This document shows, piece after piece, positions 1-64,000 of a stretch of 64,000 nt of DNA. The notes beneath the pieces were generated by a model that was given only the letters and a program-made list of their open reading frames with translations, was not told the DNA's origin and did no database searches. Position numbers and translations under genes: made by a program. Source of the DNA: Candolleomyces eurysporus (Eukaryota; Basidiomycota; Agaricomycetes; Agaricales; Psathyrellaceae); contig JANBPK010000845.1 in assembly GCA_027579435.1 (NCBI GenBank), positions 1 to 64,000 on the forward strand. Reading direction: 5' to 3'. Position 1 is the stretch's first letter. Each line of letters starts with the position of its first letter.

Positions 1-351
1 CGTGACCAACCACCATCAGAGTCCACNGGCACTCCTGACAGAACTCTGGGAGTGGCTCCCACACACGAAATTTCACAGAACATGACAAGGTCTCTAGCAA
101 TTGCTGTTGCAATTCCCCATTACTATTCCGGTGATCAAATGCTAGTAAAATGACCACCAAGTTAGAATTGTGGAGAATGAGTATTGAGAATCATTACTGA
201 CGGCAAAATACTTTCTGAGCGGATATATTCATGACCGTCTGACATGCCGCAAGGGGGCCTATGCCCAACTCAAGTGCTTGGGCTTCCAGAATGTCCTGCA
301 TGTCTGCGTCTTTGTTGAATATTGACTCCAGGTAGTCGATATCATACGACT
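1..351. repeat. 351-bp inverted copy of 7363-7713
   Basis: Bases 1-351 are the reverse complement of 7363-7713; coordinates pair as x + y = 7714 with no gap, and the only difference I found is the N at 27. The copied part is an internal piece of the transposon-like gene further right (end of one exon, the 60-bp intron at 7513-7572, start of the next). Identity stops abruptly at 351/352. It is either a very recent inverted duplication or an assembly fold-back at a contig edge; the near-perfect identity beside an otherwise decayed gene makes the second quite possible. Confidence 0.95.
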
Positions 352-366
352 TCAGTCGAAACTAGG

Positions 367-2637
367 ATGAAGCGTTACCCAGGAGACCTTGGTGTGGTCC
401 AAGAGTTGATCAAACAGGCAGAACGCCGAGTTGAAACTCTTGACACTCATATTCAGGATCAGATGAGTAAGCCTCCTTATGATTTATACCATCCCTATTG
501 GGCATTGACTCAAAGACCACTAGGCGCCGGTAACATGGACGCTGTTCATGCTCTCGCAGAGAAGAAGAAGATTGTCTCTGCCAATGCTGCCGGGCTCAAA
601 CGTTGTCAAGGCCAGCTCTTAAAAGGTGCCAACAAACGTCCCCGAGTTGCTAAGATGACCCGTTCAACTACAGCTCAGAGTGGTGAGTACGACTTCAATG
701 GTTGCGGTCTATGTTCAGGATCCTCACTCATTAATCCAGACTCAATGGATGTCGATGCTACTCCGAATTCTGTTGATCTCACTGCCCAGTCTGCCACTCC
801 TACTCCGAATGTCACCATCACCTCACCCGCTGTCCCTGTAGTTGAGCCAGCTCCTGCTGTCAACATTCCTCAGGTTATGGCTCCAGCTTCTCTGCCGTCC
901 AACTCCACTTCGGCACCAACACCGGTGGCCTCTGTCTCCGTCGTGCCCACCACAGTGTTGTCCGAAGCCAATGTTTCTGTGCCACCGGACACTTCTCTAC
1001 CAGCTACGCCTTTGGCCTCTATCCCTATTAGTCAACTCACTCTCAACAACGGTGCTCCTCAGGCTGTTGCTCAAGCAGTAACCCCTTCACCCTCCATCCC
1101 TGCCAGTGCACCAGCTCCCAGCATTAACGGTCCTCAGGCTGTTGTTCAGGCGGTGGCCCCCCCAGCCTCCACCGTGGCCAGTGCACCAGCTCGCACCAAT
1201 ACTGCCCCTCAGGCAGTTGTTCAAGTGGTGGCCCCCTCTGCCTCCATCTTGGCCGACGCACCAACTCCCGACGTTCGCACTACTCAGGCCATTGCTCACA
1301 CATCCATACCCGTCTCTGTCGACCCTGTTGTTGACCTTACCACCGTTCAAGTTGCTTCAAGGGCAGCCAGCGATGCTCCTTCTCAATATCGAACTGGGCA
1401 TGACCTTGCAAACGAGGGTGGTCTGATTTCAATGGTAAGCTTAGTTACTCGTTATTGTCTTCACGTACTCAAACACTCTCTTTTATTTCAGAGTGATAAC
1501 AAATCTGATGAGAGCGAGTGGTTTGAAGAAATGGTCAGTTTGTCGCTCCTTATGTTCAATCAAGCCTCCAGCTAACAATTGTAAAATAGGACATCGAGAG
1601 TAGCAAATCCAATTCCGAGGATAGTGACAGTGACATCGTTGAACTCCAGCCTAGCATAGGCAAGTCTCATTTCCCAAGCTACTGGAAGAATTTGAGCCTG
1701 CCCCAGCAAGGGAAGCTACTGAGTACATACATTCCTCCCATAATTTCGTTCAGAACTAACGTTCTCAATCAGACAGTGGCGCTGAGGCTTTCCAAGCCTT
1801 CCGAGATAAGAATGTCCCTCTCCCTGACCGAGTAAGTTTCTGATTATCTTATTTTGGCTACCGTTCATCAATTCACCCCAAAAATTCTAGGTTTGCACTT
1901 GGACCCGTCGACATTTGGACTATTTGCCAGAGGTCAGTGGCTGGAGCGAGAACTTAGCAGCCTCTTGCTTTATCCTCAGCAATGGGCGAACGGTCTGCCA
2001 GTACCACACCGTTTACAAGCATGGAAAGAAAACCACCCACAATGGGAATCCGAACGACAAATCCGACCTCAGTGTAACCGGCGTCCCCTACCCTCCTTCT
2101 TTCATTCCACTTGCCCAATATAGCATCCTCCTCCCCCCACCCCGAGTACCTGGTCGACATGAACAGCCCAAGAACCCCAACTTTACCCTCAAAAACATTC
2201 TCAAGTTCTTTCCGATGACGCACGGTCGCTGTATTCTTCACTGCGGGTGTCTCTATGAACACGTATTGATGGATTTCTGGCTGTGGAAGGGTTTTGCTCT
2301 CACTTCTCTATCGCACCCGAGTAGGATGGAAGGCTTTGGAATGCCGTTGAAACCTTGCAAACGCTTTCTCTTCTGCCTTGGCCTCAAGAGCTTCTGTGTT
2401 ACACTTGAAAGCCTTTACGAGTACGACCACAACGACAACCAGGTCTCTCATGTGAAGTTCAGGGAGCGACATGTTATGAAGCTGGTGGCGGATATCAAGA
2501 AAACCAGGCGAGAGGAGGCAGAGAGAGCGGAGAAGCTTTGCCAGCAGAAGTTGAAGAAGGAGAAGAGGAAGATGGTTTACACGGAGCTTGCTGAAAATGT
2601 TTCCGAATTTGATGCCAATGAATTCTTTGACGATTAG
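367..2637 (+). CDS. Six-exon protein of unknown function with Pro/Ala/Val-rich repeats
   Basis: I do not recognise this gene. A consistent model has exons 367-682, 740-1434, 1492-1533, 1590-1659, 1773-1831 and 1891-2637, which add up to 642 codons plus stop in one frame. The intron at 1660-1772 would be GC-AG; the others are GT-AG and 56-59 bp long. The N-terminus is charged and helical. Residues encoded around 1040-1290 form three or four imperfect units of about 25 residues built on PQAVVQAVAP. An acidic Ser/Asp stretch follows, then a Cys/Trp-containing domain, and a Lys/Glu-rich coiled coil ends at FDD. It sits just right of the inverted repeat, so its natural upstream DNA may be missing. 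Being flanked by repeats and a transposon-like gene suggests it is an accessory or element-borne gene, but I see no transposase motif. Confidence 0.6.
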
Positions 2638-2718
2638 TACTGTGCCTGTATTCCTTGTTATCAGCTACAATAATTATTGTGATCCATTATCCTATATGCC
2701 TGTAAAGAGAGATGCTTT

Positions 2719-3062
2719 CATATAATCAACTTGCTATGACTCCATTCATATGAAACCTTGAACTGAAACTTCGAAGTTGACAAAACCTTCCAAGTTATGC
2801 ATCAGTTGGGACCAAAAGACAATAGTAACTTCCTATCTTGACCAAGCCTGACGGTGCATGTAAGAGGTAGCCACCGCTCCTGATGCAATTCATATAATCA
2901 ACTTGCTATGACTCCCTTTGTACGAAACCCTGAACTAAAACTCTGAAGTTGACAAAACCTTCCCAGTTATGCATCAGTTGGGACCGAAAGATGATAGCAA
3001 CCTCCTATCTTGACCAAGCCTGACGGCGCACGTCAGAGGTAACCATTGCTCCTGACGCAATT
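2719..3062. repeat. 172-bp tandem duplication (two copies)
   Basis: Units 2719-2890 and 2891-3062 have identical length and start with the same 20 or so bases (catataatcaacttgctatg). They differ only by scattered substitutions. No reading frame is conserved. It lies between the end of the unknown gene and the long satellite. Confidence 0.9.
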
Positions 3063-3199
3063 GAAGTCAAAATTTGGCTCAATCTCTGCCACATTTCACA
3101 AGAGTTGATTAGATTGTCTGAAGCTTCCTTGAACAGCCCAAGTCTGGGAATATTGCGCCCCATTGTGATTGCAATCTGTGGGCAATAGAGCTTCTACCT

Positions 3200-6100
3200 A
3201 TGACCCACACAGCTTGGGAGGTTAATCCCACCATCCCAAGTGTGCTCACAACTCATTTGGAGGTACTCCAGAGCTTCCACCCTTTCCCCTAGACCACTGT
3301 GGAAGTTCAACCAAGCTTCCATCCATCTTAGAAAGAAATATGAGGCAAAGGTTTGCTGTTCAACCTGAAAACCTTGGAAGTTCAGCTCTGCTTCCAAGAT
3401 AAACATATGACTTTTGTGGAGGTCATATGAAGCTTCTGCTTCTCATTTCCATGGCAAGTTTAGAAGCTTGTCCCACTTTCCTCAGTATGCTTGGGACATG
3501 TTTGGAGGTTATGCAAGGCTTCTTCTCCAAGTCCAGATGCTTTTGGAAGCTTATTTGAGCTTCCAGGGGATATGCAGGGCTAATTTGAGGCTGATAAAGA
3601 GCCTCTGTTCACCACCTATTTTTCTTTGAAATACCAGCCAGACTTTGGAAGATCACCCCACCTTTTCAGACTTGATAGGAGATTGTTTGGAGGCCATGCA
3701 GGGCTTCCCATGTTCACCTGGGTGACTTTGGATGTTCCTCTCACTTTCACAATGTTTTTTTGCAGTTTGTTTGGAGGTTGTAAGAGGCTTCCAACTTTCT
3801 CCTGCATAACTCTGGATGTTCATCAGACCTTCCCGGATCTGCTTTCAACTTGTTTGGCAGTCATGTGGGGCTTTCACCTTTCTTCTTTGCAATCCTGGAT
3901 GTTCAACCCACCTTCCCAGACATACTTCCAGCTTGTCTAGAGGTCATTCAGAGCTTCCAGCTTTCATCTAGACAACATTGGAAGTTTGTCCACCCTCCTG
4001 GATTTATTTGCTCCTTGATTGGAGGTCATGCAGAGCTTCCACCTTTCATTTGGACAACTTTGGAGGTTTATTCCACTCACCCAAACTTCCCTGTAACTTC
4101 CACCCTCATTAAACCGGATCGACTTGCAAATTATTCAGAGGCAATACAGAGCTTCTGGTCTTCATCTGAACAATGTTGAATGTTTGTACCACCTTCCAGA
4201 TTTTCTCTGAGCTTATTCAGAGGTTGTGCAGAGCTTCCCTGTTTTGTCTAGACAACCTTGGAAGATCATCCAACTTTCCCAGACTTGCTCTCAGCTTGTT
4301 CAGAGGTTATGCAGGGCTACCACCTTCCTTCTGCATAGCTCCAGATGTTCATCTCACCTTCCCAAATATGCCTATGGCCTGTTCATAGGTCACAGAGCTC
4401 CTGCCACTTATCTGTACTACTTCAGAAGATCTTCCCTCCTTCCCAGACTTACTTTTAGCGCATTAAGAGGTCATGTGGGGCTTTCACCTTCCTTCATCAG
4501 AACATTGGAAGTTCATTTCACCTTCTCAGATGTCCATATGGTTTATTTGGAAGCCAATCAAAGCTTCTGTACTTCACCCAGACAACCTTGGATGTTCATA
4601 CCACCTTCCTAGATTTACCCTCAGCTTGTTGAGAGGTCATGCATAGCTTCTGCCTTTCATCCAGACTACTTTGGAAGATCATCCAACCTTCCCAGACTTG
4701 TTTTCAGTGCTTTCAGAGGTCATTCAGGACTTCCACCTTCCTTTTGCACACTTTTGAATGTCCATCTCACCTTCCTAGACATGCATGTCCCTCATTTGGA
4801 AGTCATGTGAAGCTTCTGCCTTCCACACAGAAAACTTTGGATGCTTACACCACCTTCCCAGATTTACTCTCAGCACATTTATAAGTTATGTAGAGCTTCT
4901 GCCTTTCATCTGGACAACTTTGGAAGATCAGACAGCCTTTCCAGAGCTGCTTTCAGCATGTTTGGAGGTCATGTGCAGCTTCCACTTTCCTTCTGCACAA
5001 CTCTGGATGTACATCTCACCTTCCTAGATGTGTATACAGCTCATTTAGAAGCCATGCAGAGCTTCTGCCCTTCACCCAGACAACCTTGGATGTTTATTCT
5101 ACCTTCCCAGATTTACTCTCAAGCTTCTATTTTGAATCTGACAACTTTGGAAAATCATACAGCCTTCCTAGACTCGCTTTCAGTGTTGTCAGAGGTCATG
5201 TGTAGCTTCTGTCTTTCTTCTGCAAAACCTTGGATGTTCATCTTACCTTCCCAAATGTGCTTATGGTTTGTTCAGAAGTCATGCAGAGCTTCTGCCCTTC
5301 ATCTGGACAACCTTGGATGTTTGTACTACCTTCCCAGATTCACTCTCAGCTTGTTCAGAGGTTATTTGGAGCTTCTTGCCTTCAACTGAACAACATTGGA
5401 TGTCCACACTACTTTCCTAGACTTGCTCTCAGCTTGTTTGGAGGTCTTCCAGCACTTCCAACTTCCACCTGGGCTACTTTCCCAGATTTCCTCTTAGCTT
5501 GTCCAGATGTTTATCTCACCTTCCCAGATATCTTTTCGGCTTGTTCAGAAGCTACACAGAGCTTCCTCCCTTCACCTGGACAACCTTGGATGTCCACACC
5601 ACTTTCCCAGGCTTGCTCTCAGCTTGCTTGGAAATCATTCAGGACTTTGACCTTTCTTCTGGACAACTCTGGAAGTTTATCCCATCTTCTCAGACTTGGT
5701 TATGGCTGGTTCAAAGGTGATGTGGGACTCTCATCTTTCATTAGGACAACTTTAGCAGTCTATCCCATCTCCCAAGGTTTATTTGTGGCTTGCTGGGAGG
5801 GCATCTATAGCTTCCACCCTCCACTTCAATAACCTTGGAAGTTCATCCCACCTCCCCCAAGTCAGTTGACTGACCTGCACAGCTTTTCCCTGCACCACAT
5901 ATTTCACTGAAATGTCTGCCAGACCATTCATGCCTCACCCCCAGCAATCTGGAAGCTTGTGGCACCTGCCAATGTAGTTTTGTGGAAGTCATAGAGAACC
6001 TCACTTTCCACCCACAAAACCTTGGAAGTCCATCCCACTTTTTTGGGTAAACTTAAGGCTTGTCTAGGGGGCCATGTAGAACTTCTTGCCTTCAATCAAC

Positions 6101-6430
6101 CAACCCTGGAAGTCTATCCCACTCTCCAAGATGTGCATTGGGTTTGCTTGACAGTCACACTAAGCTTCCACCCATCCCTATTTCACTCGAATCCCAGCCA
6201 GGTGCCTAGGCCATATTCCCACACAACCTTGGAAATTTGTCTCACCTTCCAGGATATGAGTTTGCCTCATTCCAAGGTCATATGGAGCGCTAACTCCACC
6301 TCTCAAACCTTTGTCTCATCATTCAGGAAGTTATACAGAACTCCTATTGCCTTTTTGGACCCAGGAACTCAAGCTTCTCAAATTGAAGCTGTCCACCCCT
6401 TCATACCAGATAATGAAGTTGAACAGCCTT
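3200..6430. repeat. Satellite of about 83-bp units, roughly 37 degenerate copies
   Basis: A core such as gaggtcatgcagagcttc recurs with spacings of 81-84 bp. I measured consecutive anchors at 4229, 4312, 4393, 4476, 4559, 4642, 4726, 4808, 4891, 4974 and 5057. A second core, cttggatgttcat...caccttcccaga, keeps the same phase. A few units are longer (for example 4031 to 4147). Because 83 is not a multiple of 3, each unit shifts the reading frame, yet the top strand remains open over several units in a row. The open frames here are therefore a side effect of a stop-poor unit and not genes. Edges are approximate. Confidence 0.9.
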
Positions 6431-6594
6431 TCCATATTGAGCTCTGAAGCTGAATCATTGAAAAAAATTCTTTAAACATCATTGCTGGAGGATGTGGGCT
6501 ACTTCATATGTGTGGTTGTCTATTCTGAGGTCTAGTATATTTCACCTGTGCTGTAGCATATACATAATTCATAGTAAGCATTTACCTCTTTCAC

Positions 6595-9500
6595 ATGCCT
6601 GAGGTCATGCAAACCCCCACCTGTGGGGATCTGTATGTCCCACCAGTGGGGGTTGTTTGGTCCCACCTGTCTATCAGCAGCTGCCCCAACAAGACCCAGC
6701 ATCTTGGNCAAAATCATATCCCAGATATTGCATACTCGCTCTATGGGAATGGCCAGACAACGAAAGAGGAAGCACGAACCTGCGCTCTCCTTGTGAGCTC
6801 TACCACTGGCAAGCAAGTGCCATGCATTGTCTCGCATTCAACTTGTGAGTCCGTTCCCGCCTTTCTTCAATGTCAAAGTCTGATCTATTGTTCTCAAGGT
6901 CGAGGTGTCAAAATATGCCCCCGAGCTGATCGTTCCGAAATGAAAAAACCTCACAAGATTGCAACTCAGGAACTCATCGAGAGCCAGCTATTGCAATATA
7001 GCACAGCTGTCACTGGCAGTGCATCCTCGCCAGCTGCCCTCATATTTCGTAAAACAAGTGCATTGATTTCTGCCCTCCGAAACACCGGGTGTCTGGCACC
7101 TCGTCAAGAGATTACGGAGCTGTCAGCCCCTGAGCGAACACTTTGGAAAGCGCAAGAAATATTTCAGCAACACTGCCGTCGAGGTTTCAGCCCTTCCAGT
7201 GAAAAATGCAGCGGACGGCTCAATATAACTGTGCTCAATAATCATCAGGCATCAATAGCGTACGTACTACTCTTTCATAAGAGTTGATTGAGTCTGACTG
7301 TTTGCGTAGATGTGAACATTATTCGGAAAATAATCGGGATCATTATTTCCAGGTTCTCGATGAGTCGTATGATATCGACTACCTGGAGTCAATATTCAAC
7401 AAAGACGCAGACATGCAGGACATTCTGGAAGCCCAAGCACTTGAGTTGGGCATAGGCCCCCTTGCGGCATGTCAGACGGTCATGAATATATCCGCTCAGA
7501 AAGTATTTTGCCGTCAGTAATGATTCTCAATACTCATTCTCCACAATTCTAACTTGGTGGTCATTTTACTAGCATTTGATCACCGGAATAGTAATGGGGA
7601 ATTGCAACAGCAATTGCTAGAGACCTTGTCATGTTCTGTGAAATTTCGTGTGTGGGAGCCACTCCCAGAGTTCTGTCAGGAGTGCCCGTGGACTCTGATG
7701 GTGGTTGGTCACGGTGTTCACCAGCACCCCATCCTGTTGCCCTTGGGAACCCCACCAAGCATCCACTCAGAGGTATTAGGCCTGATTGGCTCGCTTGGTC
7801 ACGATCTTGCAGATATGACACCTCGGCGATTCATGAGGCACCCGATCGTTCTAGATCATCTGCAAAAACGGTTTAACCAAATCATGTCCCCAACCCTGAT
7901 AAACCTGCACCCCTCTCTTGGTAATAAATCACACCTAAAGTCATATATCACTGACATGAAACACAAACGGTTTCCATTTGGTACTGGTTGGGATGGCGAG
8001 TTATTCCGGCTTCATCTGCAACATTGGTTTCTCATCCGAGTCATTTTGGTGCTGTAGGCGTCAAACACCAAAAAAANGATGCAAGATTCAAGCAGGTCCT
8101 TGGAGAAGTGCTACATCTGAAAAACTACTGAGATTCCACACAGTGAAATCCCTGACCAAGATGAAAGTGACGACCTAGATGAGATGTGTGGGTCGGGTGA
8201 AGATCCTCTTCAGATTATCATATGCATGACACCGGAGGGCAGTAGACAATTGCAACAGGCTCAGTTCATTCAAAGTGATATTGCGTTTTGCCGGGTTGTT
8301 GGATTTCAAGAATTTGAATTAGCAGCCTTGGATCGTGCCCATAATGTCGGTGAGTGTTTTGGAATTTAATGTATTGCTAATTATGAATTTAATGACAGAA
8401 ATTCCAAGCAATCACCTTTGTTTGAGCCTTCGTCAACCGCTCCACAGCCTTTGCTCATCAGCGAGTCCTCGAAGCAATTGATGAGATCGTTCATGAGGAT
8501 ACTGGCTCATATCTCAAATGGCGGCATCTTGATTCATCGTCACTGGATGATTATGCAGGGAAGATTTTGCATTGGGCTGGTGACCAGCATGGTGGGCAGG
8601 CAAAAGGTGAGCAGTACTTGGGTTTTTGGTATCTGATATTGCGGCTGAAGAAGGTACCCGCGTAAGGTCTTGGTCTCTATCTTCAAAAAGTCGCAGCACG
8701 CAGTCACCGAGGCAAACATGATCTGCATGAATCCGGAAGGTTGGTCACGGCCCTCACGCCGTATGAGCACCTACAACGCCTTTTTCGTGTTTGTCGAATT
8801 CATGGGTTCTGAAATATCAAAGGATCCGCTGTTGATGCCGATACAAAGATCAAGATGCGCAGTCTCTTCTGTGTTACCCACCCAGATTGGGACACTACAA
8901 TCAGCGAAATAGTAGAGAAGGGCGGCAAAGTTGGTAAAGGTAAGTTCACAATGCTTTGGCAATTACACATCTTGGAGCTGATGTCGTTGATTTAGCTTGG
9001 ATCGAGAACAAGAAGCGAAGTGGCTTTGCATTCTCTGCTATGTGCTGGGAGAAGAGTTTCATCCCTCTCGAAATTTGGAAAGCTGGTGATGCCAATACCA
9101 ATATTGTTGAGAGTGTGCACTCCAACATCAATCTTGAAGGTGTTCGATGCACATTGCTGGGTGGAATTATGAAGGCCGAAATTTACGATTGGAACAAGAT
9201 GGAAGCTCTTAAGGTTTGATTTTTATTTCCTCAGCTCGGTGGCTGGTCACTCAATAGACTTGTTCAGAATAAGGAAAAGTCTGGAATTCGCCTGTCTTAT
9301 CAACAACAGCATCCATTCGAGAATGCTGAAAGGATGTTAAAATGCAAGTGTACGTCTTTGCGTGATTATGATTGTGTCTTCAGTCTGACTTGTGAATATC
9401 CCCAGTTGCAGTGCATCACCAGCAAATCATGGCTGCTGATATGAAGATTGTTGCCGCTGAGGACAAAATTCTAAAGGCAGAAGAGGAGGTAAGAAAGCGC

Positions 9501-9704
9501 CAGAAAAAGCTTGACAACTTGCTTGCGCAGCCTCAATCTAGTCATTTGACACGCGATTCTGCAAAGTTCTCCCAAAAGGTGAACACCTCTCGCAAGTCGC
9601 CCTCCACTGCCAAACGTAAACTCCAGGAGAACATTCGTCGTGCACAGTCACTTTCACCCGGGTCTGGGAAGGTCAAAGTTGGCTCTCATCAATCTCATAC
9701 ATAA
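6595..9704 (+). pseudogene. Decayed gene of an agaricomycete transposon-like family
   Basis: The translation matches, from memory, a very large agaricomycete-specific family that behaves like a mobile element; its catalytic identity is unknown to me. Recognisable blocks in order are TGKQVPC, a coiled middle part, DESYDIDYLE, GPLAAC, TPRRFMRHP, GTGWDGELF, QSDIAF, WAGDQHGGQAK, TPYEHL, MRSLFCVTHPDWD, CWEKSFIPLEIWKAGD, ESVHSNIN, CTLLGG and a C-terminal Lys/Gln-rich coiled coil. Introns are visible at 6845-6898, 7260-7309 and 7513-7572. In-frame TGA codons interrupt it at 8118-8120, 8423-8425 and 8810-8812; I would expect Arg at each, as if CGA had become TGA. N characters occur at 6708 and 8077. 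Most likely a dead copy, unless the stops are sequencing errors. The start at 6595 is a guess. Confidence 0.75.
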
Positions 9705-9994
9705 GTTGTCGTCACCCGTTGTAGATAATCCTTCTCAATAAGAAGCTATTGACCATATTGACAGCCCGAAAACTCAAAGATAAGTCAAGGAGACAAGTAT
9801 GGCATTCAACGGGCAACAAGAAAAATTTAGGTACATGCATACTGCAAATCTATATACCTGAGAACACAGTACATAAATCTACACTAGTTGTCATCGATAA
9901 CAATGACAGAGCAAGACTGAAGGTGAGCATTGAGACGGTTGGAGTAAAACATTCTGCCACAGCTGTTACAGGCTTGAAAAAGGTGAGAAAAGTC

Positions 9995-10850
9995 TCATTG
10001 AGAGACACCAACCCCACGCTCGAGGTTGCGCAAAAAGTAAGCAGTATCAATGCCCCCATGAAGCAGTGTATGCAAAGGCCCATTCTGCCTCCGAATAATC
10101 ACTGTGTCAGCTCCTCCTTGTCGCCTTGGGTGACAAACCGAAAGCTCCTGTGCAGTTCTGGCCTGCAGCTCTAATTGGCGAGCACAGATAGCCTCAGGGC
10201 GAGGGTATGGGACATAAAGCTGGGCTGCCAATCTAACGGTCAGAAATGCTACGAATTTACAGATCTGGAAGAATACGTACCCGCAACCCGATTGATGAAC
10301 GTCGGCTGGCTCGCAAAAGTCAATGATGCACCCCTAAGCTGCATACAACCCTCATAGTCGCTAAAATGCTCTCCAAGATATCCCTCGAAGTACGGTCCCT
10401 TGTTTCCAGCATGTTTGACGTAGAATTCAACCTCCATTGAGGCGGTGCTAGGACTACGGCCAGAACCTAGCAACGTATCAGCTAAGCTTGGTGTGGTCCA
10501 ACGCTCTGAAGACTTACTGAACAGGGGTACTTTGGGATAGGATGAGGTCAGTTGTCCGTTCCTGTAGACATTCGAGAGGTTCACTGTGGAGATGTTTTAG
10601 GACAGGGGAAGATACAGCTCAACGTAAAGCAACACACCGTAAAATTGGCACTTGCTTGGGGTTTTGTTACAGTACATGTTCACCTCCCCTGACATGGCTT
10701 GGACAATGCGTGCGATGACCGGCTTGGTGGAGGAAGCGGTACAAAAGCAGCACAAAAAAAGCCCACGCCGCTCAAGGTATTCGAAGATTCCAGAAGGGAC
10801 AATACGAACAGTGATGCCGTTCTGTTGTCGGACAGGCCTGGCGGAGTCAC
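9995..10850 (-). CDS. Small hypothetical protein, multi-exon
   Basis: No family recognised. Three introns fit perfectly: 10584-10637 (54 bp), 10467-10517 (51 bp) and 10225-10280 (56 bp). All have good GT donors, AG acceptors and one continuous frame through all four exons to the stop at 9995. The joined product contains segments such as TVRIVPSGIFEYLERRG, VNLSNVYRNGQL and MEVEFYVKHAGNKGPYFEG, then a Gln/Arg-rich tail. The 5' end is not resolved: upstream of about 10850 the frame is closed, so another exon must lie further right or the gene is truncated. It overlaps spurious open frames on the other strand. The splicing consistency is the main support that this is a gene. Confidence 0.5.
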
Positions 10851-11845
10851 CAGGTTATTAGAATCCTTGCAAACAAAGGGTAAGACACAACATATCAGGC
10901 AATCACCACATATTGCTTTGCAATGATGCTATAGACAACGATTTTGTTGGACTGCCTCTGAAAGTCTTGGGCTTCGAGAAGTGACCAAGCTCGAGTCAAA
11001 GAGCGGGGTTGCTGTCGTTCGAGTGGGCAGGATAACATGGCTGGCATTGTCGAGAGACGGGGATGGTCAAAAGAAAGGCTATGGTGAATGAGGACAGGCA
11101 TTTGGGAGCGCAAAGGGCATTTTATAGGTACATGATAGGTGACGAAGTGCAAAAAATCGAAGGGAACCGCGAGTCTTTGAACGGAGACAGGGAAAGTTTA
11201 AAGAACAAGTTTAACTGTTTGCAACTCTTTTGCATGACGGGAAAAGAGATTTCTGTGGTAAAAATAATGCGGGTGGTGGACTTCCAGAGAGTCTGAGGTT
11301 GAGAAAGGTCATGGTCAAGGAGAGCGACGTGGCAATGCTGACCACAACATATGCCCTGACATACCCACGCTAGGCCGACATGTCTCGTTAAGGAAAGACC
11401 AGCTGCCTGGCCAGGAGCTTCGATATAAAATCTATAAACTGACTTTAAGTGTGTCTGTCGGAGACGAGGAAGGATTCCTCTCCATCTCCGAGGTGAGCAA
11501 ACAGATAGTTCTTTTCTTTTAATGTACAATTGAAGGATATAGTCGAGGGGGGGGCAACATCCTACCGCATCACACGGAGTTGACCAGGCTGGTCCAATTC
11601 GGTAAGGAAGCCAGGTCCTGCTTCTTTCGAGCTAATCGAATGGGAGGCATTGACTCTCCCCTCCTGCCCGCTGGTAGCTATAACCATTTACATTGGGTCG
11701 ATCGAACGGACTCCAATTTCCAATTCAAACTCCAGCTTCTCCTGTCAGTTACGCCTCATGCTTTCTGATGCTTGGGCCATGTGAGCTGGAGACTAATTCA
11801 AACCAGCATCGAAGATGACAACAGCATACAAAAGTGGACTCCCTG
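10851..11845. other. Intergenic, about 1 kb
   Basis: Possible 5' exon of the small leftward gene lies around 10895-11150, but no clean splice joins it. The rest has only short incoherent frames and a run of nine G at about 11547. No repeat or RNA gene seen. Confidence 0.4.
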
Positions 11846-13464
11846 ATGGCGAATCCCGTTTCTTCCCTCCTTTGCCCTCCAAACTCTCCGGCTAGTGCTA
11901 TAAGATGTAAGTAGTCTGCCCCAGACTTCTCTGGGATCACTGTCCTCATCGTTACTTCTTTCTAGCCATAGGAAATGACCGTATTCCCAAGAATGTTCTC
12001 CGCGACATTTTCATCGAGTGCCTCCCCGCTGAACGCCTAAAAATTGGTCTCTCCCCTTTTGAGGCCCCAATCGTCCTCACGCATGTGTGCCAATTATGGA
12101 GGAACATTGTTATCGAACATCCCGAGTTTTGGAAATGGGTTCAAGTACGGATTCAAGACAAAATGATCGACCACGCTGTGTTGGGGAATATTCGCCGTGC
12201 TCTCAAACGAGTGAAAACCGGCCCGCTCAACCTTCAACTTCAACATCACCGAGTCAGAGACATCAATCGAGCCCTCGGAAGCCCTAATGTCATGGCCAAG
12301 CTGGTCCTCCCGTTGGCCAGCTCACTGACTAGGCTAACACTCATCCGAGTCCCTATCAAGCACATTGAGTTCGGCTCTCCCACGATGTTTCCACGCTTAG
12401 AGAGACTGGTTCTGGAAATGGGACAATAAGACTGGGAGGAATGGAACGTTCCCCTCAATCCTTTTCAACATTCTCCTTCCCTGCGCTACCTCGCGATCAG
12501 CCCCTGGGCTTTGGACGGGAATAACAAGCTGAACATTGTCCTCCCCCACCTCTACCAGCTCACCCACATTGTTTTAGGATTGAGCTCCTACGATGATGGA
12601 GCTTCTTACTTCTTCGCGCACATTCTCCCTCAGTGCACTCAGCTCCAATCCCTTCGCATTCCACTTTGCAACGACGACCTGAAGACTCAGAATTTCGGCA
12701 ACTCTGCTCCACATCGGATGGAAAATCTGCAGACACTCATTCTCAATTATTATCACGGCCTTGCAGGGTACCCCACATTCTTCGACCAGTTTGATTTCCC
12801 AAATCTCGCCAATCTTCGTATCGAGGCTGAAGAATCGGATCTCTCCGCTGGGTATTGGAATCCCCAAGCTGTTCGGTGTTTTCTCGAGAAACTATCGACC
12901 TTCCGGAGGCTTGAACAGCTCGCCATCCGGTCCGAGATGGGCATAACCCTTTCCTCGTTTATTCGTCTATTCAAGGCCGTACCGAACATCACGACGCTGG
13001 AGCTTTTGGTACCGATGGACTATGAAGGGTATGAGGAAGTGTTTGGGGAGTTGAACGTTCTGTATCCCAAATGTAGGAATCTCGTCAGGCTTCGCACCCT
13101 CGTTTTGGAGTTCCAGCCTCATGTGAGGCTTCGGAGATCTGGGAGCGGTGAACCCTTTGACGCTATTCTTTTCACTGAATTCGTTCGACATTGATTGGTT
13201 TTGGAAGATCGGGCGAACAGGCTGAAGAAGGTGGTTCTTGTTGCTAACCAGGAGATCATGGACGAGTTGGATGTGCTCGTTTGCGCTGGGGAGTATTATG
13301 CTTCTCCTGAATCGGGATTCTCTGTGCAGAAGATCATTATCGGAGATGAAGGGGAGGAAGATGAGGAGGAGGAGGATTCTTACTCCGAGAAAGAGTGTTC
13401 CAACCTCTGGGTTGGAAGGGAGCCCTCGCTGAAGGATTGGATGGAGCTTGCTGCAGTTTTGTAG
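11846..13464 (+). pseudogene. F-box / leucine-rich-repeat-like gene with two in-frame stops
   Basis: Exon 1 is 11846-11906 and the intron 11907-11965 (59 bp). Exon 2 continues in frame into PKNVLRDIFIECLP, an F-box-like helix pair (the usual agaricomycete form is LPPEILSEIFLHCLP), followed by VCQLWRNI and a long set of degenerate leucine-rich segments (LTRLTLIRV, LERLVLEM, LQSLRIPL, LQTLILN, LEQLAIRS, ITTLELLV). F-box proteins are SCF ubiquitin-ligase adaptors; the repeats would bind the target. A TAA at 12427-12429 and a TGA at 13192-13194 interrupt the same frame, which otherwise runs for about 518 residues and ends in an acidic tract and WMELAAVL. No intron can remove either stop. The well-preserved frame points to recent inactivation or to base errors. 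The family is heavily amplified in mushrooms. Confidence 0.75.
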
Positions 13465-14720
13465 TGGAAAAAGGAATTGCTGAGTTCAGTTTTTTTTCGT
13501 TATCTTGAAACTTTTTTTGCTCTGTTGTATGTAATGTAACCTTCTGACACTGCTTCACCTGTACGTACCCAGCTAGCAAATGTTCCGAACGCTTATCTAG
13601 TTGTAGTCCACAAGTTGCCGCAATGCAAATTAAGGACGATGAGATGCGGGCTTTCAGCAGCAACCTCTATCTCAATATCGTTGCATTCAGGGACCATGTC
13701 ATGGGTTTGCCAATCGCGTCTTCTCTAAAGTAAGGCCGGTCTTGAGGCTGAGCAATCATCTCCGCTCTCCCAGATCGAGTCCTTTGCATGACGCCGACAA
13801 CGTCGAAATGCTGAACGACTCTGCTGAAGACTCACTGACGCGATATGCCTCAAGTATTCTCTGTCTGAAGGGTCGGGTATAGGCATTGTCTTGTGGTGGT
13901 CAACCGTGAGACTTTCTAAGATTCTTCTCGGTGCGTCCTTCTCCTTTTGCCCCCTTTCAAAATTTGTTATCTCAACTTACTGTAAATCCCATGCTCAATG
14001 TCTTTGTAATTTGGTGTAGACGAAGAAGACTGGGTCAGGTCAAGCTCAAAATCTCGATGGAAAATAGACGCACATCTGTCGCTGGTTCAAGTCATTGATA
14101 TCTAGGCATATTTTTGATGTAATTGGCGTGCTCAGATTCACACTATCCCCGATCCACATTCAAACAGCGCACCTTGCGGAGAGAAGAAGCATAGGCTTGC
14201 GGGAGGATCTGATTTTCCATCTCATCGACTTAACAGGTACAAAACATGCACATTCGAGGTTCGTTCTTCCGAGTCCCATTCTGTCGGATTCAGACAGTGA
14301 GTGCGTTTGTTTTTCTTGTTGACTCGGAGGATCTCAATCGCTTTTGCGCTCTCTTCTAGTCCCAGACTCCATCTATTCTGCTACTCGGTTTTTTCTCATC
14401 ATCTCCCAGACCCACGCATACGAAAGGCTTTGCTTAGTCTTCTGAAAATCAAACCTTCTCCGACTGAGGAGCATCTCGCTCTCTCTTTTTCTCTCCTGTC
14501 TCTCTCTAGTTGTCTGTCGTTCCAATTTACGACTCTTCCGACAGAAGGGCGCGACAATCGAGTTGGCAGGTTATTGAACCCACGGAATGGACTAGTTAGT
14601 GGTGGCTAGCTAAGAGTGGTATTCAGGAGAGCGAGTATACTGGAAAAGACTGTCCCTACAACTCTAGCGAGGTCTTGTAAGGCGCGAAATGTGGAGACAA
14701 TTAGGCAAGGGAGAACTTAC
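13465..14720. other. Intergenic, about 1.25 kb
   Basis: Contains CT-rich and TTC-rich tracts near 14270-14530 and no conserved frame on either strand. It lies between the convergent 3' ends of the F-box gene and the GTPase gene. Nothing else recognised. Confidence 0.5.
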
Positions 14721-17009
14721 TTAAAATAGAGATGATGTCGCAGCTATAAATGAGTTGGTGGGACCGGACAATCGTCCCACGGAGTCCATCGAGCGATACC
14801 TTCTCGCCTTCTGCACCGAAGGAACGAAAGATAAATCAGTAAAGGATTTAGTGCTGTGGAAGCTCAACGCACCAATGAGGGCAATAAACCTTATCCAGCC
14901 GACTTGTACCCCGTCTTCCCACACAGGACGAGAGGTTAACCAGAACAGGCCACCTTGGTTGATGCCAAACACAGACTTCTCCATAGCTTTGTACTCAGCA
15001 TTAAATCCCAACGTCCAACCACAAATATCGACACGTAGATCGACGAGAGACTGATGTCAATAGAACATGAATTCCGCAACTACCGAAACCGGCGACGAAA
15101 AGCGTACCTTGCCACTGGCTCCTCCAGAAGTGATAGCCAACCTTGAATTGAATCATGAGCATCAAGCTGGTTGGTTCTGTCATTGTCCACGAAGCCCCCC
15201 NTCATTGTGAACTTACTGCTTCAAGCGGTCCAGATCTTCTCTGATATCGCGCGCTCCACCCTTCGTCGCCTCCAATTGATCCTTCACAAGTAGGGACATC
15301 TATAGCGAAGCGGTTGCAGTATAGAGTCAAGGAAGACGGGTTCTCTGTGAGCTTATACATCTCTGCGCGGAGACAGACAGAGATCTCTCACCGCAACCTG
15401 CTCCTTTTTCAGACTCTCCACTTCCTTCTTCGTCGACTCCATGAGATGCTTTGTCATTTCATCTTTCATGTACAGGGCCACCTGAAGCTGAAACAATCGC
15501 AGCATGAAACAGATTCAGATAAGTCGAGGACAAGGAATAGGTCCCGTGTGAGCTTCTAATCTCTGCGAGCGCGGAGCCAGCGGGTGCACTTACCTCAGCT
15601 CGCTCTTTTTTCAGATTCTCCACCTCTTCCTTGGTCGATTCCAATGAAGAAGCCATATCCTCCAGCTCTTTGGTCTTCCAAGCGAGTTTGATTCGTGACC
15701 TATCCAATTCTTCTGTGAGTTGCTCCGTAGCAGTGCGAAGAGCGCCATATTACCCCTCAAGCTCACCACGAAGCTCCCGTAATTCTGTCGAGTATTGCTT
15801 TATAATTTGGAAAGCATCACGTAAGGCCTCATTGGATGCCAGGGTCGCGGAGCGGAGGCTCGACTCAAGTTCGAAGGAGAGTCTGTCGGTGAGTTCTGCC
15901 TTGGCTCGGGACAGCTCGGTGGTGAGAACATTCTTGCGATGCGTGAGCGAAGTGGTTCAGGGGGTAGTGGAAAGTGGTGTGCGCTGGACCTACCACAGCC
16001 GTTCCTTGTGAACACTTGCTACATATTGGTGGACCTTCGAGCGAGGAGGGAGGTTCCACAGCTCCCGAAATCTCGATGAGGGGTATAAGTTCGGGATTTG
16101 GTGAAGGAGACCTGAGTCACCTACCATTGAGACTCCACCAGGAATTAAACGACAGCCAAACAGATCTTGAACAAGCTCCCTCGGTGCGACATACTCCTCA
16201 GCCCGTGCCTCCTTTCCCGAACGACGAAACGACACCCCGATCCCCTGAGACTTCAAATACTCCACAAGGCCCTTCGAAGACAACCGCTTCTCCTGTTCAA
16301 TGCCATCAATAATCTCCTCCGAGTCTCCCATTTCGTCCGAGCTCAATGCCGGCGCCTCATCCCACCTCGTCGTTATGACCAAAACCTTCACACTGACGCC
16401 GCATAGTTTAAGAAAGCGTCTTTTCTCTCGCTCGGAGAGATAGTCCAGTGGTTCGTCGGAGATGCTTTGGAAAATGAAGATATACGAAAAGGGTCTTTCA
16501 CTACATCCATTTACGCGATGGACGATATCATCGTTAGCTTCGCGTCGAATGTCGAATGAAACTACATAATCCTTGGCACTCACTATGCGATCAGCTCATC
16601 CAAAACCTGCGATGCCGTTGGCATCTCCACGCCTTCCCCATGATGGTACGCATTCAATGCAGGAGTGTCAATGATCACGACTTCCCCGCTGTCGTTAGGT
16701 AGCTGATAGGTATATTCGGCAATTTTCTTCGTGCAGGATCCAGATTCCTGGTGGACTCCGGCAACGTCTTTTCCGATGACAGCGTTGATAAACTATAGAG
16801 TACGACGGAGAGTTAGTTAACGGCGCCAGATGTTCACTGTTCAGATACAGAGGATCAAGAGAGATTGCAGTGACGTACCGACGACCTCCCAGCACCAGTA
16901 TTTCCCACAACGCTGAGCCAACATCCATAAATCAGGGTTGGCACGAGGATGGCCGAGAAGACATCACGTACGCAATCAAGCGCGAGTCACGGTTCACTTG
17001 CTTCCCCAT
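14721..17009 (-). CDS. AIG1-like P-loop GTPase with coiled-coil tail
   Basis: The start at 17009 gives MGKQVNRDSRLIA, spliced (intron 16913-16971) to VVGNTGAGRSSFINA, a G1/Walker A P-loop; a second intron (16793-16878) lies inside it. DTPAL is the G3 motif and VLVITTRWDEA the G4-like motif. Intron 16501-16583 joins DELIAY to ERPFSYIFIF. After about 200 residues the GTPase part ends, and a Glu/Lys/Leu-rich coiled coil is spread over several small exons; intron 15713-15766 removes an otherwise in-frame TAA. The C-terminal exons (about 15030-14721) encode an LRVDICGW ... GGLFWLTSRP region. Splicing between about 15950 and 16390 is not resolved. Fungal relatives are AIG1/GIMAP-like GTPases of unknown role, possibly in self/non-self or stress signalling (family knowledge). 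Confidence 0.75.
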
Positions 17010-17780
17010 GGTTTGCGTTGATATCAGATGGAGTAGACGGTGGGCGTCTTCCAAAAAGAAGGGTGGGGAGGCGAGGGCCTGGTGCGCAGGGTTATATAGG
17101 GCACTGCCAATCGTTATCGATGCACCATTAATACATCAACTTCCGAACGCCAGCAGGCCGATCAGAAGATATTCAGGCCATCATCGATCGATGGTTTGAG
17201 GGTGGTGCGATAAGTGCCCAACAATATGGGTACCTGCATGTCTATTGTGCCGCGAAACCTACGTACGACCTCCAGCCCCACTTGTGAGATGCCCCTCTCA
17301 GCGTCTCCTGCCGCAAGTCTTTTTGGATGGAAAATGAGATTGGGATATCTTCGTAGGAAAGTTTGACGGGATGAAGGAATTCGTTGCTGATCTCTTGACG
17401 CAAACCCAGGATGTGTTGGTGCACATTGTCCCTAGCATTGTTATGCTGTCTGCTATTGATTTGCTACCGCACAATATTCCTCATTTTTTNGTTTGGTTTC
17501 TAGCCCAAGTTTCTCGTCGTTTGTGCGATTCGGAGGTGACTACGTGTAATAGCTTGAATCAATTTTAGATTAGATATGTTAGATATGTTCATTTGTTCAT
17601 ATGTATTGTGCAACCATTCATCTTGATGGTTCGCTTTAAATACTTTCATTTGTGTACTTTTAACAATTTACCTTTGTCTTTTGAAACGAGTTCCTAACCC
17701 CGCTCGCTTGCCTCGTTTGACCCTAAAAGCCTATCTGATTATGATCGAGATATGGTACCGGCATCAGCACCGAGGTACAG
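17010..17780. other. Intergenic, about 770 bp
   Basis: Upstream region of the leftward GTPase gene followed by AT-rich sequence (N at 17490 after a T run). No convincing gene or repeat. Confidence 0.5.
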
Positions 17781-18542
17781 GTAGTGCTGCCGCAAGTTCG
17801 AGTTGACGCCCAGGTCCGAATCCGGAAGCTGGACTCGCCGAGCTGGCAACTTGACCGAGCTCGAGCTTGCGTGATCCCTCACCCTCTTTCGGCTTGCACC
17901 ATCATTGACGACCGTTTGCCTCAACGCTGACTCTCTTTTGCTGGCAATGCGTCGCATATTCTGAGTACAAGCCTGGCACTCTGTCATTTGAACCTAGAGG
18001 TGCCCTAACCTGTGCCCCTGGACCTGAATTTGATTTTCCTTTTTCAAGATTACAGCCGAAATATCAAGGGGTTGGGTGGACTTGGGTGGGATGGTCACCA
18101 GCCAGCTCCAATCGCATTTGTTGAAAGTCGCAGTGTTTTTTTGAATTTTGCGACACGTCTGGGATTCGTCGAGTGCGATAAGGGAACGAAAATAGCTTAT
18201 AAGGTTCATGATTTGGTCGCTGTTTCGGTATGTAGAGGGCGATGAGCGCACACTGCAACTTCTGTTGCTCTCCCCCCTGTCGCTGTATTAGCTCGCAAAT
18301 GCACTCTTTTTCACTTTCAAACACTACAGTGCTATGTTTCCATTTAATATTGGCCTCTTCCCCGACTTGGTGAGCGCCACTGACTCCAGTGAGGAAAAGT
18401 AAGGCCGTCGGCATGGTGCCCTATATGGGAAATGGGATCATCAAGCACTCGAGCTCAGCTCGAGCCGGTGAAACTCGGGGCGGTCGGAGCCTGAATAAAT
18501 ATCGCCTCGAGCTGACTTGAACTTGGCTCGCGGCAGCACTAC
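17781..18542. mobile_element. MITE-like non-autonomous DNA transposon, 762 bp
   Basis: The ends are a perfect 13-bp inverted repeat, gtagtgctgccgc at 17781-17793 and its complement at 18530-18542. Looser inverted similarity extends about 100 bp inward; both sides reach a GAGCTCGAG block followed by TGATCCC. Immediately outside, gtacag is present on both sides (17775-17780 and 18543-18548), a 6-bp direct repeat that looks like a target-site duplication. The interior has no transposase. One leftward open frame (18064-18414) has no recognised domain and may be captured or spurious. The superfamily cannot be assigned from the sequence alone. Confidence 0.8.
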
Positions 18543-18548
18543 GTACAG

Positions 18549-19146
18549 GGTCTCTGGAAACTTGATTCGCTATGAATATGATGAATTCAAAATCAGGGTT
18601 GAAGATACGGTCTTGAGGACGCCATGTAGCTCATGATATGCTAGTTTGCGAACCTATTAGTTCAAGCTCATTCACGTGTCTAAATTACGCTGTCTTGCAA
18701 CTTCAAACTCATCTTTTGTACATCTCTCATACACGCAACCGGCGTGCATTAGAATTCCTCATTTCATTGCAGCCTTCAATCTTGCCCGTTGAAAGCTCCT
18801 ATTTTAAAATTAGCAATGAGATACTAGGGGGCTTTTTGGGTTGCTTGGGGGTAAATGTTCAGAAAGAACTGGCCAAAGTGGGAGCCGTCAAGAAATAAAC
18901 TGACCGAGGACTATCTATCCTTCGAGATACCAGAGAATGGAAAAATACTAGTATTAGGAGACTGAGGCAAGGAATTAGACGATATTTAAACAGGTACTGG
19001 AAATACTGGAGAAAAAAAGGTAATATAGACTCTGGTGGCTCAAAGAACCGAATCCCATGGCACTGAAATTGAAAGAAGATTCTGATAGGACAAAATTTAA
19101 GAGCAACTCTGTCGAACGTCCTTCCAGTGGACAAACAGCCTTTGCC
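18549..19146. other. Intergenic, about 600 bp
   Basis: No conserved frame, repeat or RNA gene seen. It is the 3' side of the leftward gene ending at 19147. Confidence 0.5.
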
Positions 19147-20158
19147 TTATACACTAGCCTCTGTCTTCTCAGTGCCCCTAATACTCTCGGCAGGAGCCGT
19201 GTTCGAACCGCTTGGTTCTTCCACTGGGGAGGATGGACAGCTGAAGTATACCGTGTCCGTTGTATTCGAACGTGAGGCGCCGCTTAGAGTAGTGGCACCG
19301 TTCGGGGCGACATCACCTGGACCATTTCGGCCGTCTCCTCCACTCAGGACGATGGCTAGAAAGTTAACATCTACATAAGCAAGATTTTACGCATGGACTG
19401 CACAGGGCTGCTTACTTGCTCCTTCACCGACCTTGGTATATATATGGCCTACCGTAAAGTTGCTCGCCCTATCAAGTATGGATATCTGGAGTCGAGGCTG
19501 CGCCGGACTTCCTGCTAAAGGGTGTCGATGAATGAACAAACAATGATACACGATAAGTCAAACTTTGGATTTGAATTTTACTCACAATTGGGTGAAGGTC
19601 GTGATTCTGGCGAAGGGGGTGTCGGCATTGGATCGAACCGCCTCTCTTCATCCAACGAGTCTATCTCATTGCACAGTGAATTCATGCCCCTAGTGAGTGA
19701 GTTTATATCTCGGGCAAATGAGCTCATTCCCATAGAGAATGAAGCCCAAGGATCAGCCTGCTCATAAGCCCACGGAGCCCTTCGAGTAGAAGAGGAAGGA
19801 ATGCGGGTTCGTCGGCCGTTATGTGCCTGTTGAGTCTGATGATCGCGCGTAGCACTTGTCATGTTGATACCAGGTCCGTGCGAGATATTAAAACCTTCGA
19901 TTATGAATTGCGATGCGTTAGGGAAGTAGGAAATGTTGCTCCTAGCATGGTCATCATGCATGGCCGATGCATTGGCCCCACCTGAATATATTAGGCCAGC
20001 ATCATTTGCAGGTGGATCGTTCAAGCCTTGGCTGGGCCCTGTATCTGTGTCGTCGTCTGGTTCTCTCAGGTAAGTACTTCTACCGAGCTAATGGAGCAAC
20101 GCAGGGTCGACGCACCTTCCAAGGGATGATTCATAGTCGAGGGTTGAACAATATGCAT
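19147..20158 (-). CDS. Low-complexity protein with two NASxF-type motifs
   Basis: Four exons (20116-20158, 19586-20038, 19416-19514, 19147-19355) join to exactly 267 codons plus stop. The start follows CACC. The protein holds the cluster's upstream-type motif twice: FPNASQFIIEGFNISHGPG in exon 2 and ILDRASNFTVGHIYTKVGEG in exon 3. Between them lies a Ser/Arg/Pro-rich stretch and a Met/Ser/Asp-rich helical patch. The C-terminus is Gly/Asn/Thr/Ser-rich and apparently disordered. No signal peptide or membrane segment. This is the leftmost member of the motif cluster; it lacks the FNG motif. Function unknown. Confidence 0.7.
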
Positions 20159-21061
20159 GGTGCTGTGGAATCAGCTCTCCGATTCGATTTAGTTCAAGTC
20201 TTGAAGCCCGATGTTGATAGGTGAGATAAAAAATTGCTCTAGGGCCGTCTTTTATACGCTTTTGTTGGCGGCCCAAACTGCGTCACTAACAGAGTACAAA
20301 AAAGCTTCATGCAAACGCGGTTGCTAGTGTAGACGCTAATTGAGAGATACGGAGCTAAAAACAACAAAGACAGACTCAATTTGGCTACGATATTGTGACA
20401 GGTGGGCCAAACCAAACAATCAAAATGGGAAGAATCACGACAGCGTGGCCATGATTAGGCTGGGTGTTGCGGTGGGCGCCACTTTCAGACGCCCACAGAC
20501 CCAACAAAAAACAATAGGAACATCACAGTACAAAAGCATGAGCCATTCCCGTTGCAAAAAGGTGTTATGAATCCTGAATGTTTGCAGCAATTGAGTGATC
20601 CGACACCCATTAGAGTCAGCGGCAAACGGTATTTTATGACCTTGTTTCGTTTCCAGGCCAGCTCCCCACTTCGGAGCCCGATCCACTTCGCCAGTGTAAA
20701 GGTACAGATACTGTTTGAATTCTTTATAACAGTGACGATTACAGAAGGACAGTCATAAAGAGACAAAAAGATCGTCGACCTGTTGAAGTTTAATCTGTGG
20801 CACCGCAAGTCGGTGGGATCAAGGTGACGAAGGACAGTGTTTTTCTCTATATTTCTTTCTCAACCGATGCTTTTTGTTCCCCTCATATTCATACAGGTGG
20901 CTGACCTAGATGCATCTCCGACTGCTCTACTACTCAACGAGCATTGCGTATAGATTATGACCGCTACATGACTAGATGCGTTATGCCCAGTAACCCACTA
21001 CCCTTCATAGTTGAAGTTCCGGTACCACTAACTCCCATTCCCCATCTAAGTCGGATACTGG
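20159..21061. other. Intergenic, about 900 bp
   Basis: Between two leftward cluster genes. Only short incoherent frames; probably the promoter of the left gene and the 3' region of the right one. No repeat seen. Confidence 0.5.
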
Positions 21062-21960
21062 TCAACCCTCAGCTTCATCTGATCGCTTCCTCTGTGGGTC
21101 AATTCCCATCCTTTGCATGCTTTCCCCTGTCTGAGAATCCTGCTCGGCAATGTTAAGCTCGTCTGAAATATGTAAAGACGACGCGCTTTGAGTGTTTCCT
21201 GAGCCTCTGTGTTCCAGCTGGGGGCGAGAAGCAGTGTTATTTTTAGTAGCTGCCGTTGTAAATCCGTCGAGTTAGCCTGGCTCCTGAATGCACATGGTAA
21301 GGAGGCTCGAGACTCACTATAACCACTATGCCTTTGCCCCTTGGAGCTATAATACGCTACCACCACTTCTAAGAAGCCTTCAGGGATTTTGTCGTATCCC
21401 TCAAGGCACATGCTCTCGTAGTGATCTTTCACCGGACCGCAAACCCCCCCNGTTGAGAACCATCCCTTTCCAATAAAATTGCTCAGAGGTCCGGACAGTG
21501 TTGCCATTTTCGTCCAGTTCTACTAGTTGAAGCCAGAAAGTGGGGGTAAGAACCAATTCACATTCAAATGAGAGCTATCAAGAAGCTCAACATGCGACGG
21601 CGTCTGTTGTTACTCCGTCTGTTTCCCCCTTCCATGGAGGCCCGCTGGGGCATGTACAACACCACGCGAATTGGTCATTACGAACCCGCCTATATAGCTC
21701 GTTACAGGATCGTCAACAACGCCATTAAATCTCGGTGTTCTAGTATGATTACTATGCTTCGAGTAATGGTTGTGGCTATCACTGAAGCTTTGAGGCAGGG
21801 GAATGTTCTGCAGTGTAGCATAGGAGGCCCTCCTGACGTTGTTCAGATGGCGGATATCATGACTGGCGTCCGTGTCGCGGTCCATGAACCTCTCCTTGTT
21901 GGGCTGATCTCTCTGGTGACATGGAGGGTGAGGCAGAGGATAAAACACCCTGTCTTCCAC
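21062..21960 (-). CDS. Two-motif FNG cluster protein (5' end unresolved)
   Basis: Exons 21614 to about 21960, 21318-21519 and 21062-21249 join in one frame. Exon 1 carries a type A motif (TPRFNGVVDDPVTSY followed by GGFVMTNSRG). The middle exon carries a type B motif (VLNGGVCGPVKDH followed by LEGYDKIPEG). The last exon gives a Ser/Glu/Gln-rich tail with ESMQRMGI, parallel to DSMQKMGI in the paralogue at 56.2 kb. The middle exon reads correctly only if the N at 21451, beside a run of C, is dropped. The natural start is unclear; a decayed third motif lies just upstream. Protein probably mostly disordered. Function unknown. Confidence 0.6.
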
Positions 21961-22023
21961 CTAATATCGTCGATTCGTCGAGTCAATTCAATGGGTTATT
22001 TGGCTGGTAAGGATATAGTCGAT

Positions 22024-22100
22024 ACTCACTATAATGGCTTCTCGCTAGTTGATGACTGGGCCCGTAACATTGCCATTGAAAATGGGCGCTTCGCTGAGTT
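22024..22100 (-). pseudogene. Decayed FNG-type module
   Basis: The leftward frame reads SEAPIFNGNVTGPVIN, then a TAG stop, then REAIIVS, a near-perfect type A module. It has a stop where family members have an aromatic or Asn, and another stop a few codons upstream. It is the remnant of an additional module or of a second gene copy next to the gene at 21.06-21.96 kb. Confidence 0.7.
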
Positions 22101-22839
22101 GCTAGTCTTTTTAGCGCTCTTCTTGCAACGCCCAGAGGAGTGAATGGTTGACACTTCATCAAGTGTGCCTGGTAATCAAGATCAATGACAGAATCGCGAA
22201 GTGTCATAGGACTGGGCGTACCTTACAATAGCTGGTTCGTGCTGCTGCAAGAGGTATACTCGATCCAGCTCTGACCTCTTGCCTCGACTGATTGATCCGG
22301 TCTCGCTTCATCGCAGAGACTCGTATCTCGAGCCAATTCATGGCCGTTTTGCTTGTGACGCCTGGTATGCTCTTCCTGCTTTGGCAAGTCGTTCATCTTG
22401 CGCATGATGTATCTTGAGAGGATCAAAGTAAGGGTTTGTTAGATTGAAGTTTATCCCTCTTTTATAAGTGCTCTTGTGTGTGACCGTGTACAGCTAAACA
22501 GCAGTGTGACACTGAATGTGTCGTAGTATCGAAGTATGCAGCTGATCAAGATTTGAGTGTGGCGAAGATTGGCAAAGTGTTCACGGTGCGGCATCTTCAC
22601 ACTTGGCGTCACGGAATTGAATGCACGCAGATTCCCCAGGACAATTGGGTTTTGTGTCCGGAAATGCGTGAATGGCGACGCCCACAGATGCGAGAGACAC
22701 AATAGGCGCGGTGAACGAGGCCGCTACACCATTTGTTTTCAGCTTATCCCAAGTCAGCTGCGAGTTTGTGCCAGTGTATCATGGGAACATTTGATTCGTC
22801 AAAGCACTGATTAAGGTCATACAGGTCATAAGTTGTCAT
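22101..22839. other. Mostly intergenic
   Basis: One leftward frame at 22223-22426 (charged, Gln/His-rich) could be a 5' exon of the neighbouring motif gene but I could not splice it cleanly. Nothing else recognised. Confidence 0.4.
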
Positions 22840-25569
22840 CTAGGTTTCGTCATTCCTCCCCACTGACGAAGGCAGGGGAGTGATAGTGCAGTTCAAGGCG
22901 GTTCCCGTAGATGTCGCATTCCTTTCCGGAACCACAAGGGAAAAGTCACCCGGGACCTCGAGCTCTACAGCATGCGCAAGGTTTGTGAACAGCAGCTGGG
23001 AAGGTGCTGAATTCGCTGTATTCTTCCCCTTCGACCACCAAGCTTCTGCGGTTCGGATCAGCCGCTTTACCCACCCCTTCGCCTGGGGTTCCTGAGCCTC
23101 CTTCGTCAAAGACCAAAGGCAAAAAAGTCGGATTCTGACCACGTCAGGGCGTGAGTCGACTAGAGGAGTGAATTCAACCGCGGGTAGTTTCTCCTTGTTA
23201 ATCTCCCATGAAGCTCTATTCTCGTCTCGGTGAAACTTTCTCGCGTATATGATCTTGGGCATTCCATCTTCGGTGGTGTCGTGGTAGATTTCGAGGCGAT
23301 TCTTGGTGTTAGTCTCCGTCCTTCCTTCCTCTTCTTCTTCCTGATTTCTATATCGAAGCTGAAGCCTTGCGCCCCGGGGTATATTCACCCCTGCACCAGC
23401 TAGCCACTCAGTCTGTTTGGACCTATTTTGTGTCTCGCTTTCATTCATTTGGTCCGTAACGAGTGCCTGCGAATCAGGCCGTGTTGGTCGGCAGTCAGCC
23501 GAGTCATTTCCAACAAGGACATATGAATGCTGTGGGGTATAAACTTGATTCCTTGGACCCATAAACCGAATATTTGTAAAGTTGATCTTCTCCCTCTACA
23601 ACAAGATATGATGTGAGCAGTTGATAGGTGGAGAGAAACAATAATTTACGTACTGTCATTGTGAAGCTGGCTCGAGTTTCAAAGCCATCAATACCGGCCC
23701 TCCCATTTACCATCAACTTGTTGGATACTTTAAACGATACTTCGCCAGCTTTCCCCATCTCACGTGGTGCTAAAGGCGTTGTGGACTCAAACGTAATCCC
23801 TTCAAGGATGCTGGCATCACACTCGGCCGCGTCTTCGCTTCCCCCCGACCTCGTGAACCTGAATGCCCCTCGCTCCTGGTCGGAGGTCGTAGAGACGTAT
23901 ATGTATTCAGGGCCCATAACGTCAGCGAGTTGCTTTCCCAGCTTCTTGAGATCGACGATGTGGTGTTGGAGAATGGTGAGCACGATCTCTTGAGTAGATC
24001 CCATCCTAAATGGTACATACGGGCCTTCTATGAAACCTACTTGCGCCACGAGGCGTTCGGGGTCGATTTTCTGGGCTCGGAGTACCTCTTGAACTCTAGG
24101 CATTCTCAATTCAAGGTCTAATTTAGCGCCTTCAGCAGCAAGGACCTTGAACCTCAGCTTCGGGGCAACTACCTCGGAAACATCAAAGGAAAATGACTTT
24201 GGGTTGGAAGAAGATGGACAGGCGTTGGAAGATTGCGTTTCAAAAGAGGATGGATTCCCGCAGGATAAGCGACGCGCGGCAGGGGATTTCGGATAGAGTT
24301 TTCGGGACTTTGGATAAACAACACCAGCTCGGGGAGGCAGGGGCAGCGGATGGAAGAGATCAAGCGAAGGGTGACTATGCAGGCTTTTTTGCTCGTTGAT
24401 AGATCCTGCATCTTCTGGAAAGGATGAGAGTGCCGTTTTGAATGAGGCGTAGGATTCGATGCTGGGTTTAGACTGCAAAGATGTTGTCGACGGAGAACAT
24501 GGTAAGTAAGGTTCTGGGTCATAAATCTTGTCAGATAACTGTTTGGCTGATCGAATTCATGCCGCAGATGATACCTTCTGATGATGATGTATTACTCTTA
24601 GCCTGTATGCGCGCCTTAAGAGTCTCTTCGACGGTGAAAGAGGATGGAATCGATTTCCCAGGCGTTGTTGAACGTCCATCTAGATAGCATGACGTTGCAT
24701 CAACAATGAATACTGCAAGACTTGCACCAGATGGATGAAACTCACGTTGAAAAGATGGACGACTCAACCTAGTAAATTTTTCCTCTTTACACAGAGAGGA
24801 TGAAAGGTCAGAAGCGTGGTTTTGTGACGCGACTCGCGCTCTCCCGGCCGAAATCCGTGCAATATGTGTCGAAAAATCGGATGGAAGAGTGGCAGATGTA
24901 TGATCTGAAGTTCCAGAAATCGAGTAAGGGTGCAAGGGGCGCTCTTCTTCACAGTTGATCAACTCTGGAGGTCGTGGTCGATACCGGTCGGTGTTGGCTC
25001 CACCGCTCGATGGGCGAACGTTGGTGCTGGTGGAGTCTGGAGATAGACGCCGAGTCCCGCTATGAGAAGGGTGTCCACCATAGCCGTTGGAGCCTGTATA
25101 TTGTGTCAGATTCTTTTCTATGTGACTAGTGAGGTATCAACAAACCAAGTGCGGGTGGATGAGATGAGTGGTCATAGAGAGAATGTTGGGACGAGTTAGA
25201 TCGCGAGTGACGACGCTCTTGTGAGGAAGGGCAAGTCCGTGCGAGTTTCTCACGAGGTGATCGAGGTCGCCGGATTGGAGAGGAAGGAGTGTACCGAAGC
25301 CCAGAAGGTTCGCACGTAGACAACGGCGCATAGGAGTAATAATCTCGGGGTAGGGGTACAACTAACCCATTCTGTAGGGAATTTTGATTGTTTCTACCAC
25401 TTCTGAAGTTCGTGTTGTTGTTGCTACCATTGACTACGCTGAACGGACCATGTACGACCTCGGGGTAGGTAGGACCTTCGTGGTTATGTGTCACTTGAAT
25501 CCCACCCACCGTGAAGTTCGACGCTCCCTGGAGAATAGAGAATTTCCGGCTGGATAATAGCTCATCCAT
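22840..25569 (-). CDS. 828-residue protein: N-terminal ASNF motif plus unrecognised C-terminal domain
   Basis: Five exons (25146-25569, 24746-25093, 24540-24679, 23654-24472, 22840-23595) sum to exactly 828 codons plus stop. The N-terminus has the cluster motif (ILQGASNFTVGG, then a His/Asn/Gly-rich stretch with VVHGPFSVVNG and LQNGLVVPLP). Residues about 150-420 are Ser/Pro-rich and probably disordered. From about residue 400 a folded-looking part begins (LAAEGAKLDLEL, VAQVGFIEGPY, EIVLTILQHHIVDLKKLGKQLA). The last exon includes FMGPRNQVYTP and VRIRLFCLWSLTKEA and ends in a beta-rich segment. This C-terminal region is paralogous to that of the gene at 37.5-39.4 kb: same exon break before the GPR motif, same order of blocks. 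I recognise no domain. One donor (GTTATC at 24539) is unusual. Confidence 0.75.
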
Positions 25570-26595
25570 ATTGTATCTGCGGAAATTGGAAATGGGTTAG
25601 ATATGCAGAAGGCGAGGGTGAGACATTTGACAACGCACTTCTCGAGAGATGTCTTGCAAGTCGCGGCCTGCGTCGCCCAAGGCTCGTTGCTAACAAAGCG
25701 ATTTTCAGAGAAGACAGGCAAGGGAAGACTGGTTTTCGAGAGACCAACCGACAGAGATATATTGAGCGTCAATCACAAGTCAGGGTAATGTGATTATTGT
25801 TTCAGGAATAAAGAGCCTTGACGAAGTACAATAGGAGCCCACAGACATCAATCGCCAGCAATGCTCAACATGCTATTGTGTTGTGTTTCGTCGGCGAGGT
25901 ACATCAATATGCAAACGCAAACATCGTACATACGATCTGTATACACAAAGCAACGTGAGTAATCGTTGACACGCACAAGGGACAGGTACGGACCTCCGAC
26001 AACGCAGGTCGCAAAAGAAAAGAAAGTCAGATGTGTGGCTGTTTGATCCTGTTGGCGCCCGGCAGCACCACGGCAATCACTGCCTAACACGCCGAGGTCC
26101 GATTGCTGGGAATCGCTGCTGGGAATCGCCGAGAGGTGTTCCAGCGAATTTTCAGCATACGCAGCTGCAGCGTCGAAGATCATTTTCGCGGTATGTGTGT
26201 CCCTGTCAGGAGTCCGTACCAGTGGTGTCATTGCGTGTATTCATCTTACTCGCCCAGAACTCACCAAACATAGAATATCATTCAGGGGACCTTGAGACCG
26301 TACATATCGTAAGAGCCGTTACATGGGTGGCAGGAGGTCATACGTAGCATGAGTGCGAGGGTTGAAAATAGAACAGTACAGAGCGCGCGCTGGCGTTCGA
26401 TAGATACCATTACTCTAACCATGAAGCCAAAGAGATCGATATGCTCGGTCGCGACCAGGGATAAAGCAAAGACATAAAAAAAAAAAGCGCCAAANGGGTC
26501 TAAGGAAGAAGGCTGTGATGAATCAATCTTCGAGCCTGAGAGTAAAGGGGAGTGGGTAGGCAAGCATAGAGATACCGAGAGTCATGAAGCGAACT
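25570..26595. other. Intergenic, about 1 kb
   Basis: Two leftward frames (25491-25772 and 25848-26231) have no family features. N at 26495 lies near a run of A. Nothing recognised. Confidence 0.45.
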
Positions 26596-28121
26596 TCACA
26601 TCAGAGTTCGGCGGCGCCAATCTTCGTGTGCCATAACCTTGAAAGGGTTGGTGTCCGGGAGGTCACTGTAGGGACTCCTAGGATTGGACTCTGGTGGCGT
26701 TAGAGGGAATTGAGTAGGCGAGGCCTGGCTCTCATCGAACTTGTCGTCGAGACTCAGGTTCTGCATTCCATCGCTGACGCTACCAGTACTTAGCCAATTG
26801 TTGACCTTCTTCTTGGTCCTTTTGGTGTAGCTCTCCTCGAAAGTTTGCCCATCTTGACTGGGGGCTGGGGATGGGTATGCATCGGCAATGCTTGGAGAGG
26901 GAGTGCGAACGCCCTCACGAATAGGAGAAAGTCTAGAGCCACGCGAGCTCGCTGGTGGTGACCTGACGCCCCGGGAACTGGACGGAGCCGAGGGAGGCAC
27001 AGTATGGATTGTTGGAGGAGGAGAAGTAAAAGTGTGACTGGGAGCCCAGGTTCCTGCTCTATGAAGAGTTCCCCACTGTGAAGGGCTTGACCCGACAGTG
27101 CTCGGAGGATCGACAGACTCCATATACTGCGAAGCAGCGTACTCTGAAGAGGGGTATTCAGAGGCAGGGTATTCGCTAGGATCCACAGACATTGGCTCTT
27201 CAAAGTCTTAGAAACCGGTTAGAAATGCATCTCGGAACGTCTTTGACAACCAAAAAAGCTCACATTGGCCGCCGCCTGGAGGATTGTAGGCACTATGACC
27301 GCCGTAAAAACTACCACCTGAAGGCTGGCCTGTGAGGAACCGTTTATAAATAATTGATCAAGATTAAACAGTTCAAATTATGTACTTACGATCGTAGGCT
27401 CCATTATTAGGATGCCAGCCTCCTTGCTCGTGATAGCTAGGATCATCGCGGCTTCGCCCGTACCCACGGCCTTGTGGTGTTTCAAAATCAGCTGTACACG
27501 GCGATTGAGGGGGAAGGATAGACTCACGGTCACGACTCTTGCCCCCACGTCCCCAAGATGAACTATTGCTTTCCGAGTGCTCGCCTCGGCCTTGGTAGAT
27601 GACATTCGTACCTGTGTACGAGTTGACACCGCCTTCAATGTCACCGTTGTGGATTGGCGCTAAGGCACCTTCTTGGTAATATATTCCAGGTGAACGCACA
27701 CTCTCTGCTGAGGCAAAAGAAAGAAAACAGCGTCATTTGACGATGAATATCAAGAAGTGACGAGGAGAATGTGCTCACTCTTCTTCCTCTTCTGCGATGG
27801 CATTTGGGTCGGGGTCGTCTTAGATCTCCCGGCCCCGCTTAGCGTTGCGTATGTGACGGACCCTCCGCTGAACGTGTTCACACCACCAGTGATATTGCCA
27901 TTGTAAATCGGTGCCTTAGCATTCTCTTGATGGTACACGGTGGAGTTATTGACGGAATGATCATTCACTGTATTGTAGGAGCGTCGATCATGGTAGTTGC
28001 CCTGGATGTTCCTGAAGTTGACGTTGTTCATCTTGAAGTTGCTTGCTTCCTGGAAGAAAGACATGTTGGATCCTCCTGGGGAACCGTCGCGCGATGACTC
28101 GGAAGAAGACGACGAAGACAT
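26596..28121 (-). CDS. 445-residue Ser-rich protein with one ASNF motif and two FNG motifs
   Basis: Exons 27779-28121, 27390-27707, a 66-bp exon near 27270-27335, and 26596-27206 sum to exactly 445 codons plus stop. The start MSSSSSSESSRDGSPGG is almost the same as that of the gene at 39.4 kb. Exon 1 then gives EASNFKMNNVNFRNIQGNYHD and a type A motif APIYNGNITGGVN. Exon 2 gives a second motif, APIHNGDIEGGVN. The remainder is Gly/Arg, then Ser/Pro/Tyr-rich with tandem SEYP-type repeats, and ends in a charged tail. No signal peptide or membrane segment. Function unknown; probably a largely disordered cytosolic protein. Confidence 0.75.
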
Positions 28122-28995
28122 CACAAATGAGTCGCTTTTGAGGGAATGGATGGATGGACTGTGAATGGATGACCGACCCGGGAAAGGGAGTAGAGGCACA
28201 AGGGCGAGAATCAGAAAACAGTGATGTCTCTATTATATCCAAGAACAGCATGGCACTGCATTCAGACGCCGAAAATGAATTTCTGAGCAGCGGGAAACAA
28301 GGCGAACACGCGCCTCTCATCAATTCAACCTCAGATTTCGCGACACCGCCATTGGCGTTCTGCCGGTATGTCGGCAAAGAGAAAGGCAGCAACGGAATCC
28401 AGAGGCACTCTCACCTCCACAGAAAAAGGAAAAAGAGACAAGGTAGTCATTGTGGGTTCACATCTTGATGTGTCTGCACAGGACCCTTGCAACGTAACGC
28501 ATAGCCAACCGCATAGCTTTCACCGAAAACGAGACGATAAGGTTCTCTGCTGCACAGTGTCATGTCAGACTTACCAGATCGGTGAGGAAGAAGTACAACA
28601 CGCACGCCCACAACACGTTGAAGCCAACCCTTTGCCCACTTTCGTCATTGCTGTGACGGGAACCCGTGTCAGGTGGTTGAATTAGACGCCCGTTGACCCA
28701 AAGGGACGGAAGGTTCAGTTCGACCCCGTTTTGTGGCGGGGAACAGACCCAAATTAGGCTCCAATTTGGCTTCTTGTGTCCCCAATTCCAACCAAATTTC
28801 ATTTCAAGCCCATGCAGGTATATTGAGTACATCGAAGGTGATAGTGATAGCGAAGATTGTCCAGTACACTAACGACACGGGAGTAAAAAAGGATTACATC
28901 TTCTTGGAGTAGACTACGTAGCCCTGTTTTCCTTCCTCTTCCCCTTGTCCTGAGCCAATGACAACCGCGAGTCCTTATATCGAACCAATGTCATC
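28122..28995. other. Intergenic, about 870 bp
   Basis: Promoter side of the leftward gene starting at 28121 and 3' side of the next leftward gene. No gene or repeat recognised. Confidence 0.5.
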
Positions 28996-30204
28996 CTACT
29001 CCGAGTCGTCAGAAATATTTCTCGGACGGCGAGTAGGATTGCCGCTCGCAGCCAAGTGCGCCGTCAGACCGGACATCTGAGGTTGGGGAGATCCTCTCGG
29101 AGGAAGCGTGGGCACAGCTAGAGGGCGAGCAGGAGAGCGAGACCATCGGTGAGTCTGCTGTCTCTGGGGCGCCGGCTGGTCCGGAGCTGGTTGAGAGGAA
29201 GGACCGCGGTTCATCCCAACGCGATCCGGTCGATTCGGATTCTCCATCCTCTTAGGCATCCTCATCGTTTCCTCGTCCGTCTCAGATTCATCTTCGTCGG
29301 AGGTATCAGAGCTTCCACTGCTATTCATATCCCACGAGGAATGGCTATTCTGCTTCAAATGTGCCATACCCCGCTTAAGGCTGTACTGCCCAGGCCACTG
29401 CTCCGACTCTTCATGCTGCTGTGGCGGGGGAAACGCAGCGCTCGTGGGCCTAAAGCTTGGATTCTGAGGAGGATGTTGAGGGTAGCCTTGAGAACCCCTG
29501 GGTGGGAACGCTGGCGGCGGACCGTGGTGCTGCTGCTGTCGCCACGCCTGGTTGCCTTGAGGTTCACTGTGCGGACGATGAAATGGATCTGGAGGGGGCG
29601 GACCACGCTGCTGTGGGAAGGCCCGGTATTGTGGTACAGCTGTGGCCGTAGCTGTGAAATCTTGATCGTGAGGACGTGGGCCTTGAGCTGGACGAGGACC
29701 GGGAGGAGGGTGTTGGGAGAAGTTAGGTCTAGCTGGCGCAGCAGGTTGAGGAGGAATACCCCCTCGTTCGGGCTGGGGCATAGTGCCTTGGTTGAAGGTA
29801 CCTGCATAAATTTGTTAGTATTCGATCGCCAGAGGTTCATGGAAGACGGAATCCGAGCCTTACCATAAAAATTACCGGAATTCACGTTCTGGGCATCCCT
29901 GAAGTTATTCACGGGTGAGTGGTGATGTGTTGCAGGTGCATCTAATTCAAAAAGATCATTCAACCAGTGAGAACTCACCACAACGACGATTCAGCGCTAG
30001 ATACTCACGATAGTCCCCAGCGTAATTAGTTGAATGGTCGTTGTACGAGTAGTCGTAGTTTGTCGTATACCTGTTCCTGTTTCCAAACGTATTCCGGACG
30101 TTTCGAACGCGATGGTCATGATAGTCTCCCTGGACGGTATTGAACTCGACGTTGCCCATACTGAAGTTCTGGGCATTCTTGAAGAATTCCATCCGCGGTG
30201 GCAT
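28996..30204 (-). CDS. 359-residue Asn-rich / Pro-Gln-rich protein (paralogue 1)
   Basis: Three exons (30009-30204, 29864-29941, 28996-29801) sum to exactly 359 codons plus stop. The N-terminus MPPRMEFFKNAQNFSMGN leads into VEFNTVQGDYHDHRVRN and then an Asn/Tyr-rich stretch. The 26-residue middle exon continues it (HHHSPVNNF, NVNSGNFYG). The last exon is Pro/Gln-rich with a DSDT-type acidic patch and an SSGSSDTSDEDE block. It is a close paralogue of the gene at 32.4-34.0 kb in every exon, and the duplicated flank extends beyond the genes. It lacks a clear FNG motif. The composition is prion-like (Asn, Gln, Tyr, Gly, Pro), so aggregation or condensate formation is plausible but unproven. Confidence 0.75.
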
Positions 30205-31439
30205 CTAACTAGCGGAGTTCGTAGTTTGTGGTCACGAAACGCTACTGTGAGCTAGCGTGAGTCGGAGGGGGACTGGGAAAGGCTGGAAGGGAGGAGTAGT
30301 TGAGATGGCAGAGTGCGACTGAGGATAAAAGGGAGGGAGAGACGCGGTCATGGGGTTAAGAAGGCCAAGGTAGAGATCGGTTGGGCGCCTAAAGCATTGT
30401 GCACACGATCACAGCCTTTTGCTGTTTCCCGAGCTGTATGCGAAGGGCGGTGTGTCGTATACGTAGTGGCTGTGGACAATCCCGCCGAGTTTCTTTCTCT
30501 TTCCACTTGATCGCAAAGAAAGACCGGAAAGACGGCGCCCTTGTTATTGCGGGGATAATGGAGGGCAACCCGACGGTTCAAGTAAGGCTTCGAGTCCTTG
30601 TTCTTGTTCTGGGCGAATAGTGGGAACGTATGCGTCGTGGATGACGTTGGATGCACTGCTGAGGAAGTGAAGGGTGAGAGTGTGAATTGAAGCATCGCCC
30701 CTTCCGAGGTGGCCGTCAGCACACCGGCTGGCAACAGCTCAGTCATCAATTCACTCACGTTCAAATCTCGGGTACCACAAGGCAATGTCACTTCGGGACG
30801 ATAAGCGGTCTATAGGAGAAGACGACACGAATCCCTCCAGAAAGATGACATTAAACCAAAGCGATTTGGTTGGCCCATGTATGCGGGCCTCACTGTCTCG
30901 ACAGCCTAAGAGCAAGAATAGGTATCTTCGGCCTCCCACCGCGTCAGTAATGGTAGATGCCACTAAATCTCCAAATGGCCTCTTCCTCTCTGTCGAACCG
31001 AAAGGGGAAAGTGACAATTCTCCAGTAGCGCGAGGGGACGACCACCAAAATCTTTCACAACGAGCGACCGTCTCCGACTCCATTCGACGGGGCTTGACAG
31101 GGCTCATTGCCTGGAATAATCTTCATTATCGCCATGCTCCCGGTGTGTGATGGTGTGGTAGAGTTGAGAGTGTGAAACGATCCCAACGACTGAAAAAGCT
31201 AGCTGGCTTCCAAAGCTCTTTCCCTTCAAGAACCGTTTGAGGACTCTTGATCTACACTCTCAAAGTTTCGAAGGCGACTTGTTTGAAGTATGTGAGGCTT
31301 ATACCACTTCTCCCATCTCCCAGTCTTCCTCTCCCCAACATCCCATAGAGCGTGCAACCCCTCCTCCCTTCCCAGCGTCTCCGATTTCTTCCCCTAGGTC
31401 TCATCCCACATGCCCTCCCTCTCTCCCCTTTAGCCTTCC
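30205..31439. other. Duplicated upstream flank (with 34.0-35.0 kb)
   Basis: This stretch shares ordered blocks with 34011-35060, for example ggttgggcgcctaaagc / gattgggcgtctaaagc and the tcacagcctt segment after it. It is the upstream side of the paralogue pair and so part of a segmental duplication. No gene seen. Confidence 0.6.
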
Positions 31440-32345
31440 GACGACGACGACGTAGATACCTTCGAACGCATCATGATAGGATACACGACAGCCTGCCCCG
31501 AATCCTTATATCTCCCTGGCAACTCGTGCTGCCTTTTCTGCTCCTGATCCCGATGTGGGTGGAGATACCTGGACATGCAGCATTCGTGCCGCGCTGGGTC
31601 GGAGGATACGAGGGCTAAGCGTATTCGTTTGTGTTTGAGGGGGAGTAGAAGGTGGAGGTGGAGTGCGAGTGTGACGGTCGCAGGAGAAGGCTCTATGAGG
31701 ATCGACGTATGTGAGGATTGTTTGAGGATTCTTGGTCGTGATGGTCGCGGTGGTGGCGAGAGTGGCAGTCTTCTTCGTCCTCGACATCATGATGCCCATG
31801 GCGAGAACAAGAACGATCACGGTCAACAGAACGGCCGTTCATGATGCTCATCATATCCTCAATGACAAGACCTCGATCTTCTCTGGTCCCCGTATCAATT
31901 CCTCTTCTTCTTACGCTGATTCGCCTGTCCCTTCCTCACTCTCCTTCCTCACCATCTCTCGCCTATCAGCTTCCTTCGCAGCCTAGAGCTGGTCCATATT
32001 CTTTGACTTCGACAATCCAAAACTCTGTCTTCAACTCTTCCACTCCTCTCCCTCTCCCTGACAGGGGAATCCCCGCTCACACTTCCACTGGTAACCAACG
32101 CGCCCCTCGCTCCTCGATGACTTGCCAATGCTCGGGTGGACGAAAGTCGAAATCATATCCAAAGGTGAGAGGTAGTAGATGCGCGTCATTACCTTGATAA
32201 CGAGGCGGGCAGCGAGAGCACGAATCGGAGGACGAGACGGCCGACGAGCCGTATCCGACAGATTACCGTACGACGAACCTGCATATGAATCTTGAGGCCC
32301 ACTCTGGGTCTTCGTCCCAGGAAATCCCTGCAGCGTGTGTTGGCA
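31440..32345 (-). pseudogene. Truncated copy of the Ser/Arg/His-rich gene at 41.0-43.5 kb
   Basis: The segment near 32200-32345 matches the third-exon start of the intact gene (GTKTQSGPQD, SSYGNLSDTARRPSRPP). The segment 31440-31860 matches its 3' end, for example the nucleotide block cgtgccgcgctgggtcgg present in both. The middle is missing and frames are broken. It lies between the paralogues at 29.0-30.2 and 32.4-34.0 kb. Confidence 0.75.
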
Positions 32346-32444
32346 TTTGGTATGTAATAACACATGCGGGTATCTTGAAAATACATCAATAGCGATAGCA
32401 TAGGAGTGTCCAGCAAATTCAAACGATACGAGAGCGAATAAGTA

Positions 32445-34010
32445 TTACTTCTTCTTGGAGGAAAAGATGCTAAACGGATTCCTGTGTTTCTTCTTCTTCT
32501 TCTTGTCCTGAGTCGGTGACGACGGCGACCCATTATTGATCGAACCAGCATCGTCGTCTTCATCAGAAAACATCTCTGTCGAACGGCGTTGAGGATCAGC
32601 AAAACGCGCGGCCAGAGCGGAAACCGGGGGCGCGAGTAAATCGTCGGTGGCAACAGGGGCAGCAGCATGAGATGGTGCCTGTTGAGGCTGCTTTTGTTGC
32701 AGTACAGGTTGAGGAGAAGGACCAGGTGCAGGAGAAGGGTCCCGTCGAACCGCTGGTGGCTGAGGACTGTGACCACGACTCGGTGGGGCAGCAGGTGGAG
32801 CCGCATGCTGAAGGCCCTGGTTGAAAGCCATGCCTTGAGGTGGAACAGGCGCCGCCTGCTGAGTAGGACCCAGGTTCACAGCCATCCTGGTGCCTCCTGC
32901 AGCAGTCGCAGTGACGCCTGCTCCGACGGAGAGGCGGGCCCCGAGAGCGCCACCCCCACCACCAAAGTTATCAGGTCGATTCGGATCCTCCATCCTCTTG
33001 GTCTGCTGCATCCGCTTCTGCCCGCCCCTCCTCATCGGCCCCTCCGTATCCGACCCATCTTCATCAGAGGTATCCGAGCTCCCACTGCTAGCTTTTTCCC
33101 ATGAGGCGGGACTGTTTTGCTTCAAATGCGCCATACCCGCCTTATAGGCGGACTGCCCGGGCCACTGCTCCGACCCCTGCCTCTGGTGCTGCTGTGGTGG
33201 AGGCGGCTGCTGCTGCTGGGGAGGAGGAAACGGAGCGCCTGGAGGCCTGAAGTTCGGGTTCTGAGGAGGGTGCTGCGGGTAGCCTTGAGGTCCGGAGGGT
33301 GGGAACGCAGGCGGTGGCCCTCGCTGCTGCTGCTGCCAAGCCTGGTTGGCCTCAGGCATCGGCGGTCCACTCAGCGGACGATGCATAGGATGAGGTGGGT
33401 CTGGGCTGGGTGGACCACGTTGCTGTTGGAACCCTTGGTGCTGTGGTACAGCTGTGGACGAAGCTGTGAAGTCTCGGTCGTTTGGAAGTGGTCCTGGTCC
33501 TGGACGAGGGCCGGGAGCAGGTGGGCCTTGAGCGAAGCCAGGTCCACCGGGTGGAGGAGGGCGAGGACTGCTTGCTCCTCCGGCCTGGGTTGTGGTGCCT
33601 TGGTTGATAGTACCTGTAGACACCCATTAGCGATCGACCGTTCGACGAAAGACGAAATTGGAGCCTTACCGTAGTTTTCACCGAAATTCGCATTCTCAAC
33701 ATGATCGATGTTATTCACAGTTCCATGGTAATGCGATTGAGGTGCGTCTGATTCAAAAAGAATGCTCAATCGATAAGAATTCACCACAACGATGCTCCAG
33801 CGCTAGAGACTCACGATAATCCCCTTCATGATTATTCGAATAATCGTTGAACGAATTGGAGTTATTCGTATAGTACCGATTCTTGTTTCCGTACGTATTC
33901 CGGACGTTCCGAACGCTATAGTCGTGATAATCTCCTTGGACGGTGTTGAACTCGACGTTGCCCATAGTGAAGTTCTGGGCGCCCTTGAAGAACTCCATCC
34001 GCGGCGGCAT
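32445..34010 (-). CDS. 480-residue Asn-rich / Pro-Gln-rich protein (paralogue 2)
   Basis: Three exons (33815-34010, a 78-bp exon near 33669-33746, and 32445-33613) sum to exactly 480 codons plus stop. The N-terminus MPPRMEFFKGAQNFTMGN, VEFNTVQGDYHDYSVRN and the Asn/Tyr-rich stretch match the gene at 29.0-30.2 kb nearly residue for residue. The long last exon is Pro/Gln/Gly-rich with SSGSSDTSDEDGSDTE. It carries an extra C-terminal part absent from the shorter paralogue, ending in a polylysine tract and NPFSIFSSKKK, possibly a nuclear localisation or membrane-binding tail. Function unknown. Long open frames on the opposite strand are composition shadows. Confidence 0.75.
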
Positions 34011-35802
34011 CTACGTGGGTGTAGCTTGTAGTTTGTATCGATCAAACACCACTGCGAGTTGGAGTGGGCTCGAGAAGGGCGGAAGGGAGGGTTGAGTGAG
34101 TGTGACTGCCAGAGGAAGGAAGGAAAGAGGACGTTGATGGGGTTTAAGAAGGACGAGAGAAACGGGAAGAAAAGGGAAAGAAGAGATCGATTGGGCGTCT
34201 AAAGCCTCGTGCACCTGGCAGTGATATCACAGCCTTAGTACCGTTTCCGGAAGGGTGTGAAGAGCAGTGTTGCAGTATTTGATAGCGAGGTGCCAACAGT
34301 ATCGGGCCGCATTCTTCGCGCTTTCCTTGATCATAAAGGAAGACAATAGAAAGAAGGCGCTCTTGTTGTTGTGAGGGTAGTGGAGGTCAATCTGACGGTT
34401 GCAAGGGCTTGCGTCGTTGTTCTTGTTGTGGGTGGATGGTGGGAACAAATGCCTCGTGGATGACGTTAGGCTGCACCGCTGAGGAAGCGAAGGACGAATA
34501 AATGAAGCATCGCCACTTCCGACATGACCGTCAGCACGCAAGACCCGTGAACGGCTTAATGTAGTCAAAACAGAACAGGTATCGATTCATTCGCGGTCGA
34601 ATATCGGGTACTACCCTGACTTGTGGACGAGGGGCGCACCATGGAAGAGAAGAAGGCACGAATGATTTTGCATACCGAACGGACGATGTCCTTGATCGAC
34701 TTGGTTGGCGTATGTGGATTTCACTGCTTCGACAGCCCAAGAAGAAGTGTGGATAATCGAATCTTCGTCAGCCTCGCACCATCTCCACTACCTGCTCCTC
34801 AACCTTGGGGCGATGCATGGTAACAGGATATACACCACCTCCTCCTGCGCAATGCACGTTCGTACTACTGTGCTACGTGATATCAAGGGAGTGAAATCCT
34901 CGATCCCCTGTGATGAATCGCCTGCAAGGCTGGGCGCGTTCTCCGTTGTTTCGAATGTCCATATGGCTGGCGATCGAGGAAGTTGAACACGGTTCATACC
35001 ATGGCCGTGATAGTAATGGTGAGCATAGTCTTCATTGTCGATATACCGCCTGAAGTGGTGGTGGTGTGATGAGGCTGAATTGGGTTCGCCAATCTCTTTC
35101 TAAGCCGACTCCTTGCGAAAATACGTTCGAGGTCTCCGTGCATTTCGACCTGAATCCTTCCTTCGAAAGTGACTTGGTCGGTTGGCGGATGCTGGGCTTA
35201 TCACTCGCTCCTTCGTCCTCCCCGCTCCCATCATCCCAACACCTCCACTCTCTTCCTTGTCCTCATACCACTCAAACATCCCACAGCTTCCGATTGTCGT
35301 CGCACTAGCGGCGGCGGCGGCAAGGTTGATCATTCCCTTACCACCGCTCTTACTCTCCGTGCTGTTGAATATATGCTCTCCATCATCCATCAACATTCAA
35401 CTTTGCACTTCGGTCGAGGATGACTGCACTGGTGTATACAGATTTCACCGCCTCGACAGCCGAAAAGGGGAAAACCGAATCTTCATCACTGTCTCGGCCT
35501 CTCACTGTCTCGGCTACCCACTTCTTGACCCTGCAAGATCTACAACTGCCCCCAGTCCGAGTCCCTATTCCTCCTTGGGAACGAATCCGGGTCCGTTAGA
35601 ATCTGGATCTAGGGTAGACCCTTGGACGTGGCAAGGGCGGAGAACTCGGGTCGGGGAAGGACACGGGTGGTTGCAGAGCTATACGGGTCTGATTTCACTG
35701 GCAGTGCTTTGACACGTCGAGTCCTCCATGGCCTCACGCCCCCTCCTCTCCCCCCTTCCCCACCTCCGCCTAATCACACCCCTTCCTCTCTCTCCGCCCC
35801 TC
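34011..35802. other. Duplicated flank, no intact gene
   Basis: 34011-35060 resembles 30205-31130 and in part 39930-40390 (shared blocks such as aaatgaagcatcgccacttccgac near 34500 and aaatgaagtatcgccacttccgag near 40060). The rest has only incoherent frames. Confidence 0.55.
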
Positions 35803-37060
35803 CTAACCAGGCCTATACACGCTCAGATGCATCGTAACAGGATACATCCCGCCTTGGATGGAAGTCCGTGGACATGTGGGAGGATGCGACTGCTGAGCAG
35901 GTTCTTGGGATGTGGGTGAGGGTGCGCTGGGAGAGAATGAGTTCCATGGGGATCGACGTTTGCGGTGATGAGGGTGACAATCATCATCATCATCTTCGTA
36001 CTCATCATGCCCATGACGGGAGCAAGAACGGTACCCAGAACGATGAGAGGTAGAATTTCGGTACTCTGACTTTTCCTTGTCCAGAGGCGGAAACCGATGC
36101 TGATCCAGGCGCAGGGACAGGTGCAGGGACGCAGCGGACACGGCCAGACTCGCTCCATTAGCCCACTCTACGCTGTATGCTGATAAAAGCCCGTCAGCTC
36201 TGGATGGGCTTGCAAGAACTGTTGCAAGACCACTGATGAGGGGTTCACGAGCCTCCAGTGGTCTTTCTGTAGGGGGTTGAAATCGGCTGTGGGTGGTGCT
36301 AGGAGATTTGACTGGAAGTCGAGGGTGCGGCGGGGAGTCGGTGCGAAGAACGCGGGTAGCTTCGAGCGTTATGAGGTTGATCGTAAGAGCTCTAACCATG
36401 GTGACTCATTGAACCAGGACTAGGGATAAGTGCAATCGGAGTCGGATAACTCAACGAATGCCGAATCCGATGACTCTGACTCGGCTTATGACAGACGAGG
36501 GTACAGATGGAGACCAACGATACTCTTTAGCAAGCTCGAGCACAACGTCCTGTGGATCGGGAGGGTGGAGTGGTCAAAGACTGATAGACTCATCATCAGT
36601 CCACAAGGCTAACGGTGAGACTAACGTTGTGGTGAAGTGAGGCTGCACGAGGACGGCTTCCACGAGCGGAGGGGTTGTCACCAGTGGGATGTGTGGAATG
36701 GGGAGGATGCCGCTGTGGTGGGAGTGGGTAGAGATATAGGAGGCCGAAAGTTATCTCGAACGAGTGGAAGAGTCCGTTGATGGGGCGTAAGAAGTCGAAG
36801 AGAGGTAGAAGCTGTAGTGGTCGGGTCGATCGGCAGGGCTGTGGCTAGAGGGTAGTTTGAAAACGAGATCCTGAGATGGAATAGACCGCGAAAGAACATG
36901 TGCTCTTACCACTTCGAGAAAAATGTGAAAGATAGCGTGGACGGGAGTGCCCACGCGAGGTAGGACGAGACGGGGAGCGAACGCGAAGGAGGACGGGATG
37001 GCCGGTTTGAATCTGAGTGGACCTCATTTCGTGTGTAAGAGCGGGTCAGACCAGCTCTCT
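35803..37060 (-). pseudogene. Decayed copy of the Ser/Arg/His-rich gene at 41.0-43.5 kb
   Basis: The leftward frames together recapitulate the intact gene but with frameshifts and deletions: RSPSRPTSRGHSRP then RSGKSTCSF near 36900-37000; EWANGASLAV, SHRSGYRS, HGHDEYEDDDDD, KRRSPWNSFSPS and MYPVTMHL between 36400 and 35820. The intact protein has HGYHDDDDDDDD, KRRSSWNPFSSS and VYPVTMHP in the same order. The last 198 residues are still one open frame, so it might yield a truncated protein. Confidence 0.75.
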
Positions 37061-37532
37061 TGAGGTCCACATGACGAGTTCAGGTCGATAGCAGGTTTCC
37101 GGGGTTTCCATGCGAACAGAGGTGCAGAGGAGAAGGGACAAACCACGAAGAGACAAAGACTCAGCGCAAACGATTTTGAACAGATGGCTGGATCAGTCAC
37201 GTGGCAGGAAGATAAGATAAAGCCCGAGCATCTTCTATGACAATTCTATGAGAACTCTTGGCTGGGCTTCTTGGGCAAAGAGGTGGGAGGTCTTTACATC
37301 TAAACGAGCTTTTTCAATCAGAACTCACTCCCTCTGAAAAACGCTGCACTGCACTGTCTTGTGGCCCGTGGAGCTACCTCGAAGAAAGATCTAGGACCAT
37401 AAAAAATCGGAAGAGATCTTGTTACTCGGCTTTAGAATACTGGGACTTGAGAGCAATACAAATGTTGTCAAGCTATGACATAATACCAGAATGAGTACCA
37501 GAGCAGATTAAAGAGTAAAATCACTGAGTTGT
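37061..37532. other. Intergenic, about 470 bp
   Basis: 3' side of the leftward gene ending at 37533. No feature recognised. Confidence 0.5.
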
Positions 37533-39389
37533 TCATTCCACGTGCATAGTAAAGTCGACGGCTTGAGAGGAATGGGAATCGTGGTCTGCAATCGTCCCCG
37601 AGAAATTGCTAGGGAAAACCACTTCCACGAGATGAACGAAATTGGTGAACATCGGCAAAGACTCTATTTCTCTTCCTTTGCCCTTCTTATCCTTGCGGAT
37701 TCTCTTCAACAGATTAATCGTCCTGGGCGTCTGATAGTGGTCTGAAGGAAGAGCCCAAAGAGAAGCGAATTTGACCGCGACCTGTTCGTCCTGCGTTTCG
37801 CCTACCAAGCGACCCAACGAGAAATGGGCAACCATCGTGGAGTCATCCGACTTGCGGGGTGGTCGGAAATCCGTCCTACGAAGTGCAGAGGTGTTGAACT
37901 TGAGCTTCCTGGCACCAGATACCGCCTCGTGATGGATTGAGGTGACCTTCTTCGTCCATTCCTCCCCCTCTTGTACTTCTCTCCCCTGTGTCGTAGCAAA
38001 TTCTACGGCAACTTCTGGCCCAGTCTTCCCGGCAACCTTAGCTATAAACTTCTCCACAAAGTTCCCAAACGTCTTATGGCCCTTGATGACCTTGATTTCG
38101 CCTCCATGGCTTTGCTGCTCCGCGGGATACTGGATCGCACGATGGCTCCTAGTGCCATCTCCTGAGACTCGAACGTGCCCATATTGGATGTGGAAAGGAT
38201 TGTTCGCAAGCCGTGGTCCTACGAATGAGATCTCGTGGAACTCGATCGATGATTCATTTTCAGTTTTCTACTCACCAAGTAGTCCGTTAGCATCCACACT
38301 GACATTTAATTGCTGTAGTTACATACCTTAATGTCGAACGCAGCGTGTGTAGCCACCTCCACTTCGATATCATCTTTACTGAGTTTATCGAAAGTCCTGA
38401 TCTCGATGCATGCATCATCTGCTCGCGAAGCAGGGAGAACAGATAGATCTCGACTAATAGCGTTATCAACAAGCTTGCCTAGGGCCGCATTTTCGAAGTT
38501 CTTCCCCCTCCGCCTCTCTCTTTGTTCATCAACTTGAGACGGCAAAGCCGAAGACCTTGTTTTTAGAACTTCGCCGTCAGGCAGCCGTACCGAGATAATG
38601 TATGACGGCAGACATTGACGTAACTCGTCCATCTTGATAGCCTTGGCTCTCGCGGATGGGTCCAAGATTGTGATGACGATTTCTTCCTGGTATTCGAAAT
38701 TCCGATCGTCGAGAGAAAGCGCCTCTTGATCGAAGCCGACTTGGGCGATCCATTGATTTCTCCTGATCCCCCTGTCTTCTAAGATTCCTGCAATCGAATC
38801 CATCTTGCTCACGATGTCTTTTTTGGCGCCATCGGCGACAATAATAACATGTCGCAGCCGCGGCGTAGGGCTCTTGAGAGTCTCCGGTGTTGGCATCTCT
38901 GGAGGGATTGCTTCTTCCCCTCGATTTACGTTCGTCAGTTGACTATTGACATGTCGCGGCTGCGGCGTAGGGCTCATGAGAGTCTCCGGTGCTCGCATCT
39001 GCGGAGCGATCACTTCTTCTTCTTCTTCCTCTTCTTCCTCTTCCTCTTCCCCTTGATTTACGTTCCTCAGTTGACAATGACCACCAGGAAGTAATGAGGG
39101 AAATACACTCACTCTTCTTCTGCGTCCTAGACCCGTTGCCCCAGTTGACACCGCCAGTTATCTTGCCGTTGAAAATTGGTCCCTTGGCACCATTTTGATG
39201 GTACACATTGGAGGTTCTGACGGAATGATCATTCACTGTTTTGGAGGAACGTCGATCGTTATAGTTGCCTTGGATGTTGTTGAAGCTAGCGTTTTGCATC
39301 TCGAGGTTGAACGCACCGTGGGAGAACGACCCGTCGGATCCTCCTGGGGTACTGTCTCGCGATGACCTGGAATACGACGACGACATCAT
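37533..39389 (-). CDS. Chimeric protein: FNG-motif first exon joined to the unrecognised C-terminal domain
   Basis: Exon 1 (start 39389, or 39386) reads MMSSSYSRSSRDSTPGGS, then NASFNNIQGNYNDRR and a type A motif GPIFNGKITGGVN; it is clearly homologous to exon 1 of the gene at 26.6-28.1 kb. After an intron of about 61 bp come a Glu tract and two imperfect copies of a short segment (APETLMSPTPQPRHV / TPETLKSPTPRLRHV). Next is a domain paralogous to the C-terminus of the gene at 22.8-25.6 kb: WIAQVGFDQEAL, EEIVITILDPSARA, FVGPRLANNP, then KFASLWALPSDHYQTP. The stop is at 37533. Two different parents in one gene indicate exon or promoter shuffling. Role unknown. Confidence 0.7.
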
Positions 39390-41030
39390 TAAGAATGAAT
39401 CGTTTGCGAAGGAATGATTGACCCAGGAAAGGGAGGAAAGGTGACGGGAATCATAATCAGTCATTTGCCACCTTGATATATGAGTAACAGCATGGAACTG
39501 CCAATCTTGGAACTCGGCCTGAACTCTTGTTGGATGTGTCGAGATCTCCATCGACTTCCGGTTTACATGTTCCCCAAAGAAAGACATAACAAGGATCCAG
39601 AATCACTATAACCCGCGAAAAAAAAAGGAAAAAGTAGTTGTTCTGAAACTTCTCGACATAGTATCTCCACCCCGCCCTGGAGCCCTGGGGAAAGTGCAGC
39701 ATAGCCAATGCATAGCTTTCCCCTATAACAAGACAATAAGGTCCTCTCTGATATAGTGAAGTTTCAGACTTGCCAGATCGGGAGGCCAAAAGGACAATAC
39801 TCACTGCAAAAACCCGCGTCAGTCGGCTCACAATTAGACGCTCATGGAGGCAAAGGGGTAGAAAGATTCGCTTTAGGAAAGACACGTTCAGTTGGATTCG
39901 AAGGCGAATCGGCGAATTTGTTGTACTTTTCTCCACTTGGTCATTAAGAAGAAAGGAAGAGAAAACAAGAGCCTTCGTTGTTGCGATGATAACGGGTAGA
40001 GGTGTTTGACGGCTGCTAGGGGACAGCGGTTATGAACGCCTCCTGAAGGGCAAGAACAAATGAAGTATCGCCACTTCCGAGACGACTGTCAGCACCCACT
40101 CCTCCTGCGCGATGTACACTCGTCCTACTGCGGCGCCAGATCAAATCTAGGGAGTGAAATCCTCGACACCACTATGAATCGCTTTGAAGGAAGGCTAAGC
40201 GCCTTCCGCGCTCATTCGGATGAGATACGGAAGATTCTTCGAAAAAAACGTTGTCCATATAACTAACGCTCGACGTCTGAGGAAGCTGAACATGGTTCAT
40301 ATTATGGCTGTGATAGCGATGGTGAGCATAATGTTCATTATCATACGTGCTGTGTGATGAGGTCGAGAACGGCGATCCCAATTCATCCTAAGCCGACTGC
40401 TTTGAAAGTTCATTCGAGCTCCCTCCACGCTTTTCAACATTCCTCTCGGAAAGCCCATTGTCGTCACGCTGCTGGTGGTGATAAGGTTGATTATTCCCTT
40501 GAAATTGTTCGAAGCCTCTCCATACTCTCTCCAGCCAGATCCTCTCTAGCTCATCATCACCATTCATCATTCGACCTGGCACTTGGGTCGAGGACGCCCC
40601 TGGTCGGCGTGGACAGGTTTCATTCCTCGACAGTCTATGAGCAAGAATAGGAAAAAGCCGGTCTTCGTCGGCCTCCTACCCTGCTCCTCGATCTTCAAGA
40701 CGTACATGCCTGCTCTGATTCCCAACTTTTCCTACTTAGAAACAGTCCTGCGTCCGTCCGTCCGTTGGAAGATAAATATATATATTTAGGGTGGAGACCT
40801 TTCGACGGGACACGGCGGGAAAACTCGGGAGGAAGCATACGGGTGATTGCAGAGCTATATGCATATGGTTTCCACTGCTTCGACACATCGTCGAACCGTC
40901 ATCAGCTTCACACCACCTCCCTCCACACCCCTCCTGATGACCCTTTGCCCCTCCGCCTCCATGCCTCTCCCAGCCCCCCNTCGCAAGCACCCTCCCACCT
41001 CACTTTCACTCACTCCCCTTCTCCTCCCAA
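39390..41030. other. Intergenic with duplicated blocks
   Basis: 39930-40390 shares ordered blocks with 34.3-35.1 kb, marking a third copy of the duplicated flank. N at 40980 follows a run of C. No intact gene recognised. Confidence 0.5.
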
Positions 41031-43478
41031 CTAACCACCCGACGGCGCCCTATGCGCCTTTGGATGCATCGTAACAGGATATACAACGGCCTGCCCGGAT
41101 TCTCTATTCCTCCTCGGCAATGCATGCTCCCTCTCTTGCTCCTGATCCCACCGCGGATGTAAATCTCTCGACATGCGGCGTTCGTGCCGCGCTGGGTCGG
41201 CGGATACTAGGGCCGAGCGGGTTCTCCGATGCTTCGATGAAGAGGTCTTCGTAGGAGAGTGAGAGTGATGGGATGTGGGCGACGCTGGGCGAGATGAGGA
41301 GAATGGGTTCCACGAGGATCGGCGTTTACGGCGGTGGCTTGACGAGGAAGACGGTTCTTGGTCGCGGTCATCTCGATCGCGGTGGCGGTGACGGCGAGAG
41401 TGACGGTCTTCATCGTCATCGTCGTCGTCGTCGTCATGATAGCCATGTCGACTGCGAGACTGAGAGCGGTCACGGTCCCCAGAACGATGAGACCTCAACT
41501 TCGACCTCGACCTCGAACGCTCGTCGCCATCATGCTCACCACGATGCCTCGACCTCGACCTCTCACCATCACGATCCCTATACCAACTCGGCTTCTTCTT
41601 AAGCTTATTCTTCTCCCTCTCCCGTCGATCAGCTTCCCTAGCAGCCTGGAGCTGGTCCACACTCTTCGACCTCGAGCGTCCAAAGGAGGGTCTCCAATTC
41701 ATCCAGCCTCCTCCACCCTCACTTGTACTGAGGGGAACAGGCCCACCCATACTTGCACGTTTCTCGCTCCTCGATGACCGGCTCGAGCGTATGGAAGAGG
41801 AAATTGGTACAGATCCATATACCGGTGGATATCCGTATGCGGGTCCGTGCCCATGCCCCGACGCAGATCCAGGCGCGGGAACAGGAACAGGAAACGCATG
41901 AGGCATAGTCGGACTCGCCCCGGGAGGCGCACTCCACCCAGCGTACTGATAGAACCCTGTCGACTCCGGATGGGCTTGCAAGAACTGCTGCGGGACCACC
42001 GGGTAGCCAGGTGCGGAGGTGGAGGGGTTCACAAGCCTCCCATGATCTTTCATATCGTGGAACTCCCCAGGGGTCGACATCCGCCGACTAGACGTAGAGG
42101 GTACACCCGAAAGTCGATGTGAGTTTGAGCGTAGGCTACTGCGAGTGTCGTGGGGCTGATCGTAGGGGCTGGGGTGGCTCGTCGTAAGAGGGTTAAGAAG
42201 CGCGCTGGGGTGACTCAACGAGTGGCGACTCCGATGGCTCTGACTTGACTTGTGACTGGACGTGCTGCTAGCTAAGGGTACGGGCGGGTACCGACGGTAC
42301 TCTTCGGCAGCTTGGGCGTTCCAACCTCCCGATCCACTATGGCTGTGGGGACTCATGTGATTGAGAAGAGAGGTTGTACGTGCGAGGTCGGCTTCCATTC
42401 GCCGGAGAGGATCCTCAGCAGTGGGATGTGCCGGATGAGGGGGATGGGAGGTACTGTGGTGGGATTGAGTTGAGACGTGGGAGCCAGAGCGAGGTCTTGG
42501 GTGAGTTGAAGAGTGTGTTGATGGAGCATGCGTGGACGGAGCATGGTGGGAGCGGGAGCTGTGGTGGTCGGAATGGCGGTCTGAATGGCCATCGGAACGG
42601 TTGCTGCTATGGTGTCCGTCCCTGGTGGGAGGCAGGAGATGATGGTTTGAGTAGGAAGACGCTGCATCATTATCCGGATAACGAGATCCTAGGATGGGTT
42701 GAGAGATGATAGAACATGAAAGAAGAGGTGCTCTTACCATGTCGAGAAGAACGTGAATGAGAGCGTGAACCGGCCGGGGAATGCGCACGGGAAGATGGGC
42801 GAGAGCGGGATGGGGAGCGAGAGCGGGAAGGGGGACGAGAAGGCCAGCGAGTCTTATCTGACAGGCTACCGTACGAGGAGTCCGAATCAGAGTCTTCGTC
42901 CCACTGTGGGTCTTCGTCCCTGGGAATTCCTGCAACGTTTGTTGATATTGAATAGACGGCAGCGAGTCGAAGAGTGGACTTACGGCTAGGGTTCTTCATG
43001 ACACCGAGGTCATTTATACTTTCAGTGTTTGGACGACCATGCTTCGTATCGCGTTCAGGAAGCCGTTTGTGGGGATGAGCGTGGAGCGAGGCGCCTGTGC
43101 TGCTAGTGCAAAGAGCGGGATACCGACTAAGGCTCCCAGTTTCAGCAACGATGGCTTCCCAGTCGATTATGGCGGTGGCAGGCTCTGGTTTCGCTTCTGG
43201 CTCGGGTTTGGTGAAATGTTTCGAGACTGCAAACCGTCAGTCATGTAAGAAAACAAAGAGCGCCAAAACGCACTCTTCTTGAGCAACTTGTTCCGACTGC
43301 GAGGACGAGGATTCGGAGGACCCGACATGAGGGCATCGGCAGCGACGGCCGACGGCGTGTAGGAGCTAGCAACTGGATACGCTTGCGGTGGGTCGTACGT
43401 GCCGGGATCGTAGGGCCCCATCTGCGAGCTAACTTCATTGCCAGAGAAATTGTGAGTTCTGCTGATCTTTGAAGGCAT
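41031..43478 (-). CDS. 765-residue Ser/Arg/His-rich protein
   Basis: Four exons (43274-43478, 42984-43226, a third from 42929, a fourth ending at 41031) with introns of 47, 54 and 49 bp sum to exactly 765 codons plus stop. The N-terminus is Pro/Tyr-rich. The middle is Ser/His-rich with RYPDNDAASS and a helix DPLRRMEADLARTTSLL. Then come GEFHDMKDHGRLVNPS, a Gly/Tyr/Pro-rich stretch, an RS/RD-rich charged region with a run of Asp, and a basic C-terminus. The helix and the HGRLxNPS motif recur in the divergent gene at 44.2 kb, so the two are homologues. RS-type composition suggests RNA binding or condensates, but no domain is recognised. Two pseudogene copies lie to the left. Confidence 0.7.
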
Positions 43479-43528
43479 AGTGGTACAGGATGAAGCTTGG
43501 AATTTGGCGCCGGGTGGTCTGTGCGAGG

Positions 43529-43540
43529 CTTATATGGGTT
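43529..43540 (-). promoter_or_regulatory. Possible TATA box
   Basis: On the minus strand CATATAAGCC lies about 55 bp upstream of the start codon at 43478. Position fits a core promoter; weak evidence. Confidence 0.35.
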
Positions 43541-44230
43541 TCGACCAATTGGAATGAAGATCCGTATCGATAACGTTCCACGCTGCTCTGGAATGTCACA
43601 AGGTCGCCTGAATCAGCAGGACAAAGCTTCAAAAGTAAAGGAAACGATGGTAAGCAGATGATATGAAATCCAAGAAGACCATTCCGAACCTCGTAGCTTT
43701 TGTAGTCATGGACGGCCAAACATGAGGTCACCGCAGGAGCCTGGATATAGGGCCCGAATGGAGCCATTTGGTGGAGCTATCGGTGCTGTCTACCTGTGTC
43801 CGTTCCGAGCACATTTTGGACGTCGAGATGACGAGCGTCCCTCGTCGCCATTCGTCGTTGTGGTCGACGTCAAATGCGTTCGGAATCATTTCGGGAGCGA
43901 ACAAGGCAGGCCGTTCTCACGCCGACTGGGGTCCAGGTTGGCTCAGCCTCCCGCCAGCTCACCGGCGCAACACAGAAATGGCTTGATACATTGATACTTC
44001 TGACTCGGCGAAAATAAACTCAGGCTCTCATCTCTACCATCTACGCTGACCATCTTTCTCTGATCCTTGGATGATGCTGTGACTCGAGTTAATCTCTTAT
44101 TCCAACCCCACCTTCAAGCGCCCGTTGCGTGTCACCCTCTCTTTCAGTTTCCAGCTGTCTTCTGCAGTTGCAGCCACACCACCAAGGGGACCTAATCTCG
44201 GTGATTGTATTGAATCCTAGGTCGACCAAA
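43541..44230. other. Divergent intergenic region
   Basis: Lies between the start codons of two homologous, divergently transcribed genes (43478 leftward, 44231 rightward), so probably a shared promoter region. No repeat seen. Confidence 0.5.
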
Positions 44231-45236
44231 ATGCCTCAAGCCAACTCTATTCCTTTCGAAACCGCCAATCTGGACTTAATTTCGGATAGACCGCGAAAAG
44301 GTGCGTGTTTTGCCTCGTTCATCTCCCGTTCGTATCCCAGGGACTCACTCACACGGACCCTTTCCCTCAGTCTCAGAATACCGTCTCCCAGCTCGAGAGC
44401 GAGAGCGAACCTACTCTTTACCCAACCGACCAGAGAATATTTCCTTCACCCGCAGCAACAGCCAGTCAGATGAAGACGAGTCCGACTCAGATCCCCTGGC
44501 ACGCATGAGGCTCAACCTCGAGCGCACCACATTCCTTCTCTCGAGGCTCAAGGTAGGGCTTAGCAGTAAGCCCGAAGTCATCGAGATCAAACCCCCCGCC
44601 TCCGACTCCTCCGACGAGTATCCCCACTACCACTACCATGATAAACCGAGGAAACGCGGGCCCAGGCCCGACTATGTCGTCGCTCCGCCGACCATGGAAC
44701 GGATGGACTCCACCTCCACCAACAATTCCACACAATTCAGCCTGGAGGTGTCCAACTACAACTACCTAGGGCCTAACGACGGGCATGATGATCACGGATC
44801 CGAGTTTCACCAACTGGTCAACCACGGGCGGCTGCATAACCCCTCTCGGGGGACCTTTAGGCCCTCAGCTCCCGCACCGAAAAAGATCATCTCGCGCCCT
44901 ATGGCTATAGCCCCCTTCCCCATGTCATCGTCGCAGGACATGAAGGAGCAACCGCTTGTGGAAGGCAGGTATGGCTTGCTAAAATCGCAGAGGAGGCAGA
45001 GCCACGGGATGCAGCCTTCGCCGTTGGAGTCGCATCATCCTTACCGCTCCCACACGCATACGAGGACGATGAGCACGTCCTCGGCGTCGCATCCGTACCA
45101 CCCTCCAGGTCTCGGCGGCTCGCACGGACATGGGCACGGGCATGGACGCTCGGCGTCCGTATCTCACGGGATGCCTCCTTCCTCGTCGTTGGGTAGGAAA
45201 CCGACGGTTCCTAGACGCGTCAGGTTCGAGATGTAG
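44231..45236 (+). CDS. 311-residue Ser/His-rich protein homologous to the divergent neighbour
   Basis: Exon 1 44231-44300, intron 44301-44370 (70 bp), exon 2 44371-45236; exactly 311 codons plus stop. The N-terminus MPQANSIPFETANLDL is followed by an Arg/Glu-rich part, the helix DPLARMRLNLERTTFLLSRL, a Pro/Asp/Tyr/His stretch, SEFHQLVNHGRLHNPSRG and a His/Gly-rich tail ending VPRRVRFEM. The helix and HGRLxNPS are shared with the gene at 41.0-43.5 kb. A decayed copy lies at 49.3-49.9 kb. Probably disordered apart from the helix. Function unknown. Confidence 0.75.
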
Positions 45237-46001
45237 TCAGTCACCTTGCCGCCGACTTCTTACGTCCCCTCCCTTCCTCCTTCGTGAGCGTTCTTTGTGA
45301 TACGAGGAGTGGGTTGTTGTATGTATGTTGTCATCTATCCTCGTATTTATCCTTCCTTATTCAGTCTCAACTTGGACTTTCGCTCTATGTCTATTACTCA
45401 TTTATTGTTACTTACATACTTATTCGTATTTTCTTGATAATTTGAATTGTTGTACTGACTGATTCCAGGCTCTCAAGGGCCAATCGTTCGTTGAGGGAGG
45501 TATGATATGGCCTTCTTTAACAGCGTCGAAGGCAGAGCATGAATCCAACCAACATTCATAATCACTATCTCGTTTTCACCACGGACGCGCATGCGCATAC
45601 GAAGAACGAAATCAGCTTAGGCGTCACGTCTGTAATTAAAGGAGAGCAGAGGATGCGTAACGAGTGAGACGCGTCGAATTCGTTTCGATGTGTGCCAGCT
45701 TTCGTACATCTTGAATATCCGATCAGCGAACGAAAGTCGGCTTCCCTCTTCGAACCTGATGCGTTTTTNACTCCTCGAATTTGCACTTGATCTTGATCAT
45801 GTTCCTTGGTACAAGTGGATTGTGTGTATGTATGTGATCTTCGTATTTATCCTCATTGCTTTTGGGGTCCGAACTCGAATCGCTATCCATTTGTCACTTG
45901 TACATTGTATTCGCTATCAATACTGGTATATATCCTGTCTGGCACTTCAGCTTTTACTTCGAACACTATCGCTCTTCTCCTTCCCTTCCCTTAGGGACGG
46001 C
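45237..46001. other. Intergenic, about 760 bp
   Basis: AT-richer sequence between two convergent 3' ends; N at 45770 after a T run. Nothing recognised. Confidence 0.5.
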
Positions 46002-46892
46002 CTAAGTCACCTGCATACTGGGTGCGAAGGTATTGCAATGCTTGCTGGGTAGCAGCTTGGGTAGCAGCTCCCGGCGTGTCTCCAACTGCCGCACCCAAAT
46101 TCTGTGGGGTCCGTAAGCCACTTGCCGGGCCCGGTATGACTGAATGCGCAAAGGAATTGTCAGTGTACGCAAAACGCAACGAACAGATCCGGTCCTACTT
46201 CGACTGACAACTATGAACGACCTTCCGCTTGGCCCCGTTACCTCTTGGACTTGAAATTCGTGGACGGCGGATGGCCCAAACAGATGGCTCACGGTATTAT
46301 TAAGTTCCACTGCAGTGGGCACACTTCCTAGAGTCACCATGAGGGTCTGCTCGGCGGAGCCGCCGTGTCCAGTTTCCTGAGTTTCTAAGTTGGTGTGGGG
46401 AGCTGCGTCATTCTCCGGGTAGCGATATCCTAAGATGGATCAAATAAATGCAGGACGCAAAAGAGAATGTATTCTTCAAGTTACCGGAAGCAGGACGAGG
46501 AGGTCCTGTAGTCCGTAGCACGGGGAATTAATTTAGTAAAAAGTTCGCAATGCAAGGCTTTCTCACCGTCTGTGTTCAAGGTGGAATCGGAACCCAAGTT
46601 ATCGACCGCTTCTCTCATCTCACTGTCGCTGTTACTCTCACTTGTCGGAAGGGCCTCCTTAGGCGGAAGGTGGTTGACGTACATTTGATCCTGAGATCTC
46701 TGCTGGGCTTGTGTATCCGTTGAGCTATTTTCAACTGCTTTAGGTAGCAAATGGGCCACCCCTATTAATTCAGTATGAAACAGGATTAGTCGCGCGGCTT
46801 TTCACTTTGCTTCGGACGCAAGTATGAAGGTTCCTTACCTCTGTGGACCGATATTGTTTTGGAGGCGATGATGTCTAGGGAATAGGCATCCA
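46002..46892 (-). CDS. Hypothetical protein sharing an exon with the Ser/Arg/His-rich gene
   Basis: Start at 46892 (MDAYSLDIIASKTISVHRG). Introns then join GVAHLLPKAVENSS, a Ser/Asp/Glu-rich part, a small exon GPPRPASG, and YRYPENDAAPHTN. The last splice (RPASG to YRYPENDAA) falls at the same place as in the gene at 41.0-43.5 kb (RHG to SRYPDNDAA), so this is a distant relative. The 3' end is uncertain: after FQVQE either a 102-bp intron continues to the stop at 46002, or a different frame with PQNLGAAVGDTPGAATQAAT is used. Function unknown. Confidence 0.5.
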
Positions 46893-47055
46893 TCCCTGTG
46901 GTCACTCAGTCAGGATTCGTTTACCCTCATGTAGCGGAGATCGACAAACCGTTCTGCCATGGTGCCTTTGGGGCACGCCTCCAGTCATTGTCGTGTGACA
47001 GAGCGCAATCCGTACCAGTCTAGTTTAGAAGTGAAGATGTAAGCGTATGGATGGC

Positions 47056-48899
47056 TCAATATTCGAGTAAGAATGGGCCCACCATCTCCAACAACAGTTT
47101 GTTGATCATATCGCAAGGGTGGAAAATCGTCTGAGTTGGATACATTCAGAAGTGTGAAAGAAGGGCGGACGAAGAAAGAGCTTATTACCGACTGGGGAAA
47201 AAAATATACTTGTATCTCGTTGGGTAACGAGGCGGCATTCCCGGTGGACAAGTTTGAGGAACTCGGACCGGATGAGTCACTGGACTGATAGCTCTCAGGC
47301 TCAATCCCCGATGACCCATTTATTGGACCGTCCATTCCGCCACTCTCTTGATCATAATCGAGCGTTTCCGTTCCAGAAACAGTTTGCTTCGACGCATTCA
47401 TTCGCGCACGGAATGCAGCGGAGAATGATAACTTGAATCCCTGAAGGAACAGGCTTTGATTCTTTCCTTCAACAAGTTCCGCCTCTTTCACCGTATTGGG
47501 CCAAAGCCGAGCCTCCGTGGCTGGTCCCCGACGCTTCCAATGATAAATTCTTCCTTTGCTCGTACTGTTGTCTCCCGCATATCGTTTAACGAGTGTGAGG
47601 AGCTGACCAGGCTTTGCGTCTTGAGATGCTGCGAGATTCCAACCGTCGCTTTTGATGCATCCCGTTACAACGTAGAGGTCTTTTCCTACCGCTCTGGCAT
47701 TGCTTGCATGGCAATATACAGTCCCAGCGTGTTCGATCAGGAACTTTTTGAGAGGGTCGATATTCTCCAGCCTTTCCAAATCCGCTGGCCTGATGCAGGC
47801 TAGCATAGCACCTTCTTTGGGTTCACAAGTAAAATCAAGCTGTGTAATATATCTACCGTCGGCGGATGTAATCAGTATAGAATCCCCTTCCCGGCAAACA
47901 GCAGTCTCTGATAAAGCTGAACTCGCCTTCCATCCTCTGATAGGTGAGTCTCCGAGGACATACCACTTGGAATTATATGGCCTTCTGGGAAGTAATCACG
48001 AGTAACGGTTTTGCCACAGGGCAGTCGCGAACTCCCTGCGCAGTCCTGTTCCCAAAGGTTGAAGATCTTTTCAAACCCCTGGATGAGATCAAAGGTTCCG
48101 ACGTCACCTAGGACAACTCCCTTCTGGCTCGTTGGCGGACAAGGGGAAGGACGCCAGCACGGAAGGCCCTCAATGCAGGAGCGAAGCATGTGAAGAGTAT
48201 ATATCACCGCATACGTCGTTTCCTCGGATTTCATCGACTCCAAATCGATGTTACGGATTGAAGACTATGGAAACGAAAGGATTCAGTCGAGATCCAACAG
48301 GTGTCTGCACAGAATCGTACGTACTATCTTGGGGTTCCCATCAGCTTGCATTTCGGAGTTTTCCTTTGATCCAGTCGCATCGCCCAGATCAGTATCCCCT
48401 TCGTCGTTTGCATCCTCTACTTCCGGGGGTCTCTCAGACGATAGACCAATATCGATAGAGTGGGCCGGTGCGGAGGCGGATCTGGTCACTGGTGTTGCTT
48501 CTCCAACGGTTGAGTGGTGAAGTATGTCTCGGTTTGCAAGCGCTCGAAAGAATGCGCGTGCTGATTCGATAACTCGTTGAATGAAGCCACTCCTGGCTTC
48601 CGCGTTTTGCAGGCTAGTAGCGAGGGTCGGTGTATTGAGATGAACATGGACCTCAATGTTGCCTTGTGCGGTGATAACATTTGGATGATTGTGGGAGCCT
48701 GAGAACGAATTTCCTCGACTGATACATTCAAAGGACCTCAATGAAGTTGCTAATTGTAGATCGTTCAGGGCTCTAACCTCTCATACGTAGTGTCGACACC
48801 CCCAGAGATGTTGCCGTTGTAAGCGGGCCCTTGTGTAGCGTCTTGAAGAATTACCGTTTCGACGGACTCCATCGTGCGGCTTTCTTCCTCAGATGACAT
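47056..48899 (-). CDS. Agaricomycete LYVVTGC/GDVG-family protein with an N-terminal FNG motif
   Basis: The first exon (start 48899, MSSEEESRTMES) contains ATQGPAYNGNISGGVD, the cluster's FNG motif, spliced to RGNSFSGSHNHPNVITAQGN. Further exons give WRPSP, GVVLGDVGTFDLIQGF, TVTRDYFPEGHI, LDFTCEPKEGA, KDLYVVTGCIKSDGWNLA and NQSLFLQGFKLSF. These are the diagnostic blocks of a large agaricomycete family of unknown function (consensus LYIVTGCDK and IGDVG, from memory). Intron 47130-47209 joins NEIQ to TIFHPCDMINKLLLE, the family's usual start of the C-terminal part; the frame ends soon after at the TGA 47056-47058. As I recall the family normally continues about 30 residues, so the tail may be truncated. 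Confidence 0.75.
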
Positions 48900-49279
48900 G
48901 GCTTGTTGGAGAGGCTAAATGACCCCGACGAACTTCGGGAATGGCAGGTGAAGATGGAAGGAAGAGCGAGAGATGGAACCGGCGTCTATCAGCATCATGG
49001 CATCATGGATGAACAGCTTTCGATTGCGGCAAACAATTCTGCCGGATTGCCAATCAAAGACCAAACAAAGGGCGCCCTGTTCCGCTTACGGTGTCTTGAA
49101 CATTGCCCATCCCCTGGAAACAAGGTATCGCTTCGGGAACTCTGCCGCATCCAGGGCTGATATCGACGTCAAACAGGACCGGCTCTCTTTTTTTGGCCCC
49201 AACGTCCTGCTGTTACCGTGGATCGGCCACTTTGACAGCGTCGATTGGCAGAATTACATTCAAGGGGTACGTAGGTTGG
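48900..49279. other. Intergenic, about 380 bp
   Basis: Upstream of the leftward gene. A rightward open frame runs through about 48973-49270 but has no recognised features. Confidence 0.4.
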
Positions 49280-49940
49280 TTCATCTCTTTTCGCCTCGTG
49301 CATGTTCGTATTCCAGACACTTTATGACAAGATCCCTTGTCCTCAGTCCCAGAATGCTGTTTCCCGGCTCGAGAGCGAGAACATATATAACCTTTACCAT
49401 ACCGTGCAGAGAATGCCCCTTTTCACCAAAGCAACAGTCGGGCGAAGACGGCTCGAACTGACGTTGATCCTTTTCGACCCCCAGTGTGCTACCTTCCTGC
49501 TTTCAAGCCGCGAAGTTGGGCTAAGCGGCAAACCCGAAGATGTTGAGATCAAAGTCCCGCCTCCCTTCCTCCGCCTAGTATCCCAATCACTACAACTATG
49601 ATAAGAAGCATCCCAGGCCTGACTACACCGTCGCGCCATCGCTGGAAAGGAAAGGCTTCAAACTTCACCTCCACGAACCTTTCAGCGTAATTCAGCCCGG
49701 AGGTCTCGAATCACAATTCTCTAGCATCCACCAATGGTTTCGACGACCCGAGTTTCACCAACTACGGTCGACTGCATATCCGTCTCGGGGAATGTTCAGG
49801 CCCTTGTTGGCCTCCCCGCGCCAAAGAAAATTGTCTCGAGGCCTATGGCCTTATCTTCTTTCCCTGTGTCATCATCATAAGAGAGCAGCCGCTTGTAGAA
49901 GAACTGCATGGGCTCCGCAGTAAGGAGGAGGCACCGCGAT
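49280..49940 (+). pseudogene. Frameshifted copy of the gene at 44.2-45.2 kb
   Basis: Nucleotide order matches 44310-44980 from the first intron onward: the ctcag acceptor region, cggctcgagagcgag, the glutamine/serine part, gagatcaaagtcccgcctcc (intact gene gagatcaaaccccccgcctc), ccactacaactatgataa, and the HGRL region. Stops and frameshifts break every frame. It has no intact first exon. Confidence 0.8.
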
Positions 49941-51247
49941 GGTATACCAAACTTCTCATTTACGTCTTAGTTGACAGCTTTTTTGGTTTTCCCAGCATAG
50001 AAGCCTCGAACACACCGAACGGTGGCTGACACTTCGCACGAGACGTTTATTGGATGTCGTGGTTGGCTCGTGGTTGGCTCGATCGAGTACGCGCGGGGAA
50101 TACAAGCGAGAAGTATTATAGGAGGAATATCGAGAGAGATTTGGTAGGTTGATGTCAGTAAACTGCAACGATGAATAGTCTCTTCGATGAGTTTTCCCTA
50201 TTCTCCACGACGTTCGGTGAGTGCTTTGATTTGTTGGTCGATCTCATGATTCGTCTGACATGGCCCCCTTTCTAGTTTGCGGATTGCTTCTGCGAATGTG
50301 GTGTAGTTCTTGCCACATAATCGAAGGACCGTTTCGACAATATTGGATCGCAGGATGATCGGGAGAAAACGAAACACGCAGCGTCGAAGATTTATTCATT
50401 GTATCATCGTAGCATGCACACTGACTGCTTAGCGCGACCAGTGGATTCATTTAGTGGCTCACCACTGATTTTCAGGAGGCCGGTAGGCTGAACGGCAAGG
50501 CTCAAATATTCTCAAAACAAGTCGTATGATGTATGGTAAACGATATGTATTACCCGACCTTCCAGGAAATGAAGTATTTGGGATTACTTCCGACATTCCA
50601 GCACAGGTAGCTCATCTGCCCACCTTCAGTTTGGTTGTTATCATACAGTCGTCGGCCACACGGTGCAAGAACCCTTTCCTAGGGTCGCGCTATCATACTT
50701 TCCCCCGATGATCGTCTCAACACGTTTTTATCATCAACGATATCTTGTCCGAGAATCGCGTAATCATTCTCTACACGCACATGGTTTTCTCGAGCGCCCG
50801 TTTTGACGCCGAGCTTTTACGGTTCTTTGGTTCGCGCCGGTTACCATCATACTTCATTTTTATCATCGACCTTATCAGATCTGAGTATGCACATGCAGTA
50901 TCAATAATGTCAACCCGACATTCTAACCCGCAATTGGATACCAACAGGCAGTAGCGTCGGTCGAAGAATTACCGACATTTGCATACTCATATCACATGTA
51001 CTTTCCCCAGTCAACTGTTTCATTCATTTACAGCAGAGGTGACTCTAAAATCGATGAATTCTCCATGCCTAGCTCATTGATCCGGATGTCATTGTGAAGT
51101 TAGAGATACCTGGACGAGCTAACTGATACTTTCATTCCACCGATTGAGGAGGAGATTCTATACCGACACCGGTCTGCCTATTTAACCCGAAACAGAAATC
51201 ATCAGTAAAAATAATACCACACCCCAGCCCGTACCGTCTCCCCAGCT
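49941..51247. other. Duplicated upstream region (copy 1)
   Basis: 50520-51247 resembles 53510-54275: shared blocks include aggaaatgaagtatttggg / aggaaatgaagcatttggg, the atcatcaacga / acatcaatgac region and cattcatttacagcagagg / cattcatttccagcagaga. Together with the genes that follow, this is a segmental duplication of about 1.25 kb. 49941-50520 shows nothing. Confidence 0.65.
51175..51190 (+). promoter_or_regulatory. Possible TATA-like element
   Basis: cctatttaaccc lies about 65-70 bp upstream of the start codon at 51248; the paralogue has ccttttaaactc about 105 bp upstream of 54276. Weak evidence. Confidence 0.3.
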
Positions 51248-51746
51248 ATGTCCTCCCTCAATGATCTAGACTGCACACTGGCAGCCTACAAGCAAAGCCA
51301 AAACAAAGGTCCAATTTTCAACGGACCAATTCGTGGCTCCGTAAACACGCATGCTTGTGGGGTTGTTCTCTCTAATTACCCTCCCGTTCTCAGCGGTATT
51401 AGCAGTAAGCGAGGTCAATGTGTACCGGAGGGAATAATCTGACAGAGACAGTTAGCCCAAAATTCAGAGCAGCAGGCCATGCAGTCGCCTGATGGTATGT
51501 CCATTCAATCGATTTGTTTGCGTAGGAACAACTGACCCCCGTCATTCCGAAATCGCGTTTTATCAAGGGTCCACACCGAATCCAAGCCGTGTGGTCGACC
51601 AGAGCAATAACGAAGGTCCCATCTTTAATGGGATGATTGACGGCTCAGTGATTGCCTTTGATAATACCTTTCGCATTGAAGGATATCCACAAATCCCTGA
51701 AGGCGCTGATAAATTACTTGAGATCCATAAGAAGAGTAAGAGGTGA
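51248..51746 (+). CDS. 124-residue two-motif FNG protein (small paralogue 1)
   Basis: Introns 51405-51455 (51 bp, gtaagc donor, ctgac branch) and 51495-51567 (73 bp) give exactly 124 codons plus stop; without the first intron a TGA would stop the frame. Exon 1 carries a type A motif GPIFNGPIRGSVNTH followed by GVVLSN. The last exon carries a type B motif GPIFNG MIDGSV followed by RIEGYPQIPEG and a Lys-rich end. Almost nothing else is in the protein, so the two motifs appear to be its whole function. Paralogue of the gene at 54.3 kb with a duplicated upstream region. Confidence 0.8.
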
Positions 51747-54275
51747 ATCGCTGATCGTTCATGGGCAACTTTCTGACTTGGCTTGTGAATAACAGAGTGA
51801 ATGAAATTCCTTTCGCCGGTTTCGAATCTCGTTCTGGTGACTCTTTTTTTNGGCATCCCATCAACTTCATCTCAACTTTTACCGCCATTGAGTACATATG
51901 CATTATCCTTAGACCTATGTGTAGTACGGGTTTTAAATGAATAATTAGCCCGACTACTTTATGGCTAGACTTCTACGTGTAAAATCTGAAACGACCAATT
52001 GACCTACGGCATGATGACAATCCTCGTGTACATACAAAACGGACCACCACATGGTTGATCTGTCTGCCATCAGGCTTTACGTCCGGAAATAACTGTTCTT
52101 ACGAGGTCACATAGATGATAAAGCTTATCTTCTGATTGCGCATAGATTGGACCAGACCGTCCTCGTCCTGATTTGAGGTTGAGAAAAAAATCACGCCCAC
52201 AACCCGTCGCGAGGTGCTATGCTTTTCACCAGATAGGTCATTACTGTTGAGTCCGAGTGGGCTCTGCGACGGCGCTAAAGACTACTGGTGAAACATTCTC
52301 TATTATGTGAATGTATCGTCATGATCAGGATCTACGCTCGCTCTTGGTTAGGTATAGCGCTATGACGGACATCTAAAAGCCTATGAAGTCAACTCGCTAT
52401 AATACACTCGGACGGTGATACAAACCTCGAAGCCTGACCATTCACAGGACACGTTGTACTGCAACGCACTTTCCAGTAGAGCCCTCACCTGTCAGTTTCC
52501 TTCCAACCCGGTGAATATCCCACCTCCGTTGAGTTCTGTGCGGAAGCACAGCCAATAGGATAGACACAAAGAGTGGCGTTTGAGGACTAAGGATGAGAGA
52601 AGGCTGGGAAACAGGAGCAGGGCAGGTGTGAGGGCGTGATGATGGCCAACGGTGAGCTGGGAATCTGGCTTGCAAATGTTGTGTGCATTTCTTGAGACAG
52701 TCAAGTCTCGAGCGACTCAAACCCGTGCTCAACATAACGACAGGGGGCGCGGCTTTGCCGCCGAGACCACTACTCTGATTTTTTTGGAATATTTTTCACC
52801 GTAACAACTTAGCCATGTGCATTTCCCCCGCCAGTAGTTTCGTTCACAGCTGCGATCTGGAGCTGATTTCGAGTCCATTTTTGCTATCTTCAGCGATTGA
52901 AATATCAGATAAAATACTCTTGCTCAACACTCCCTGTTTGCCTAGGCGGAGTCTCTTTGCATTATCACCAGTGCATTGATACTCCGAAGTTAGCCATCTT
53001 CCAAGTCACATCTATATCACCCTCCGGCCTGCGCACAATGCTGAACCCTCGGTGTCCGTATCTCAAGTAGAGATCTTGCTAGCTGTCAGCTGGGAAATTT
53101 CCAGTTCATATGCCTCAAGGAAATTTAGTCATCGAGCTGACCGGCAAAGGACTCCCCCTGTTGACATGCCAAACTACAACCACAATTCGACAATCTCGGC
53201 TTGCAAACAGGAGGAATAGTTCCATCTTTTTCACTATCGTGTAGACCACTGGTATGCTCCGCTTATCGTATGCTTCACTTCAAGGAAGCGCTCACAGCTG
53301 CCAATTTAATCCAGTTTTATTACACATCCTGGCGCTACGAATTGTCCAACTTGGCGGACTTCGAGCGGTCCATGAGACTACAGCTCTTCAAGGAAATTTG
53401 TATCTTGCATTGGCCTTCGTCTATTTGTGTCAACTGCCTGCATGTTTCTCTCACCCCGTTTGGAGGATGGATGTGGAATGATACGGCCTCCTTTCGATCT
53501 TCCGGAACAGGTCCGACATATGAGGTACGGTCAATGATAGTCATCACCCGATGTTCTAGGAAATGAAGCATTTGGGTCCATCTCGGGCGTTTCATCAATA
53601 AGAGCTCATCTTCCTGGTGTAAATGCGGATGTTATGTAGTGGTCAACTCAGCTAGCCCCGGTTCTAATGTCGCTCTATCGGACTCATCGATCATACCGAT
53701 TGTCATTGCAACACGTGCTCAACATCAATGACGCGCGGCTCCCCGGTCTGAGTTTGGGATGTAACGTTCATAGCGCGTCTTTCTTTTGGCGCCGAGTTAG
53801 GCAATCGTGGTTCATCAGTCCGCTGATTATCATCACAACGCGTGCTTGCGATGTTATCAAATCTGGGCTATGCGTGCTACAAGATTAATGACGTCGGGCA
53901 ATGTCTATAATCTGATGTTGGGCACCAACATGCAGTCGTACAGCTTCAAATCGTCCCGACATTCGCCCTCCTACATCACATAAAGTTTCCATCCTTGATT
54001 TTTCTCATTCATTTCCAGCAGAGATGACCCTGGGACTCATGGATGCTTCTCGTCTTCCAGCTCGTAGATCCGGATACCACTAGGGAGCCAGAAGGAGCTG
54101 AGCGAGCTGACAGACCTCTTCACTCCAAGTGCTGTTTGAGGAAGGGACATTGAGTATCGACCCCGGGCAGCCTTTTAAACTCAAGACGAAACTCCCGATA
54201 TCCTTTGAGCACCTTGATCCTCAACTTGAACCATATTACTACCTTCCATTCGGATCCCACCTCTTTCACGCGACA
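51747..54275. other. Intergenic, about 2.5 kb, including duplicated block
   Basis: 51747-53500 has no recognised gene (N at 51851 after a T run). 53510-54275 is the second copy of the upstream region of the small two-motif genes. Confidence 0.55.
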
Positions 54276-54777
54276 ATGTCCATCCATCCCTCCAACACTA
54301 ATCCTGTCTACAAGCAATGTCACAATAAGGGGCCGGTGTTCAATGGGCATATTCGTGGCTCCGTGAACACCCATGCTGGCGGGATCGTGCTCTCCAATTT
54401 CCTTCCCGCCGCCGATGGTGCTCGGTGCAAACGACCTCGGCGTGCTCCGGCAGGGGCACCTCGAAAGACACAGCCAGGCAAGTCTTCGAAGCGGCAGGCT
54501 ACTCGGTTGTCTCATGGTAAGCCCTTGAAACCGATCATTCTATTCTGACATTACTAGCCTTTCGAGTCATTGAAACCTTTATCTAGAGCATGCAGAGGGC
54601 ACCGACGTAACTCCGAGTCGTGTAGTCGAGCAGAGTAACAATGAAGGTCCTATCTTTAATGGGATGATTGACGGCCCTGTGACCGCCTTTGATAATACCT
54701 TTCGCATCGAAGGGTACAATCATGTCCCCGAAGGTGCCGAAATATTGCTCGAAGTTTTTAAGAGGAGTAAGATTTGA
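54276..54777 (+). CDS. 143-residue two-motif FNG protein (small paralogue 2)
   Basis: Exons 54276-54516 and 54587-54777 with a 70-bp intron give exactly 143 codons plus stop. Type A motif GPVFNGHIRGSVNTH then GIVLSN; a basic Arg/Lys/Pro linker (KRPRRAP, GKSSKRQ); type B motif GPIFNGMIDGPV then RIEGYNHVPEG and a Lys-rich end. The exon boundary separates the two motif types exactly as in the larger genes at 56.2 and 59.8 kb. The basic linker could be a nuclear signal. Function unknown; candidate seed-like small protein of the cluster. Confidence 0.8.
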
Positions 54778-56030
54778 AGCGCTTATGACCCGTCAGCACC
54801 CTTTCTGACGTTCGTTTTAGCTCAAGAGTAACGCTTAAGGACCTGGCGCCTCTCCCTGTTTCCAATCTCGTTCAAGTTGTCATTGTTGTTTAAAATTCTA
54901 ATCGTCTACAATGTCTTATTCTTTTTTTACTTTAGACAGTTCTCGATGTTTAACGCTTTAGAGTACATACCACGATTATGCTACGTAGTACACGTTTAAG
55001 TTCAGGAATTGGCTCGACCCTATTTCACGACTAGACTTCTAGATTGGCATCCAATAATAAGCTTTGGGCTCTATCACTCGACCTAGCTACGTGATCTGGA
55101 AAAACCTACGGCGAGCCGCCGATGTTGCGCACCGCAAGCGCCGAGACATCTTGTATAGCTCGCGTAGCTGTGTTCCCCTCGCCCTCCATCTTTACACCCA
55201 CTTCGTTACTTCTTCCAATCTCCCAATCAATGCCGAAGACAGCTGCGGGCATATGCCTGGAGGGTCTGATACTGCTGCAACTATGGAGAGGGAGTGGCGA
55301 TTAACAGGACTGATAACCGGTAATACAGAATTGAATGTTACATTCGCGAAGCTCTAGGTATATGACGGGACGCCCATGCCGCTTCGAGGTCTTGGTCTGG
55401 TGCGATGCGCTTTAGTACGCTCGGCAAATCTGCTTTGATTCGAAAGGCTGAATATCAGGCAGGTATGAAGTCCATTTTCCCTTCTGTCAGAGAATGCAGT
55501 GCGGTGTATTGAACTAATATCCGATGACTCAGGGCGTCTAGTAGCTAGAAATAACTCGGGTGACCCCGGAGAAGCCCAGTTACCACGTCGGGCGCCTCTT
55601 TAGCGCTGAAGCTTCCATAGTAATTACCAATCTGGCCAGATATATCGGACCTCGAGGCTATAAACAAGGTTTTGGGTGTCAGTTGACTCTTCTCTTCACA
55701 TCACGATGGGGAATGTCTGGCCCAATCTGTGAGACTGACCTTATCGATCATGCTTACACCGCCTACTTTCATTTCGTAACGGCGACTTTTCCCGTAACCT
55801 AGAACACAGTGGTCTATCCATGAGATACGTCCTCTGCTTGTGCTTGTTAACTCACAAGTATTGGATTGTCGACATAGCAGATAAAAAANTTACAAGAACG
55901 CTTTACTTTTTNAGTCTGAGCCGCTTGCTGTCCCTTCAGAGGTACGTACGTACTACCGGGTACGCAACGAGGTTCTGGTAGACTGATAGCTGGAAGGTTG
56001 ATGGGAGCTCACTTATGACTTCGTCCTTCC
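54778..56030. other. Intergenic, about 1.25 kb
   Basis: Short frames at 55064-55357 and 55560-55802 without recognised features; N at 55889 and 55911 beside A and T runs. No repeat recognised. Confidence 0.45.
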
Positions 56031-56097
56031 CGTGACTCGAATGAAGAATTGAACATGAGATCGAGGCTATGTCCGAAGAATCCCTCATATACCCTTA
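56031..56097 (+). promoter_or_regulatory. Conserved promoter block of the larger two-motif genes
   Basis: Matches 59627-59692 in order: cgtgactcgaatgaa, then gaggctatgtc, then a TATA-like catatacccttaac about 100 bp before the start codon at 56186. Conservation of an upstream block between paralogues suggests shared regulation. Confidence 0.5.
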
Positions 56098-56185
56098 ACG
56101 GAACTGACGTTTCTACAGGCCTTCCTACAGGGATCCCCCGCAATTTCTCTGTCACCAACTCACGGTATCACCTCTCATCTCGACT

Positions 56186-57491
56186 ATGTCTGATTCAGAG
56201 TACCCCTCTGCTCCTCAGCGCCACGCAAAAGGCAAAAAGGGCAAGAGAGCTGGTAATGGCCAGTCCTCCCAGATGGAATTCATGAAGGGCGTGCACAACT
56301 TTAGGGTGAACGATGTCAGTGTCCGTCACACGGAAGGCGACTACCATGACCACAGCGTCAAGAACACCCACAACGACTTCTCCAGCCACGTCCGGAATGA
56401 GTACGACCAGAGTAACAGCAGGGCACCCATTTTCAACGGCAACATCCACGGTCCGGTGAATAACTATAATCATGGGATCGTAATCTCCAAGCCCCGCAAA
56501 GGCGAGAAAGGCGAGTTCGATGCTCCTGGATATGCCCAACAAGGGCAAGAACAGAAGTCATTTCGTTGTGAGTCCTTTGGGTGAAGTTTTGTGATCTTGT
56601 CCTCACCTCTCGTTTACCTCAGCGAAACGGGACAAAGACGACAACTTCATCCGAGTATTCGACCAGTCCTTTAGCCATGCGCCGCTGTACAACGGAAATA
56701 TTGGGAGGGAAGTGAACAACCATGATCATTCTTTTTCTTTNGGAGGGATACGATGAACTTCCCGAGAATTTGCCACAAGTAATTGAGGCTCGTCATAAGG
56801 GCGTGAGCCAACAGGCTCGAGTGTACAGTGAGTGTTAAGCCCCTTCTACGTCTTTTATTCTAGCTGTTAGCTAAAACAACGAATCAACTACGATAATTGG
56901 AGATTGGAGCCCTTACCCGACTCCTCTGTCTAGGCATGGTGGCGCAGGAAACGGCCAATGTAAGTTGATTCTGTAGCAATTTGGACGGCTTGGACGTCAA
57001 ATTCTGACCTCTGTATCAATGCAGTCTTTGGCTCGCCGATGTATACTGAGCCTTCTCCGTACAGTCAACCTTACGGTCCGCCAGCAAATCCGTGGCCTCA
57101 TCCGTGGAATGGCTATCCCAGCGAAGGGTACCCAACCCCTCATTCTAACGTCGCTAGCCCAGGATATCACCCAAATTCAGGATACTTCCATCAACAGCAG
57201 CCTGCTCCACATGGCTATGGCTACCAGCCCCACCAATTTCATGGGAACCAGGACATGAGTGGAATGAACAGTAGAAGCCGTAACAGCAGGTCAGGCAATC
57301 GCGGCAACGCCACGGACGAGGGGATCGCCCAGGCTGCAGACAGCATGCAGAAGATGGGTATTCACTCCGCAGAAGGATCTTCTGAGGAGTCTGGAGATGA
57401 GACAAAGTCAAGTCCAGAGAGGAGCAGGAGGTCTACAAGTAAGCGCCCCGGGATATCCCAAACTCAAACTGGTCACCGATCTGTGACATGA
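56186..57491 (+). CDS. 357-residue two-motif FNG protein
   Basis: Exon 1: Lys/Gly/Ser-rich start, then MEFMKGVHNFRVND, VRHTEGDYHDHSVKN and type A motif RAPIFNGNIHGPVNNY. Intron 56568-56622. Exon 2: type B motif APLYNGNIGREVNNH then SLEGYDELPEN, readable only if the N at 56741 is removed. The next intron has two possible donors: gtgagt at 56828 or gtacag at 56823. Only the latter, with acceptor 56933 and intron 56960-57024, gives one frame of 357 codons. The C-terminal exon is Pro/Tyr/Gly/His-rich, then Asn/Ser/Arg-rich with DSMQKMGI and an acidic Ser tail. Splicing of a last putative intron could extend it to about 57716. Paralogue of the gene at 59.8 kb. Function unknown. Confidence 0.7.
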
Positions 57492-58189
57492 ATGCTTTAC
57501 TTCTCAGTATATACTGGCGTTTGTGATACCTTGATGCTGAGATGCTCTTTACGATTCAATTGTACCATCGGGTGGACTATACTTGTACTCTCTTTTGCTT
57601 TTGTACTGAGCCGGCACGCCAGCTTGCTCTGCCTCGCCGACAATCGTGAAGTGGTGATCGGCCAGTTGTCCTGTGCCTTGACTTTGGTAGAAGGCCGTTG
57701 CAGTGCACGGCATTAAGACCCATCTAATCAGGTCCTGAGCTGGCAGGGAACAAATTTAATTGGGCTACGACCAAACGAATTGGGACTGCGAAATCCAGCT
57801 GGCGTTAAAATTTTGCTGTTTTATAAGTTTGAATAAGTTTGATGACTAGGACCTGGACCGGTCGCACCGGCGTGATGATCCCGTTCTGGTCATTGCGGTT
57901 GAGGCACGGCAAAGAAGACGTTTTCTAATGAACAACTGGGTCCTTGAACATCTGCCAAATCTCAAGACAAATCTGTAATTAAGAAAGATCGTTATGTCAA
58001 TGGCACAAGAGAAGTATGCAAAAGCTCTTACCTCGGGAAACTGGAAAGACATATTACACTAAAGCCTGTAACTCCAGTCTCCTGACAAAGATCGCCGCCT
58101 CACTGCTTCTCCAAGGGGAAAGCTAGGTTTGTTACCCTTTATAGGTTTGAATGATCTCGCTTTGTTTCGGTTTGACACCCGTCGTTCCA
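57492..58189. other. Intergenic
   Basis: May contain an alternative 3' exon of the preceding gene (to 57716). Otherwise nothing recognised. Confidence 0.4.
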
Positions 58190-58340
58190 ACAACCTTGTG
58201 GCTTTCACAGGAACCAAGGGATACAAACAATGCTGAGTCTTACCGGATTTTAATGGACCTGAGACCACCGCATCTCTACGGAACGACAAGCTAGCCCTTC
58301 GACTGGGGCGGTTGAGATGGCGGCAATATTTCCCAACTGC
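58190..58340. repeat. Dispersed repeat, copy 1
   Basis: About 150 bp match 63845-64000 in the same orientation: ccaagggatac, aatgacaag / aacgacaagct, and ggttgagatggcggca. On the minus strand both copies read CRHLNRxSRxASLSF, so they may derive from a coding fragment. Confidence 0.7.
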
Positions 58341-59626
58341 GAAATTAGACCGCACGAATTTACCCAGAGGATGCAGGCGCTGATACAGCCTCAGAAAATC
58401 ATAGCCTTGAAGCATTACAGCCTCGACGTGAATCTGGTCTACTCCCCTTGGTACTGTCACAATATCGCCATTTGCCGCTGAAACAGCCTAAGACAAGCTG
58501 TTTTCCTAGGAAGGAGAGTGCCCGGTGTCAGCTATGGTATGACACAGGCCTGAACATTGCTTCTCAGCTTCTAAATGCCGCCTGACAATGTCGAAATTTT
58601 GCATGCTGTGGCTGAGAATTTCTCGACGACAAAGGGCTTTCGTTGCCATTTTGGCACCGACTCGATGCTGTACAAAGGAAGTCCTATAAATTGGGCCTGC
58701 TCAACGGCTGTGTGTTCCACTGTACAGCACTGCCCGCGGTTCCTTAACAGCAATCTCGCATTCGCGGCGAAGACACACAAGAAAAGGACTTTACCAGCCT
58801 CACATACTTAACTTCACCGTCACCACTACGCTCGAGTACTAAGATACTCCGATGACGGTGTGTTCCCTCGGCTCCATCCGAGGGCGCGCAACAGTTTGGC
58901 TCACCAGACTCCGGTCATCCGTCCCTTCTAGCTGGAGAAATAGGGCTGTCGATATAATTAGGTGAGTGGAGCTACCTGGGCCTCATTTCCTGACAGGAAG
59001 CATGGAAGAATGGGTGGGCGGTTGCGGCCACCCCTCTTTCAGATAGTTTGGGTTGAGTGCTCATGAGAAGGTCTGAAGCCTTACCAGGATTTCGTAAAGC
59101 ACAATTCAGCGCAGTGGACTCATTTCAGAAGATTCAGTAAGTCGTGCAACTACGATCGGACGCCTTGTTACTTGTCGCGATCATGAGCGTCCTTTTAGAC
59201 GCCATCATCACAGCCTCACTCGGGCAGTGTTACAGCAATCACGAATCTGGTTAAAAGTGTCAGGCCACGCGGCGCATTGTGTGCACTAGCCACCTCTTCT
59301 CGTAACATCGGGATGAGGAAATTCCGCCCCAATATCTGGTCGTTCTGAATTGACATAGGTAGCGTTCGACCTCATCGGTAAAAATGATTTTCGAATAATA
59401 AGCCTCCCTCGAACCTGACCGACATAAGGGATACGTGTACTCTGCTTTATGTACATGAAGCTTTCACCATGGAAAACGGACAATAGCAACAAGAGTTAGT
59501 GACCGGAGAGCACGAGGCTCAGGACGCTGGAATTAGAGGTATATTCTTACGGAAATGCGACGAGCTTTTGGGGCAAACCGAAAGATCGACAGTGACCCAC
59601 ATACGCTCGTTATTCTTCTCGTGTCT
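58341..59626. other. Intergenic, about 1.3 kb
   Basis: Only incoherent frames on both strands. No repeat recognised beyond the dispersed copy to the left. Confidence 0.45.
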
Positions 59627-59692
59627 CGTGACTCGAATGAATATAATCCGAGGTAGATTGAGGCTATGTCTGACAGACACTTATAACCCCAA
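59627..59692 (+). promoter_or_regulatory. Conserved promoter block (second copy)
   Basis: Counterpart of 56031-56097: cgtgactcgaatgaa, gaggctatgtc, and TATA-like acttataacccc about 100 bp before the start codon at 59786. Confidence 0.5.
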
Positions 59693-59785
59693 AGAAAANG
59701 AGAACCGTTCGCACTCGGGCTTTCCTGAGAGAGCGTTTGACTCCAACTAGCCTGACTCGCTGGTAGTCCTCTTCTCATCTCAACA

Positions 59786-61112
59786 ATGTCCGATTATCTC
59801 CCCAGCTCTCGTCGCAGCTCAAAGAAGACGAAATCCAGCAGGTCTAGTTCTGGTCTGTCCTCCAGTCTCGATTTCCTGAAGGACGCAAAGAACTTCACCA
59901 CGGGGGATGTCAGTGTTCATCATACGGATGGGGACTTCTACGACCGCAGCACGAAGGACACCCACAACAATTACGCGAGGCACACCAAGTATGAGTTCCA
60001 TAACCCGAATAGCAGAGCGCCCATTTTCAATAGCACTGCTGAGGGCCTGGTGACGAACTATGACGGCGAGTTCGTGATGTCCAACTCGCAGGGCACATTT
60101 TATCCCCAGTCCTATCCTATCGGTGATATGCAAGATGCACCCCAACAGAAGCCATCGTACGGTAAGTTTACTGTGGAATGACAGGAATGTGATCTGGTGC
60201 TTACCTGATCTTTGACTTTAACCTTCAGTGAAACGTGATAAGCACGGCAGCGAGGGCTATGTTTTCAGTCAGCCGAATAGCTATGCACCAATGTTCAATG
60301 GGCCAGTTCGCGGTCCGGTGAAGAACCACACCAATTCCGTGTCACTTGAGGGGTATGGAACGGTCCCAGAAGGCTTCAAGGAACCGCTCGATGCTTATAG
60401 TAGGTCCATGAGCCGAAGCGATCACCGCTATTGTGAGTGTTTGGGTCACTTCTTGCTGTTCCCATCGAGCCACTGAGCTCACTCAACCGATCGACCATAA
60501 TAGCTCGAGGCCGTAATGTCTCCGAACCTGTGCCGCCGCTGGGCCATCGTAGCTCTGAATATGGCCAATGTAAGCACTTTTATTGTACCTGACAGGATAC
60601 ACGCTAGATTCTGACGACCCGATTTTTTGATACTAGACTTCAGCCAGCCAATGCAGAATGAGCCCTCCGAGTCCTTGTACAATAATCAGCCCTACGGCTC
60701 ACCAGCGAATCGTCCTGCCCGTCACCGGAAAGGCCAGAATAGGGGAGCATATCCAACGCCTTCTTCAAGTATCGGTAGCCCGACGTATGACCCAAGGTCT
60801 GGACACTTCCCTCAGCAAGGTCCTGCCCAACACGGCTATGGGTACGAGTACCAGTACGGCTCCCAGGGCGCAGTGGGTCGTGGAGACGGCACCAGGTCCA
60901 GCAGTCGCGGCGATGTTGACGACTGGCTCTCTCAGACCACGGAAAGCCTGGGGCAGTTCCACATACACCCTACTGAGGACTCGTCTGAGGACTCTGAAGA
61001 CGGCCCAGCACATAACCTGGATCGGGGTGGAATCGGCGGTTCTATCAAAGGTTCTGCGAGCAAGTCTGGTGGTAAGCGCCGAGCTGCCGAGCCGACTGGC
61101 CCTCGAGTGTAA
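59786..61112 (+). CDS. 373-residue two-motif FNG protein
   Basis: Introns 60162-60228, 60433-60503 and 60570-60636 give exactly 373 codons plus stop. Exon 1: Ser/Lys-rich start, LDFLKDAKNFTTGD, VHHTDGDFYDRSTKD and a diverged type A motif RAPIFNSTAEGLVTNY then FVMSNSQG. Exon 2: type B motif APMFNGPVRGPVKNH then SLEGYGTVPEG. A small third exon, then a Pro/Tyr/Gly-rich C-terminus, an acidic Ser tail and a basic end. All exon phases match the paralogue at 56.2 kb. No signal peptide or membrane segment. Cleanest intact model of this subfamily. Function unknown. Confidence 0.8.
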
Positions 61113-62107
61113 CGACGGCATATATCGTTGTTTTATTATTCTATGCTCTTTTCCTTGTCATGGATATGTACATGTTAGAGTCTTCTCTGTAATACGACTC
61201 TACTTAGGTAACGTGTCAGCGGCTTACCTGTCTAAAAAATCTAAATAGACACATCGCAGATGCCGAGACTGTTGCGACTGCCGAATCGCCGACGGTTTTG
61301 TTTGCAAATGGCCGCTTGCCGCCGTATCGGCTACCTCGCTGAGCAAAATCCTGGTTCTTAACTTGAGTTAGATCGGAGTGTACTCTTGGGAATTGTCAGT
61401 TGTGAAGAAGTATAATGGCTCTTAGAGCGTAGGAGGGTATTCATTTCCAGGACGATTTCGTTCAGGGCTAAGCGCGGCGTGCGCTATAATTTCAGAAAAG
61501 AAACAGCTGTGGGCCAGAGACCACATCGCTCGACTGATTTCCTACGTCCTGTTCGGATATTGACATATGGTATTCATCAGAAAATGACCCTGGCAGGTCT
61601 CATAGGAATCTGTTTTGGCGATATCGAAAATAACGCAGAAAGCTTGTGGCCAACTGCTTAGCTGGGGCGGGCAAGTTTGCACCTGTTTGTCCCTGGCCAA
61701 AGCGCTTCGCTCGCAACCATCATCAATGGTCTCACTTCTCAGATCTCTCCAAAAGCCACGCCTTCTCGCAATATCCTCAGCCTCTCGGATGAATATTCTG
61801 CATGTATAGATCATACAAATTGGGGAGCACCCCATTGGTGGAGTACGGAGCAGCCAATCATGAAGGAAGGGGCTCGAACGACGGCTTCGACGATTCAAAA
61901 GAATGAACGAGAAGAGAAGATCGTGCTCATTCTGTCTTCTTCTCGCCATTGACTGCTGAACTTCGGTGAATGGCCGGTCGCCTCCTTCATTCCCTCGCCA
62001 CCTCTGCGTGGGTGTTTAAAATCGACCGCCTCCATCCTTCTCGAACCCGTTCTCTGCGAAAGAACCTTCTTTCCCCAACTTCCAGTCTCACTATCCTTAT
62101 CCTCACT
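61113..62107. other. Intergenic, about 1 kb
   Basis: Right edge of the motif cluster. A leftward frame at 61542-61949 has no recognised features. CT-rich sequence precedes the next start. Confidence 0.5.
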
Positions 62108-63642
62108 ATGGTTCATACTGCGAATCTAAAAGTACTAGTCTCCATCTTGGCAGTTACCTCACCTTCGCTGGCAATGTTGCGTTTTCCTTGTGCGCAACTT
62201 GTCACGCAGAGGTTCGATCCGTAAGCTGTTTCTCTTACCCCGTTTTGAAGCGTATTTATGATTCTCTTCAACCATCGTGAGATAGCCTGGTAACGCCTGG
62301 AGAGGTGTCACCTCATGTTCATCAAATCATTGGAGGAGTACGTCTATAACCGCTCTGTGGTGCCTGGATGGATTTAACCTTCCGACTGACCCTCATAGAA
62401 CGCGTAAGCATCCTTGATTTCGGCTAGCTCGACGTATTCGCTCATCCGTCACACCTCTCTTGACAGATTCAATCTCTCAATGCACCCGTCGCTCGACCTT
62501 CCGTCTTTGGCCACCTGTACCACCTGTCGCTTCAAGGAAAACAAATCCAACTACTGGACCGCCGTCATGTACTTCAAGCACACGAATGGATCATATATTC
62601 GCGTCCCTCAAATTCCAAACCATATTGTTGGCAGCCCGAACGGAGGGATGACGGTCTATTACATTCAGCACCCAGATGGAGGAAAGATCACTGCTTTCCC
62701 CAAGGTGATCTGTTAATCGATGCGCTGCTCTCCCCATGCTCATTTTGAATGATTTATGGCTTGAATAGGGCTTCCGGATGATCACAGGCGACCCCAGGTA
62801 CCGCAAATCCATGTACACCAATGAACGTGAAGGCGAATACTGGTCCACCAGTTTCCGATGCTGGCAAACGACAGGACCCTACGACTACTCTAACTCTCAT
62901 GCGATTGGCCCTGGGCCATTCGATTCAGTGCATTTGCCGACAAGGAAATGTCCTGGTGGTATCAGGACCAACACGTTCTTCCCCGCATGTTGGGACGGCG
63001 TCAATCTCGACACGCCCGACCACAAATCTCACGTTGCCTTCTACAAAAACGTCAATCCTGCGAGCGGCCTCTTCCTTTCCAACGGTGTTTGCCCTTCCAC
63101 GCATCCCATTCACATCCCCGCTCTATTCTTCGAGACGGTATGGGATACGAAGGAGCTCAACAAGTTGTGGCCCGAGGACAAGTGGGAGAAGGGTGAACAG
63201 CCGTATGTCTTGAGTATGGGCGATCCGTGAGTCGTTTGTTCATTTTCTCTCTCTCGGTGCTGACTGCGATGCTAGAACTGGTTACGGGCATCACGGAGAC
63301 TACGTCTTCGGATGGGAAGGTGACGCCCTCCAACGTGCTATGGACAAGTGCACTACCATTCGTGGTCGACCTACAGACTGTACGGAATTGACGATCCAAA
63401 CCGACGAAGAGATGAATGCCTGCGCGCAGGCTCCGAGGGTAGATGAGAAAATTGGTGCTGGGGAATGTGAGTTGTGGTGTTGCCGCTTATTTCGTGCCTC
63501 ATTGACGAATCTTCACGCAGTCATTGAAGCCCTTCCTGGATGCAACCCCATCCAACAGGGTCCTGAACCCGCTACCCTCGTTTCAGGGTGCACGGCTGTG
63601 GCGACCACGATTGACTTGAAGCCTACTGCAACATCTGTTTAG
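62108..63642 (+). CDS. DUF1996 secreted protein, seven exons
   Basis: Exons 62108-62220, 62286-62337, 62399-62403, 62467-62704, 62769-63226, 63276-63466 and 63521-63642 sum to exactly 392 codons plus stop. Exon 1 encodes a signal-peptide-like start (hydrophobic VLVSILAVTSPSLA). Then come LVTQRFDPLVTPG, HVHQIIGGNAFN, TCRFKENKSNYWTAVMYF, GFRMITGDP, RCWQTTG, FFPACWDGVNLDTPDHKSHVAF and the C-terminal HGDYVFGW. These are the hallmark blocks of DUF1996, an extracellular fungal family often linked to cell wall or biomass contexts; its activity is not established. The 5-bp exon aacgc (62399-62403) is needed to give GGNAFN in frame. No defects seen. Confidence 0.9.
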
Positions 63643-63844
63643 CATACCACGTTAGAAGGGATACGGCGAGCCAGAATCTTGGGCCATAGTCTTGATTTTA
63701 TGTTGAGTTATCCTTGACATCCGCTATGAATATCGATTCAGTTTGCTCTTGATTTGGCGATTATCCCTCTCAAAGGCTCGGGTGGGTGGGATGAGAATAA
63801 CACGATTCGGTGCCTATCTCGATTTGATTCAACGCCCGATACTT
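63643..63844. other. 3' flank of the DUF1996 gene
   Basis: No feature recognised. Confidence 0.5.
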
Positions 63845-64000
63845 ATTCCACCCCTTTTGGCTCTCGTCGCAGCCAAGGGATACGATCAATGCGTCGTCTA
63901 ATCCAATTTTTATAGACCGCAACCATCGTGTCTACCACGGAAATGACAAGCTGGCTATTCGACTCGAACGGTTGAGATGGCGGCAGTCTTTCTCCACTAA
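63845..64000. repeat. Dispersed repeat, copy 2, cut by the window end
   Basis: Same orientation and order as 58190-58340 (ccaagggatac, gacaagctgg, ggttgagatggcggca). Confidence 0.7.

Follow-up and report, generated by a model that had tools for sequence, protein, structure and literature searches.

NLR amyloid signalling is established in ascomycetes, and in mushrooms it is based on motif scans. In the best matched system, NWD2/HET-S, from which we take the analogy of mechanism (PMC12881547), the NLR has one motif copy and its partner two. For HRAM motifs, the family of the Podospora anserina NWD2/HET-S pair, hydrophobic residues at positions 5, 8, 10, 16 and 18 and Gly at position 19 are given as the rule, and adjacency of NLR and partner genes was common but not systematic in the HeLo set (98/155) described in the same text (PMC4518210). 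In Agaricomycetes, Wojciechowski et al. 2022 describe N-termini of NACHT NLRs with amyloid-like motifs, dozens per strain, in line with the N-terminal position of fungal signalling domains relative to NACHT (PMC9815663). For Moniliophthora roreri and Fibularhizoctonia, the text of that survey also mentions a motif that many NLRs have in common with the C-termini of two BaMLKLs; for Sphaerobolus and Gymnopus, it mentions HeLo proteins in which the HET-s motif is doubled, with an NLR on the same contig in Sphaerobolus. It further states that NLR-side and effector-side motifs are virtually never co-located (PMC9815663). As described there, these pairs are a close precedent for the locus studied here. 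On the strength of sequence patterns and analogy, we slightly favour the reading that the proteins of this mushroom locus form the non-receptor side of a signalling system of the amyloid type that is linked to NLRs.

Results

The window, that is, the whole stretch of 64,000 nucleotides that was analysed, is part of contig C1133 of Candolleomyces eurysporus. A preliminary description had noted a family of repeated Asn/Gly motifs in it, and regular expression, resampling and profile analyses all showed this family to be real, with 12 clear and 3 degenerate copies. Specifically, a six-frame regular expression scan gave 11 copies. The strict pattern was found 10 times in the window and was absent from all 100 Markov (dinucleotide) resamplings, and a looser pattern was found 11 times, whereas the 100 resamplings gave 1.33 on average and never more than 6. 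Furthermore, a profile built on 17 alignment rows, all from outside the window, recovered the 12 copies at 13.7-56.9 bits, above the best of 20 shuffled windows (9.3 bits), which speaks against random low complexity. The three degenerate copies are found at about 22.08, 21.73 and 21.44 kb; a stop immediately follows the first, the last adjoins an N base, and the profile scan recovered only the 21.73-kb copy, at 3.4 bits, which is chance level.

Two motif types had been said to alternate, type A with the tail GxVxSN and type B with the tail LEGYxxxPEG. Five A-then-B pairs were indeed observed (21.7/21.4, 51.3/51.6, 54.3/54.6, 56.4/56.7 and 60.0/60.3 kb), the A copies having GxVxSN-like tails and the B copies EGYxxxPEG-like ones, the tail of the 56.7-kb copy being readable only in another frame, beyond an N base. 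The alternation does not extend to a third form at 27.9/27.7, 39.2 and 48.8 kb, which has neither tail. In addition, genes at 34.0, 30.2, 25.5 and 19.9 kb have only an N-terminal block, 'FFxxAxNF...'. The extent of 42 kb given earlier was too small, as the family continues past the window, with further motif copies reaching contig position ~117 kb. Confinement of the motif to the window was ruled out by 57 genome-wide matches (the query itself counted). A DNA pattern, CCNATHTTYAAYGG, gave 54 genome-wide matches versus 24 for the reversed control; this count was discarded because, among 8 loci cut out, the regular expression shows the motif in L002 only.

We compared the motif with those of known systems. 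The best register of the HRAM rule matched 2 of the 5 hydrophobic positions and missed the Gly. The HET-s profile PF11558 had no match in the C. eurysporus genome, where its control matched nowhere either, and it was not among the Pfam matches of P0001-P0005, g54 and g60. The G-hydrophobic-Q-hydrophobic-G core of PP/RHIM was not found, as polar residues predominate in the columns on either side of the conserved Q (hydrophobic residues, 17% and 3%). Like PP/RHIM-like and sigma motifs, the motif is short, NLR-linked and fungal, sigma being compared as a kind and not by sequence.

The motif was also found on NACHT NLRs. Thirty motif loci were cut from the C. eurysporus genome, 24 of them outside the window, with some being tandem paralogs and some being exon pairs from a single gene; in 9 of the 30, a NACHT P-loop lay 266-278 bp downstream of the motif, and tblastn added L002 as a tenth NACHT case. 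All nine relatives of one NLR N-terminal region, in two species and under a length filter that omits short proteins, were NACHT proteins. When a profile was built from NLRs alone (9 proteins with NACHT, drawn from C. eurysporus and C. aberdarensis), the 12 window copies ranked first at 10.9-40.2 bits, with the next window match at 6.6 bits and at most 9.2 bits in 20 shuffles. Profile searches thus found the motif to be common to NLR N-terminal regions and to separate non-NLR proteins. In the NLRs, it lies 122-292 residues into the protein.

The copy number differed between the two sides. Each of the 9 NLRs has one copy, and each of the 8 carrier sequences with both exons modelled has two; these 8 sequences represent 7 genes, since g27 and P0001 come from the same gene. 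The profile built on NLRs likewise detected two copies in P0001-P0004, and the two copies of a carrier usually sit on successive exons. Against the favoured reading, g39 and the 48.8-kb exon have a single copy each. Furthermore, tblastn with one NACHT query found neither a NACHT nor adjacency of NLR and partner genes in the window, which also weighs against that reading. Thus, the earlier likening of the cluster to NLR-tied amyloid signalling gained support from the position of the motif upstream of NACHT in two species and from the one-copy and two-copy layout, but the window itself yielded no NLR to the NACHT query.

On the forward strand, carrier g60 (59786..61112; 373 aa) has four exons (59786-60161, 60229-60432, 60504-60569 and 60637-61112), which were joined by hand at GT-AG introns. 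Profile and composition give it an N-terminal block, motif A at ~59993-60085, motif B at ~60261-60350 and a G/S/P-rich tail. Carrier g56 (56186..57438; exons 56186-56567, 56623-56827, 56934-56959 and 57025-57438) has the N-terminal block and motif A (56399-56488) in exon 1, motif B from ~56655 in exon 2, where the frame is broken next to a single N base at 56741, and its tail in 57025-57438; a relative on C1103 shares 82% identity. The mini carrier g54 (54276..54777; exons 54276-54516 and 54587-54777; 143 aa) consists, by profile, mostly of motif A (54306-54398) and motif B (~54622-54711). Its relative g51 (51248..51743), also a mini carrier, has a motif A frame at 51248-51442 and a motif B frame at 51456-51743, and it may be decayed because the first frame runs into a stop.

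The remaining genes are on the reverse strand. Here the preliminary description needs correction, as each of its genes at 37.5 and 47.1 kb has a single motif copy, located at 39.2 kb in the former and at 48.8 kb in the latter. The one-copy frame at 48768..48914 (motif 48792-48854, by profile) is perhaps the start of a larger candidate gene extending to ~46988 (frames 47875-48264 and 46988-47995). Carrier g39 (37536..39386) has the N-terminal block and its single motif copy (39114-39206) in the first exon, followed by long frames at 38309-39157 and 37536-38267 whose family Pfam did not assign; Pfam gave nothing above the cut-off on g39, and a relative of the g39 domain is at C43:166702 (74%). 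Two block-only exons follow, at 33816..34010 (MEFFKGAQNFTMGNVEFNTVQGDYHD...), with a P/Q-rich frame downstream (32448-33626), and at 30010..30204, 77% identical to the 34.0-kb exon, with a P-rich frame downstream (28999-29814). Carrier g27 (26596..28121), which is the database model H1R20_g6743 with slightly different splicing, has exons 27779-28121, 27390-27704, 27264-27329 and 26596-27206; it comprises the N-terminal block, two motif copies (27849-27938 and 27595-27684, by profile) and an S/P/G-rich tail. Block-only gene frames (GASNFTVGGIQV...) at 22843..25596 are joined by a long part without an assigned family. The remains of a carrier lie at 21049..22100, with motif-like copies near 22077, 21729 and 21440, stops and one N base, and a further block-only frame (YFPNASQFIIEGFNISHGPG) is at 19581..20087.

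Among window frames, carriers and relatives, only NACHT-type domains (in the NLRs) and DUF1996 (outside the cluster) were above the Pfam cut-off. When g60, a g39 frame, the 47-kb frame and the profiles of the motif and of the helical protein were searched against PDB sequences, there were no matches or weak unrelated ones. That Pfam and PDB searches placed the g39 parts and the 47-kb frame in no convincing known family or solved structure counts against the favoured reading. The family is large and has decayed members. Values of dN/dS were 0.14-0.39 in 5 of 8 pairs, which speaks for that reading; two other pairs gave 0.63 and 1.09, both involving the C1229 copy, and the last was saturated, and these three speak against it.

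P0005 of C. aberdarensis has the motif module at the C-terminus and a probably helical N-terminus, the helices appearing in low-confidence AlphaFold models (mean pLDDT 38.5 for P0005 alone and 39.8 with a 5-sequence alignment). It is 63% identical to g27 over residues 395-466 and 49% identical to g39 over residues 388-467. Its relative on C101 of C. eurysporus has a g27-like 'GGSNMSxF' block in an open frame shared with the conserved region. The helical domain may be comparable to the HeLo/MLKL four-helix executioner; it had no match to MLKL or HeLo in Pfam (E up to 10) or in a PDB profile search, and Foldseek on the 5-sequence-alignment model (pLDDT 39.8) returned nothing with E below 0.001. 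P0005 alone places the motif C-terminal to a helical domain, and its second copy amounts to a fragment of 9 residues (6.3 bits), both of which argue against the favoured reading. Also against it, no recognisable NG motif was seen in P0006, the C. eurysporus relative of P0005 (2.1 bits), and the motif was absent in P0007, P0009, partial P0008 and the C986 paralog. A further point against it is that C. aberdarensis gene models can merge neighbours, as appears to be the case for P0002.

Discussion

The locus resembles NWD2/HET-S in having one motif copy on the NLR and two on the partner, in the short hydrophobic motif punctuated by Gly and Asn, and, in P0005 alone, in the combination of a probably helical N-terminal domain with a C-terminal motif. 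It differs in that the NLR motif lies 122-292 residues in and not at the extreme N-terminus as in the HET-S system, in that no NLR was found in the cluster, and in that most partners have the motif near the N-terminus and no known effector domain. The N-terminal block fits the wording used for published Agaricomycete motifs (a hydrophobic triplet and a G[DN] ending; PMC9815663), a likeness judged by description and not by logos. In Table 1 of that survey, NLR05/08/20/22/29/44 have no effector or neighbour partners, whereas a partner cluster was found here, and we found no mention in its text of a two-copy partner cluster without an effector domain. Our literature search for a prior description, with subscription papers, preprints, figures and supplements outside its scope, led chiefly to the same survey. 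The earlier term 'undescribed system' is too strong, because that text already describes NLR-linked amyloid-like motifs of Agaricomycetes, which in a few genomes also occur on MLKL-like or HeLo proteins (PMC9815663).

If the cluster is the non-receptor side of such a system, an NLR would sense a trigger and oligomerise, and its motifs would stack into a beta-arch seed, which could convert the two-copy proteins to the same fold. The resulting polymer would recruit an executioner, most likely a helical-domain protein of the P0005 type of C. aberdarensis. Tail-bearing and mini carriers might then tune the threshold and specificity of the response as adaptors, amplifiers or decoys, and forms A and B would be variants of one fold. 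A bolder proposal, which we put forward tentatively, is a third component class in fungal NLR signalling. Its members would be prion-forming proteins that stand alone, have two motif copies and a disordered tail, and relay, amplify or block the signal that many one-copy NLRs at unlinked loci send to a few helical executioners, while forms A and B would make up a specificity code that diversifies by duplication. The motif on NLRs, the cluster of two-copy non-NLR proteins and the one helical protein of a sister species provide concrete, testable partner pairs, and they point to a possible adaptor or decoy class in mushroom NLR signalling.

The sharing of the motif between NLRs and non-NLR proteins, and its near-fixed position beside NACHT, would also suit an integrated decoy, in which the cluster proteins are host targets of an enemy and the NLRs copied the motif as bait, with no amyloid involved. 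We regard this as unlikely, as the motif is N-terminal to NACHT, the site given for fungal signalling domains in the text of PMC9815663, the one-to-two copy layout is of the HET-S type, and a hydrophobic pattern broken by Gly and Asn would suit a beta-arch. Alternatively, sticky beta-arch heads and disordered tails might assemble into gels or plug sites such as septa, as a housekeeping scaffold from which NLRs gained the motif by domain shuffling. The size of the family with its decayed members is consistent with this, as are the tails of g27, g56, g60 and P0003, with 9.5-14% ILVMFW versus 28.4% in a whole NLR; however, the NLRs of two species have kept the motif and a helical-domain protein also carries it, and we consider the scaffold improbable.

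Another possibility is that the larger genes (22.8-25.6, 37.5-39.4 and 46.9-48.9 kb) encode the executioners, their effector domains being new, and that the mini carriers are remnants. The long unassigned parts of the larger genes beside block or motif and the C43 paralogs of the g39 domain speak for this; it is quite doubtful, since Pfam and PDB searches found no known catalytic or membrane domain in them and the 25-kb gene is without the NG motif. Chance or low-complexity similarity, to which so short and Gly/Asn-rich a motif might be prone, is hardly credible in view of the 0/100 resampled windows with the strict pattern, the recovery of the window copies by the NLR-only profile and conservation between species, as relatives were found in the sister species C. 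aberdarensis (89%) and C. efflorescens (62%), a point that also counts for the favoured reading.

Copies of the NG Motif in the Window

The window covers positions 1–64000 of contig C1133 (261,689 bases) in the 65.9 Mb assembly of C. eurysporus, whose genus is placed in Psathyrellaceae, Agaricales, in the abstract of PMC12786890. The short Asn/Gly (NG) motif has the consensus VYxQxxxxGPIFNGxIxGxV in a 29-row alignment (A1), and 11 copies were found in the window by regular expression. When the window was resampled 100 times by a Markov model, the strict form, present 10 times in the window itself, never occurred, and the looser form, present 11 times, averaged 1.33 and peaked at 6. To avoid circularity, a profile was built from the 17 of 29 A1 rows that are not from the window; it recovered 12 window copies at 13.7–56.9 bits, while 20 shuffled windows topped out at 9.3. 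Three further, degenerate copies are located near 22.08, 21.73 and 21.44 kb. The preliminary description had two tail types, A (GxVxSN) and B (LEGYxxxPEG), alternating in order; this holds in five pairs but not in g27, the gene near 27 kb, which has two copies of another form, nor at 39.2 and 48.8 kb, where each gene has a single copy. Single N bases stand beside homopolymer runs at 21451, 51851 and 56741, the first and last inside motif-bearing frames, and probably reflect assembly uncertainty.

The Motif on NLRs

A genome search with g27 residues 1–91 gave 57 matches including g27, many spanning only about residues 46–86. Thirty loci were cut out; six of them belong to window genes, and in some cases two loci are exons of a single gene. 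A NACHT P-loop was found downstream of the motif in 9 of the 30 loci, as confirmed by tblastn, which also gave a tenth NACHT case (L002). The nine loci are spread over five contigs (C466, C703, C471, C221 and C490) and are not independent, since several are tandem paralogs. In NACHT immune-receptor-like proteins (NLRs) the motif starts at residue 122–292; in the nine loci the motif-to-P-loop distance is 266–278 bp. Two frame pieces of the C466 NLR matched NPHP3_N (24.9 and 42.6 bits; cut-off 24.8), and the score against NACHT PF05729 was 22.1 bits, under that family's own cut-off. A protein search with its N-terminal 95 residues, in which candidates were restricted to about 413–1314 residues so that the shortest carriers (non-NLR proteins with the motif) were left out, returned three C. 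eurysporus and six C. aberdarensis proteins, all nine with NACHT-type Pfam domains.

The twelve best hits of a profile made only from these nine NLR proteins were the twelve copies in the window (10.9–40.2 bits); the next window hit scored 6.6 bits and the best of 20 shuffles 9.2. The alignment of the NLRs to g27 and g39 extends about 11 residues ahead of the motif (TVNHRSAPYS in NLRs versus TVNDHSVNNS in g27). The argument for the NLR tie rests on sequence relation and spacing, not on proximity as such. The genome is NLR-rich, judging from PF24883, for which 150 of 1,340 candidates were scored and all 150 were above cut-off; 9 of 14 prokaryote controls also match, five of them above cut-off.

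Carrier Genes and Copy Number

The genes g27, g56 and g60, spliced by hand with GT-AG introns, have a common plan of an N-terminal block, one motif copy in each of the first two exons, and an S/P/G-rich tail in which ILVMFW residues make up 9.5–14%. The block follows the pattern F-x-x-x-x-x-[ND]-F ... G-[DN]-[YF]-x-D-[RH] and occurs alone in genes at 34.0, 30.2, 25.5 and 19.9 kb. A frame break in g56 exon 2, beside a single N base, was taken as assembly uncertainty. The g54 protein (143 residues) consists mostly of copies A and B, and long parts of g39 and the 25-kb gene have no family assignment; Pfam gave no match above cut-off in ten window frames. Near-identical genes at C956:6827 and C63:32649 combine the N-terminal block with N/S/Y-rich repeats, and their downstream frame ends in NPFGKKKEK, comparable to the NPFSIFSSKKK end of the window frame at 32448.

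With profile A1, one copy was found in all nine NLRs and two copies in all eight carrier sequences with both exons (g27, P0001–P0004, g54, g56 and g60), which represent seven genes since the database protein P0001 is g27. P0001–P0004 also have two copies by the NLR-only profile, which contains no carrier. One copy each was found in the two g51 frames, in g39 and in the 48.8-kb exon.

Conservation and Related Loci

The best protein match of g27 was H1R20_g6743 of C. eurysporus. The g27 relative of C. aberdarensis covers 92% of a 165-residue query region at 89% identity, and that of C. efflorescens has 62% identity. In the C. aberdarensis gene model, a g30-like head seems to have been merged with the g27-like protein, suggesting that these neighbours are syntenic. 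Within C. eurysporus, a partial second copy of the cluster was found at C43:163790–187320, with domains resembling that of g39 at 163.8 kb (35%) and 166.7 kb (74%), along with genes of the g30-like and g27-like types at 185.0 and 186.8 kb. Further motif-bearing exons lie beyond the window at C1133:64463–116752 (64.5, 92.8, 103.8, about 112.6–112.8, 114.8 and 116.7 kb). By the Nei-Gojobori method on eight exon pairs, dN/dS was 0.39, 0.37, 0.36, 0.28 and 0.14 in five pairs, 1.09 and 0.63 in two pairs involving C1229, and saturated in one; the ratios are rough, since dS approaches or exceeds 1 in four pairs.

A Probable Helical-Domain Partner

P0005, a 523-residue C. aberdarensis protein, has an N-terminal part predicted to be helical by a low-confidence model, a cysteine-pair stretch with zinc-ribbon Pfam hits that are all sub-cut-off, and, at its C-terminus, the module TVNDHSVNNSEVYHYQNGKQPIFNGDVTGGV together with nine residues from a second copy. 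It matched g27 at 63% over residues 395–466 and g39 at 49% over residues 388–467. Heads of this type may be MLKL/HeLo-like, but Pfam (E up to 10), a PDB profile, two low-confidence models and Foldseek gave no support for this. The C. eurysporus relative of P0005 on C101 has a GGSNMSIFPNETEFSMNSTTFRN block resembling the g27 start in one open frame with the conserved region, so that a fused gene model alone is an unlikely source of the apparent domain-module linkage. That relative has no recognisable NG motif (profile score 2.1 bits), and the motif was not found in P0007, P0009, the partial P0008 or the C986 paralog. Helical-protein paralogs are also present on the cluster's own contig, at C1133:97.8–99.0, 149.8 and 222.2 kb.

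Comparison with Known Systems

In HET-S, two motif copies are present and its NLR has one, according to PMC4518210 and PMC12881547. The wiring here matches that of NWD2/HET-S, in that the receptor has one copy and the partner two, with a helical-headed partner in one case. The sequence differs: the window and NLR motif fits at most two of the five hydrophobic positions of the HRAM rule (HET-s), and the PP/RHIM-like core is absent from it. PMC9815663 is a survey of NLR motifs in Agaricomycetes; its Table 1 gives motifs NLR05, 08, 20, 22, 29 and 44 without effector or neighbour. The survey drew its motifs from N-termini under 150 residues, whereas the NLR motif here begins at residue 122–292. 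The NG motif might be one of those published motifs. The N-terminal block agrees with the wording of that survey (three hydrophobics, G[DN]), and at L082 and L083 weak block matches (E 0.055 and 0.46) are likewise followed by NACHT-type domains.

What we observe is the sharing of sequence, the position, the copy number and the conservation. We lean slightly towards an amyloid-type relay, in which polymerisation, templating and execution would take place and the carriers would act as adaptors, amplifiers or decoys. Decoy bait, a structural scaffold and new effector domains are less probable rival readings.

Outside the cluster part of the window, a DUF1996 domain (PF09362; E 8.9e-35) lies just past it at 62769–63227. 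The stretch 4416–5446 holds minisatellite-like arrays whose periods are 83, 227 and 249 bases, and shorter arrays are located at 2717–3062 and 1053–1269.
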